Shown: piece by piece, positions 1-64,000 of the stretch
Numbering within the stretch: position 1 is the first letter of the stretch
Layout of the letters: each line of letters starts with the position of its first letter
NCBI GenBank assembly: GCA_014843695.1
Contig: CM026401.1
Span: 45,691,175-45,755,174, forward strand
Reading direction: 5' to 3'
Source of the DNA: Archivesica marissinica
Lineage: Eukaryota; Mollusca; Bivalvia; Venerida; Vesicomyidae
DNA: 64,000 nt
Made by a program: the position numbers and the translations under genes
The notes under the pieces: generated by a model
The model's database searches: none
Told to the model about the DNA's origin: nothing
Seen by the model: the letters and a program-made list of their open reading frames with translations, nothing else

Positions 1-609
1 TTTGAAATGCTATGTGTGTAGGGACCTGTGACTGTGTAACGGTGATAGTTCATGTTTTGAAATGCTATGTTTGTGTGTAGGGACCTGTGACTGCGTGTAA
101 CGGTGATAGTTCATGTTTTGAAATGCTATGTTTGTGTGTAGGGACCTGTGACTGCGTGTAGTTGTGATAGGTCATGGTTTGAAATGCTATGTTTGTGCGT
201 AGTTGTGATAGGTCATGTTTTGAAATGCTATGTTTGTGTGTAGGGCCCTGTGACTGTGCGTAGTTGTGATAGTTCATGGTTTGAAATGCTATGTTTGTGT
301 GTAGGGCCCTGTGACTGTGCATAGTTGTGATAGGTCATGGTTTGAAATGCTATGTTTGTGTGTAGGGCCCTGTGACTGTGCATAGTTGTGATAGGTCATG
401 GTTTGAAATGCTATGTTTGTGTGTAGGGACCTGTGACTGCGTGTAGTTGTGATAGGTCATGGTTTGAAATGCTATGTTTGTGTGTAGGGACCTGTGACTG
501 TGCGTAGTTGTGATAGTTCATAGTTTGAAATGCTATGTTTGTGTGTAGGGACCTGTGACTGCATGCAGTGGTGATAGTTCATGTTTTGAAATGCTATGTT
601 TGTGTGTAG
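1..609 (+). repeat. 61-bp minisatellite copying the acceptor of exon 610-748
   Basis: About ten imperfect tandem copies of a ~61-bp unit that includes tgtgtgtag followed by GGACCTGTGACTG. The real junction reads tgtgtgtag then GGACCGGTGACCG, so each unit looks like a copy of the intron end plus exon start. The array begins before the window. Confidence 0.9.
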
Positions 610-748
610 GGACCGGTGACCGTGCGTGTAGAGTCTATGTCCATGGATAGAACTGAAGCACGATCCGACAAATTCACGGAACAACAAGCTTTTTGGAACG
701 TCCCTCTACATGAAACAAACATTCTCTGTGATGTAGTTGTAACTAAAG
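610..748 (+). CDS. VWA8: VWA8 exon (first in window), acceptor ambiguous
   Basis: The open frame reads GPVTVRVESMSMD, then DKFTEQQAFWNVPLHE, and ends TK before the donor gtgaga at 749, leaving one base (phase 1). That base pairs correctly with the two-base start of the next exon. The preferred acceptor is gtgtag ending at 609. A second gtag ending at 631 would start the exon at 632, also with a usable phase. The upstream array repeats both the acceptor and the first exon bases, so the true site needs RNA evidence. Residues 1-46 of the visible product; no recognised motif, probably the beta-rich region between the AAA+ and VWA parts. Confidence 0.68.
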
Positions 749-783
749 GTGAGATATATTTGTCAAAATCCCTTCCAGCTAGC

Positions 784-1122
784 CAACTTGTGCCAACTCT
801 CGACCGGTACCAACTCTCGACCGGTACCAACTCTCGACCGGTACCAACTCTCAACCGGTACCAACTCTCGACCGGTACCAACTCTCGACCGGTACTAACT
901 CTCGACCGGTACCAACTCTCAACCAGTAACAACTCTCGACCGGTACCAACTCTCAACCGGTACCAAATCACAACCGGTAACAATTTTCAACCGGTACAAA
1001 CTCTCAACCGGTAACAATTCTCAACCGGTACAAACTCTCAACCAACTCTCCACCGGTACCAACTTTCAACTTGTACCAACTCTCAACTGGTACCAACTCT
1101 TGACCGGTACCCACTCTCAACA
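784..1122 (+). repeat. 17-bp minisatellite (ggtaccaactctcgacc)
   Basis: Roughly twenty copies of a 17-bp unit, degenerating toward the 3' end, lying in the intron 36 bp after the donor at 749. No splice-site sequence is seen in the unit. Confidence 0.9.
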
Positions 1123-1226
1123 ATGGTTCATATTTAGCCAGATTTCTCGGATAAATCCCATTATTTCCATCCACAATATACTTACGTAATGATAAGCTCA
1201 TTACCACAATTTACCTGGTATGTCAA

Positions 1227-1785
1227 AAAAGTATCCAAGCTCCTGGCTGTATATGATGTTTCTATGTTCACATATTATCCAAGCTCCTGGCTGTATATGA
1301 TGTTTCTATGTTCACATATTATCCAAGCTCCTGGCTATATATGATGTTTCTATGTTCACATATTATCCAAGCTCCTGGCTGTATATGATGTTTCTATGTT
1401 GTTCACATGTTATCCAAGCTCCTGGCTGTATATGATGTTTCTATGTTCACATATTATCCAAGCTCCTGGCTGTATATGATGTTTCTATGTTCACATATTA
1501 TCCAATCTCTGGCTGTATATGATTTTCTATGTTGTTCACATATTATCCAGCTCCTGGCGTATATGATGTTTCTATGTTCACATATTATCCAAGCTCCTGG
1601 CTGTATATGATGTTTCTATGTTCACATATTATCCAAGCTCCTGGCTGTATATGATGTTTCTATGTTCACATATTATCCAAGCTCCTGGCTGTATATGATG
1701 TTTCTATGTTCACATATTATCCAAGCTCCTGGCTGTATATGATGTTTCTATGTTCACATATTATCCAAGCTCCTGGCTGTATATG
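1227..1785 (+). repeat. 44-bp minisatellite
   Basis: About a dozen tandem copies of a 44-bp unit beginning atccaagctcctggctgta, with a few indel variants around 1500-1560. Intronic. Confidence 0.92.
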
Positions 1786-2087
1786 ATATGGGTTTTTATT
1801 GGGGGGGATTTTGTCCGCCTTTGTCAATTACAAATTATGGATGGACAAAACATGTTGCTCCAAAAAAAATGTTTACGCCAAATATTTTCGCCAATTCACA
1901 AAATTTAGCACCAATATATGTTTTTTGACGCCATTGGCAACCGCTAGCTGGAATCGTGGAATCGTCTTTGACTACTACATTGCTTGTGAATATGCCACCC
2001 TCTCCAGTGTGTATTAATATCTATTGCTGATTTTCGCTGATAATCGGTGAATTTATAAAGAAGTGTAATCATGAAGAACAGAGTTTG
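1786..2087. other. Intronic sequence with no recognised feature
   Basis: About 300 bp between two minisatellites. It contains a G-run near 1800 and otherwise AT-rich unique sequence; I see no exon or repeat here. Confidence 0.5.
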
Positions 2088-2563
2088 CAGACAAACTTAA
2101 ACCTGTCTACAGTATTACATACAGACAAACTTAAACCTGTCTACATTATTACATACAGACAAACTTAAACCTGTCTACAGTATTACATACAGACAAACTT
2201 AAACCTGTCTACAGTATTACATACTGACAAACTTAAACCTGTCTACAGTATTACATACAGACAAACTTAAACCTGTCTACAGTATTACATACAGACAAAC
2301 TTAAACCTGTCTACAGTATTACATACAGACAACCTTAAACCTGTCTACAGTATTACATACAGACAAACTTAAACCTGTCTACAGTATTACATACAGACAA
2401 CCTTAAACCTGTCTACAGTATTACATACAGACAAACTTAAACCTGTCTACAGTATTACATACAGACAAACTTAAACCTGTCTACAGTATTACATACAGAA
2501 AAACTTAAACCTGTCTACAGTATTACATACAGACAAATATAAACCTGTCCACAATATTACATA
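2088..2563 (+). repeat. 34-bp minisatellite
   Basis: About fourteen near-identical tandem copies of a 34-bp unit beginning acagacaaacttaaacctgt, the last copy diverged. Intronic. Confidence 0.93.
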
Positions 2564-2823
2564 CAATTGTTTTGATTTAAACTTGCACTGACATATTGCA
2601 ATTCTTCAGCATTTGATGGTAGAGTAAGACCCCAGATGCCCCTCTCCCAGCTGCCCCTCTAGGTAATATTTCAGGCACCAGGGTAGAACCACCGATTCCA
2701 CAAACCAACTGCATAGCTTCCTCTCATGAAAGAAATGGACTCCTCCCCTTGAGTTTTATGAAGGCCCAATATAAACATTTGTATTTCAGGAGGGATCTAC
2801 ACAAGTATTTTATATTTAACCCT

Positions 2824-3121
2824 ACAGACGGATCTGTAGTCCAGTGGTTAACACGTTGGACTGGTAAACCAGGGATCTCATGTTCGATCCCCCCGTCTGA
2901 CCCTAATAAAATTAACAGTCTTTCAATCGGGACTTTAAACCGAGGTCTTGTGCCGGTGCTTTACACTGTGCACGTAAAAGAACTAGAGGAGACTCTGGAA
3001 TGGGTCTCTGTCTATCATTGCACTATCCTCCAAAAATCTAAAATGTGTAATCTCTTCAGGAGGCGTATCTTTTATGGACAACCGGTAGCGACGATAAATA
3101 AATGTAAAACACACACACAAC
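2824..3121 (+). mobile_element. SINE family A, near full length
   Basis: The head resembles a tRNA, with a B box (ggttcgatccc-like, here tgttcgatcccc) after a Thr-like anticodon arm. A conserved body follows (gacctaataaaattaacagtctttcag-like) and the tail reads gataaataaatgtaaaac then (ac)n. About 290 bp. At least ten copies or fragments of this family lie in the window on both strands. Confidence 0.85.
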
Positions 3122-3198
3122 ACTCGATCCTGTTGACATTGTGTACATTATTAAAGACAACATATGTATATAATAAATATATAACTATTGCATTTCAG

Positions 3199-3416
3199 CA
3201 ATAAACAGAAGTCCGGGCCGCACAAGTACCGATATAATCCACATCGGAACGGCTAACCCTGTAGGCCTGTTCTCCATGAACATCCGTACCATGACCGCTA
3301 ACTTCCTGGACATGTATGATGTGTTCCCAATGATCAGCGGCTCGTACAGACCCTATGTCAGACTCTACCCCCTGGGTGCCCCGCTGGACAATAACATAAT
3401 CCTGCACGAAGAAGTG
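3199..3416 (+). CDS. VWA8: VWA8 exon 2 in window
   Basis: Acceptor catttcag ends at 3198 and donor gtaaac begins at 3417. The exon starts with two bases completing the codon left by the exon at 610-748 and ends in phase 0. It encodes about 73 residues including TDIIHIGTANPVGLFSMNIR and SGSYRPYVRLYPLGAP, a beta-strand-rich stretch of VWA8. The preceding intron holds three minisatellites and a SINE. Confidence 0.9.
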
Positions 3417-3455
3417 GTAAACATTTATGTTTGTATTTTTTAAGGAATGAATCGC

Positions 3456-3745
3456 AGTAAGCTCGATGGAAACTATCAACCTGTGATTCATTACTTACAT
3501 TTACTTTAATTATTTTTTTCAATGATGAGAAATAAATCACATTTAAAATGTAATTAGGCCAGATTTTCGGTGTGCCAGACCTGGTTAGCTCCATGGAAAC
3601 TATCAAACGGTGACTCATTACTTATATTTACTTTAATTATTTTTTTCAATGATGAGAAATAAATCACATTTTAAATGTAATTAGGCCAGATTTTTGGTGT
3701 GCCAGACCTGGTTAGCTCCATGGAAACTATCAACCCGTGATTCAA
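3456..3745 (+). repeat. ~130-bp tandem duplication, later split by insertions
   Basis: Units contain aactatcaac then gtgattcattactta, a T-rich stretch, ttttcaatgatgagaaata and gtgtgccagacctgg. Further pieces at 4054-4080 and 4375-4462 show the array was broken by a TIR element (3757-4053) and a SINE (4081-4370). Confidence 0.8.
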
Positions 3746-3756
3746 TACTTATACAG

Positions 3757-4053
3757 GGATCATTCTAGAGGGCGATGTGGGCGAAATTGTCGCCCTAGGG
3801 ACCCTGACTTCGCCCTCTGGGGGCCCCACTTCTCCCTGGGTTTTTACGATTTTCAAACAAAATGTTGTCTAGTAAGATATACTGGCCCATTATAAAGCAC
3901 TCCTTCTATTCAAATGTTGTATTTAATGGTTGTATTGTACATTTTAACCCTACATTTTAACCCTATTTTGCAGAAGTATATTAAAGAACACCATTTAAGG
4001 AAGCGATCACGCGCTTTCTCACTTCTCCCAAAAATTCTGACCTAGAATGAACC
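3757..4053. mobile_element. Short TIR element (MITE-like), ggatcattctag ends
   Basis: Begins ggatcattctagagggcga and ends ctagaatgaacc, the approximate reverse complement of its start. The flanks share cttata (before 3757 and after 4053), consistent with a target duplication inside the ~130-bp repeat. A related left end occurs at 25391-25480. Confidence 0.62.
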
Positions 4054-4080
4054 ATGCTTATATTTACTTTAATTATTTTG

Positions 4081-4370
4081 CAGACGGATCTGTAGTCCAG
4101 TGGTAACACGCTGGACTGGTAATCCAGGGATCGCAGGTTCGATCCCCCGTCTGACCCTAATAAAATTAACAGTCTTTCAGATGGGACGTTAAACCGAGGT
4201 CTCGTGTCGGTGCTTTACACCGTGCACGTAAAAGAACCAGAGGAGATTCTGGAATGGGTCTCTGTCTGTATCATTGTACTATCCTCCAAAATCTAAAATG
4301 ACTAATATCTTCAGGAGGCGTCGCTCATATGGGCAACCGGTAGCGATGATAAATAAACGTAAAACACACA
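4081..4370 (+). mobile_element. SINE family A, full length
   Basis: The best preserved copy of family A. It has a tRNA-like head with gtagtccagtggtaacacg and a B box ggttcgatccc. The body ends caaccggtagcgatgataaa and the tail is taaaacacaca. It sits inside the ~130-bp tandem repeat, with AT-rich flanking similarity suggesting a target duplication. Confidence 0.88.
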
Positions 4371-4502
4371 AATTAATTTATTTTTTTCAATGATGAGAAA
4401 ATATAAAACACTTTACATTTAAAATCTATAATTAGGTCAGATTTTCAGTGTGCCAGACCTGGTAATTATATCATCCTTGGAACAGCATAGTCCTGTGCAG
4501 TG

Positions 4503-4746
4503 GAAGTCGTGATAGCCCAGTGGATGCACGTTCGCTTCAGGTGCGAAAGGTCCGGAGTTCGAGCCCCGCTGGAGCCATTACGATTGTTCCCTTAGGCAAG
4601 GCGTTTACATTCCACATTGCCTCTTCTCTCTCCTTCATGGCGATGGATTCTATCAGGAATGAGGTCTCGAGAGTGATTAATATAAGTTGAAAGAACTTGT
4701 TTCGCAATCGAGCTAAAATAAATTTGTATAAACTAACTAAACTAAA
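4503..4746 (+). mobile_element. SINE family D
   Basis: A tRNA-like head (gatagcccagtggatgcacg, B box gagttcgagcccc) is followed by a body with ttgcctcttctctctccttc and the shared tail agtgattaatataagttg. A piece of the same tail reappears at 5054-5102 after a minisatellite, so the tail was duplicated or split. Confidence 0.8.
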
Positions 4747-4779
4747 AATGAGAATAACATTTCCTCCTCGGAATGCACA

Positions 4780-5045
4780 GCTACCGTACCTGTATGTAGA
4801 CTTGGATAATATAACCCCTAGCTACCGTACCTGTATGTAGACTTGGATAATATAACCCCTAGCTACCGTACCTGTATGTAGACTTGGATAATATAACCCC
4901 TAGCTACCGTACCTGTATGTAGACTTGGATGATATAACCCCTAGCTACCGTACCTGTATGTAGACTTGGATGATATAACCCCTAGCTACCGTACCTGTAT
5001 GTAGACTTGGACGATATAACCCCCAGCTACGGTACCTGGTATGTT
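4780..5045 (+). repeat. 41-bp minisatellite
   Basis: About six and a half copies of a 41-bp unit containing gctaccgtacctgtatgtag and ending ataacccct, between two pieces of SINE D tail. Confidence 0.92.
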
Positions 5046-5470
5046 TTAGACTTGTGATTAATATAAGTTGAAAGAACTTGTTTCGCAATTGTATAAACTA
5101 ACAGCATAGTCTGTAAGATATGCCTATTCTTACAAGATGTCTGTGTATGAATGCGCCAGAGTATCAAAGAAAGGCTGCCCCAACACTGTGAATGCGCACG
5201 CCTGTATTTTCGAGTGCGCATGTCGGTTGATTTTACCCGCAATAGTTTTCTTTGGCATCAGGATGACTTGTACATGGAACATGAAAAGTGGGTCATTTCT
5301 GCCCGACGATCTATGCTGCAGCCTTGCCTCCCACTTGCCCCCGTCAGTGCAGAGGGTATCCCACTCATCAAGTGTTATTTTTGTTCATCATTTTCATTTC
5401 ACATATGCACACGCCCACCTAATATCTTGTCAGTTTTTTCTTTAATAATATTTTATTGCATTTTTTTCTG

Positions 5471-5759
5471 TTTTTTTACATTTATTTATCGTCGCTACCA
5501 GTTGCCCATATGAGCGACGCCTCCTGAAGAGATTAGTCATTTTAGATTTTGGAGGATAGTGCATGATACAGACAGAGACCCATTCCAGAATCTCCTCTGG
5601 TTCTTTTACGTGCACGGTGTAAAGCACCGACACGAGACCTCGGTTTAACGTCCCATCTGAAAGACTGTTAATTTTATTAGGATCAGACGGGGGGATCGAA
5701 TATGCGATCCCTGGATTACCAGTCCAGCGTGTTACCACTGGACTACATACCCATCTGTG
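5471..5759 (-). mobile_element. SINE family A, full length, reverse
   Basis: Reverse copy: the tail end (atttatttatcgtcgctacc) is at 5480 and the tRNA-like head (accactggactaca) at about 5735-5747. The sequence from 5103 to 5470 before it holds nothing I recognise. Confidence 0.87.
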
Positions 5760-6042
5760 CATTTTTTTCCATACATTACAGTACAATTATACACACAATG
5801 AAATACGTGGAAAACCATATGAAATTATATTAGGATTTATTATTATTGCTGTATAAGATTTAATCTGGGGGGAAAAGCAAATGGGTTGGGCTACAAGTTA
5901 GTCAGGGGTACCCACCAAATAAGGAAAAATGTTAAACATGAAATATCATGCATCATTCTTTGCAAGCCGATTTCCTGCCGACTTCATGACGGAAAATATT
6001 TTGCTATATGCTACTAACTGGATTTTACATTGTTCCTTGCAG

Positions 6043-6162
6043 ACAAACACGATACTGAATATCGACTTTGAGACTGGTGAAATATGGCGTCTCCTGACAC
6101 AGAGTTTACCACAAACAGCTCCAGAACGACGCAGATTTACGTCTCCGTCTGCAACCAAATCT
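6043..6162 (+). CDS. VWA8: VWA8 exon 3 in window
   Basis: Acceptor ttccttgcag ends at 6042; donor gtaagt begins at 6163. Forty codons, phase 0 at both ends, reading TNTILNIDFETGEIWRLL and ending in PSATKS. The last exon bases plus the donor are the apparent seed of the 37-bp minisatellite that begins at this junction (6157-7213). Confidence 0.9.
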
Positions 6163-7213
6163 GTAAGTTCTAACAGCCACAGTATGCAACCAAATCGGTA
6201 CGTTCTATCAGCCACAGTCTGTAAGCGTAAATCTGTATGTTCTAACAACCACAGTCTGTAAGCGTAAATCTGTAAGTTCTAACAGCCACAGTCTGTAAGC
6301 GTAAATCTGTATGTTCTAACAACCACAGTCTGTAAGTGTAAATCTGTACGTTCTAACAACCACAGTCTGTAAGCGTAAATCTGTACGTTCTAACAACCAC
6401 AGTCTGTAAGTGTAAATCTATATGTTCTAACAACCACAGTCTGTAAGTGTAAATATGTACGTTCTAACAGCCACAGTCTGTAAGTGTAAATCTGTACGTT
6501 CTAACAACCACAGTCTGTAAGTGTAAATCTGTACGTTCTAACAACCACAGTCTGTAAGCATAAATCTGTATGTTCTAACAACCACAGTATGTAAGTGTAA
6601 ATCTGTACGTTCTAACAACCACAGTCTGTAAGCATAAATCTGTATGTTCTAACAACCACAGTCTTTAAGTGTAAATCTATATGTTCTAACAACCACAGTC
6701 TGTAAGTGTAAATCTGTATGTTCTAACAGCCACAGTCTGTAAGTGTAAATCTGTACATTCTAACAGCCACAGTCTGTAAGTGTAAATCTGTACGTTCTAA
6801 CAGCCACAGTCTGTAAGTGTAAATCTGTACGTTCTAACAGCCACAGTCTGTAAGTGTAAATCTGTACATTCTAACAGCCACAGTCTGTAAGTGTAAATCT
6901 GTACGTTCTAACAACCACAGTCTGTAAGTGTAAATCTGTACGTTCTAACAACCACAGTCTGTAAGTGTAAATCTGTACGTTCTAACAACCACAGTCTGTA
7001 AGGTAAATCTGTACGTTCTAACAGCCACAGTCTGTAAGTGTAAATCTGTACGTTCTAACAACCACAGTCTGTAAGCGTAAATCTGTACGTTCTAACAGCC
7101 ACAGTCTGTAAGTGTAAATCTGTATGTTCTAACAGCCACAGTCTGTAAGTGTAAATCTGTATGTTCTAACAGCCACAGTCTGTAAGTGTAAATCTGTACG
7201 TTCTAACAGCCAG
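6157..7213 (+). repeat. 37-bp minisatellite seeded on the donor of exon 6043-6162
   Basis: About 28 copies of a unit with aaatctgtacgttctaacaa and ccacagtctgtaagtgt. The exon ends AAATCT and the donor is gtaagttctaaca, so the array starts exactly at the exon-intron junction and repeats it. The unit has two GT donor-like sites (tct/gtacgt and tct/gtaagt). Confidence 0.92.
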
Positions 7214-7423
7214 TCACTAACTATGATTACTGACAATATTTGGATATTTTCTTCTTTACTGTATGTGACGTGCTCCGGGCATTTAGTGTAAAAATTACGA
7301 CACACCGCAAAAGTATCTACAGTTTTCCCCCAACAAAAGCGAGATGGGAGAGACAGACAGAATGTGAGTGAGAGAAATTGAAATAAAATTTGCTGCTTGT
7401 CTAATATTCGGTATAATATAATA

Positions 7424-7554
7424 AGATAGAACATGATGTTTCGGCGCCATGCAAATATATGGACTGGTCAGCTTCGCTTCGGTCCATATCTTACTTCAGG
7501 TCTAATTGACCAGTCCATATATTTGCATAACGCCCTCAACACCATGTTCTATCT
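7424..7554. repeat. Foldback inverted repeat, ~48-bp arms
   Basis: The left arm 7424-7471 begins agatagaacatgatg and ends atatggactggtca. The right arm 7507-7554 is its near reverse complement, around a ~35-bp loop. It resembles a short hairpin MITE. Confidence 0.8.
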
Positions 7555-7728
7555 GTTAAATATTATTCATTAATTAGTTTTCAGTTACAAATAAGAAAAA
7601 ACATATTAATGAATTGTCGTCTGCTACAATTATTTGAACTATTTATAGCCTTTATTTTACCCAGCATGCAAAGAGTTAAGACAGGATTAACTGTTCCTTA
7701 ATAATATGGAAATTAACATATTCAAGTA

Positions 7729-7911
7729 CAGTCTACATCCGTTCGGACCAAACAAAATACTTCGATATAACCGAAGTTTGACTTAACGAAATTCGATATA
7801 AACAGATCCAGTTATATGTAAAATGATAGTGTCCAAAACGGGACTTTGATCTGACTTCGAGATAACCGGAGAATTCGGCAAAACCAACTTTGACATAGCG
7901 GATGTAGACTG
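7729..7911. mobile_element. 183-bp MITE with CAGT ends and TA flanks
   Basis: Begins CAGTCTACATCCG and ends CGGATGTAGACTG, flanked by TA on both sides. The interior has cttcgatataaccgaagt-type motifs seen in Tc1/mariner or pogo-like non-autonomous elements. The family assignment is inference from the ends. Confidence 0.72.
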
Positions 7912-7995
7912 TATTGTGATACATTACTGGGTATAGCAAATGTCTGAATCTGATCTATTATACAATTTGCAACTTAAATCCAGTCAGAGTATGTT

Positions 7996-8195
7996 CTATT
8001 GAGTTAGTGGTTAGTCATTGACTTCAGATCACTGGCCCCTCACATCTGTAGGTTTGAATCCCACTGGGGTTCCCACATGTGACTTGTGTATGGTCTGTGT
8101 TTCTACCTGGGCTGGGTGTCTGTCCGTGCCTGAAACAATGCTCGGAAGGTCACCTGGAATCCTCGTCTGCCACATAAGCTGGACAGTTGCTAAAT
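7996..8195 (+). mobile_element. SINE family E (tRNA-like head)
   Basis: The head reads gagttagtggttagtcattg with B-box-like aggtttgaatccc, followed by a body with tacctgggctgggtgtctg and tccgtgcctgaaa. A related copy lies at 9695-9905. Confidence 0.6.
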
Positions 8196-8214
8196 AACGG
8201 TAAGTGTTTATAAT

Positions 8215-8440
8215 TTAAACTTTATTTATTTTACAACTATTGCGAAGCAAGTTTAACAACTTATATTAATCACTCTCCTTGGCGCAGAGGAAAGCGTAAA
8301 TGTGGTCATTCGTGTGGGAGGAAACCGGAGTACCCGGAGAAAACCCACCTGTCCGATCTGGCGACCACCGTACCATCTGACATACTTCCCGGTCAGAGGA
8401 TCGAACCCGTTTTGCATTGGTGAGATGCGAGTGCGCTAAG
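8215..8440 (-). mobile_element. SINE family B, reverse, head truncated
   Basis: From 8215 the antisense tail (acaactattgcgaagc, acttatattaatcactctc) leads to the antisense B box (tcgaacccgt) and an incomplete head near 8440, 35 bp before exon 8476-8546. Confidence 0.82.
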
Positions 8441-8475
8441 AAATAAAGTCATTCAGAATTTTACCTTCATTTCAG

Positions 8476-8546
8476 AGTCCCTACAGAATGTGCACAAATG
8501 GTATCCCAGACCCTTACGGCACGGTAGTCTTCTACGAGAATAATGG
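8476..8546 (+). CDS. VWA8: VWA8 exon 4 in window (71 bp)
   Basis: A short exon with acceptor catttcag ending at 8475 and donor gtaggt starting at 8547. It starts in phase 0 and ends with two bases (GG). It encodes SPYRMCTNGIPDPYGTVVF followed by YENNG. The two-base remainder is completed by the first G of the exon at 9405, which supports the call despite the small size. Confidence 0.88.
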
Positions 8547-8937
8547 GTAGGTTTAGCATTAATAAATGTCTAATTAAAAATTGTGTTACTACTGTATGCT
8601 TTAGTTGTGCAACCCTGTGTTAGCGGACACCTGTATTTAGAATTATGTTAGCTTTAAAATAGTCGTGACTTTCATCACAGGTTAGTCTGTATATACATTA
8701 ATATATGAATATCAATATACGAATAAGTTACTATGTAACCTTTTTCCCAATTCTAACTGTGCTGTTAGTTTAAACATATTTTATTTCCCAATATAATACA
8801 TATTGAACAATGCATACATCACACATAATCAAAATACAGAAAAAGGATTAGAATGAAAGACAGAGTCTTATATAATTCTTCTCCTTAACTATTCCTGTGT
8901 TATGTACCATTCTTGAATAAAATATTGTTTAAACTAC
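8547..8937. other. Intron with a possible retroelement 3' end
   Basis: AT-rich sequence. Positions 8760-8937 (aaacatattttatttccc to aaatattgtttaaac) resemble stretches near 40390-40480 and 61570-61680, so they may be 3' ends of one dispersed retroelement. Low certainty. Confidence 0.3.
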
Positions 8938-9400
8938 ATTGATATATAGTGTGTCTTTCTATGTTTTCTATATGATATATAGTGTGTCTTCTATGTTTTC
9001 TATATGATATATAGTGTCTTCTATGTTTTCTATATAATATATAGTGTCTTCTATGTTTTCTATATGATATATAGTGTCTTCTATGTTTTCTATATGATAT
9101 ATAGTGTCTTCTATATTTTCTATATAATATATAGTGTCTTCTATGTTTTCTATATGATATATAGTGTCTTCTATGTTTTCTATATGATATATAGTGTCTT
9201 CTATGTTTTCTATATAATATATAGTGTCGTCTATGTTTTCTATATGATATATATTGTCTTCTATGTTTTCTATATGATATATAGTGTGTCTTCTATGTTT
9301 TCTATATGATATATAGTGTCTTCTATGTTTTCTATATGATATATAGTGTCTTCTATGTTTCTATATGATATATAGTGTCTTCTATGTTTTCTATATATTT
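8938..9400 (+). repeat. 30-bp minisatellite abutting the acceptor of exon 9405-9530
   Basis: About fifteen copies of a 30-bp unit (tgatatatagtgtcttctat then gttttctata). The last copy runs into atttgcag at 9404, so the T-rich unit supplies the pyrimidine tract; the AG itself is not in the unit. Confidence 0.92.
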
Positions 9401-9404
9401 GCAG

Positions 9405-9530
9405 GGACTTTCTAGAGATTATGAATTTACTGGAAGGTATTTCTCACAACGTGTCACTTCCATTGCACGTGGCTGACGTGCACCAGGTGGATATCAACAG
9501 ATGGCTATTGACGGAAGCTAGAAACAATAA
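9405..9530 (+). CDS. VWA8: VWA8 exon 5 in window
   Basis: Acceptor ctatatatttgcag ends at 9404, only a few bases after the 30-bp array 8938-9400. Donor gtacgt begins at 9531. It encodes DFLEIMNLLEGISHNVSLP and VDINRWLLTEARNNK and ends with two bases (phase 2). A SINE head begins about 45 bp after the donor. Confidence 0.9.
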
Positions 9531-9575
9531 GTACGTTAACAACACATCTCCTGTACCTCGTATACTTCCAGGTGA

Positions 9576-9690
9576 CCGCCTCCGTGGTCGAGTGGTTACG
9601 GTCGCTGACTTGTATACCACTGTAACCTATCATCACTGATTGTCACGGATTCGAGCCCCGCTCAGACCGTGTCTCTTTTTATGAAAATGA
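9576..9690 (+). mobile_element. SINE family C, head portion
   Basis: cgcctccgtggtcgagtggt followed by aaccactgtaacctatcatcac-type spacing and the B box ggattcgagcccc. Only the head and the start of the body are present. Confidence 0.75.
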
Positions 9691-9694
9691 ACGC

Positions 9695-9905
9695 TAATGG
9701 GCGTTGATTTCAGACTCATTGTCCCCTCGCCACTATAGGTTCGAATCCCACTGGATGGGATGTTGGGATTCTTTCAAGAGAAGCAGCTATATATTCAGCT
9801 GGCTTGTGGAAGATGGGCGGTTTTACCTGGGTGCCCGTCCATGCCTGAAATACTATTCGGCGGAGCACACAGGGTCTTCCTCCACCATTAATAGCGAGAT
9901 ATAGT
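9695..9905 (+). mobile_element. SINE family E, second copy
   Basis: ataggttcgaatcccactgg is followed by a body with acctgggtgcccgtcca and tgcctgaaatac, parallel to 7996-8195. The 5' end of the head is partial. Confidence 0.58.
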
Positions 9906-9954
9906 CGCCCTATGATCTAAGTTATCAGTGCAACTTTAATCCTGATATATTATT

Positions 9955-10133
9955 ATATATTTCGGGTTTTATGCCTGCATCAGCACCATTTCGGGCTATA
10001 TCGCCGGCGGGCAGTTTACCTAACAACACCTTTCCTTGGCAGGCTCCAGCGGTTAACCAGTACTTGGGTGCACCAACCTCCATAAGAAGCTGCCAACTTT
10101 TTCATATAAATGAGACACGACCTGAGCGGGGTC
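9955..10133 (-). mobile_element. SINE family C, reverse, body only
   Basis: The antisense body begins atttcgggttttatgcctg and runs through atatcgccggcgggcagt to gacacgacctgagcgggg. The tRNA-like head is missing. Confidence 0.78.
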
Positions 10134-10204
10134 TGATATATAAGTATGATACAATACCGCTTGTATTAGCGGGTAATCCCAATATAGCGTGACAGGTAGA
10201 TATA

Positions 10205-10443
10205 GGCTGTCCGATTAGCACAGTGGTTAGCACGCTCGCTTCTCACCAATGCAACTCGGGTTCGATCCTCGAACCGGGAAGTATGTGAGATGGTGGTCGG
10301 CAGATCAGACAGGTGTGTTTTCTCCGGGTACTCCGGTTTCCTACCATATGAGACCACATTTACGCTTTCATCCGCGCCAACGAGAGTGATTAATATAAGT
10401 TGTTAAAACTTGATTCGCAATCGTTGTAAAATAAATAAACTTT
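10205..10443 (+). mobile_element. SINE family B, full length
   Basis: Head gctgtccgattagcacagtg and B box gggttcgatcctc; body with cagatcagacaggtg and ctccgggtactccggtttcc; tail agtgattaatataagttg then ttgtaaaataaataaac. About 240 bp. Confidence 0.88.
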
Positions 10444-10626
10444 AAGCAAGCTGATGGATGTTTTACTGTATATGTACGTGATCAACCAATGACGAGCACA
10501 ACTTACACCTGACTTACTCTGATAGATTGTAAATGTAAACGTGATAATTGTAATGAAAGCGAATTTCATTTACATGTTCAACTAAGCCATGTGATGCGTA
10601 AATGTAATAAGATGATTTTTGATTAT

Positions 10627-10883
10627 GTGTGTTTTACTTTTATTTATCGTCGCTACCGGTTACCCATATGAGTGACGCCTCCTGAAGAGATTAGTCATTT
10701 TAGATTTTTGGAGGATAGTGCTATGATACAGACAGAGACCCTTTCCAGAGTACAACACCGACACAAGTTTAAAGTCTCATCTGAAAGAGTGTTAATTTTA
10801 TTAGGGTCAGACGGGGGATCGAACCTGCGATCCCTGGATTACCAGTCCAGCTTGTTAACCACTGGACTACAGATCCGTCTGTG
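10627..10883 (-). mobile_element. SINE family A, reverse, internal deletion
   Basis: The antisense tail at 10627-10670 and head at about 10850-10883 are intact, but the middle section (the body containing the gtgcacggtgtaaagc motif in other copies) is shortened near 10750. Confidence 0.85.
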
Positions 10884-11095
10884 AATTTTGATAGGGCTGT
10901 TTTTGAAAGATTTATTACCCTAGAATTATTAAGAAATAAGAGTTTATTAAGAAATTAAGTGTTCTATTTTACAATGTCCTTTACATTTCTCTTGCTGGAA
11001 GAGGGTTTCACCTACTGTCTGACGTTACATAAATTACTTATGATTTATTATATTCTCATCGGCAAATTTGATTGTGTTGCGGTTTTGTGAATTTA

Positions 11096-11330
11096 TCTCA
11101 AATTATTCCCCCTTGATTTATTTCTAATTGCCATATTTCATGGCGTCTGCTGAAAATATCAATTCCCCCCTTGATTTATTTCTAATTGCCATATTCCATG
11201 GCGTCTTCTCAAAATATCCCCCCTTGATTTATTTCTAATTGCCATATTCCATGGCGTCTGCTCAAATTTTCCCCCTTGATATATTTAAAATTACCGTATT
11301 TCATGGTGTCTGCTCAAAATATCAATTAGT
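11096..11330 (+). repeat. ~57-bp short tandem repeat, about four copies
   Basis: Units read ccccttgatttatttctaat then tgccatattccatggcgtct. It lies in otherwise AT-rich intron; 11331-11805 holds nothing recognised before the acceptor of exon 11806-11870. Confidence 0.8.
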
Positions 11331-11805
11331 GCATTGATTTGATTTTTACTTGACTCTCAAAATATTAAGTAATATTTGTTTGACTTTATTGGACTTACAG
11401 ACAAGTTCCACTTGAGTTATTCCTCTTGATTCATTCAAATTTGCCATGGAGATGCAGATAATGTCACTTAATTTTAAATACATAAAGAACCACCGAGTAA
11501 AACCAAAATTACATCGTAACATATTTACAGTATGAATGTATTAACCTTTAACCTACTAAAAACGAATCTAAAATTTTGCAAACAGCATAGCATAGAGCCA
11601 GATAAGACAGCACAGTATTTCCCATCTATGCTGTTTGTTATTCGAATAGTGGAACTAAAACACTTGGCTGAATAGCAAACAATATAGATCCTGATCATAC
11701 AAGGCGATACCTCGCAGCTGATCTGGATCTATGTTGTTTGCACATTCCTTCCAATTTATTCAGCATTTTACGGGTTAATGAACATTGTGATACTTTGGTT
11801 TTCAG

Positions 11806-11870
11806 AAAATATATGTTAACACGGAACAACATTGAAGATTTCCAGTTACAGATGATCAGCGAAGAGGGAG
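11806..11870 (+). CDS. VWA8: VWA8 exon 6 in window (65 bp)
   Basis: Acceptor ggttttcag ends at 11805; donor gtaagt begins at 11871. The first base completes a Lys codon from the previous exon, then the frame reads KYMLTRNNIEDFQLQMISEE and ends with one G. A tRNA-derived SINE follows 24 bp downstream. The small size is offset by phase agreement on both sides. Confidence 0.87.
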
Positions 11871-11894
11871 GTAAGTTTGTCACTGTGTTATCTA

Positions 11895-12060
11895 CTGTCC
11901 GATTAGTGCAGTGCTTAGAATGCTCTCTTCTCACCAATGCAACCTGGGTTCGATCTTCGGTCCGGGAAGTATGTGAGATGATACATGGTCACCAGATTGG
12001 ACAGGTAGGTGGGTTTTCTCCGGGTACTCCGGTTTCCCCCCCAAGCGGATGACCACATCG
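11895..12060 (+). mobile_element. SINE family B, 3' truncated
   Basis: Head ctgtccgattagtgcagtgc and B-box region tgggttcgatcttc; body through ctccgggtactccggtttcc; stops near 12060 without the usual tail. Confidence 0.82.
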
Positions 12061-12198
12061 GAAACACGAAACCGGTTAGAGAAACAAGTAGCTGGTAACC
12101 GGGAGCCAGTTACAGAGCCAGCTACCTTCCCGTCATGCGTCGGGAATCTGGTTCAGACTGGTGCAAGCATCAGATGGTATAAATAGCGAGAACTCTCT

Positions 12199-12435
12199 GA
12201 TTGCAGGTTCGATCCCCTGTCTGACCATAATAATATTAACTGTCTTTCAGATGGAACTTTAATCTGAGGTCTCGTGTCGGTGCTTTACACTGTGCATGTT
12301 AAAGAAACAGAGAAGACTCTGGAATGGGTCTCTGTCTGTATCATTGCACTATACTCCAAAAAATCTAAATTCTTCAGGAGACGTTATTCATATGGGCAAC
12401 CGGTAGCGACGATAAATAAAAGTAAAATACACACA
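12199..12435 (+). mobile_element. SINE family A, 5' truncated
   Basis: Starts within the head at ctgattgcaggttcgatccc and continues through the family A body to aaccggtagcgacgataaa and aaaatacacaca. It is followed directly by SINE C. Confidence 0.82.
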
Positions 12436-12438
12436 GAG

Positions 12439-12705
12439 TCCGCCTCCGTGGTCGAGTGGTTAAGGTCGCTGACTTGTGTATCACTGTAACCTATCATCAC
12501 TGATGGTCACGGGTTCGAGCCCCGCTCAGGCCGTGTCTCATTTATATGAAAATGTTGGCAGTTTCTTACGGAGGTTGGTGCACCCAAGTACTTGTTAACC
12601 GCTGGAGCCTGCCCAGGAAAGGTGTTGTTAGGTAAACTGCCCGCCGGCGATATAGCCCAAAATGGTGCTAATGCAGGCGTAAAACCCGAAATATAACATA
12701 ACATA
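12439..12705 (+). mobile_element. SINE family C, full length
   Basis: Head ccgcctccgtggtcgagtgg, A-box-like gtggttaaggtcg, B box cgggttcgagcccc; body with ggtgcacccaagtacttg and tatagcccaaaatggtgc; 3' end aacccgaaatataaca. It lies just upstream of the tandem SINE array. Confidence 0.86.
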
Positions 12706-12846
12706 TAAAATACGCACAGAGCTCACAGCACGTACAAACATGTACAAAACTAATCTAACGAGACATGTCCTCCCCATTGTTCATCATTGTTACCCGCTGT
12801 TGTTCATTATTCATATCACTATCTTCAGTTATCTTTGTCTTTCCAT

Positions 12847-14100
12847 CTCCGTGGTCTAGTGGTTAAGGTCGCTGACTTGTATTCCACTGTAACCTATCAT
12901 CGCTGATGGTCACGGGTTCGAACCCCGCTTACGGAGTTTGGTGCACCAAGTGCTGTTGTTCATTATTCATATCACTTTCTTCAGTTATCTTTGTCTTTCC
13001 ATCTCCGTGGTCTAGTGGTTAAGGTCGCTGACTTTTATGCCACTGTAACCTATCATCGCTGATGGTCACGGGTTCGAGCCCTGCTTACGGAGTTTGGTGC
13101 ACCAAGTGCTGTTGTTCATTATTCATATCACTATCTTCAGTTATCTTTGTCTTTCCATCTCCGTGGTCTAGTAGTTAAGGTCGCTGACTTGTATTCCACT
13201 GTAACCTATCATCGCTGATGGTCACGGGTTCGAACCCCGCTTACGGAGTTTGGTGCACCAAGTGCTGTTGTTCATTATTCATATCACTTTCTTCAGTTAT
13301 CTTTGTCTTTCCATCTCCATGGTCTAGTGGTTAAGGTCGCTGACTTTTATGCCACTGTAACCTATCATTGCTGATGGTCACGGGTTCGAGCCCCGCTTAC
13401 GGAGTTTGGTGCACCAAGTGCTGTTGTTCATTATTCATATCACTATTTTCAGTTATCTTTGTCTTTCCATCTCCGTGGTCTAGTGGTTAAGGTCGCTGAC
13501 TTTTATGCCACTGTAACCTATCATCGCTGATGGTCACGGGTTCGAGCCCCGCTTACGGAGTTTGGTGCACCAAGTGCTGTTGTTCATTATTCATATCACT
13601 ATCTTCAGTTATCTTTGTCTTTCCATCTCCGTGGTCTAGTGGTTAAGGTCGCTGACTTGTATTCCACTGTAACCTATCATCGCTGATGGTCACGGGTTCG
13701 AGCCCCGCTTACGGAGTTTGGTGCACCAAGTGCTGTTGTTCATTATTCATATCACTATCTTCAGTTATCTTTGTCTTTCCATCTCCGTGGTCTAGTGGTT
13801 AAGGTCGCTGACTTTTATGCCACTGTAACCTATCATCGCTGATGGTCACGGGTTCGAGCCCCGCTTACGGAGTTTGGTGCACCAAGTGCTGTCGTTCATT
13901 ATTCATATCACTTTCTTCAGTTATCTCCATCTTCGTGGTCGAGTGGATTACGGTCGCTGACTTGTATACCACTGTAACCTATCATCGCTGATGGTCACGG
14001 GTTCGAGCCCCGCCCAGGCCGTGTCTATTAATATTAAAATGTTGGCAGTTTCTTATGGAGTTTAGTGCACCAAGTACCGGTTAACCGCCGGAGCCTGCTA
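12847..14100 (+). repeat. 156-bp tandem array of SINE C heads, ending in a longer copy
   Basis: Seven copies at an exact 156-bp spacing (starts 12847, 13003, 13159, 13315, 13471, 13627, 13783). Each has ctccgtggtctagtggttaa, a B box cgggttcgarcccc and a shared spacer ending gtctttccat. An eighth diverged copy (about 13930-14100) continues further into the SINE C body. Each unit keeps A- and B-box-like sequences, i.e. a potential pol III internal promoter. Confidence 0.92.
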
Positions 14101-14163
14101 ATGAATGTTTCAGGATGTTGCAGCTTCACGTTTAACAGTATTTCAATTTGCATTACATTGTAG

Positions 14164-14312
14164 GTGCTAACACGTACATACAGAAATGTTCCACAGTACC
14201 GATGTCAGACAATCTGTTATCGGCAACGCTCGGAGAACAGATCTCCTCCCCTAGCCGTGTCCTCGTCTCACCAGACTCATATGGTAGCATTCTAAGCGGG
14301 TTTCCAGATATG
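14164..14312 (+). CDS. VWA8: VWA8 exon 7 in window
   Basis: Acceptor cattgtag ends at 14163; donor gtaaaa begins at 14313. Two bases complete a Gly codon, then the frame reads ANTYIQKCSTVPMSDNLLSA and ends in SGFPDM in phase 0. It is followed about 70 bp later by the large 29-30 bp array (14384-17790). Confidence 0.9.
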
Positions 14313-14383
14313 GTAAAATACCTTATTTAAAATATTACAGTATTTGTGACAGACCAATCAAGGGGCCTCCACGTCCCTTGGAC

Positions 14384-17300
14384 ACCCATGAGGGGCATCC
14401 TTGTTCATGGACACCCATTGTGGGCATCCTTGTACCGTGGACACCCATTGTGGGCATCCTTGTCCATGGACACCCATTGTGGGCATCCTTGTACCGTGGA
14501 CACCCATTGTGGGCATCCTTGTCCATGGACACCCAGTGTGGGCATCCTTGTCCGTGAACACCCATTGTGGGCATCCTTGTCCCATGGACACCCATTGTGG
14601 GCATCCTTGTACAGTGGACACCCATTGTGGGCATCCTTGTACCGTGGACACCCATTGTGGGCATCCTTGTCCATGGACACCCATTGTGGGCATCCTTGTA
14701 CCGTGGACACCCATTGTGGGCATCCTTGTCCATGGACACCCATTGTGGGCATCCTTGTCCCATGGACACCCATTGTGGGCATCCTTGTACAGTGGACACC
14801 CATTGTGGGCATCCTTGTACAGTGGACACCCATTGTGGGCATCCTTGTACAGTGGACACCCATTGTGGGCATCCTTGTACAGTGGACACACATTGTGGGC
14901 ATCCTTGTACAGTGGACACACATTGTGGGCATCCTTGTACAGTGGACACCCATTGTGGGCATCCTTGTACAGTGGACACACATTGTGGGCATCCTTGTAC
15001 AGTGGACACCCATTGTGGGCATCCTTGTCCATGGACACCCATTGTGGGCATCCTTGTCCATGGACACCCATTGTGGGCATCCTTGTCCCATGGACACCCA
15101 TTGTGGGCATCCTTGTCCCATGGACACCCATTGTGGGCATCCTTGTCCCATGGACACCCATTGTGGGCATCCTTGTCCCATGGACACCCATTGTGGGCAT
15201 CCTTGTCCCATGGACACCCATTGTGGGCATCCTTGTCCATGGACACCCATTGTGGGCATCCTTGTCCCATGGACACCATTGTGGGCATCCTTGTACAGTG
15301 GACACCCATTGTGGGCATCCTTGTCCCATGGACACCCATTGTGGGCATCCTTGTACAGTGGACACCCATTGTGGGCATCCTTGTCCGTGGACACCCATTG
15401 TGGGCATCCTTGTACAGTGGACACCCATTGTGGGCATCCTTGTACAGTGGACACCCATTGTGGGCATCCTTGTACAGTGGACACCCATTGTGGGCATCCT
15501 TGTCCCATGGACACCCATTGTGGGCATCCTTGTACAGTGGACACCCATTGTGGGCATCCTTGTACAGTGGACACCCATTGTGGGCATCCTTGTACAGTGG
15601 ACATCCATTGTGGGCATCCTTGTACAGTGGACACCCATTGTGGGCATCCTTGTACAGTGGACACCCATTGTGGGCATCCTTGTACAGTGGACATCCATTG
15701 TGGGCATCCTTGTACAGTGGACACCCATGAGGGGCATCCTTGTACAGTGGACACCCATGAGGGGCATCCTTGTACAGTGGACATCCATTGTGGGCATCCT
15801 TGTACAGTGGACACCCATTGTGGGCATCCTTGTACAGTGGACATCCATTGTGGGCATCCTTGTACAGTGGACACCCATTGTGGGCATCCTTGTCCCATGG
15901 ACACCCATTGTGGGCATCCTTGTTCATGGACACCCATTGTGGGCATCCTTGTACACCCATTGTGGGCATCCTTGTACAGTGGACACCCATTGTGGGCATC
16001 CTTGTTCATGGACACCCATTGTGGGCATCCTTGTACAGTGGACACCCATTGTGGGCATCCTTGTACAGTGGACACCCATTGTGGGCATCCTTGTCCCATG
16101 GACACCCATTGTGGGCATCCTTGTCCATGGACACCCATTGTGGGCATCCTTGTCCCATGGACACCCATTGTGGGCATCCTTGTCCCATGGACACCCATTG
16201 TGGGCATCCTTGTCCAGTGGACACCCATTGTGGGCATCCTTGTCCCATGGACACCCATTGTGGGCATCCTTGTACAGTGGACACCCATTGTGGGCATCCT
16301 TGTACAGTGGACACCCATTGTGGGCATCCTTGTCCGTGGACACCCATTGTGGGCATCCTTGTACAGTGGACACCCATTGTGGGCATCCTTGTACAGTGGA
16401 CACCCATTGTGGGCATCCTTGTCCGTGGACACCCATTGTGGGCATCCTTGTACAGTGGACACCCATTGTGGGCATCCTTGTACAGTGGACACCCATTGTG
16501 GGCATCCTTGTACAGTGGACACCCATTGTGGGCATCCTTGTACAGTGGACACCCATTGTGGGCATCCTTGTCCGTGGACACCCATTGTGGGCATCCTTGT
16601 ACAGTGGACACCCATTGTGGGCATCCTTGTCCGTGGACACCCATTGTGGGCATCCTTGTACAGTGGACACCCATTGTGGGCATCCTTGTCCGTGGACACC
16701 CATTGTGGGCATCCTTGTACAGTGGACACCCATTGTGGGCATCCTTGTCCGTGGACACCCATTGTGGGCATCCTTGTACAGTGGACACCCATTGTGGGCA
16801 TCCTTGTCCCGTGGACACCCATTGTGGGCATCCTTGTACAGTGGACACCCATTGTGGGCATCCTTGTACAGTGGACACCCATTGTGGGCATCCTTGTACA
16901 GTGGACACCCATTGTGGGCATCCTTGTCCATGGACACCCATTGTGGGCATCCTTGTACAGTGGACACCCATTGTGGGCATCCTTGTACAGTGGACACCCA
17001 TTGTGGGCATCCTTGTACATTGTGGGCATCCTTGTCAGTGGACACCCATTGTGGGCATCCTTGTACAGTGGACACCCATTGTGGGCATCCTTGTGTGGCA
17101 CCCATTGTGGGCATCCTTGTACAGTGGACACCCATTGTGGGCATCCTTGTCCATGGACACCCATTGTGGGCATCCTTGTACAGTGGACACCCATTGTGGG
17201 CATCCTTGTCCGTGGACACCCATTGTGGGCATCCTTGTACAGTGGACCACATTGTGGGCATCCTTGTACAGTGGACACCCATTGTGGGCATCCTTGTCCA

Positions 17301-17790
17301 TGGACACCCATTGTGGGCATCCTTGTACAGTGGACCCCCAGTGGACACCCATTGTGGGCATCCTTGTCCGTGGACACCCATTGTGGGCATCCTTGTCCCA
17401 TGGACACCCATTGTGGGCATCCTTGTCCGTGGACACCCATTGTGGGCATCCTTGTCCGTGGACACCCATTGTGGGCATCCTTGTACAGTGGACACACATT
17501 GTGGGCATCCTTGTACAGTGGACACCCATTGTGGGCATCCTTGTACAGTGGACACCCATTGTGGGCATCCATGTCCATGGACATCCATTGTGGGCATCCT
17601 TGTCCAGTGGACACACATTGTGGGCATCCTTGTACAGTGGACACCCATTGTGGGCATCATTGTACAGTGGACACCCATTGTGGGCATCCTTGTCCAGTGG
17701 ACACCCATGAGGGGCATCCTTGTACAGTGGACACCCATCAGGGGGCCACCCTGTCCTGTGGAAACCCATCAGGGGGCATCCTGGTTTCTT
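14384..17790 (+). repeat. 29-30 bp minisatellite, ~115 copies
   Basis: The unit is ggacacccattgtgggcatc plus cttgt and a variable 4-5 base joint (acagt, ccat, cccat, ccgt). The joint types cluster in runs, suggesting segmental duplications within the array. Stop-free frames arise on both strands from the repetition. Variants with gaggggcatc occur at both edges and near 15730. Confidence 0.95.
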
Positions 17791-17918
17791 CTTCTGCCCC
17801 TTAGGATTATGTAATTTCAATGAAACTTATTTAACAATTATGAACTTCTAAAATGAGGTACTACGGCCACACCTTCGTTCATAGACTGTATACTAATGGA
17901 TATCTCCTACTATTGCAG

Positions 17919-18108
17919 ACAAAGTGGGATATGTACCAGTGCCCCAGATTGCCATTGAAGGACAAAAGTTCCGGGGACAAGCTGTTTGGACATGCGGGTA
18001 AATCTCAGACGCCGAGTCAAGCCCCATCCATCGTCTATCTGCCGGGTTGTGGTCAGGTTGTTAGAACTATTCCAACGTGGAAAGCACCAGAAGGTGTTAT
18101 CGCTAAAG
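17919..18108 (+). CDS. VWA8: VWA8 exon 8 in window
   Basis: Acceptor ctattgcag ends at 17918; donor gtatat begins at 18109. It encodes TKWDMYQCPRLPLKDKSS and then SIVYLPGCGQVVRTIPTW, ending GVIAK plus one base. An internal gtaaat at about 17998 could serve as a donor, but the frame stays open and VWA8-like past it, so I read through. SINE B begins 24 bp after the donor. Confidence 0.88.
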
Positions 18109-18132
18109 GTATATCTCAAGGCAATGTGCAAG

Positions 18133-18372
18133 GGCTGTCCGATTAGCGCAGTTGTTAGCATGCTCGCTTCTCACCAATGCAACCTGGTGTCAATTATCGG
18201 ACTGGGAAGTATGCTAGATTGTACGGTGGTCGCCAGATTGGACAGTTGGATTTTCTATTGGTACTCCGGTTTCCTACCACACGAATCACCACATATATGC
18301 TTTCATCTGCGATAATTAATGAGAGTGATTAATATAAGTTGTTACGGCTACTTCCGCAATAGTTGTAAAAAA
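18133..18372 (+). mobile_element. SINE family B
   Basis: Head gctgtccgattagcgcagtt, diverged B-box region, body with gccagattggacag and tail gagtgattaatataagttgt. It begins 24 bp downstream of the donor at 18109. Confidence 0.82.
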
Positions 18373-18639
18373 CAGGTTTATACTAGAGCAGCGAAGGGGT
18401 AGGTGTGGGAGGGGATAGATAATATTGCTAACTTAAGGTGATTGACAGCTAATAATATTTAAATCAAAGAGGCAGTAAGGCGGAAAACTATCAAATGGTG
18501 AGTTTGAGTTTATAAAGGTCTGCCCATCAAGAGTTTTTTAAATCAAATAAAGGGCAAATGGGTGGGGTTAATAATGGGCAGGGTGGGGCGCCCGGTCATT
18601 CTGCTCTAGATAAAACCCCTATATGAGGCTTATAATCAG
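18373..18639. other. Intronic sequence, nothing recognised
   Basis: Unique, moderately G-rich intronic sequence between SINE B and the 59-bp array; no exon, SINE or repeat identified. Confidence 0.45.
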
Positions 18640-21600
18640 CAGACGTTCAGTTTCTTGCTTTATGTATGTATGCAAACTGTTTCTTTTCAGACAATCAGCA
18701 GACGTTCAGTTTCTTGCTTTATGTATGTATGCAAACTGTCTCTTTTCAGACAATCAGCAGACGTTCAGTTTCTTGCTTTATGTATGTATGCAAACTGTCT
18801 CTTTTCAGACAAACAGCAGACATTCAGTTTCTTGCTTTATGTATGTATGCAAACTGTCTCTTTTCAGACAATCAGCAGACGTTCAGTTTCTTGCTTTATG
18901 TATGTATGCAAACTGTCTCTTTTCAGACAAACAGCAGATGTTCATTTTCTTGCTTTATGTATGTATGCAAACTGTCTCTTTTCAGACAAACAGCAGACGT
19001 TCAGTTTCATGCTTTATGTATGTATGCAAACTGTTTCTTTTAAGACAAACAGCAGACGTTCAGTTTCTTGTTTTATGTATGTATGCAAACTGTCTCTTTT
19101 CAGACAAACAGCAGATGTTCAGTTTCTTGCTTTATGTATGTATGCAAACTGTCTCTTTTCAGACAAACAGCAGACGTTCATTTTCTTGCTTTATGTATGT
19201 ATGCAAACTGTCTCTTTTCAGACAAACAGCAGACGTTCAGTTTCATGCTTTATGTATGTATGCAAACTGTCTCTTTTCAGACAAACAGTAGAAGTTCAGT
19301 TTCTTGCTTTATGTATGTATGTATGCAAACTGTCTCTTTTCAGACAAACAGCAGATGTTCATTTTCTTGCTTTATGTATGTATGTATGCAAACTGTCTCT
19401 TTTCAGACAAACAGCAGACGTTCAGTTTCTTGCTTTATGTATGTATGCAAACTATTTCTTTTCAGACAAACAGCAGATGTTCAGTTTCTTGCTTTATGTA
19501 TGTATGTATGCAAACTGTCTCTTTTCAGACAAACAGCAGATGTTCATTTTCTTGCTTTATGTATGTATGCAAACTGTCTCTTTTCAGACAAACAGCAGAC
19601 GTTCAGTTTCTTGCTTTATGTATGTATGCAAACTGTCTCTTTTCAGACAATCAGCAGACGTTCAGTTTCATGCTTTATGTATGTATGCAAACTGTCTCTT
19701 TTCAGACAAACAGCAGACGTTCAGTTTCATGCTTTTATGTATGTATGCAAACTGTTTCTTTTAAGACAAACAGCAGACGTTCAGTTTCTTGTTTTATGTA
19801 TGTATGCAAACTGTCTCTTTTCAGACAAACAGCAGATGTTCAGTTTCTTGCTTTATGTATGTATGCAAACTGTCTCTTTTCAGACAAATAGCAGACGTTC
19901 ATTTTCTTGCTTTATGTATGTATGCAAACTGTCTCTTTTCAGACAAACAGCAGACGTTCAGTTTCATGCTTTATGTGTGTATGCAAACTGTCTCTTTTCA
20001 GACAAACAGTAGGAGTTCAGTTTCTTGCTTTATGTATGTATGTATGCAAACTGTCTCTTTTCAGACAAACAGCAGACGTTCAGTTTCTTGTTTTATGTAT
20101 GTATGCAAACTGTCTCTTTTCAGACAAACAGCAGACGTTCATTTTCTTGCTTTATGTATGTATGCAAACTGTCTCTTTTCAGACAAACAGCAGACATTCA
20201 GTTTCATGCTTTATGTATGTATGCAAACTGTCTCTTTTCAGACAAACAGTAGAAGTTCATTTTCTTGCTTTATGTATGTATGTATGCAAACTGTCTCTTT
20301 TCAGACAAACAGCAGACGTTCAGTTTCTTGCTTTATGTATGTATGTATGCAAACTGTCTCTTTTCAGACAAACAGCAGACGTTCAGTTTCTTGCTTTATG
20401 TATTTATGCAAACTGTCTCTTTTCAGACAAACAGCAGACGTTCAGTTTCTTGCTTTATGTATGTATGCAAACTGTTTCTTTTCAGACAAACAGCAGACGT
20501 TCAGTTTCTTGCTTTATGTATGTATGCAAACTATTTCTTTTCAGACAAACAGCAGATGTTCAGTTTCTTGCTTTATGTATGTATGTATGCAAACTGTCTC
20601 TTTTCAGACAAACAGCAGATGTTCATTTTCTTGCTTTATGTATGTATGCAAACTGTCTCTTTTCAGACAAACAGCAGACGTTCAGTTTCTTGCTTTATGT
20701 ATGTATGCAAACTGTCTCTTTTCAGACAATCAGCAGACGTTCAGTTTCATGCTTTATGTATGTATGCAAACTGTCTCTTTTCAGACAAACAGCAGACGTT
20801 CAGTTTCATGCTTCATGTATGTATGCAAACTGTTTCTTTTAAGACAAACAGCAGACGTTCAGTTTCTTGTTTTATGTATGTATGCAAACTGTCTCTTTTC
20901 AGACAAACAGCAGATGTTCAGTTTCTTGCTTTATGTATGTATGCAAACTGTCTCTTTTCAGACAAACAGCAGACGTTCATTTTCTTGCTTTATGTATGTA
21001 TGCAAACTGTCTCTTTTCAGACAAACAGCAGACGTTCAGTTTCATGCTTTATGTATGTATGCAAACTGTCTCTTTTCAGACAAACAGTAGGAGTTCAGTT
21101 TCTTGCTTTATGTATGTATGTATGCAAACTGTCTCTTTTCAGACAAACAGCAGACGTTCAGTTTCTTGCTTTATGTATGTATGCAAACTGTCTCTTTTCA
21201 GACAAACAGCAGATGTTCATTTTCTTGCTTTATGTATGTATGCAAACTGTTTCTTTTCAGACAAACAGCAGACGTTCAGTTTCTTGTTTTATGTATGTAT
21301 GCAAACTGTCTCTTTTCAGACAAACAGCAGATGTTCAGTTTCTTGCTTTATGTATGTATGCAAACTGTCTCTTTTCAGACAAACAGCAGACGTTCATTTT
21401 CTTGCTTTATGTATGTATGCAAACTGTCTCTTTTCAGACAAACAGCAGACGTTCAGTTTCATGCTTTATGTATGTATGCAAACTGTCTCTTTTCAGACAA
21501 ACAGTAGAAGTTCATTTTCTTGCTTTATGTATGTATGTATGCAAACTGTCTCTTTTCAGACAAACAGCAGACATTCAGTTTCTTGCTTTATGTATGTATG

Positions 21601-22452
21601 CAAACTGTCTCTTTTCAGACAAACAGCAGACGTTCAGTTTCTTGCTTTATGTATGTATGTAAACTGTCTCTTTTCAGACAAACAGCAGACGTTCAGTTTC
21701 TTGCTTTATGTATGTATGCAAACTGTCTCTTTTCAGACAAACAGCAGACGTTCAGTTTCTTGCTTTATGTATGTATGCAAACTGTCTCTTTTCAGACAAA
21801 CAGCAGACGTTCAGTTTCTTGCTTTATGTATGTATGCAAACTGTTTCTTTTCAGACAAACAGCAGACGTTCAGTTTCTTGCTTTATGTATGTATGCAAAC
21901 TGTTTCTTTTCAGACAAACAGCAGATGTTCAGTTTCTTACTTTATGTATGTATGCAAACTATTTCTTTTCAGACAAACAGCAGATGTTCATTTTCTTGCT
22001 TTATGTATGTATGCAAACTGTCTCTTTTCAGACAAACAGCAGACGTTCAGTTTCATGCTTTATGTATGTATGTATGCAAACTGTCTCTTTTCAGACAAAC
22101 AGTAGAAGTTCAGTTTCTTGCTTTATGTATGTATGTATGCAAACTGTCTCTTTTCAGACAAACAGCAGACGTTCAGTTTCTTGCTTTATGTATGTATGCA
22201 AACTGTCTCTTTTCAGACAAACAGCAGACGTTCAGTTTCTTGCTTTATGTATGTATGCAAACTGTCTCTTTTCAGACAAACAGCAGACGTTCAGTTTCTT
22301 GCTTTATGTATGTATGCAAACTGTCTCTTTTCAGACAAACAGCAGACGTTCAGTTTCTTGCTTTATGTATGTATGCAAACTGTCTCTTTTCAGACAAACA
22401 GCAGACGTTCAGTTTCTTGCTTTATGTATGCATGCAAACTGTTTCTTTTCAG
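18640..22452 (+). repeat. 59-bp minisatellite, ~64 copies, repeating the acceptor of exon 22453
   Basis: The unit contains gcaaactgtctcttttcag followed by ACAAACAGCAGACG. The real junction is gcaaactgtttcttttcag then ACAAGCATTCC. So every unit carries a pyrimidine tract plus AG and a near-copy of the first exon bases. A 4-bp tatg insertion variant recurs. All three forward frames are largely open, including the exon's own frame. Confidence 0.94.
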
Positions 22453-22531
22453 ACAAGCATTCCCATGTGAGTGGTTTGTTAGAAGTATCTGATCTACCCA
22501 ATCATAAACTCCGATACATAGCAGTTCCAGG
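22453..22531 (+). CDS. VWA8: VWA8 exon 9 in window (79 bp), flanked by two splice-site arrays
   Basis: Acceptor ttcttttcag ends at 22452; donor gtaagt begins at 22532. The codons read DKHSHVSGLLEVSDLPNHKL then RYIAVP, with two bases left over. The exon lies between two minisatellites, both with 59-bp units. The upstream one repeats its acceptor; the downstream one repeats its last ~45 bases plus the donor. Phases to both neighbours are correct. Confidence 0.9.
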
Positions 22532-23170
22532 GTAAGTTACAATATATCTGATCTACCCAATCACAAACTCCGATACATAGCAGTTCCAGGGTAAGTTACA
22601 ATGTGTCTGATCTACCCAATCACAAACTCCGATACATAGCACGTCCAGGGTAAGTTACAATGTGCCTGAACTATCCAATCACAAACTCTGATACATAGCA
22701 CATCCAGGGTAAGTTACAATGTGTCTGATCTATCCAATCACAACCTCCGATACATAGCACGTCCAGGGTAAGTTACAATGTGTCTGATCTATCCAATCAC
22801 AATCTCCGATACATAGCACGTCCAGGGTAAGTTACAATGTGTCTGAACTATCCAATCACAAACTCTGATACATAGCAGTTCCAGGGTAAGTTACAATGTG
22901 CCTGAACTATCCAATCACAATCTCCGATACATAGCACGTTCAGGGTAAGTTACAATGTGTCTGAACTATCCAATCACAAACTCTTGATACATAGCAGTTC
23001 CAGGGTAAGTTACAATGTGCCTGAACTATCCAATCACAATCTCCGATACATAGCACGTCCAGGGTAAGTTACAATATGCCTGAACTATCCAATCACAATC
23101 TCCGATACATAGCACGTCCAGGGTAAGTTACAATGTGCCTGAACTATCCAATCACAATCTCCGATACATA
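22532..23170 (+). repeat. 59-bp minisatellite copying exon end plus donor of exon 22453-22531
   Basis: About eleven copies. Each has the donor gtaagttacaatg, then a copy of the last ~45 bases of the exon (tctgatctacccaatcac, aaactccgatacatagca, ccagg), then gtaagt again. The array starts at the real donor. Confidence 0.94.
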
Positions 23171-23324
23171 GAATTATTTACTATATGCTTTTCAGAGTGA
23201 AACATACGATGTTCATAATTTCTAAGGTAGATTTAGGAATAAAACAATTATGGGTATATTACAACGTTATATTTTGTGTATTGTTAGGTTAACAAAAATC
23301 ATCACTAAAATGTTCAGTGTGTAC

Positions 23325-23570
23325 ATGCAATAACTTAAATATCATCTAGGTTAATAGGCAAATGAAACATACGTGCATGCAATAACTTAACAGTCATCTA
23401 GGTTGTTGGGCAAATCAAACATACGTGCATGCAATAACTTAACAGTCATCTAGGTTGTTGGGCAAATCAAACATACGTACATGCAATAACTGAGAGGTCA
23501 TCTAGGTTAATAGGCAAATCAAACAAACGTGCATGCAATAACTTCAACGTTATCTAGGTTGTTGGGCAGG
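23325..23570 (+). repeat. ~51-bp tandem repeat, about five copies
   Basis: Units read catgcaataacttaacagtc then atctaggttgttgggcaaat and caaacatacg. Intronic; no splice-site sequence noticed. Confidence 0.88.
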
Positions 23571-23648
23571 TTCCTAGTCCTAAGGGGGCTGGACTTCTTT
23601 CAAGGACTAAGGAAAACTTGCATCCCTCATAGGGGACTCTTTTAAATT

Positions 23649-23912
23649 TGGTTAACACGCTGGACTGGTAATCCAGGGATCGTAGGTTCGATCCTCCGTC
23701 TGACCCTAATAAAATGAACAGTCTTTTCAGATGGGACTTTAAACCGATGTCTCGTGTCGGTGCTGTACACCGTGCACATAAAAGAACCAGAGGAGACTCT
23801 GGAATGGGTCTCTGTCTGTATCATTGCACTATCCTCCAAAAATCTAAAATGACTAATCTCTTCAGGAGGTGACGCTCATATGGGCAACCGGTAGCGACGA
23901 TAAATAAACGTA
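23649..23912 (+). mobile_element. SINE family A, 5' truncated
   Basis: Starts inside the head (ggttaacacgctggactggt), continues with the B box ggttcgatcc and body to accggtagcgacgataaat. About 105 bp upstream of exon 24019-24223. Confidence 0.85.
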
Positions 23913-24018
23913 ACCCCCTCTCCCCTTCATAACTGCTTAATTCCAAAGACATTTTAAACCTCCTAAGGGGGAACTCCCTCGTGTATGTCTTGCCTGTATC
24001 CACACCTGTATTATTCAG

Positions 24019-24223
24019 AGCTACACGTCAGTCCCCATATGCATCCTGGATGTTCGACATATCCGACACGAGTCTATTGATGGCTGGTACAAGCAATGAT
24101 GGATTGGTTACCGTGGATGTCGGCGGGTGTGTCCGGCTGTGGGAGACGTCCGTACTCAACATTGAACGATCGATGGGAGAATGGAAGAATATGATTGGCT
24201 GGCAGGATACCAAGCCTCTACAA
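24019..24223 (+). CDS. VWA8: VWA8 exon 10 in window
   Basis: Acceptor attattcag ends at 24018; donor gtactt begins at 24224. The first base completes Gly; the frame then reads ATRQSPYASWMFDISD, MAGTSNDGLVTVDVGGCVRL and NMIGWQDTKPLQ, ending in phase 0. The GGCVRLWE stretch resembles a beta-propeller (WD-like) blade. A SINE D copy follows the donor by about 30 bp. Confidence 0.9.
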
Positions 24224-24252
24224 GTACTTGACTTCTTTATCTACTGTTCATC

Positions 24253-24512
24253 TGGAAGTCGTGATAGCGTAGTGGTAGAGCGTAAGTAGCGCATAGCGTA
24301 GTGGTAGCACATAGCGTAGATGTAGCACGTTTGCTTCAGGTGCGAAAGGCCCGGATTACGATTGTGCCCTTAGGCAAGGCATTTAAATTCCATGTTGACT
24401 CTTCTCTCTCGCTCGTGGCGATGGATTCCATCAGGAATGAGGTCTCGAAAGCGAGAAATCTAATTTTTTAAGAACTTGTTTCGTAATCAAGCTAAGATTA
24501 AATTAATCTGTA
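24253..24512 (+). mobile_element. SINE family D with short head duplication
   Basis: gaagtcgtgatagcgtagtgg, then the segment gcatagcgtagtggtagcac and similar shows a small internal duplication of the head. The body contains cttaggcaaggcatttaaat and tcaggaatgaggtctcgaaa. It lacks a clear B box. Confidence 0.75.
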
Positions 24513-24539
24513 TGAGCACAACAAAGCTATCATATATCT

Positions 24540-25080
24540 ACGTAAGACATCCTATTTTAGGTAACGTATGAAAATATCATATCTACGTAAGACATTCTAT
24601 TTAGGTAACGTATGAAAATATTGTGTATAAGGAAGACATTCTATTTTAGGTGACATATGAAAATATTATATCTAAGTAAGACATTCTATTTTAGGTGACA
24701 TATGAAAATATTATATCTAAGTAAGACATTCTATTTTAGGTGACATATGAAAATATTATATCTAAGTAAGACATTCTATTTTAGGTAACATATGAAAATA
24801 TCGTATCTAAGTAAGACATCCTATTTTAGGTAATGTATGGAAATATTATATCTAAGTAAGACATTCTATTTTAGGTAACGTATGAAAATATCGTATCTAA
24901 GTAAGACATCCTATTTTAGATAATGTATGGAAATATTATATCTAAGTAAGACATCCTATTTTAGGTAACGTATGAAAATATCATATCTAAGTAAGACATT
25001 CTATTTTAGGTAATGTATGAAAATATCGTATCTAAGAAAGTCATTCTATTTTAGTATATAAGTAGGACATTCTATTTTAG
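24540..25080 (+). repeat. 45-bp minisatellite copying the acceptor and start of exon 25081
   Basis: About twelve copies of gtaacgtatgaaaatatc, atatctaagtaagacattc and tattttag. The real exon begins GTAACGTATGACAG after ctattttag, so the unit joins intron end and first ~11 exon bases. The last copy is the real junction. Confidence 0.94.
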
Positions 25081-25189
25081 GTAACGTATGACAGAGACAG
25101 TGGTCGTACAGCAGACGACCCGAAACATGGAAAAATTGACCCCAAAAATACACCACATGTGGGTGGAAACACCTGGGCGGGTGGAACAG
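25081..25189 (+). CDS. VWA8: VWA8 exon 11 in window
   Basis: Acceptor ctattttag ends at 25080; donor gtaggt begins at 25190. It encodes VTYDRDSG, then KHGKIDPKNTPHVGGNTWAG and GT, ending with one base. HVGGNTWAGGTG is a well conserved VWA8 block. The exon start GTAACGTATGA is repeated with its acceptor in the 45-bp array immediately upstream. Confidence 0.93.
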
Positions 25190-25589
25190 GTAGGTGGGCT
25201 AATAATAATTTTGTGTCAAATACCAGCATGGGTTTGGCATCTCTCTGAGTACCATTGTCTCGTTGTAATTAAGTTCCGTTGTATTGAGTTTGCGCGATAA
25301 TATACTATACATACTCAGCCGTAAGTTGATCTTATGTACTTATGGCCGAATCATACCAAACAATATCGAAAAGAAAAGAATTTGTTTAATATGTATCAAT
25401 CACGGTTCATTCTAGAGGGCGACATGATCGAAATAGTCACCCTAGAGACCCTGAAATTGCCCCAAGTTAGTCCAGAGTTGTTGCCCTTGAAGAGATGATA
25501 AACAGATGGTTAACAATCATACGACAGTTTTATTGTGACTTTCTATGCCTGTCAATGGCCCTTCAGCGGGGGATATCAATTCAGCTAGT

Positions 25590-25830
25590 AAACTTTTATT
25601 ATTTATTTGCAATTGCGAAGCGAGTTCTACCAACTTATATTAATCACTCTCGTTGTCGCAGATGAAAGCGTATATGTGGTCATTCGTGTGGAAGGAAACC
25701 GGAGTACCCGGAGAAAACCCACCTGTCTGGCGACCACCGTACCATCTCACATACTTCCTGGTCCGAGGATCGAACCTGGGTTGCATTGGTGAGAAGCAAG
25801 CGTGCTAACCACTGCGCTAATCGGACAGCC
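25590..25830 (-). mobile_element. SINE family B, full length, reverse
   Basis: The antisense tail (attgcgaagcgagttctacc) at its left end, then antisense body ggagtacccggagaaaaccc, B box gatcgaacctggg and head ctgcgctaatcggacagcc at 25830. It ends 37 bp before exon 25868-26024. A TIR-element left end related to 3757 lies at 25391-25480. Confidence 0.87.
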
Positions 25831-25867
25831 TAATTCAATTAGTTACTTGCTTTACTTGTTTGTGTAG

Positions 25868-26024
25868 GTGGGAGTAACACAGCTGGTTTAGGAGGGATAG
25901 GTGGCCCATACAGATTAGATGCCGGTCATAATGTAGCCCAGGTGGCCCAGTCGGAGAAAGATAATGTACCGGAACACGTACTGAAAGCAGCCAGAGAGAT
26001 GGCACAGAAAGCATTCAAAGAAAG
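25868..26024 (+). CDS. VWA8: VWA8 exon 12 in window
   Basis: Acceptor tttgtgtag ends at 25867; donor gtaggt begins at 26025. It encodes GGSNTAGLGGIGGPYRLDAG and then VAQSEKDNVPEHVLKAAREM to FKE, leaving two bases. The glycine-rich stretch continues the conserved block of the previous exon. The last ~60 exon bases and the donor are repeated in the downstream ~92-bp array (26025-26370). Confidence 0.93.
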
Positions 26025-26370
26025 GTAGGTCGGTATGTACCGTAGGAGGTAGATAGTGTACCGGAACATGTACTGAAAGCAGCCAGAGAGATGGCACAGA
26101 AAGCATTTAAAGAAAGGTAGGTCGGGTATGTAACGTAGGAGGTAGATAGTGTACCGGAACATGTACTGAAAGCAGCCAGAGAGATGGCACAGAAAGCATT
26201 CAAAGAAAGGTAGGTCAGGTATGTAACGTAGGAACACGTACTGAAAGCAGCCAGAGAGATGGCACAGAAAGCATTTAAAGAAAGGTAGGTCGGGTATGTA
26301 ACGTAGGAGGTAGATAGTGTACCGGAACATGTACTGAAAGCAGCCAGAGAGATGGCACAGAAAGCATTAA
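26025..26370 (+). repeat. ~92-bp repeat copying exon 25868-26024 end plus donor
   Basis: About four copies. Each contains gtaccggaacatgtactgaa, agcagccagagagatggcac and agaaagcatt, copies of the last ~60 exon bases, and most end aaagaaag followed by gtaggt. Copy three lacks the agatagtgtacc part. The copies keep the exon's reading frame within the copied part. Confidence 0.93.
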
Positions 26371-26552
26371 CACACATTAAGTACATGATTATCTGCCCTT
26401 AATATTGAGATTCCTATATACATGTAGTTATAGAGGCAGAAGTCGAGTTTCGAACCCTCGCTACGACCGCCCTGCCTAGCAATAGCAAATCTGACTACTA
26501 TGCCAGAGAGCCAGCAGTATTATTTATTTACAATGTTTATCGTGTAATTCAG

Positions 26553-26661
26553 ATTGAAGGAAATTCATATGAGCGAGTACGATGCCGAGAGTTACGAGAG
26601 TTTCTCCGGTCATGTGAGACGACAGGTTCAATCACTGAGGGTCATCATAGACAGTCTGCAG
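26553..26661 (+). CDS. VWA8: VWA8 exon 13 in window
   Basis: Acceptor gtaattcag ends at 26552; donor gtagca begins at 26662. It reads LKEIHMSEYDAESYESFSG then HVRRQVQSLRVIIDSLQ, probably helical, and ends in phase 0. This segment directly precedes the VWA domain in VWA8. An 18-bp minisatellite starts about 20 bp after the donor. Confidence 0.93.
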
Positions 26662-26683
26662 GTAGCAATCACAGAGGATAGGC

Positions 26684-27228
26684 ATTGTTCATTTATCTCT
26701 GATTGTCCATCTGTCTCTGATTGTCCATCTGTCTCTGATCGTTCATTTATCTCTGATTGTCCATCTGTCTCTGATTGTCCATCTGTCTTTGATTGTCCAT
26801 CTGTCTCTGATTGTCCATCTGTCTTTGATTGTCCATCTGTCTCTGATTGTCCATCTGTCTCTGATTGTCCATCTGTCTTTGATTGTCCATCTGTCTCTGA
26901 TTGTCCATCTGTCTTTGATTGTCCATCTGTCTCTGATTGTCCATCTGTCTCTGATCGTTCATTTATCTCTGATTGTCCATCTGTCTCTGATTGTCCATCT
27001 GTCTTTGATCGTTCATTTATCTCTGATTGTCCATCTGTCTCTGATTGTCCATCTGTCTGATTGTCCATCTGTCTCTGATTGTCCATCTGTCTTTGATTGT
27101 CCATCTGTCTTTGATCGTTCATTTATCTTTGATTGTCCATCTGTCTCTGATTGTCCATCTGTCTCAGATTGTCCATCTGTCTTTGATAGTTCATTTATCT
27201 CAGATTGTCCATCTGTCATTGTTCGTTA
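26684..27228 (+). repeat. 18-bp minisatellite
   Basis: About thirty copies of tctgattgtccatctgtc with tctttgattg and cgttcatttatc variants. It begins about 22 bp after the donor of exon 26553-26661. Confidence 0.93.
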
Positions 27229-27252
27229 ATTTATATAGAAATTGCACTTTTT

Positions 27253-27454
27253 TAATACTTTATTTATTTTACAACGATTGTGTAGCAAGTTCTAACAACT
27301 TATATTAATCACCCTCGTTGGTGCGGATGAAAGCATAAATGTGGGAGGAAACTGGAGTACCTGGAAAAAACCCACATGTCCGATCTGACGACCACCGTAC
27401 CATCTCACATACATCCCTGTCCGAGGATCGAACCCGGGTTGCATTGGTGAGACG
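27253..27454 (-). mobile_element. SINE family B, reverse, head incomplete
   Basis: Antisense tail (ttacaacgattgtgtagc) to B box gatcgaacccgggttgcat; the outer part of the tRNA-like head is missing. Confidence 0.83.
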
Positions 27455-27583
27455 ATGTTATCAGAGAAATTCGAGTTAACCATGTCGACTTTATTAGTTG
27501 TATGGACTATTGTTTCGACTTTCAACAGTACGTGCATCGTGTAATCTCATTGTTTACAATGAAACTAATATAATATTGACATG

Positions 27584-27800
27584 AAGCCTCCGTGGTGTAA
27601 TGTATACGATGTTCACCTTGTAATCGGGAGTTTGAGCCGCGTCTGAACCACGGTGGTGGTGTCCTTAAGTAAAATACATAAAACCGCATTGCCTCTTCTC
27701 TCTCCATCATGGCGGTCGATTCCATCAGGGACGAGGTCTTGAGAGCGATTAAACTACTGTTCATTTGTAGTCGAGCTATAGGAAATGTGTATAGACTAAT
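27584..27800 (+). mobile_element. SINE family D with a different tRNA-like head
   Basis: The head cctccgtggtgtaatgtata with gggagtttgagccgcg differs from other D copies, while the body (attgcctcttctctctccat, ccatcagggacgaggtcttg) is the same family. It ends 15 bp before exon 27815-27940. Confidence 0.75.
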
Positions 27801-27814
27801 TTACTATTATTTAG

Positions 27815-27940
27815 GCCAAGAGCAAGGAACGTCAGTGGCTAAAAAATCAGACGCACGGAGATCTCGATGATGCTAAGCTTATTGATGGTCTCACAGGAGA
27901 AAAAACTGTGTATAAAAGGCGCGGTGAAAAAGAACCAGAG
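27815..27940 (+). CDS. VWA8: VWA8 exon 14 in window
   Basis: Acceptor ttatttag ends at 27814; donor gtatgt begins at 27941. Forty-two codons, phase 0 at both ends: AKSKERQWLKNQTHGDLDDA, then KLIDGLTGEKTVYKRRGE and KEPE. The DDAKLIDGLTGEK block is strongly VWA8-like and leads into the VWA domain. The acceptor lies just after the 3' end of a SINE D copy. Confidence 0.93.
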
Positions 27941-28045
27941 GTATGTATTGAAGAACAGTTCACTGATGGTTTTGCAAGGTGGGGGATTTATATCAAAATG
28001 TACACAAATGTGAGAACTAGAAGTCACTGTGCATTGGTTGGAATG

Positions 28046-30483
28046 CTGTAGCCTGGTGTACAATCTGCCTTGTAGCCTGGTGTACAGTCTGCCTTGTAAC
28101 CTGGTGTACAGTCTGCCTTGTAACCTGGTGTACAGTCTGCCTTGTAGCCTGGTGTACAGTCTGCCTTGTAGCCTGGTGTACAGTCTGCCTTGTAGCCTGG
28201 TGTACAGTCTGCCTTGTGTACAGTCTGCCTTGTAGCCTGGTGTACAGTCTGCATGTTAGCCTGGTGTACAGTCTGCATGTTAGCCTGGTGTACAGTCTGC
28301 ATGGTAGCCTGGTGTACAGTCTGCCTTGTAGTCTGGTGTACAGTCTGCATGTTAGCCTGGTGTACAGTCTGCCTTGTAGCCTGGTGTACAGTCTGCCTTG
28401 TAGCCTGGTGTACAGTCTGCCTTGTAGCATGGTGTACAGTCTGCCTTGTAGCCTGGTGTACAGTCTGCCTTGTAGCCCCGGTACAGTCTGCCTGTAGCCT
28501 GTGTACAGTCTGCCTGTAGCATGGTGTACAGTCTGCCTTGTAGTCTGCTGTACAGTCTGCATGTTAGCCTGGTGTACAGTCTGCCTTGTAGCCTGGTGTA
28601 CAGTCTGCCTTGTAGCATGGTGTACAGTCTGCCTTGTAGCCTGGTGTACAGTCTGCCTTGTAGCCTGGTGTACAGTCTGCCTTGTAGCCTGCTGTACAGT
28701 CTGCATTTTAGCCTGGTGTACAGTCTGCCTTGTAGCCTGGTGTACAGTCTGCCTTGTAGCCTGGTGTACAGTCTGCCTTGTAGCCTGGTGTACAGTCTGC
28801 CTTGTAGCCTGGTGTACAGTCTGCCTTGTAGCCTGGTGTACAGTCTGCCTTGTAGCCTGGTGTACAGTCTGCCTTGTAGCCTGGTGTACAGTCTGCCTTG
28901 TAGCCTGGTGTACAGTCTGCCTTGTAGCCTGGTGTACAGTCTGCATGTTAGCCTGGTGTACAGTCTGCCTTGTAGCCTGGTGTACAGTCTGCCTTGTAGC
29001 ATGGTGTACAGTCTGCCTTGTAGCCTGGTGTACAGTCTGCCTTGTAGCCTGGTGTACAGTCTGCCTTGTAGCCTGGTGTACAGTCTGCCTTGTAGCCTGG
29101 TGTACAGTCTGCCTTGTAGCCTGGTGTACAGTCTGCATGTTAGCCTGGTGTACAGTCTGCATGGTAGCCTGGTGTACAGTCTGCATGGTAGCCTGGTGTA
29201 CAGTATGCATGGTAGCCTGGTGTACAGTCTGCCTTGTAGCCTGGTGTACAGTCTGCATGTTAGCCTGGTGTACAGTCTGCCTTGTAGCCTGGTGTACAGT
29301 CTGCCTTGTAGCCTGGTGTACAGTCTGCCTTGTAGCCTTGTGTACAGTCTGCCTTGTAGCCTGGTGTACAGTCTGCATGTTAGCCTGGTGTATAGTCTGC
29401 CTTGTAGCCTGGTGTACAGTCTGCATGTTAGCCTGGTGTACAGTCTGCCTTGTAGCCTGGTGTACAGTCTGCATGTTAGCCTGGTGTACAGTCTGCCTTG
29501 TAGCCTGGTGTACAGTCTGCCTTTTAGCATGGTGTACAGTCTGCCTTGTAGTCTGGTGTACAGTCTGCATGTTAGCCTGGTGTACAGTCTGCCTTGTAGC
29601 CTGGTGTACAGTCTGCCTTTAGCCTGGTGTACAGTCTGCCTTGTAGCCTGGTGTACAGTCTGCATGTTAGCCTGGTGTACAGTCTGCCTTGTAGCCTGGT
29701 GTACAGTCTGCCTTGTAGCCTGGTGTACAGTCTGCCTTGTAGCCTGGTGTACAGTCTGCCTTGTAGCATGGTGTACAGTCTGCCTTGTAGCCTGGTGTAC
29801 AGTCTGCCTTGTAGCCTGTGTACAGTCTGCCTTGTAGCCTGCCTTGTAGCTGGTGTACAGTCTGCCTTGTAGCATGGTGTACAGTCTGCCTTGTAGCCTG
29901 GTGTACAGTCTGCCTTGTAGCCTGGTGTACAGTCTGCCTTGTAGCCTGGTGTACAGTCTTAGCCTTGTGTACAGTCTGCCTTGTAGCCTGGTGTACAGTC
30001 TGCCTTGTAGCCTGGTGTACAGTCTGCCTTGTAGCCTGGTGTACAGTCTGCATGTTAGCCTGGTGTACAGTCTGCATGGTAGCCTGGTGTACAGTCTGCA
30101 TGGTAGCCTGGTGTACAGTATGCATGGTAGCCTGGTGTACAGTCTGCCTTGTAGCCTGGTGTACAGTCTGCATGTTAGCCTGGTGTACAGTCTGCATGGT
30201 AGCCTGGTGTACAGTCTGCCTTGTAGCCTGGTGTACAGTCTGCCTTGTAGCATGGTGTACAGTCTGCCTTGTAGCCTGGTGTACAGTCTGCATGGTAGCC
30301 TGGTGTACAGTCTGCCTTGTAGCCTGGTGTACAGTCTGCCTATTAGCCTGGTGTACAGTCTGCATGTTAGCCTAGTGTACAGTCTACATGGTAGCCTGGT
30401 GTACAGTCTGCATGGTAGCCTGGTGTACAGTCTGCCTTGTAGCCTGGTGTACAGTCTGCCTTGTAGCCTGGTGTACAGTCTGC
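28046..30483 (+). repeat. 24-bp minisatellite, ~100 copies
   Basis: The unit is gcctggtgtacagtctgcc plus ttgta, with catgtta and catggta variants recurring in the same order at about 29145-29250 and 30040-30150, suggesting block duplication. Open frames on both strands are a repetition artefact (24 = 8 codons). Confidence 0.95.
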
Positions 30484-30607
30484 AATTCTGCCTATTAACC
30501 TGGTGGGAGAATAAGGATATCGGAGAATGCGGTGATTTGATGATGGGAAAATGATGTGACACTCAAATTCTAGCAGCTGTTTTTATATTATTATTATTAT
30601 TATATAG

Positions 30608-30766
30608 ATGGGTACCCAGCAAGAACACCCGAAGAAGCTGCGTCTGCTAGTTGATGTGTCTGGCAGTATGTACAGATTTAATGGGCATGACCGCCGCCTC
30701 GAGAGAGAAATGGAGACAGCTATTATGACCATGGAGGCCCTAGAAGGTTACGAGGAGAAAATCATG
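30608..30766 (+). CDS. VWA8: VWA8 exon 15 in window: VWA domain start, MIDAS DxSxS
   Basis: Acceptor attatatag ends at 30607; donor gtgagt begins at 30767. Fifty-three codons, phase 0 both sides. KKLRLLVDVSGSMYRFNG carries the DxSxS metal-binding motif that opens the von Willebrand A fold, followed by DRRLEREMETAIMTMEALEG. The exon begins with ATG, but this is an internal Met; the frame joins exons on both sides. Confidence 0.95.
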
Positions 30767-31137
30767 GTGAGTAGATGTGCATGTGTGGATGTATTCGGAA
30801 ATATGTACATATCACAATTACTGAATTAGATACACGAAAACGATTGAAATATTACGACAAAATACAAACATCTGTTGTCTGTCAATTTTGACACGCTGAT
30901 ACGCAACGGGAAGTAAACAAACTAGCACAGAGTACACATGCGTTTTACTCTCAGGAACTAGTTATGATACAGCGTCTTATGGTTTGATACGGGCTTGTGT
31001 CTTATCAGGCTGGAAAACACAGCGTATCAACCTGGGTTGTCGACAGTATTGTGGTAGGCAAATAACAGCACAAAGTAGGCGAACATTCATGTCTGAGTAA
31101 TATTGACAGTATAGCATTGAGGAGATGTATAATTGCT
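30767..31137. other. Intronic sequence, nothing recognised
   Basis: About 370 bp of unique sequence between the donor of exon 30608-30766 and the next array; I see no exon, SINE or inverted repeat. Confidence 0.5.
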
Positions 31138-32649
31138 CATTGATGATGATTTATTTGGCAGTTTGAGATAGTTGATATTATTTATTTGGCAGTTTGATAT
31201 AGTTGATATTATTTATTTGGCAGTTTGATATAGTTGATATTATTTATTTGGCAGTTTGATATAGTTGATATTATTTATTTGGCAGTTTGATATAGTTTAT
31301 ATTATTTATTTGGCAGTTTGAGATAGTTGATATTATTTATTTGGCAGTTTGATATAGTTGATATTATTTATTTGGCAGTTTGAGATAGTTGATATTATTT
31401 ATTTGGCAGTTTGATAAAGTTGATATTATTTATTTGGCAGTTTGAGATAGTTGATATTATTTATTTGGCAGTTTGATATAGTTGATATTATTTATTTGGC
31501 AGTTTGATAAAGTTGATATTATTTATTTGGCAGTTTGATATAGTTGATATTATTTATTTGGCAGTTTGATAAAGTTGATATTATTTATTTGGCAGTTTGA
31601 GATAGTAGATATTATTTATTTGGCAGTTTGAGATAGTTGATATTATTTATTTGGCAGTTTGATATAGTTGATATTATTTATTTGGCAGTTTGATAAAGTT
31701 GATATTATTTATTTGGCAGTTTGAGATAGTAGATATTATTTATTTGGCAGTTTGAGATAGTTGATATTATTTATTTGGCAGTTTGAGATAGTTGATATTA
31801 TTTATTTGGCAGTTTGAGATAGTTGATATTATTTATTTGGCAGTTTGATATAGTTGATATTATTTATTTGGCAGTTTGATAAAGTTGATATTATTTATTT
31901 GGCAGTTTGATATAGTTGATATTATTTATTTGGCAGTTTGATAAAGTTGATATTATTTATTTGGCAGTTTGAGATAGTAGATATTATTTATTTGGCAGTT
32001 TGAGATAGTTGATATTATTTATTTGGCAGTTTGATATAGTTGATATTATTTATTTGGCAGTTTGATAAAGTTGATATTATTTATTTGGCAGTTTGAGATA
32101 GTAGATATTATTTATTTGGCAGTTTGAGATAGTTGATATTATTTATTTGGCAGTTTGATATAGTTGATATTATTTATTTGGCAGTTTGAGATAGTTGATA
32201 TTATTTATTTGGCAGTTTGAGATAGTTGATATTATTTATTTGGCAGTTTGAGATAGTTGATATTATTTATTTGGCAGTTTGAGATAGTTGATATTATTTA
32301 TTTGGCAGTTTGATATAATTGATATTATTTATTTGGCAGTTTGATATACTTGATATTATTTATTTGGCAGTTTGAGATAGTTGATATTATTTATTTGGCA
32401 GTTTGAGATAGTTTATATTATTTATTTGGCAGTTTGAGATAGTTAATATTATTTATTTGGCAGTTTGATATAATTGATATTATTTATTTGGCAGTTTGAT
32501 ATACTTGATATTATTTATTTGGCAGTTTGAGATAGTTGATATTATTTATTTGGCAGTTTAATATAGTTTACATTATTTATTTGGCAGTTTGAGATAGTTG
32601 ATATTATTTATTTGGCAATTTGATATAGTTTATATTATTTATTTGGCAG
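31138..32649 (+). repeat. 31-bp minisatellite copying the acceptor and start of exon 32650
   Basis: About 48 copies of ttatttggcagtttgatata plus gttgatatta with gata/gaga/gataa variants. The real junction is ttatttggcag then TTTGATATAGTTGGCC, so each unit holds the acceptor AG and about 13 exon bases. The array flows into the true exon without a break. Confidence 0.95.
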
Positions 32650-32748
32650 TTTGATATAGTTGGCCATTCAGGAGAAGACCATAAAGTTCATCTAACCAGC
32701 TTTGAGAAACCACCAAAGAACAACAAGGAACGACTTCAAGTTGTAAAG
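32650..32748 (+). CDS. VWA8: VWA8 exon 16 in window
   Basis: Acceptor tttggcag ends at 32649; donor gtgaat begins at 32749. Thirty-three codons: FDIVGHSGEDHKVHL, then TSFEKPPKNNKERLQVVK, phase 0 at both ends. The first exon bases (TTTGATATAGTTG) together with the acceptor form the repeated unit of the 31-bp array directly upstream, so dozens of decoy acceptors precede the real one. Confidence 0.95.
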
Positions 32749-32967
32749 GTGAATGTCTGTTATAAACCACTGACATATTAATGTTTATACTATCCTATCT
32801 TCATGCGTAATAATGGTCAAAAACGGCCTTCCTAATAAACTTTCCTTTTTTGTCAGTGCCTAATAAACCATTTGTGATGTCATAACGCTGCGTGTATGAC
32901 GTCATATGTTCACAGCTGGTATGATATTATTTCAAATCATGAATATTTGATAATCTTTCCTCTCTTA

Positions 32968-33055
32968 AACTTTTACGCTTTCATCCGCGCCAACGAGAGT
33001 GATTACTATTTATATGTTGTTGAAACTTCTTTTTTATCAATAAATAGGGTAAATA
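32968..33055 (+). mobile_element. SINE family B, tail fragment
   Basis: cttttacgctttcatccgcg then ccaacgagagtgattacta and a degenerate tail with aataaata. Confidence 0.65.
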
Positions 33056-33188
33056 GAATATTAGGTTACTGTCTTATAAATTTTAAATTATTAGACTCGT
33101 CTCCGAAAAAATACAAGGGCCTTCGCCATGTGTATTTTCTCCAACTTGCCTAATAAATTAAAATTTAGAAGACAGTAACCTAATATTC
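33056..33188. repeat. Hairpin inverted repeat with ~33-bp arms
   Basis: The left arm gaatattaggttactgtctt and the right arm aagacagtaacctaatattc are reverse complements, extended by matching AT-rich sequence. Likely a tiny MITE in the intron before exon 33352-33590. Confidence 0.8.
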
Positions 33189-33351
33189 TCTATATATAAT
33201 ATACATGTGTTTTATACTTTTTGTCGTGATTGACCTAGTAACACCAGAGTTGTTGCCCTTTAATTGACTAATAACCCACAAATGTGTCCGTCCAGAGCCA
33301 TTTCGGAAGGAGTATAAATTCATCGATGTTTCATATTTTTCTTGCTTCCAG

Positions 33352-33590
33352 ACAATGCACGCACACTCCCAGTTCTGTTTGAGCGGGGACATGACTCTAC
33401 AAGCCACGCGCCATGCCATCACCACTTTAGCAAAGGAGGAAGCAGATGAGAGATTTCTCATCATTCTTAGCGACGCCAACTTTGACCGTTACGGTATTTC
33501 ACCGTCACGGTTTGGTGAGATTCTGCGAGCAGACGACAACGTGAATGCCTATGCAATATTTGTAGGATCCCTGGGTGACCAGGCAATCAG
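33352..33590 (+). CDS. VWA8: VWA8 exon 17 in window: core of VWA domain
   Basis: Acceptor gcttccag ends at 33351; donor gtaaca begins at 33591. The frame reads TMHAHSQFCLSGDMTLQ, then EEADERFLIILSDANFDRYG and VNAYAIFVGSLGDQAI, ending with two bases. The Thr of SGDMT and the Asp of ILSDAN are the expected second and third MIDAS positions, so the metal site looks intact. Confidence 0.96.
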
Positions 33591-33694
33591 GTAACACTTG
33601 TGTTTGAATAAAACATCACATGATATTACATTTTAAGTCATATTATAGTCCAGATATTTGCTATATTTCTATTTATAGGTTTGTATTGAATGAG

Positions 33695-34955
33695 GAATAT
33701 ATAGGAGGAATGCCCGCAATAGGAGTAGTGTTCAAAAATACCTGCAATAGCAGGAGTGTTCAAAAACACCTACAATAGGAGGAATGTTCAAAAATACCCG
33801 CAATAGAAGGAATGTTCAAAAATACCCACAATAGGAGGAGTGTTCAAAAATACCCGCAATAGGAGGAGTGTTCAAAAACACCCACAATAGAAGGAATGTT
33901 CAAAAATACCCAAAATAGGAGTAGTGTTCAAAAATACCCACAATAGGAGGAGTGTTTAAAAACACCCGCAATAGGAGGAGTGTTCAAAAACACCCGCAAT
34001 AGGAGGAGTGTTCAAAAACACCCAATAGGAGGAATGTTCAAAAATACCCAAAATAGGAGTAGTGTTCAAAAATACCCACAATAGGAGGAGTGTTTAAAAA
34101 CACCCGCAATAGGAGGAGGTTCAAAAACAGCAATAGGAGGAGTGTTCAAAAATACATGCAATAGGAGGAGTGTTCAAAAATACATGCAATAGGAGGAGTG
34201 TTCAAAAACACCCGCAATAGGAGGAGTGTTCAAAAATACATGCAATAGGAGGAGTGTTCAAAAATACATGCAATAGGAGGAGTGTTCAAAAATACATACA
34301 ATAGGAGGAGTGTTCAAAAATACATGCAATAGGAGGAGTGTTCAAAAATACCCACAATAGGAGGAGTGTTCAAAAATACATGCAATAGGAGGAGTGTTCA
34401 AAAATACATGCAATAGGAGAAGTGTTCAGAAACACCCACAATAGGAGGAGTGTTCAAAAATACTCGCAATAGGAGGAGTGTTCAAAAATACCCACAATAG
34501 GAGGAGTGTTCAAAAATACCCACAATAGGAGGAGTGTTCAAAAATACATGCAATAGGAGGAGTGTTCAAAAACACCCGCAATAGGAAGAGTGTTCAAAAA
34601 TACACAATAGGAGGAGTGTTCAAAAATACCCACAATAGGAGGAGTGTTCAAAAATACCCACAATAGGAGGAGTGTTCAAAAATACCCACAATAGGAGGAG
34701 TGTTCAAAAACACCCACAATAGGAGGAACGTTCAAAAACACCCGTAATAGGAGGAGTGTTCAAAAACACCCGCAATAGGAGGAGTGTTCAAAAACACCCG
34801 CAATAGGAGGAGTGTTCAAAAATACCCACAATAGGAGGAGTGTTCAAAAACACCCACAATAGGAGGAGTGTTCAAAAATACCCGCAATAGGAGGAATGTT
34901 CAAAAATACATGCAATAGGAGGAATGTTCAAAAACACCCACAATAGGAGGCTGTT
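33695..34955 (+). repeat. 28-bp minisatellite, ~44 copies
   Basis: The unit is aataggaggagtgttcaaaa plus atacccac or acacccgc or atacatgc. It lies in the last intron and matches no splice site. Confidence 0.94.
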
Positions 34956-35277
34956 AGAAGGATGCTTAAGAATTTCAAAGTCCACTTTCTTGATGGTGTT
35001 TTGAGTTGCGGGTTCTTGATAAGCCTCCTGTCCTTGCATGCTTCCTTCACAATGCACAAACATTTACATAAAATCTGTAACATTTTGACAACACAAAACT
35101 TTGTTTCCTCTCTAAATCATAATTATGGATACCATTTATTCTAAAACACATTTAAAAAAAACATTTTAATTTTAATTTCTTAGCACTCTTATATTGAGGC
35201 CATAATCTGGTGGTAAAAAACTCGTCTTATAGGCGAGAATGGACGGTACTTCGTATCACTACATGTGTTATATTATG
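34956..35277. other. Last intron, unique part
   Basis: AT-rich sequence between the 28-bp array and a reverse SINE C; no gene or repeat recognised. Confidence 0.45.
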
Positions 35278-35534
35278 TTATATATCGGGTTTCACGCATG
35301 CACCAGCACCATTTCGGGCTATATCGCCGGCAGGCAGTTTACATAACAACACCTTTCCTGGGCAGGCTCCAGCGGATAACCAGTACTTGGGTGCACCAAC
35401 CTCCGTAAGAAACTGCCAACATTTTCATATAAATGAGACACGGCCTGAGCGTGGCTCGAGCCCGTGACCATCAGTGATGATAGGTTACAGTGGTATGCAA
35501 GTCAGCGGCCTTAACCACTCGACCACGGAGGCGG
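35278..35534 (-). mobile_element. SINE family C, full length, reverse
   Basis: Antisense body tatcgggtttcacgcatgc, gctatatcgccggcaggcag, antisense B box gctcgagcccg and head ccactcgaccacggaggcgg at its right end. It lies 100 bp upstream of the terminal VWA8 exon. Confidence 0.87.
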
Positions 35535-35636
35535 GCTCACTACATGCGACTTTGCTATTCCACTGATTAAATACTGCTTGGGGAGACATATTTGTTTCAA
35601 TAAAAAACAATTTCAATGTGTATTTTTTTCTTCCAG

Positions 35637-35742
35637 ATTACACAAACAGCTCCCGATGGGCCATGCGTTTATATGTCTGGATACTAAAAACTTACCACAA
35701 ATTTTACAACAGATATTCACCTCGACCATGCTCTCCAAGTGA
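35637..35742 (+). CDS. VWA8: VWA8 terminal coding exon and stop
   Basis: Acceptor tcttccag ends at 35636. The first base completes Arg, then RLHKQLPMGHAFICLDTKNL and PQILQQIFTSTMLSK precede TGA at 35740-35742. The QILQQIFTSTMLS ending matches the very C-terminus of VWA8. Downstream sequence (3' UTR) runs straight into a 56-bp tandem repeat. Confidence 0.95.
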
Positions 35743-35770
35743 TTACGGGAGAAAATATCGAGGAACACAT

Positions 35771-36027
35771 CAACGTACTTCGTGGAACACGACGGAAAAC
35801 TCAAAAGACATCGATTTTTGACTCATTAAAGTACTTCGTGGAACACAACGGAAAACTCAAAAGACATCGATTTTTGACTCATCAACGTACTTCGTGGAAC
35901 GGAACACCACGGAAAACTCAAAAGTCATTTATTCTTGACACATCAAACTGCTTCACGGAACACCACGGAAAACTCAAAAGACGTCGATTCTTGACACATC
36001 AAAGTCCTTCACGTAACAACACGGAAA
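35771..36027 (+). repeat. 56-bp tandem repeat in the presumed VWA8 3' UTR
   Basis: About four and a half copies of acttcgtggaacacaacgga, aaactcaaaagacatcgatt and tttgactcatca, starting about 30 bp after the stop codon. Confidence 0.88.
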
Positions 36028-36343
36028 TGATTGATTCTTGGCCGAGAGATATATATAGTGTAATTTGTATGTCGTCAATTCTGAACAAATATAGCGGAAA
36101 TCATTTCCAAGTGAGTCCGATCCAACTGATTCATGGAGAAAATATAACGACTTCCTTCAAAGTAATTTGTTGCAAAACAACACCGACGAAGTATATGCGT
36201 CAAATTTTCCGGTTCCTTCAGTATACTTGTGCAGTATTTAGCACTCAAAGTGCCAGTTTGTCGCCGACCTGCGATTTTCATTCGTGAAACTTACCTGATC
36301 AAAGTTGTACTACCATGTACCATGCATACAACCGATAAAGATA

Positions 36344-36490
36344 GTTGGTACGGTGGTCGCCAGATCGGACAGGTGGGTTTTCTCCGGGTACTCCGGTTCC
36401 CTCCCACATTTACGCTTTCATCGGCGCCAACGAGAGTGATTAATATAAGTTGTTAAAACTTGCTTCAAATAATAAAGTTTAAAAAAAAAA
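36344..36490 (+). mobile_element. SINE family B, head missing, with A-tail
   Basis: Starts at ggtacggtggtcgccagatc, continues to cgagagtgattaatataagt and aataaagtttaaaaaaaaaa. The polyA run at 36480 marks its 3' end. Confidence 0.82.
36471..36476 (+). promoter_or_regulatory. Candidate polyadenylation signal AATAAA (SINE-derived)
   Basis: The first AATAAA I find after the VWA8 stop, about 730 bp downstream, inside SINE B. Another AATAAA is at 36760-36765. Which one is used cannot be told from sequence. Confidence 0.3.
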
Positions 36491-37082
36491 GATAGTTGAA
36501 GGTGTCTACCGTAATAGTAATTACAATGTGTTCACTACAGGTACACATTAATCGGTAATCACCAATTAACCAATAATTGTATTAACAGCTCATCATAATA
36601 ATTAATATTTAATTAGTTTGTTTCTTTTGATTCAAGTTAACATATTACTGCATAAGCAAACTTTAACTTGTCAATAATGCGTGAATATGCTGCGTAGATA
36701 ACTCCCTGTTTTACCATGTCCACTCATTCCAAATGTGCAATGTCTCTTGCAGATAGATAAATAAAGCGCTATAACCCAATATATATATATGGACCTGATA
36801 ACCAACCGGGGGGAGAGATAGTTAGCTTGGCACTATGCTCTGGAGCTGCACCGTTATTACAATGATCGGCGATATTTTATCACAGTTCCGTATATATAAA
36901 TGTTATTTACATGTACGCACTATATGATGCATTTATTAAATATTAAATACGATATTACGGTGTGTTTTTTATCAAGTGTGCCCTTGTCACGGTTATAACA
37001 GACAATAACAGTTTGGAAAATGATTCATTATGGGACAAATGTTGACAGGTAAGGCTTGCAATCTCCGAGAAACATTATATAG
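36491..37082. other. Intergenic or 3' flank, nothing recognised
   Basis: Mostly AT-rich unique sequence with a second AATAAA at 36760; no open reading frame or repeat I can name. Confidence 0.45.
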
Positions 37083-37325
37083 GGTAAGGGGTTATGTGGC
37101 TATATAAACTTTACGTGGCTATAAATTCTGTTTATGTGGCTAGAAAAACTTTACGTGGCTATAAATTCCATTTATGTGGCTATAAAAACTTTACGTGGCT
37201 ATAAATTCTGTTTATGTGGCTAGAAAAACTTTACGTAGCTATAAATTCTGTTTATGTGGCTAGAAAAACTTTACGTGGCTATAAATTCTGTTTATGTGGC
37301 TATAAATTCCATTTATGTGGCTATA
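37083..37325 (+). repeat. ~40-bp tandem repeat
   Basis: Alternating units tttatgtggctataaattc and aaaactttacgtggctata, about six copies with internal reshuffling. Confidence 0.85.
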
Positions 37326-37465
37326 GAGAACAATGTTTGGTACGTCTGTTCTGCAGCCATATCCAATACATTAATCAAGTTTCAAATGTATTGGCATAAT
37401 CGGCAACTATATTGCCTTTGGCCATTTACAATGATATAAATATGGCAAAGACATCACAAGACATG

Positions 37466-37999
37466 TTACAGATATACATATTCTTTATTTATTTCATTCT
37501 CATCATTGTACAATACATAAAATATACACAACAAATTATCGTGGCAAAGTACAACACCATTCATTATAAAAGATGATATATTTATACATGTATAAACAAA
37601 TACAATACATTTAAGAAACAGTAGTAATTGACAGAGTATTACTACGTAATGACATAGCTTCTGTGATGTACTTACAAACATTTATCAAATATTTTATTTT
37701 TGCATGACATGCTATGTAGCCCAAATATTTCAATCTTATATCTCTGTATTTTTCTCAACATAATATAAAATGGTATTCTGATTCAATTACATTTTGATTG
37801 CATAATTTACATAATCTATCTTATCAATACCATTAAATCTTCCAAATTCAATTTCTAATTTATGGGATGTTAATCTTAAGCATGTGAAACATTGACGTAA
37901 ACTATTACTAGAAATTTCATCAATATAATCTTCATAACAGACTGTCAGCTTAAATTTACAATAATAATAAACAGATATGATACAATTTGAATAACGCAT
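37466..37999 (-). pseudogene. LINE (non-LTR retrotransposon) 3' end, degenerate
   Basis: On the minus strand from 37999 the frame reads FTCLRLTSHKLEIEFGR, then after a break ESEYHFILC and KYRDIRLKYLG, ending NTLSITTVS and a stop at about 37605. The SHKLEIEFGR and EYHF..C..Y..IR..YL patterns are typical of the C-terminus of LINE reverse transcriptase ORFs. It has stops and shifts and a short 3' UTR with tandem aataaa. A second copy with the same ending lies at 57230-57511. Confidence 0.68.
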
Positions 38000-38037
38000 T
38001 GTGGAGGCTTCATGCCCTTTGAGTTTTGTTTCAATTT

Positions 38038-38327
38038 GTGTGTTTTACGTTTATTTATCGTCGCTACTGGTTGCCCAATTGAGCGACGCCTCCTAAAGAT
38101 ATTAGTCAGTTTAGATTTTTGCAGGATAGTGCAATGATACAGACAGAAACCCATTCCAGAGTCTCCTCTGGTTGTTTTACGTGCACGGTGTACACCACCG
38201 ACACGAGACCTCGGTTTAAAGTCCCATTTGAAAGACTTAATTTTATTAGGGTCAGACGGGGGATCGAACCTGCGATCCCTGGATTACCAGTCCAATCGTG
38301 TTACCACTGGATTACAGATCCGTCTGT
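38038..38327 (-). mobile_element. SINE family A, full length, reverse
   Basis: Antisense tail tgttttacgtttatttatcg to antisense B box gatcgaacctgcg and head ccactggattacagatccg. Confidence 0.88.
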
Positions 38328-38917
38328 TTTGTTTCAATGAGAAACATTAGTCAGTTACTGCCCCTGAATACTTAAAGTATATTGGTCCTCTTAATTGGTT
38401 TCCTCTGTTCTTATCGTTGTTTCCTTTGCACCACATGTTTTCCATTTTTATCCATATTCTCGTCTTATAATTATGATATTATTTTATCTTGACATTATTG
38501 TAAAAATTGGTTCAATTAATTAAGATGATTTTGATAAAATTACATTTATCCTAACGCAACATCTGGTTAGACGACAACAGTAAAAACAAAGGATTCCAAC
38601 TAAATTGACCAATATACATTTAGGGATAAATCTGACTTTATCCATCAAGGGAGGTAATAAAAAAACCAGTAATATGTCTGAACTACAGGAATTGTCTCCC
38701 TTTGAATATTCAAATGTTACGTCTCTGCATCCACTTTAATAGACACTTTCAATAAAATGTGTTAAAGTGTTTGTCATATGGTTTTATTGAAGGTATGGCA
38801 AAAAGCCAAAAAATACATATTTTACCTACCGGTATACCGTACACATTCTTCCGACTTTTTCAAGCACTTAGCTTTCAATCAGACTGTTTTGCAGTCTACA
38901 AACTCAACAGTGATAGT
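38328..38917. other. Unique AT-rich sequence, nothing recognised
   Basis: No ORF, SINE or repeat that I can support in this stretch. Confidence 0.45.
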
Positions 38918-39136
38918 CGGTTGTCCAATTATCGCAGTGGTTAGTGCAATCGCTTCTCACCAATGCAACCCGGGTTCGATCCTCGGACCAGGAAGTATGT
39001 GAGATGGTACGGTAGTCGCCAGATCGGACAAGTGGGTTTTTTCCGCGTACATGACCACATATACGCTTTCATCCGCGCCAACAAGAGTGATTAATATAAG
39101 TTGTTAGAATCGTTGTAAAATAAATAAAGTTTAAAC
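38918..39136 (+). mobile_element. SINE family B
   Basis: Head gttgtccaattatcgcagtg, B box gggttcgatcctc, body gccagatcggacaagtggg, tail gagtgattaatataagttg and aataaagtttaaa. Confidence 0.87.
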
Positions 39137-39343
39137 TCAAGTGAAAGTAGGATTTCATAGAACGGCCATCCATGATCCTGAATTGACGTTTGTTTAATAT
39201 TGGACACGTGATTCTGGAGATCTAACACATCAAAACGACACTTCAGCGGTGAAATATTCAAAAATGTGTACAGACTAATTTCCTATTATATGGTATATTA
39301 TTTTCCAAATACACGTATTTGCCTCATAATCTGAGTATTTCAA
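39137..39343 (+). mobile_element. Diverged fragment of the 41134-41653 MITE family
   Basis: gtgaaagtaggatttcatag and ccatgatcctgaattgacg match the MITE interior near 41280-41330. The part with acgacacttcagcggtgaaa then ttcctattatatggtat matches the 42431 element end. The pieces are in a rearranged order. Confidence 0.6.
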
Positions 39344-39721
39344 CGACTGTGCTTTCAAATTAAAGTAATAATACTGTCGGAATAGTCCACTACTGTATGG
39401 GTAAGGCAATATACGATAGCTTACAGGTAATGTGACGTATTGTTTAATGCTAACAACCTGACTTACCCGAATTTGGAGGGTTTTGCTGGACAAGAGTACT
39501 GGCATAGGTAAGTTATTATATACCACTTGTTACAACAGCATTAGTCCAACTAGCCTGGATTCCAGTCTGTCGAGTTTTCACTTTTTAACTTCTAGCCAAA
39601 TGACAGAAACTCAATACGGCCCAATTAATAGTCTCGGTGTTAAAATATATTTATTTGACTGACTAGGCAAAATATATCGACGACTCTTCCCAGGCTATGG
39701 TCCAACACGTGAACGTTATTA

Positions 39722-40129
39722 TCGTGTGTGTGTTTTACGTTTATTTTACGTATATTATTAGCAGTCTTTTAGATAGGACTATAAACCGAGGTATCATGTA
39801 TCGGTGCTATACGCCGGGCATGTACACGTACCAGACATGCTTCTGGAATTGGGCCGTCTTCTATATCTTGCAAGTGTGTGTGTTTTACGTTTATTTATCG
39901 TCGCTACCGGTTGCCCATATGAGCAACGCCTCCTGAAGAGATTAGTCATTTTAGATGTATGTAGGATAGTACAATGATACAGACAGAGACCCATTCTAAA
40001 ATCTCCTCTGGTTCTTTTACGTGCACGGTGTAAAGCACCGACACGAGACCTCGGTTTAACGTCCCATCTGAAAGACTGTTAATTTTATTATGGTCAGATG
40101 GGGGATTGAACCTGCGATCCCTGGATTAC
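39722..40129 (-). mobile_element. SINE family A, reverse, partial plus a second diverged fragment
   Basis: 39874-40129 is an antisense family A copy lacking the outer head. 39722-39838 is a shorter diverged piece with the same tail and the ctataaaccgaggtatcat motif. Two insertions or a duplication are possible. Confidence 0.78.
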
Positions 40130-41133
40130 GTATAAATGTGAATCTTTCATTACCCTATATGAAGTAAACAAGCGTGGCACTGCTCGTCTCATCAAAGTTA
40201 AAATTATAAATACTTGATTTGATAATATTGTATATACATGTATGTAACCATTACAAATACATAATTAGCAAATGGGTTGGGCCACACGTTCTAACAACAT
40301 TAGTGATTGGCCCTCCCCATAGAATTGATGTGAACACTACATAATTTAAATGGCTTAATTTAATATTAGGAAAGAGGTAACCATATAAGCAAGTTGCTAT
40401 CTCCTCAATCCTACATGTATGTACATATTATGCATACTAGACTATGTATATTCAAAGAAATAAATATTGTTTAAACTAAATGGCTTAATTAAAGCTAAAC
40501 ATGTATATAACGCAGTTTACAATATGTAATATATATAGTATTAGTCTAAGAAATGTACTATAGTCTGCAAAATCCACTGTCCAGTTTCCCCCAAGAAGTG
40601 CACCCCAGGACCAAGACTTACGCAAAAGAAGAAAACGAAACGGATTGGATATAAATACATATATCCACATACATACAATAAGGCACTGAAGACCCTAGCC
40701 TGCAGATTGTTTTCTTTAAGAACCAAACAATGCAATAAAACATGTAGGAGTGACAACCCAACTTGAGGTCACATACATTCTGCACAACATAAAAAGGGTT
40801 TCTAGTATTTTTGAAAAATTGATTGTATCTATAGTAACTTGTTTGCCCTCCATACAATATTTAATTTTATAAAAAGAAGCGTGGTTCCAGTGTTATTTGT
40901 GTTGTCTATTTCTAGTATTTGTTCCGGGTCAATATCTAGCACATTTTAAAAGCCATAGCCCCTTAAGCCTATGTTGTATGATATGATTATTTGTTTTTCT
41001 ATAATTTTCTAGTTCAGATAGTCAACCTGTTACCATTTCTTTATTTGCAGTTCCAATATCAAAATTATTCCATTGCATCTTATGCTTTAGCGAGCTTTAT
41101 TTGTCAATGTTTTAAGATGAATAGTGTTGGTGT
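40130..41133. other. About 1 kb without a recognised gene
   Basis: AT-rich. 40264-40320 contains gcaaatgggttgggccacac, also seen near 5877 and 42110, so probably part of a dispersed repeat. 40390-40480 resembles a retroelement 3' end with aataaatattgtttaaac. Confidence 0.4.
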
Positions 41134-41653
41134 ATTTCCCGACATTACATTGCAAAAAGCCAAAATAAAATGCATTTGTTAACGTATACATGCATTGCTA
41201 CTACAAATTCTTCTGAATACATTTCAACACTTAACATTGAATCAATAAACAGTGATTTTGTGGTCAACAAACTTTCAAAAGTGAAAGTAGGATATCATAT
41301 AACTGTCATCCATGCTACTGAATTGATGTGTGTTTGTTATTGGAGTCAATGCGCGTGATACTGTCGTCTAGAGATAATTCAACTAATATTAATCTACAAA
41401 TAAACATGCATAGGCACACATGTGAGATATAGCGGTAAATCTGTACCATAACTCGAGTTATTCAAGATATACGCGTTGTATTCCGCATAAATGTCGACAC
41501 TATTTACATTATTGTGTTATGTGAACAAACCGCGTATACGACGTTTGTTTATTAGTTGAAATACTCAGTTTTGAGGCAAATATTTGGAAACAATATAGGA
41601 ATAGGAAGTTACATTCTGTAGAAATTTGCGTTTTCACTGATGTAGTGTCGCTT
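41134..41653 (-). mobile_element. ~520-bp MITE related to the large element 42431-50166
   Basis: The left end (gacattacattgcaaaaagc) and right end (ttttcactgatgtagtgtcg, ctt, then TA) carry related terminal inverted repeats. Its left ~320 bp is the approximate reverse complement of 49860-50166, and its right ~150 bp that of 42431-42600. It looks like a deletion derivative of the larger element in opposite orientation. It holds one copy of the satellite unit (41446-41500, antisense). Confidence 0.7.
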
Positions 41654-41675
41654 TAATAAGCCAATAACCATTGTT

Positions 41676-41929
41676 ATGTTATATTTCGGGTTTTACGCCT
41701 GCATCAGCACCATTTTGGGCTATATCGCCGGCGGGCAGTTTTCCTAACAACACCTTTCCTGGGCAAGCTCCAGCGGTTAACCAGTACTTGGGTGCACCAA
41801 CCTCCGTAAGAAACTGCCAACTTGTTCATATAAATGAGACACGGTCTGAGCGGGGCTCGAACCCGTGACCATCAGTGATGATAGGTTACAGTGGTATACA
41901 AGTCAGCGACCTTGACCACGGAGGCGGAC
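41676..41929 (-). mobile_element. SINE family C, full length, reverse
   Basis: Antisense body atttcgggttttacgcctgc to B box gctcgaacccgtgaccatc and head cttgaccacggaggcggac. Confidence 0.87.
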
Positions 41930-41990
41930 CCCCAATAACCATACATACTCGAGTTTCCATTTCCAAGCATTGTATTTGAGAAGTCAAGTC

Positions 41991-42350
41991 CGCCTCCGTG
42001 GTCGAGTTGTAAGGTCGCTGGCTTGTTTAGATTAATAATATGTTATTGCAAATCAATAGTATATATGTCATGCACAAAAAGATGCAATACATTATAATAT
42101 GACAATGGAAATGGTTTGGGCCACACGTTTTAACAACATTATATCGCACCAGTATATCGCTGTAACCTATCATCACCGATGGTCACGGGTTCGAGCCCCG
42201 CTCAGACAGTGTCTATTTATGTGAAAAAGTTGGCAGTTTCTTATGGAGGTTGATGCACCAAGTATTGGTTAACCGATGGAGCATGCCCAGGAAAAGGTTG
42301 TTAGGTCAACTGTCCGTCGCTCATATTGACAACCGGTAGTGATGATAAAT
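41991..42350 (+). mobile_element. SINE family C copy split by ~115-bp insertion, joined to SINE A tail
   Basis: Head gtccgcctccgtggtcgag at 41991, interrupted at about 42028 by AT-rich sequence that includes tttgggccacacgttttaac. SINE C then resumes at about 42150 (ctgtaacctatcatcaccg, B box cgggttcgagcccc) to 42308. From 42309 the sequence is the SINE A tail (cgctcatattgacaaccgg). Confidence 0.68.
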
Positions 42351-42723
42351 AAACTTTAAAAAAAGAAAGACAATAGTCAATTTAATACAACAGATGACTG
42401 TGACGCTGTTTATTTCATTATTTAGATTTAAAGCGACACTACATCAGTGAAAACACATATTTCTACAGAATGTATTTTCCTATTATATGGTATAATTTTT
42501 TTCCAAATATTTGCCTCAAATACCGAGTATTTCAACTAATAAACAAACGTCGTATACGCGGTTTGTTGACATAACAAAATAATGTAAACATGCATGCGTA
42601 ATATTATATGACCAGATTGAACTGATAAAAAATAATCTTCGGCAAGTTTCTTCGAGCGTTTCCGTATATTTTTTCAACAAAATAATCTTATAAATAATTA
42701 AATATCGATACCAGATTATCAAA

Positions 42724-42796
42724 TGGCCCGTGATATAGTGGAAAGTGATATGAACTTGTAAATCTGACATCGCTGGTTCGAATCTAGCATACGCAT
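42724..42796 (+). other. tRNA-like sequence (SINE head or relic)
   Basis: ggcccgtgatatagtggaaa with gctggttcgaatctagc has A- and B-box-like spacing, but the acceptor stem does not pair well. A similar antisense tRNA-like sequence lies at 44088-44160, on the other side of the transposase. Confidence 0.4.
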
Positions 42797-43085
42797 AATA
42801 ATTTTTATTCGTATTTCATAATTGTTCACATTTGCTTTTTATTTGTTTTTATTTCTTTTGTCGTTTCCTGTATTTCTTTTAATTTAATTGCTTTATATTT
42901 TCATATTTTTATTCATTCTTTTTTATGTATATTTTTAACTTTTTGATTTCATTTCTACTGACAAAATTCAACATTTCAACATTGCAAACATAACATCGTA
43001 AACATGGACTTCATTCCACTTCACTAGCCGTGTCGGTTGAGCTGTCAGTACCAAACTCGCTGGCCGTGTATGTGCATATAACACT

Positions 43086-43974
43086 TTACCAATAGATTAC
43101 CTTGATGTCCTCTTTCTTGGTAGAAGATGTTGGACACTTGTCCGCCTTCATCGAATGATAACTGGCGTTGTCCATGACAATCGCAGACTTCTCTCCAAGA
43201 TTAGGCAAGAGCTGTTCCCGAATCCACTTGATGAACTGTGGGCCGTCCATCTCATTGTGGTAGTCACCGGTCGAGCAAGATGCCTTGTAAACACGTTTGG
43301 TACCTTGCACGAACCTGGTTCGACTCCCGCAGCGTGCACGACGATCAATCGCTTCCCACGATACGGCGGACACGCACCTTTCATGTCAGGCCCCTGCCAG
43401 CACTTCCTCTGTGCATAGCCACTGTCCAACCATGTATTGTCTATATACACCAGTCTAAATCCTTGCTCCTCCAGTTCCTGCTTCCTTTCATAAAACTTAA
43501 GCCGTGCTGTTAGTATAGCTGACTTCTCCATAAGCATCTTCCTGTTGTCGCTGGTTCTTCTCCATCCAACCAAATCCCAATTCCTTTAATGTCTTTCTAA
43601 GTGTCTCTCTGCTTCCAGGATAATGAATTTCCTCTCTAAGAACTCCGTGTAACTTTTTCAGAGTTGGCAGCACACGCGTGTAGAACTCCCGGACTTTACT
43701 CCTGATCAAAGACATCCATAGGCTTGTAGGCTCCCCGTTTCCTTCTAACAGGTGAAAGAAGTGTTCCTGTCTCCCGGAGTTCTTTCAATATCCTACAAAT
43801 AGTATCCTGGCTGGTGCCAGTAGCTTCTACAGTCGTTGATATACATACTGTCTTTGTATATGCTTCTTTGTCTTTAAAATAATTAAAAACTTTCAAAACT
43901 TTAGCTTTGTCAGTAGAACGAAGTTGTTTTCTACTCGGCATCCTAAAGGTGTACTGACTATGTTCAATGTACAT
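43086..43974 (-). pseudogene. DDE transposase (IS630/Tc1-mariner superfamily), frameshifted and truncated
   Basis: Reading 43974 to 43086, pieces in different frames give an N-terminal helix-turn-helix-like segment (VEATGTSQDTICRILKE), a middle segment with HGVLREEI and LRKTLKELGFGW, then VYIDNTWLDSG with the first catalytic Asp. Next comes GDYHNEMDGPQFIKW, followed by SAIVMDNASYHS with the second Asp. The third catalytic residue is missing: the frame stops just after KKEDIKVIYW. At least three frameshifts show it is dead. The family call rests on the YID.TW and VMDNASYH motifs. Confidence 0.82.
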
Positions 43975-44087
43975 GTAATTTAGAAAGAATGTTACTGAAA
44001 CTACACATCGTGCTGCACGTGATTTTTGTGCGCATATTTAATTACATATTTTATTGAAGAAAAATAAAAAAAATAAAGTAGCATTCA

Positions 44088-44160
44088 CCGGGCTCGAATC
44101 CGTAACCTGTAACTTCCAAGATCACGGACGTATCCACTACACTACTAGTCGAGAAGGTAA
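44088..44160 (-). other. tRNA-like sequence, antisense
   Basis: Antisense B-box gggctcgaatccg and A-box-like tccactacactactag. It mirrors 42724-42796 across the transposase. Function unknown; SINE head or relic. Confidence 0.38.
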
Positions 44161-44268
44161 GGCCTGTGTTTCTAAAGTGTTATATTCACATTCAATGAGA
44201 TCGGTTTGATTCGGAAATCGACGGAAAGAATACGGAAACAAACAGCATATGCAAATACATCAGTTCAA

Positions 44269-47200
44269 TCTGGTCATACAATACAATCTGTGTATCCTGA
44301 ATAACACGAGGTATGGTACATCAGTTCAATCTGGTCATACAATACAACCCGTGTATCCTGAATAACACGAGGTATGGTACATCAGTTCAATCTGGTCATA
44401 CAATACAACCCGTGTATCCTGAATAACACGAGGTATGGTACATCAGTTCAATCTGGTCATACAATACAACCCGTGTATCCTGAATAACACGAGGTATGGT
44501 ACATCAGTTCAATCTGGTCATACAATACAACCTGTGTATCCTGAATAACACGAGGTATGGTACATCAGTTCAATCTGGTCATACAATACAACCTCCTGAA
44601 TAACACGAGGTATGGTACATCAGTTCAATCTGGTCATACAATACAACCCGTGTATCCTGAATAACACGAGGTATGGTACATCAGTTCAATCTGGTCATAC
44701 AATACAACTAGTGTATCCTGAATAACACGAGGTATGGTACATCAGTTCAATCTGGTCATAATACAACCTCCTGAATAACACGAGGTATGGTACATCAGTT
44801 CAATCTGGTCATACAATACAACCGGTATCCTGAATAACACGAGGTATGGTACATCAGTTCAATCTGGTCATACAATACAACCGTGTATCCTGAATAACAC
44901 GAGGTATGGTACATCAGTTCAATCTGGTCATATAATACAACCCGTGTACCTGAATAACACGAGGTATGGTACATCAGTTCAATCTGGTCATACAATACAA
45001 CCCGTGTATCCTGAATAACACGAGGTATGGTACATCAGTTCAATCTGGTCATACAATACAACCTCCTGAATAACACGAGGTATGGTACATCAGTTCAATC
45101 TGGTCATACAATACAACCTCCTGAATAACACGAGGTATGGTACATCAGTTCAATCTGGTCATACAATATAACCCGTGTATCCTGAATAACACGAGGTATG
45201 GTACATCAATTCAATCTGGTCATACAATATAACCCGTGTATCCTGAATAACACGAGGTATGGTACATCAGTTCAATCTGGTCATACAATACAACCCGTGT
45301 ATCCTGAATAACACGAGGTATGGTACATCAGTTCAATCTGGTCATACAATACAACCCGTGTATCCTGAATAACACGAGGTATGGTACATCAGTTCAATCT
45401 GGTCATACAATACAACCCGTGTATCCTGAATAACACGAGGTATGGTACATCAGTTCAATCTGGTCATACAATATAACCCGTGTATCCTGAATAACACGAG
45501 GTATGGTACATCAGTTCAATCTGGTCATACAATACAATCTCCTGAATAACACGAGGTATGGTACATCAGTTCAATCTGGTCATATAATACAACTAGTGGT
45601 TCCTGAATAACACGAGGTATGGTACATCAGTTCAATCTGGTCATATAATACAACTAGTGGTTCCTGAATAACACGAGGTATGGTACATCAGTTCAATCTG
45701 GTCATATAATACAACTAGTGGTTCCTGAATAACACGAGGTATGGTACATCAGTTCAATCTGGTCATATAATACAACTAGTGGTTCCTGAATAACACGAGG
45801 TATGGTACATCAGTTCAATCTGGTCATATAATACAACTAGTGGTTCCTGAATAACACGAGGTATGGTACATCAGTTCAATCTGGTCATATAATACAACTA
45901 GTGGTTCCTGAATAACACGAGGTATGGTACATCAGTTCAATCTGGTCATATAATACAACTAGTGGTTCCTGAATAACACGAGGTATGGTACATCAGTTCA
46001 ATCTGGTCATATAATACAACTAGTGGTTCCTGAATAACACGAGGTATGGTACATCAGTTCAATCTGGTCATATAATACAACCCGTGTATCCTGAATAACA
46101 CGAGGTATGGTACATCAGTTCAATCTGGTCATATAATACAACCTCCTGAATAACACGAGGTATGGTACATCAGTTCAATCTGGTCATACAATACAACCTG
46201 TGTATCCTGAATAACACGAGGTATGGTACATCAGTTCAATCTGGTCATACAATACAACCCGTGTATCCTGAATAACACGAGGTATGGTACATCAGTTCAA
46301 TCTGGTCATATAATACAACCTCCTGAATAACACGAGGTATGGTACATCAGTTCAATCTGGTCATACAATACAACCGGTATCCTGAATAACACGAGGTATG
46401 GTACATCAGTTCAATCTGGTCATACAATACAACCCGTGTATCCTGAATAACACGAGGTATGGTACATCAGTTCAATCTGGTCATACAATACAACCCGTGT
46501 ATCTGAATAACACGAGGTATGGTACATCAGTTCAATCTGGTCATATAATATAACCCGTGTATCCTGAATAACACGAGGTATGGTACATCAGTTCAATGGT
46601 CATACAATACAACCTCCTGAATAACACGAGGTATGGTACATCAGTTCAATCTGGTCATACAATACAACCATCCTGAATAACACGAGGTATGGTACATCAG
46701 TTCAATCTGGTCATACAATACAACCCGTGTATCCTGAATAACACGAGGTATGGTACATCAGTTCAATCTGGTCATACAATACAACCCCTGAATAACACGA
46801 GGTATGGTACATCAGTTCAATCTGGTCATACAATACAACCGTGTATCCTGAATAACACGAGGTATGGTACATCAGTTCAATCTGGTCATACAATATAACC
46901 CGTGTATCCTGAATAACACGAGGTATGGTACATCAGTTCAATCTGGTCATACAATACAACCTCCTGAATAACACGAGGTATGGTACATCAGTTCAATCTG
47001 GTCATACAATACAACCTCCTGAATAACACGAGGTATGGTACATCAGTTCAATCTGGTCATACAATACAACCTCCTGAATAACACGAGGTATGGTACATCA
47101 GTTCAATCTGGTCATACAATACAACCTCCTGAATAACACGAGGTATGGTACATCAGTTCAATCTGGTCATACAATACAACCCGTGTATCCTGAATAACAC

Positions 47201-49870
47201 GAGGTATGGTACATCAGTTCAATCTGGTCATACAATATAACCCGTGTATCCTGAATAACACGAGGTATGGTACATCAGTTCAATCTGGTCATACAATACA
47301 ACCTCCTGAATAACACGAGGTATGGTACATCAGTTCAATCTGGTCATATAATACAACCCTGTATCCTGAATAACACGAGGTATGGTACATCAGTTCAATC
47401 TGGTCATACAATACAACCTGTGTATCCTGAATAACACGAGGTATGGTACATCAGTTCAATCTGGTCATACAATACAACTAGTGGTTCCTGAATAACACGA
47501 GGTATGGTACATCAGTTCAATCTGGTCATATAACAACTAGTGGTTCCTGAATAACACGAGGTATGGTACATCAGTTCAATCTGGTCATATAATACAACTA
47601 GTGGTTCCTGAATAACACGAGGTATGGTACATCAGTTCAATCTGGTCATATAATACAACCTCCTGAATAACACGAGGTATGGTACATCAGTTCAATCTGG
47701 TCATATAATACAACCCGTGTATCCTGAATAACACGAGGTATGGTACATCAGTTCAATCTGGTCATATAATACAACCTCCTGAATAACACGAGGTATGGTA
47801 CATCAGTTCAATCTGGTCATACAATACAACCTGTGTATCCTGAATAACACGAGGTATGGTACATCAGTTCAATCTGGTCATACAATACAACCCGTGTATC
47901 CTGAATAACACGAGGTATGGTACATCAGTTCAATCTGGTCATATAATACAACCTCCTGAATAACACGAGGTATGGTACATCAGTTCAATCTGGTCATACA
48001 ATACAACCTGTGTATCCTGAATAACACGAGGTATGGTACATCAGTTCAATCTGGTCATACAATACAACCCGTGTATCCTGAATAACACGAGGTATGGTAC
48101 ATCAGTTCAATCTGGTCATATAATATAACCCGTGTATCCTGAATAACACGAGGTATGGTACATCAGTTCAATCTGGTCATACAATACAACCTCCTGAATA
48201 ACACGAGGTATGGTACATCAGTTCAATCTGGTCATACAATACAACCTCCTGAATAACACGAGGTATGGTACATCAGTTCAATCTGGTCATACAATACAAC
48301 CTCCTGAATAACACGAGGTATGGTACATCAGTTCAATCTGGTCATACAATATAACCCGTGTATCCTGAATAACACGAGGTATGGTACATCAGTTCAATCT
48401 GGTCATACAATACAACCCGTGTATCCTGAATAACACGAGGTATGGTACATCAGTTCAATCTGGTCATACAATATAACCCGTGTATCCTGAATAACACGAG
48501 GTATGGTACATCAGTTCAATCTGGTCATACAATATAACCCGTGTATCCTGAATAACACGAGGTATGGTACATCAGTTCAATCTGGTCATACAATACAACA
48601 GTGGTTCCTGAATAACACGAGGTATGGTACATCAGTTCAATCTGGTCATACAATACAACCTCCTGAATAACACGAGGTATGGTACATCAGTTCAATCTGG
48701 TCATACAATACAACTAGTGGTTCCTGAATAACACGAGGTATGGTACATCAGTTCAATCTGGTCATACAATACAACTAGTGGTTCCTGAATAACACGAGGT
48801 ATGGTACATCAGTTCAATCTGGTCATATAATACAACTAGTGGTTCCTGAATAACACGAGGTATGGTACATCAGTTCAATCTGGTCATATAATACAACTAG
48901 TGTTCCTGAATAACACGAGGTATGGTACATCAGTTCAATCTGGTCATACAATACAACCCGTGTATCCTGAATAACACGAGGTATGGTACATCAGTTCAAT
49001 CTGGTCATACAATACAACCAGTGTATCCTGAATAACACGAGGTATGGTACATCAGTTCAATCTGGTCATACAATACAACCGTGTATCCTGAATAACACGA
49101 GGTATGGTACATCAGTTCAATCTGGTCATACAATACAACCTCCTGAATAACACGAGGTATGGTACATCAGTTCAATCTGGTCATACAATACAACCCGTGT
49201 ATCCTGAATAACACGAGGTATGGTACATCAGTTCAATCTGGTCATACAATACAACCTCCTGAATAACACGAGGTATGGTACATCAGTTCAATCTGGTCAT
49301 ACAATACAACCCGTGTATCCTGAATAACACGAGGTATGGTACATCAGTTCAATCTGGTCATACAATACAACCCGTGTATCCTGAATAACACGAGGTATGG
49401 TACATCAGTTCAATCTGGTCATACAATACAACTAGGTATCCTGAATAACACGAGGTATGGTACATCAGTTCAATCTGGTCATACAATACAACCCGTGTAT
49501 CCTGAATAACACGAGGTATGGTACATCAGTTCAATCTGGTCATACAATACAACCTCCTGAATAACACGAGGTATGGTACATCAGTTCAATCTGGTCATAC
49601 AATACAACCGGTGTATCCTGAATAACACGAGGTATGGTACATCAGTCAATCTGGTCAATAATACAACCTCCTGAATAACACGAGGTATGGTACATCAGTT
49701 CAATCTGGTCATACAATAAACTGTGTATCCTGAATAACACGAGGTATGGTACATCAGTTCAATCTGGTCATACAATACAACCTGTGTAGCCTGAATAACA
49801 CGAGGTATGGTACATCAGTTCAATCTGGTCATACAATACAACTAGTGTATCCTGAATAACACGACTTATG
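44269..49870 (+). repeat. 55/61-bp satellite array inside the transposon, ~95 copies
   Basis: The unit is tcctgaataacacgaggtat, ggtacatcagttcaatctgg and tcatacaatacaac, with a variable joint (ccgtgta, ctagtggt, or none). Joint types occur in runs, e.g. ctagtggt copies at 45590-46030. The same sequence occurs once, antisense and diverged, inside the MITE at 41446-41500, which suggests the array grew from transposon-internal DNA. Confidence 0.94.
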
Positions 49871-50179
49871 GTACAGATTTACCGTTATAATTATTTCATA
49901 TTTGTGCCTATTTATTCGTAGACTATTCTTAGTTAAATTATCTCTAAACGACATTTTCTCGCCTTTAGTATTGACTCCGATGACAAACAAATGTCAATTC
50001 AGGAGCATGGATGGCCGTTATATGAAATCATACTTTTAATCCACAAAAACACTGTTTACTGATTCAATGTTAGTGTTCGAAAGTATTCGGAAGAATTTGT
50101 AGTAGCAATGCATTTATACGTGTACAAATATGCTTTTTATTTGCTTTTTGCAATGTAATGTCGCTTTAACCATATTTTA

Positions 50180-50740
50180 TTGCTAAATTAATTTTTTAAC
50201 AACTTATAAGACGCATACATACACTTTTGTAAAATAGTAAACCACAAGTTAAATGTTTCAGCTGTATATTCTGAAATAGTTAGTGTGTGTACATCTAAGA
50301 CATTATGTCCCCTTAACGACATCACATGCGGTTTTGTCACGTACTCCCAGTCATGCGTAACACATGCCTACACGCATAGACACTCATGTAACATCATCTT
50401 CGATTGCGTCAAATCCACGTTAGTTGTCAGTGATTTCCGAGAGAGCCTCATTTTCCAACTAAACGTACGGACTTTCAAGGTACATGAATTACATTTTATT
50501 ATATCATTGTAAAATAAGAACATGTTTAGTATAAATGATATGCAGTGACTTACCTATTAGTATGTATTGGAGTATACGTAGTGAAATGGATACGGTATCC
50601 ATCTCGAGACCTGGAGGTTGTGAGTTCAAGTCCATACACAGGTACATATACACATTTTATTTATAGACGGTATACATGTAGGACATACTATGTATAGCTT
50701 TTGACCGACCTAATAAATACGTGTGTTACATAACAAGTAT
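50180..50740. other. Unique sequence; weak exon candidate 50285-50479 (+)
   Basis: A 75-codon stop-free stretch with cysteine-containing codons (LCPLNDITCGFVTYSQSC) ends in aag before a gtacat donor-like site at 50480. No convincing acceptor or homologue; possibly chance. A tRNA-like sequence follows at 50571-50642. Confidence 0.2.
50571..50642 (+). other. tRNA-like sequence
   Basis: gtagtgaaatggatacggta and gtgagttcaagtccatacac are A- and B-box-like, with a possible ctcgaga anticodon loop. I could not form a good acceptor stem, so I treat it as a tRNA relic or SINE head rather than a working tRNA gene. Confidence 0.35.
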
Positions 50741-50741
50741 T

Positions 50742-53700
50742 AGTAGTTACATTACAAAGACAGTTACATTACAAAGACAGTTACATTAGAAAGACAGTTA
50801 CATTACAAAGACAGTTACATTACAAAGACAGTTACATTAGAAAGACAGTTACATTAGAAAGACAGTTACATTAGAAAGACAGTTACATCAAAGACAGTTA
50901 CATTACAAAGACAGTTACATTACAAAGACAGTTACATTACAAAGACAGTTACATCAAAGACAGTTACATCAAAGACAATTACATTAGAAAGACAGTTACA
51001 TTACAAAGACAGTTACATTAGAAAGACAGTTGCATTACAAAGACAGTTACATTACAAAGACAGTTACATTAGAAAGACAATTACATTACAAAGACAGTTA
51101 CATTACAAAGACAGTTACATTAGAAAGACAGTTACATTAGAAAGACAATTACATTACAAAGACAGTTACATCAAAGACAGTTACATTACAAAGACAGTTA
51201 CATCAAAGACAGTTACATTACACAGACAGTTACATTACAAAGACAGTTACATTACACAGACAGTTACATTACAAAGACAGTTACATTACAAAGACAGTTA
51301 CATTACAAAGACAGTTACATTACAAAGACAGTTACATCAAAGACAATTACATCAAAGACAGTTACATCAAAGACAGTTACATCAAAGACAGTTACATTAC
51401 AAAGACAGTTACATTACAAAGTTACATTACAAAGACAGTTACATTACAAAGACAGTTACATCAAAGACAATTACATTAGAAAGACAGTTACATCAAAGAC
51501 AATTACATTACAAAGACAGTTACATCAAAGACAATTACATTACAAAGACAGTTACATTACAAAGACAATTACATTAGAAAGACAGTTACATTACAAAGAC
51601 AGTTACATTACAAAGACAGTTACATCAAAGACAATTACATTAGAAAGACAGTTACATTACAAAGACAGTTACATTACAAAGACAGTTACATTAGAAAGAC
51701 AGTTACATTAGAAAGACAGTTACATTACAAAGACAGTTACATTACAAAGACAGTTACATTACAAAGACAGTTACATTACAAAGACAGTTACATTACAAAG
51801 ACAGTTACATTACAAAGACAGTTACATTAGAAAGACAGTTACATTACAAAGACAGTTACATTACAAAGACAGTTACATTACAAAGACAGTTACATTACAC
51901 AGACAGTTACATTACAAAGACAGTTACATCAAAGACAATTACATCAAAGACAGTTACATCAAAGACAGTTACATTACAAAGACAGTTACATTACACAGAC
52001 AGTTACATTACACAGACAGTTACATTACAAAGACAGTTACATTACAAAGACAGTTACATTACAAAGACAGTTACATTACAAAGACAGTTACATCAAAGAC
52101 AATTACATCAAAGACAGTTACATCAAAGACAGTTACATCAAAGACAGTTACATCAAAGACAGTTACATTACAAAGACAGTTACATCAAAGACAGTTACAT
52201 CAAAGACAATTACATTACAAAGACAGTTACATCAAAGACAATTACATTACAAAGACATTTACATTACAAAGACAATTACATTAGAAAGACAGTTACATCA
52301 AAGACAGTTACATTACAAAGACAGTTACATTAGAAAGACAGTTACATCAATGACAGTTACATTACAAAGACAGTTACATTAGAAAGACAGTTACATTACA
52401 AAGACAATTACATTACAAAGACAGTTACATTACAAAGACAATTACATTAGAAAGACAGTTACATTACAAAGACAGTTACATCAACGACAGTTACATTACA
52501 AAGACAGTTACATCAAAGACAATTACATTAGAAAGACAGTTACATCAAAGACAATTACATTAGAAAGACAGTTACATCAAAGACAATTACATTACAAAGA
52601 CAGTTACATCAAAGACAATTACATTGCAAAGACAGTTACATCAAAGACAATTACATTACAAAGACAGTTACATTACAAAGACAGTTACATTACAAAGACA
52701 GTTACATTAGAAAGACAGTTACATTACAAAGATAGTTACATTACAAAGACAGTTACATCAAAGACAGTTACATTAGAAAGACAGTTACATCAAAGACAAT
52801 TACATTAGAAAGACAGTTACACCAAAGACAGTTACATTACAAAGACAGTTACATCAAAGACAATTACATTAGAAAGACAGTTACATTACAAAGACAATTA
52901 CATTAGAAAGACAGTTACATTAGAAAGACAGTTACATCAAAGACAGTTACATTACAAAGACAGTTACATCAAAGACAATTACATTAGAAAGACAGTTACA
53001 TCAAAGACAATTACATTAGAAAGACAGTTACATCAAAGACAATTACATTACAAAGACAGTTACATCAAAGACAATTACATTACAAAGACAGTTACATCAA
53101 AGACAATTACATTACAAAGACAGTTACATTACAAAGACAGTTACATTACAAAGACAGTTACATTACAAAGACAGTTACATCAAAGACAGTTACATTAGAA
53201 AGACAGTTACATCAAAGACAATTACATTAGAAAGACAGTTACATCAAAGACAATTACATTAGAAAGACAGTTACATCAAAGACAATTACATTAGAAAGAC
53301 AGTTACATCAAAGACAATTACATTAGAAAGACAGTTACATTAGAAAGACAGTTACATTACAAAGACAGTTACATTAGAAAGACAGTTACATCAAAGACAG
53401 TTACATTAGAAAGACAGTTACATCAAAGACAATTACATTAGAAAGACAGTTACATCAAAGACAATTACATTAGAAAGACAGTTACATCAAAGACAATTAC
53501 ATTAGAAAGACAGTTACATCAAAGACAATTACATTACAAAGACAGTTACATCAAAGACAGTTACATTACAAAGACAGTTACATCAAAGACAATTACATTA
53601 CAAAGACAGTTACATCAAAGACAATTACATTACAAAGACAGTTACATCAAAGACAGTTACATTACAAAGACAGTTACATCAAAGACAGTTACATTACAAA

Positions 53701-54664
53701 GACAGTTACATTACAAAGACAGTTACATTACAAAGACAGTTACATTACAAAGACAGTTACATCAAAGACAGTTACATTACAAAGACAGTTACATTAGAAA
53801 GACAGTTACATTACAAAGACAGTTACATTACAAAGACAGTTACATCAAAGACAGTTACATTACAAAGACAGTTACATCAAAGACAGTTACATTACAAAGA
53901 CAGTTACATCAAAGACAGTTACATTACAAAGACAGTTACATCAATGACAATTACATTACAAAGACAGTTACATCAAAGACAGTTACATTACAAAGACAGT
54001 TACATTACAAAGACAGTTACATCAAAGACAATTACATTACAAAGACAGTTACATTACACAGACAGTTACATTACAAAGACAGTTACATTACAAAGACAGT
54101 TACATCAAAGACAATTACATTACAAAGACAGTTACATCAAAGACAATTACATTACAAAGACAGTTACATCAAAGACAATTACATTACAAAGACAGTTACA
54201 TCAAAGACAGTTACATTACAAAGACAGTTACATTAGAAAGACAGTTACATTACAAAGACAGTTACATTACAAAGACAGTTACATCAAAGACAGTTACATT
54301 ACAAAGACAGTTACATCAAAGACAGTTACATCAAAGACAATTACATTACAAAGACAGTTACATCAAAGACAGTTACATTACAAAGACAGTTACATTAGAA
54401 AGACAGTTACATTACAAAGACAGTTACATTACAAAGACAGTTACATCAAAGACAATTACATTACAAAGACAGTTACATCAAAGACAGTTACATTACAAAG
54501 ACAGTTACATCAAAGACAATTACATTACAAAGACAGTTACATCAAAGACAGTTACATTACAAAGACAGTTACATCAAAGACAGTTACATTACACAGACAG
54601 TTACATTACAAAGACAGTTACATCAAAGACAGTTACATTACACAGACAGTTACATTACAAAGAT
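50742..54664 (+). repeat. 15/17-bp satellite array, ~245 copies
   Basis: Two interleaved unit types, gacagttacattacaaa (17) and gacagttacatcaaa (15), with attagaaa and acacag variants. Higher-order alternation of 15- and 17-bp units dominates the second half. Confidence 0.95.
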
Positions 54665-54794
54665 CGATATACATAAATTGTATAACGAATCTTCACATAG
54701 CAAGTATTAAGTAAAGCTACTAACTCTCTCAGATTCATTAAAAGGAACTTGAAGAACAGGTCAAAGAAAACGCTTGTAACACCTATGTGTTCTT

Positions 54795-55039
54795 TTTAAA
54801 CTTTGTTTATTTTTGCAACGATTGCGAAGCAAGGTCTAACAACTTATATTAACCACTCTCGTTGGCGCGGATGAAAGCGTAAATGTGGTCATTCGTGTGG
54901 GAGGAAACCGGAGTACCCGGAGAAAACCCACCTGTCCGATCTGGCGACCACCGTATCATCACATTCTTCCCGGTCCAAGGATCGAACCTGGGTTGCATTG
55001 GCGATAAGCGAGCGCGCTAACCACTGCGCTAATCGGACA
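54795..55039 (-). mobile_element. SINE family B, full length, reverse
   Basis: Antisense tail (ttgcaacgattgcgaagc) at its left end, body gagtacccggagaaaaccca, B box gatcgaacctggg and head cactgcgctaatcggac. Confidence 0.88.
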
Positions 55040-55129
55040 CCTATGTTCGTCGAGTATTGCTCAACTAGCTGGCATTATCAGCAATACATTGCCGTTGGCC
55101 ATTTACACAAGTACAGCGTTGGATATTCG

Positions 55130-55440
55130 TGTCAATATGTTCCGGCCAACTTGGCCTGTACTTGAAAAAAGGTACCGGCCAAGATGAAATAGTACAGGCC
55201 AATTTTTGGCCTGTACTTAAGAATTAGCAAATAAATGGTACAGGTCATTGAATGTGGTTCTGTCCGGTGGCAAAGCAACCGGATGCAAGTGCCACAGGCA
55301 ATTGCCATGCTAGGGGGGTTCGGGGGCATGCCCCCCACGAAATTTGTTTTAAGTAGACACAAAATGGTGCATTCTGGTGGACTTTGGGGTAAAATCAACC
55401 TCTTTTTTTATCTTAAATTTTGTCACTTTTTTAGATAATT
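55130..55440. mobile_element. Probable DNA-element fragment with ggggttcgggggcatg motif
   Basis: Repeated ggcctgtactt/agtacaggcc palindromic words at 55150-55240 are followed by ggggttcgggggcatgcccc. Motifs of this kind recur in non-autonomous elements of many invertebrates. I cannot define its ends. Confidence 0.35.
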
Positions 55441-55550
55441 TTTCTTCAAAATTGCTATGTAAGTAACTGTTTAACTAAGGGGGGTTGATTTTGAATCATT
55501 TTTAGGACTGTCCCCATTCAACTTATCTTTTTTTATTAAAAACCTTTATA

Positions 55551-55643
55551 ACCACATATACGCTTACATCTGAGCCAACGAGAGTGATTAATATAAGTTG
55601 TTCAAACTTGCTTCGCAATCGTTGTAAAATAAATAAAATTATA
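55551..55643 (+). mobile_element. SINE family B tail, leading into (CA)n
   Basis: accacatatacgcttacatc, gccaacgagagtgattaata and cgcaatcgttgtaaaataaa are the 3' part of SINE B. The giant dinucleotide tract begins directly after aataaaattatac. Confidence 0.83.
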
Positions 55644-57229
<1,586 letters not shown>

Positions 57230-57230
<1 letters not shown>

Positions 57231-57511
57231 TAAGAAACAGTGATATTATCTAGGGTATTTTTTCTTAGTAACTTAGATTCCTTTATATACTTAGATATTT
57301 TTAACAATTCTATTTTATTCTTAGAAGACATGATAGTATTGAATTTCTGTACACACGGCCAAGATATATTACCAAGGTATTTAGTTCTTAAACTTGTGTA
57401 TCTCGTACAACATAGCAAAACGTGATACACCGATTCAACCGACTTTTGGTTACATAGTTTACATAATCGATGTTCTCTTTCTATAGCATTTTTTAATATC
57501 GACACATGCAA
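57230..57511 (-). pseudogene. LINE reverse-transcriptase ORF C-terminal fragment
   Basis: The minus-strand frame contains REHRLCKLCNQKSVESVYH, then VLLCCTRYTSLRTKYLG, ending LRKNTLDNITVS and a stop. The C..C zinc-like motif and the Y..LR..YL pattern are typical of LINE ORF2 C-termini, and the ending matches the copy at 37466-37999. 5' truncated. Its 3' side is replaced by the (CA)n tract directly after the stop. Confidence 0.75.
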
Positions 57512-57666
57512 TCATCAGTCATATACCTATACAAAATCAGAAATCACTTAGTATGTGTCTACCACAACCACCTACCACATACAAGGAACCTGAACTACTT
57601 AATTCCACCGTCACGTCATTAACATAATGTGTAGACGAACACCAGGAGCCAGAGTGGGGCTATCCT

Positions 57667-57955
57667 GTGTGTTTTACGTTTATTTATCGTCGCTACCGGT
57701 TGCCCATATGAGCCACGCCTCCTGAAGGGATTAGTTATTTTAAATTTTGGAGGATAGTGCATGATGCAGACAGAGACCCATTCCAGAATCTCCTCTGGTT
57801 CTTTTACGTGCACGGTGTAAAGCATCGACACGAGATCTCGGTTTAACGTCCCATCTGAAAGACTGTTCATTTTATTAGGGTCAGACGGGGGATCGAACCT
57901 GCGATCCCTGGATTACCAGTCCAGCGTGTTACCACTGGACTATATATCCGTCTGT
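57667..57955 (-). mobile_element. SINE family A, full length, reverse
   Basis: Antisense tail gtgttttacgtttatttatc to B box gatcgaacctgcgatccc and head ccactggactatatatccg. Confidence 0.88.
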
Positions 57956-58488
57956 TGGGGCTATCCCGAACCGTGTACCATATTAATACCCCCCACCCCC
58001 GAACAATACTTTATTTATTGTTCTTTTGTACAAAGAGCATATATGCATGGACATTGTAAACACACAGGTTGCAGGGAGATAACAAAGGATTGGAAAACAA
58101 GATAAATACAATCTTATATAAATTCCTCTCCTACTTTTAGCAAGTTGGTGTAATCCGGTATAAGTAATGTAAGCTGTTGTTCTTTGTCTGTTCACGGCTT
58201 AAATTGCTCGTTAAAGTTTAATTGTAAGATATATGGTTCTCGAATCAAGATAGGTTATGCTTGCAATGAATGACACCCCTCCCGAATTTTTTTATTAAAA
58301 ACCAACAAAAATACAAAACATCAATGTGGGAAATAATTGGGACTCACACTTGGCATCGATCGGGAAAGGTCTTAGGAAAGGCCTCCCCCTACTGTGTACA
58401 GTCCAGCACAAGCCCATTTTTTCTGAGCGGCTAGCCACTGTACAACTCGTGTAACACTAATGGTACCCATAGTGTGTTGTTCTTTTTA
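57956..58488. other. Unique sequence, possible retroelement remnant
   Basis: 58007-58150 resembles the antisense 3' end of a retroelement (aatactttatttattgttc). The remainder is unrecognised. Confidence 0.35.
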
Positions 58489-58964
58489 AAGCAGCATTAC
58501 ATCGTATGAAATAAAAGATATTTGAAAAATTCAATTTTTACGCAATGCTGCTACACATTCTAACATTCTACTTTGTATGCTTATGTTCATTTGGTAAACA
58601 GTGTTATTTTGCGATAAAACAAACTCGAAACCGAAAGTAGGACTTTACGAGTCGATCGGTCACGCACTTGTTTACAACCGGAACGCATCGTCCGCACTTG
58701 TTTGCATTCGGAATGCATCGTCCCCATTTGTCCCACGTTGTCTTTTTTAATTAAATTACTTGATATGTTGATCCTCTGTTGTTTCACGCATGCGAGCTGT
58801 GTGTGTTTTAAATTTCGTGTGTTGATAAACAAATTCGCGTATACAACGGTTTAAATTTATTGGAATTTTATCGTTTCTGAGCCCTATTTCGATTTTTGTA
58901 AACACACACACATTAGTATTTATATTTTACCCAAAACATTCTTTATTACGATGTAATGCTGCTT
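58489..58964. mobile_element. ~476-bp MITE with AAGCAGCATTACATCG ends, TA flanks
   Basis: Left end AAGCAGCATTACATCGTA and right end TACGATGTAATGCTGCTT are exact inverted repeats next to TA on both sides. The termini resemble those of 42431-50166 (AAGCGACATTACAT). The interior contains cgaaagtaggactttacga, similar to the other MITE interiors. Confidence 0.78.
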
Positions 58965-59201
58965 TAACATTCTCTGTAACGAGCTTTTTAACCACTGTGT
59001 TGAGGGTATTATGTAGATTTAAAACACTGTCGTGACGTCACACCTTTGTACGTGCAGTCCATTATTATTAATATTGGACTGGTGCGAAATGAGTATTACA
59101 TTAAACCATACGAAATTAACAATTTTAATTAATAGGATATTGTTATATAAGTGTGTGTTTTAAGTAAGATATAAACCTCAAACGGATTCAATATGTACAC
59201 T

Positions 59202-59506
59202 ACAGACGGATCTGTAGTCCAGTGGTAAAACGCTGGTCTGGTAATCCAGGGATCGCATGTTCGATCCACCGTCTGACCCTAATAAAATGAACAGTCTTTC
59301 AGATGGGACATTAAACCGAGGTCTCGTGTCGTTGCTTTACACCGTACACGTAAAAGAACCAGAAGAGACTGTAATGGGTCTCTGTCTGTATCATTGCACT
59401 ATCCTCCAAAAATCTAAAATGACTAATCTCTTCAGGAGGCGTCGTTCTTATGGGCAACCGGTAGCGACGATAAATAAACGTAAAACACACACACACACAC
59501 ACACAT
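59202..59506 (+). mobile_element. SINE family A, full length, with (CA)n tail
   Basis: Head cagacggatctgtagtccag, B-box-like tgttcgatccac, body to aaccggtagcgacgataaat, tail cgtaaaa followed by a short perfect (CA)n. Confidence 0.88.
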
Positions 59507-59514
59507 ATGTAAAA

Positions 59515-59600
59515 TATTGGTACTGTCTTTTAAATTATCCGCAACTTCCACACAGCTTTTAAATTATCCGCAACTTCCACACAACTTTCACACAGTCCAA
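59515..59600 (-). repeat. Two-to-three-copy inverted version of the 60925 array unit
   Basis: cttttaaattatccgcaact then tccacacag is repeated. It is the reverse complement of the gtgtggaagttgcggataat units at 60920-61060. Confidence 0.8.
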
Positions 59601-59969
59601 TATTTATTTTACATATTGGATCGTTTTCGGCTTATATCCTATACGTAAGTGTATAGAAACACTGTGTATGGGCATACTATTCATAGGTTACTAACAGAAT
59701 ACGAGGTATTCCCGTATTTGAAAGGCCTGCTCTCGTGCGAATCGTGACGACATCCGAGAGCGCTCGAGGTTTTTCAAACACAAGAATGCTAGCTGCGAGG
59801 TTTGTAACGCATTTCGATTAAGGTGCTTCGTATCGGAAACGGGCACTACTAGTTATAATTAATATTACTACAACGTTCCTCTAAAATGGCGTAGGCTTTA
59901 TAGAAAGCAGCATCCGCGTCATCTTTAAAAAAAACCAAATGTATAAGTGGCTTTGAAAATCTAAAAATG
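59601..59969. other. Unique sequence, nothing recognised
   Basis: About 370 bp with somewhat higher CpG content; no ORF or repeat identified. Confidence 0.4.
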
Positions 59970-60200
59970 TATGTATGTATGTATGTATGTATGTATGTAT
60001 GTTCCATTAATGTCAAACCCCTTGCGGGGACCTAGACATGTTTTCCTGGGCATGCTAAGCCGACCATAGCGGTTAACCAGTACTAATGTGTGTGAGGTGC
60101 CTTGCTCAATGACACTACATACGTGGCCTGACTGAGTATCGAACCCGAACCGTTCGATTCCAAATCCGACGCTCTACCATTGGACCACGGACGCCACACT
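59970..60200 (-). mobile_element. (TATG)n followed by a reverse tRNA-derived SINE (family F)
   Basis: (tatg)n at 59970-60001 would be the SINE's 3' simple-repeat tail. The body has accccttgcggggacctaga and ggttaaccagtactaatg, then antisense B box tcgaacccgaacc and head ctaccattggaccacggac. Confidence 0.72.
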
Positions 60201-60476
60201 TAGTAAGTATATTTACACGAGTAAACGTGAAAAGCATGGCCTGTGTAATTATACTATTTTTGCGCATAAGAAGCACCTTAATAGAACACAATTTTGCGTA
60301 GACTTTACGGTGCACGCGATGCGTGGCGGATTGACCGATACCCGGCATATACGCAGTTGAGGCGATAATACGTATATACGGGCTCCGGATTGGTATGGAG
60401 GTTGGTATGGTAGTTTATCCCCGTCCAAACAATAGTGTATTTGTGTAAATATATGATATTATATAAAGTACTGTCA

Positions 60477-60727
60477 GTTAAACCACAGGAACTTGAAATT
60501 TTATCCATAAGCCACCAAAGGTCTCGTACATCTATCCTAGGACACCCCCTCTATTAACAGGAACTTGAAATGTTATCCATAAGCCACCAAAGGTCTCGTA
60601 CCTCTATCCTAGGACACCCCCTCTATTAAAACAGGGGGTGTCCTAGGATAGAGGTATGAGACTTTAGGATAGAGGTACGAGACCTTTGGTGGCTTATGGA
60701 TAACATTTCAAGTTCCTGTGGTTAAAC
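60477..60727. mobile_element. Foldback element with duplicated left arm
   Basis: The left side has two copies of caggaacttgaaattttatc or its variant, then aagccaccaaaggtctcgta and ctaggacaccccct. The right arm (60632-60727) is the reverse complement, ending ttcaagttcctgtggttaa. The whole is a long, almost perfect hairpin. Confidence 0.82.
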
Positions 60728-60919
60728 AACGATCTTGGTTAACATTATGTTATTCAATTACTACCGGCTCACGGAGAGCATCGTATACACACATAAACAC
60801 TATTAATACATCACATGTAATGTGATTATAATAATGGTATGATACATTCCACAAGATATAACGTAGGTACATAAACGTGACAATTGACGTAGCATGACGA
60901 TATAATAGATCGTAAAATT

Positions 60920-61556
60920 TAAAAGCTGTTTGGAAATTTCGGATAATTTAAAAGCTGTGTGGAAGTTTCGGATAATTTAAAAACTGTGTGGAAGTTGTGG
61001 ATAATTTAAAAGCTGTGTGGAAGTTGCGGATAATTTATAAGCTGTGTAGACGTTGCTGATAATTTAAAAGCTGTCTGGAAGTTGTGGATAATTTAAAAGC
61101 TGCGTAGACGTTGCTGATAATTTAAAAGCTGTGTAGACGTTGTGGATAATTTAAAAGCTGTCTGGAAGTTGTGGATAATTTAAAAGCTGTGTAGACGTTG
61201 CTGATAATTTAAAAGCTGTGTAGACGTTGTAGATAATTTAAAAGCTGTCTGGAAGTTGTGGATAATTTATAAGCTGTGTAGACGTTGCTGATAATTTAAA
61301 AGCTGTGTAGACGTTGTGGATAATTTAAAAGCTGTCTGGAAGTTGTGGATAATTTAAAAGCTGTGTAGACGTTGCTGATAATTTAAAAGCTGTGTAGACG
61401 TTGTGGATAATTTAAAAGCTGTCTGGAAGTTGTGGATAATTTAAAAGCTGTGTAGACGTTGTGGATACTTTAAAAGCTGTCTGGAAGTTGTGGATAATTT
61501 AAAAGCTGTGTAGACGTTGTGGATAATTTAAAAGCTGTCTGGAAGTTGCTGATAAT
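60920..61556 (+). repeat. 29-bp minisatellite, ~22 copies, with remnant at 62035-62150
   Basis: The unit is gataatttaaaagctgtgta plus gacgttgct, with ctggaagttgtg variants alternating regularly (two- or three-unit higher order). Further units after 61557-62034 show the array was split by an insertion. Confidence 0.92.
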
Positions 61557-62034
61557 TAAAGTAAGTTGGTTTGAACATATTTATTTTCTAACATGTACAT
61601 GGTTATTTACAACAATTGAAATAAGGAATTGGGCAGAAAGCTATACAGCTTATGGTTGTCTTCTCCTTCCTAAATAATTTCCACAAACATTTTATGGCAT
61701 GACTATTTACAAGTTCAATAATACTTTTTGGTATGCATTTTTTGGCTTTTCGATTAAGAAAACATCTAGGTAATACATGAATACACGAAAAGTACAGTAA
61801 TTATATTTCATCTGTCACTTATTGGACTTTTTCATCAACTAATTGTTAACTGATATATTCAAACTTCTCAGAAAACTGTATCATGTATTTCACTTTTTGT
61901 CAAACTTCATCATGTATGGCTATAAATGTGCTTATGCTATTTAATGCTCTTAAACATTATGCTATGCTATGCTATGCCTAGGGAAGATGTAATGCTTACA
62001 AAGCTTAATTCATGATATCTAAATTAATTGTGTG
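61557..62034 (-). mobile_element. ~470-bp insertion splitting the 29-bp array
   Basis: Both sides carry gtaagttg next to array sequence, consistent with a short target duplication. The interior (tttgaacatatttattttct, gttgtcttctccttcctaaa) resembles antisense retroelement 3' ends elsewhere in the window. Orientation and family uncertain. Confidence 0.45.
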
Positions 62035-62329
62035 TAAGTTGCTGATAATTAAAAAGCTGTGTGGAAATTGCGGATAATTTAAAAGCTAAGTGTAAGTTGC
62101 TGATAATTAAAAAGCTGTGTGTAAGTTGCGGATAATTTAAAAGCTGTGAGCCTTGCAGTGATGTTTGGAGGATATGTCCCCAGACAGTTTGCTATCAAAT
62201 GGTGCATTCAATACCATGCCTTCATCGATTTGTCTAATTAAATATTGGCTATAGCTACAGATCTAATAAAACATGTGTGCAGAATCGAATCCTGACCGAT
62301 CTTATAACATAGGATTATAGACACCGAAT

Positions 62330-62594
62330 GGCTGTCCGATTAGCGCAGTGGTTAGCGCGTTCGCTTCTCACCAATGGAACCCGGGTTCGATCCTCGGACC
62401 GAGAAGTACGAGTATGTGTGAGTTGGTACGGTGGTCGCCAGATCGGACAGGTGGGTTTTCCCCGACTACTCCGCCCCCCCCCCCACACACGAATGGTCAC
62501 ATTTACGCTTTCATCCGAGCCAACGAGAGTGATTAATATAAGTTGTTAAAACTTGCTTCGCAATCGTTGTAAAATAAATAAAGTTTAAACTAAA
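62330..62594 (+). mobile_element. SINE family B, full length
   Basis: Head gctgtccgattagcgcagtg, B box gggttcgatcctc, body gccagatcggacaggtggg, then a C-run, tail gagtgattaatataagttgt and taaataaagtttaaac. The best match to the family consensus here. Confidence 0.9.
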
Positions 62595-62869
62595 CAGAAT
62601 GGTGAATTGTTTACATTTCTACCATTCCCTTGAGATTCATGACAAGGATATACATCATGACGTACGTACATAACTAGTGTAGTGCTAAGTTAATCCATTT
62701 GAGATAGTACTTGTAACTTCCGTAGCTTTAATCGTCTCGTAAAAATGTTACTCTTTACAGTCACACCTGTCTATAACGACTACGCCGGATAACAATTGGT
62801 CGTTGCTGACATGTGGTCTCTGTCTAGAGTTATAAGTCATTGATAATGGCTTGATGGGAGATCAAATAG
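62595..62869. other. Unique sequence; possible MITE trace
   Basis: 62760-62840 has cacctgtctataacgactac and ggataacaattggtcgttg, loosely like the ends of TA-flanked MITEs. Not defined further. Confidence 0.3.
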
Positions 62870-64000
62870 TTAGCTTTTGTATACGTTTATTCATCGTCGT
62901 CTCCGTGTTAATATGGTTGGATGGGGTGGGGGTGAATGTGACTCATCCCATGCTCGGTATACAGCACCGATACAGGAGACCTCGGGTTATACAGCACCGA
63001 TACAGGAGACATCGGTTTATAGTCCTGTGTCCGGTATACAGCACCGATACAGGAGACATCGGTTTATAGTCCTGTGTCCGGTATACAGCACCGATACAGG
63101 AGACCTCGGTTTATAGTCCTGTGTCCGGTATACAGCACCGATACATGAGACCTCGGGTTTATATTCATGTGTCCTGTATACAGCACCGATACAGGAGACC
63201 TCGGGTTATATTCCTGTGTCCTGTATACAGCACCGATACAGGAGACCTCGGTTTATAGTCCTGTGCCCGGTATACAGCACCGATACAGGAGACCTCGGTT
63301 TATAGTCCTGTGCCCGGTATACAGCACCGATACAGGAGACCTCGGTTTATATTCCTGTGTCCGGTATACAGCACCGATACAGGAGACCCGGGTTATATTC
63401 CTGTGTCCGGTATACAGCACCGATACAGGAGACATATGTGTATAGTCCTGTGTCCGGTATACAGCACCGATACAGGAGAACCCGGGTTATATTCCTGTGT
63501 CCGGTATACAGCACCGATACATGAGACCTCGGGTTATATTCCTGTGTCCGGTATACAGCACCGATACAGGATACCCCGGGTTATATTCCTGTGTCCTGTA
63601 TACAGCACCGATACAGGAGACCTCGTGTTATATTCCTGTGTCCGGTATACAGCACCGATACAGGAGACCCCGGGTTATATTCCTGTGTCCTGTATACAGC
63701 ACCGATACAGGAGACCTCGGTTTATATTCCTGTGTCCGGTATACAGCACCGATACAGGAGACCTCGGGTTATACAGCACCGATACATGAGACCTCGGGTT
63801 ATATTCCTGTGTCCTGTATACAGCACCGATACAGGAGACCTCGGGTTATACAGCACCGATACAGGAGACCTCGGTTTATAGTCATGTGTCCGGTATACAG
63901 CACCGACACAGGAGACCTCGGTTTATATTCCTGTGTCCGGTATACAGCACCGATACAGGAGAAACCGGGTTATATTCCTGTGTCCGGTATACAGCACCGA
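62870..64000 (-). repeat. 47-bp minisatellite derived from SINE A body, runs off the window
   Basis: About 22 copies of cggtatacagcaccgataca, ggagacctcggtttatagtc and ctgtgtc. This matches the antisense SINE A segment gtgtaaagcaccgacacgag then acctcggtttaa. Upstream, 62876-62905 (gtatacgtttattcatcgtc) matches the antisense SINE A tail. Hence the array appears to be an expanded internal part of a SINE A copy. Confidence 0.88.

Follow-up and report, generated by a model that had tools for sequence, protein, structure and literature searches.

Minisatellites that span exon-intron junctions recur in VWA8 and other genes of the clam Archivesica marissinica

Minisatellites whose repeat unit contains a splice site, and which directly adjoin the exon that this site serves, recur in the genome of the clam Archivesica marissinica. 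We recognised them in one half of the gene VWA8, and in sequence unseen at that point arrays span exon-intron junctions about twice as often as a local chance model expects. The explanation that we favour, and hold to be probable, is that these are ordinary minisatellites whose founding duplication crossed an exon edge by accident and was tolerated, with the roughly two-fold excess arising mainly through persistence.

The window, by which we mean the whole 64,000-nucleotide stretch of DNA that was analysed (C16:45691175-45755174 within a 1.54-Gb assembly), contains 18 exons (821 codons) that make up the 3′ half of VWA8, an intact gene on the plus strand. Exons were mapped by tblastn with the VWA8 relatives P0001, P0002, P0003 and P0007 (Patella vulgata), combined with phase and GT-AG borders; they join into a single open frame that ends with the stop codon in the last exon, E18 (35637..35743), and 17/17 introns are GT-AG. 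Among named relatives, the encoded protein is closest to those of Mactra antiquata (78% identity), Mya arenaria (70%) and Sinanodonta woodiana (67%). Across the 17 exon joins it continues just as in five further molluscs, a comparison that does not include the E1 acceptor. At the other six array-bearing junctions of the window, zero residues have been gained or lost relative to these molluscs, and such constancy, seen at the protein level, would argue against intron gain by tandem duplication at those six junctions. A first VWA8 query, in which E8 had been misread, matched zero Pfam families at E 0.001. A small coding exon considered at 23196-23226 was rejected, because homologs join E9 straight to E10.

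Seven arrays in the window span a VWA8 junction, all of them on the plus strand. They had been noticed from the letters of the DNA, and TRF together with the exon map bears out both their positions and the claim that each unit contains a splice site and, in most cases, adjoining exon bases; all seven units hold such bases, from 4 to 66 of them. Four arrays lie over acceptors. A 61-bp array (1..627) crosses the acceptor of E1 (609|610; exon 610..748) with ~18 exon bases per unit and extends ~1.8 kb upstream beyond the window, and a 59-bp array with 64 acceptor copies (18637..22456) crosses that of E9 (22452|22453) with 4 exon bases. The acceptor of E11 (25080|25081; exon 25081..25189) is covered by a 45-bp array of ~12 copies (24533..25091), with TTTTAG|GTAACG in the unit and 11 exon bases; here the TRF end coincides with the AG (25080), and the last 11 exon bases were added by eye. 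At E16 (32649|32650; exon 32650..32748), a 31-bp array with 49 acceptor copies (31140..32662) includes ~12 exon bases per unit.

The remaining three arrays lie over donors. The donor of E3 (6162|6163; exon 6043..6162) is crossed by a 37-bp array of 28.6 copies (6157..7212) whose main unit holds only 6 exon bases, that of E9 (22531|22532) by a 59-bp array of 11.6 copies (22488..23171) with 44 exon bases per unit, and that of E12 (26024|26025; exon 25868..26024) by a 93-bp array of ~4 copies (25959..26368) with 66. E9 (22453..22531) accordingly carries a junction array at each end. The exon share of the unit ranges from 4/59 to 66/93 bases across the seven arrays, the E9 acceptor and the E3 donor being the weakest in exon bases. 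A further 30-bp array on the plus strand (8940..9396) ends 8 bp short of E5 (9405), without its AG, and is near the acceptor but non-spanning. In the 13 junction arrays found over the whole of VWA8, units of 27-93 bp are repeated head to tail, within the size range of a minisatellite (roughly 10-100 bp), and in other genes 4 of 12 junction arrays have units of 104-210 bp. Sequence and exon maps place the splice site inside the array, as in VNTRs of the ABCA7 type, and the protein suggests that this site works.

Arrays cover 57% of the VWA8 3′ half and 49% of the window outside it. Elsewhere, their share was 12-78% (mean 45%) in eight 10-kb stretches picked arbitrarily, so that some overlap with junctions is unavoidable and many founding duplications must fall near exons. 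In our null model, arrays were collapsed to one unit and unit-length seeds were placed randomly, seeds wholly in or over an exon being left out. In the window, 7/20 arrays (TRF score at least 150) span one of 35 junctions, compared with 2.25 expected (P 0.0038). Six runs with differing array choices gave P 0.0013-0.044, and a stricter null, using raw TRF ends and confined to ±400 bp of exons, gave 6/18 arrays versus 2.85 expected (P 0.048). Eleven arrays lie across or at most 50 bp from a junction where 4.6 were expected, as persistence predicts, and the non-spanning arrays alone show the same lean toward junctions (P 0.06). Since this half prompted the question, its P values are post hoc, and the unseen sets weigh more.

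The 5′ half of VWA8 was mapped in the 120 kb upstream of the window using the Mactra protein. Here, 6/31 arrays span one of 37 mapped junctions (2.73 expected, P 0.048), 9 do so when arrays at most 10 bp from a junction are counted (3.35 expected, P 0.004), and the local null (±400 bp of exons) yields 6/24 versus 3.17 (P 0.08). Acceptors account for two of these cases (20 and 29 exon bases; one of the two arrays has ~74 copies), and the donor arrays have 3, 25, 42 and 68 exon bases (TRF span). Over the entire gene, with the discovery half included, 13/50 arrays span a junction versus 4.9 expected (P 0.0008), or 17 versus 6.0 when those at most 10 bp away are added. Five introns failed in the automatic map; for one of them, in the window, curated exons were used instead, and the other four were left out. 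An acceptor near 74420 (concatenation), among the introns left out, is probably a further junction array and is uncounted. A duplicated 16-kb intron of this half was kept out of the main test, and its inclusion gives 6/42 versus 2.40 (P 0.030).

The pattern, described in one gene by the original prediction, is not confined to it, as VCP and a set of 38 exon windows, all unseen, also carry cases. VCP (30 junctions) has one spanning array among 7, with 0.69 expected. In the clathrin heavy chain gene, none of 44 junctions is spanned, and 0/10 arrays do so versus 1.36 expected; one clathrin array, 14 bp from a donor, is uncounted. Pooled, the two genes have 1 spanning array versus 2.05 expected. 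The VCP search gave 58 matches, 17 of them VCP itself; 38 of the other 41 were windowed and three score-repeats were left out. The 38 exon windows consist of 20 (22 matches) and a later 18 (16 matches and two weak clathrin matches). Their exon edges were taken from splice consensus and open frame instead of gene models.

After inspection, 11/28 arrays in these exon windows (6/16 and 5/12) span a junction, compared with ~4.0 expected (P 0.0006). Four of the 11 lie within C4:2.757-2.785 Mb, perhaps in a single gene, and without this cluster the count is 7/24 versus 3.03 expected (P 0.023). Exon edges in the first 20 were chosen by eye with the arrays already visible, so this step was unblinded; a fixed automatic rule gives 7/16 there versus 2.56 expected, and from these seven L062 was removed, its array stemming from the preceding exon's donor outside the exon window and touching the acceptor by one base. 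For the last 18, the automatic rule was applied first and gave 6/12 versus 1.72 expected (P 0.0023). One case, L088, was then removed, as its automatic acceptor was wrong and the array stops ~30 bp short; L085, where the automatic acceptor was likewise wrong, was kept because the true acceptor is also spanned, and L084, with ~2 shared exon bases, was kept and dropped from strict counts. This leaves 5/12 versus 1.72 (P 0.015), or 4 without the 2-base case (P 0.07). Hand inspection in the last 18 was confined to flagged cases, so misses among the rest are possible.

Taking all unseen sets together under the local ±400 bp null, 18/69 arrays span a junction where 9.23 were expected (P 0.003; strict count 17, P 0.007), so the claim of more junction arrays than chance, post hoc in the window, is sustained in sequence that played no part in raising it. 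The spanned junctions number 18/183, or 9.8% (95% interval 5.9-15.1%). Other genes without VWA8 give 12/45 versus 6.05 (P 0.011; strict 11, P 0.029), and before the last 18 exon windows they gave 7/33 versus 4.34 (P 0.13). A stronger generalisation would be that these arrays form a genome-wide class, with about one junction in ten lying in a self-made hypervariable array born preferentially at exon edges, and with thousands of exons facing dozens of equivalent competing sites; we take this seriously, while leaning somewhat against it.

In the explanation that we favour, a founding tandem duplication would happen to cross a donor or acceptor. One complete junction would remain beside the exon afterwards, in keeping with the arrangement seen in the sequence, where the outermost copy is joined to an intact exon. 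Exon definition would match this site, the closest one, to its partner at the other end of the exon, leaving the mRNA unchanged, as the intact protein and the ABCA7 case suggest, and the array would thereafter be free to expand and contract within the intron. Junction arrays would be tolerated because the exon-side copy keeps working, and duplications lying entirely inside exons would be purged by selection. The excess would then reflect persistence, since exon-flanking sequence, which cannot be deleted wholesale and which we argue is the oldest part of an intron, would allow arrays founded there to last longer. Some observations speak against this explanation. The ~two-fold excess over the local null exceeds what random birth and tolerance alone would give, a better-kept splice core is unexpected for neutral spare copies, the 5′ half alone reaches only P 0.08 under the local null, and spare copies displayed at two places, one in VCP and one in VWA8, lack their AG. 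Such arrays are also perhaps not harmless, given that in ABCA7 the following exon is skipped more often when the VNTR is longer.

Part of the gene shows how arrays change. The VWA8 exons for residues ~507-861 are present twice, in a 16-18 kb stretch with ~94-99% identity by segment, which is either a leftover second haplotype or a real tandem duplicate; in both cases, the two copies display the pace of array change. At the same junction, a donor array has ~33 copies (one damaged) in one and 4 in the other, and a second array measures 806 versus 1549 bp. The exon-side copy of the first array is identical but for one base in the 85 compared, and its three most exon-distant copies agree between the two versions, so the difference in copy number lies toward the exon. 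Ten of 12 arrays lean toward a gradient of copy similarity running away from the exon, 2 of them significantly.

The main rival to persistence is a mutational process that favours exon-intron junctions, for instance through R-loops, replication stalling or break repair, such that junction duplications are born more often. The original prediction had proposed a process of this kind, and in its favour the excess recurs in unseen sequence and in other genes; the excess of near-junction arrays and a fresh two-copy case at L061 would also fit. However, the excess is only ~two-fold, and it is uneven: the clathrin heavy chain gene, for which strong transcription is expected, has no junction spanned. 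In the window, the unit edges of the seven arrays scatter around the junction with no single offset (KS p 0.36, n=7), which is weak evidence against a machine that marks exon edges. Young duplicates were seen at 0/27 array-free junctions of the window half and at 2.8% of 400 control points; with only ~0.8 expected at the junctions, this test has little power. We therefore consider biased birth rather unlikely as the principal cause, and a modest birth bias may act beside persistence.

The spare copies themselves bear on another alternative, namely that selection retains junction arrays because spare sites buffer loss of the working site or tune splicing. The AG or GT is kept in 167/170 spare copies of the window arrays, in 149/149 of the six 5′-half arrays and, with laxer matching, in 336/348 of all 13 VWA8 arrays. 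Within the unit, the splice core also tends to be conserved somewhat more than the remaining bases (P 0.002-0.054 for the window arrays, depending on which of five core definitions is applied, and P 0.037-0.073 for the 5′ half). Against usefulness, the conservation of the core is weak and definition-dependent, much of the dinucleotide intactness is explained by high copy identity, and the number of copies at one junction can differ as widely as ~33 versus 4. Moreover, use of a spare copy would introduce a premature stop in 163/167 intact cases in the window, which means that splicing must usually settle on the exon-side copy. In VCP, the six visible spare copies of the array read TAT where the used copy reads TAG and are dead as acceptors, and in a near-junction array of VWA8 at acceptor 89404 (5′ extension) three spare copies are displayed with TA for AG: decoy sites are disarmed in places. 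We judge selection for useful spares to be improbable.

Splice-site strength was scored with a matrix built from the gene's other sites. By this measure, 77/170 window spare copies equal or exceed the site in use. At E1, E11, E16, the E9 donor and E12, spare and used sites have similar scores, so in these five arrays strength cannot mark the right copy and position must. Scores are mostly lower than that of the used site at the E9 acceptor, where 8/63 are at least equal, and at the E3 donor (2/26).

Equally improbable, in our estimate, is that chance in an array-packed genome suffices, the excess being a product of small samples and a simple null. The pooled clathrin and VCP count (1 versus 2.05 expected), the other genes before the last 18 exon windows (P 0.13) and the supply of four of 11 cases by a single C4 cluster would all agree with it, but the last 18 exon windows (P 0.015, or 0.07 without the 2-base case), the exon windows without that cluster (P 0.023) and the unseen sets as a whole (P 0.003, strict 0.007) do not. 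We give almost no credence to an assembly artefact that puts repeats against exons, as the doubled 16-18 kb stretch of the VWA8 5′ half, perhaps an uncollapsed second haplotype, might suggest, since the same junction arrays stand in both VWA8 copies, the exons are intact and in frame, and junction-spanning arrays are present on C4, C6, C10, C12, C14 and C16.

The original prediction knew of no named description of the pattern; to claim that there is none would be too strong, given published cases. The human ABCA7 intron 18 VNTR is a 25-bp minisatellite that adjoins exon 18 and includes the donor of that exon. When a spare donor is used, one unit is retained, in ~2% of transcripts, and the frame shifts; VNTR length ranges from ~0.3 to 10.7 kb among the individuals examined, and longer VNTRs accompany more skipping of the next exon (PMC5954066). 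The clam arrays share with it a minisatellite that includes a splice donor and adjoins the exon. ABCA7 is nevertheless a single human donor case, in which the first two bases of the VNTR are the GT, whereas the clam arrays include the acceptor type too, hold as many as 66-68 exon bases in a unit, and take in ~1/10 of the junctions sampled. Tandem repeats have been described at the exon-intron boundaries of many human genes in segmental duplications, where new introns and alternative splicing can result from them (Genome Biol 2009, PMC2812944); in the clam, by contrast, the protein is unchanged at the compared junctions. A minisatellite in an interferon-induced transcript reportedly offers multiple splice donor sites, but as a single case (Nucleic Acids Res 1995). 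In UBC, dual-specific splice sites lie in tandem repeats, each unit with a splice site (Duan 2024, PMC10809524); those sites delimit coding monomers and act as both donor and acceptor, whereas the clam repeats are intronic. Human introns reportedly derived from tandem arrays likewise involve arrays with splice sites, but that work concerns intron gain (Zhuo 2007 PNAS). A literature search, with subscription journals mostly outside it, found no genome-wide class of junction minisatellites named. Single donor-type cases and human boundary repeats are thus known, but in the literature searched we found no genome with such arrays at ~1/10 of the junctions sampled, at acceptors as well as donors.

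An exon that faces dozens of near-identical sites allows one to ask how cells choose the correct one. Competition between duplicated splice sites was reportedly studied by Reed and Maniatis in 1986 with engineered constructs. The clam provides natural arrays in several genes, where a single exon can face as many as 74 near-identical acceptors, or donors by the dozen, and array length differs between copies. Invariable choice of the exon-side site would be strong natural support for exon definition rather than first-AG scanning; otherwise, the transcriptome of such animals would be noisier than annotated. AG|GT stands at the junction in 6/13 VWA8 arrays, at the acceptors of E11 and 113130 and at the donors of E12, 66146, 82158 and 87795, so that only two of the six are acceptors, which speaks against recursive splicing as a general explanation. 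Junction arrays also bear on intron growth and on the difficulty of annotating exon edges in repeat-rich genomes.

Junction arrays, minisatellites whose unit spans the splice acceptor or donor of the adjoining exon, were also found outside VWA8. VCP, on sequence C12 of the assembly (locus L050), carries one in which all six visible spare acceptors, those other than the exon-side one taken as used, read TAT, whereas the used acceptor reads TAG. Four junction-spanning arrays (loci L076, L081, L084 and L090) lie within ~28 kb of sequence C4 (2.757–2.785 Mb), a density comparable to that in VWA8, and these perhaps belong to a single gene. At the exon locus L062, an array at positions 1–456 has a unit that joins the end of the exon to 23 bases of intron, and the array occupies the intron nearly up to the following exon.

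The minisatellite share of the assembly is very high in the eight 10-kb stretches sampled (L021–L028), at positions picked by the analyst, ranging from 12 to 78% with a mean of 45%. Searching with window positions 600–900, which overlap a 17-bp CCAACTCTCAACCGGTA minisatellite (793–1121), returned 224 matches; among the matches listed, relatives of this minisatellite occur at many sites on several chromosomes, indicating that some minisatellites are dispersed families.

In the 5′ half of VWA8, the exons encoding residues ~507–861 are doubled in tandem (G000, C16, ~45647–45680 kb; loci L016–L019). The two copies are ~94–99% identical, depending on the segment; the second copy is either a genuine duplicate or another haplotype that was not collapsed in the assembly.

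The window further contains an array (12796–14013) with a 156-bp unit that by eye resembles the head of a tRNA-derived SINE, minus-strand open frames judged by eye to be Tc1/mariner-type transposase-like (43086–44037), and a 1.6-kb CA dinucleotide tract (55645–57227).
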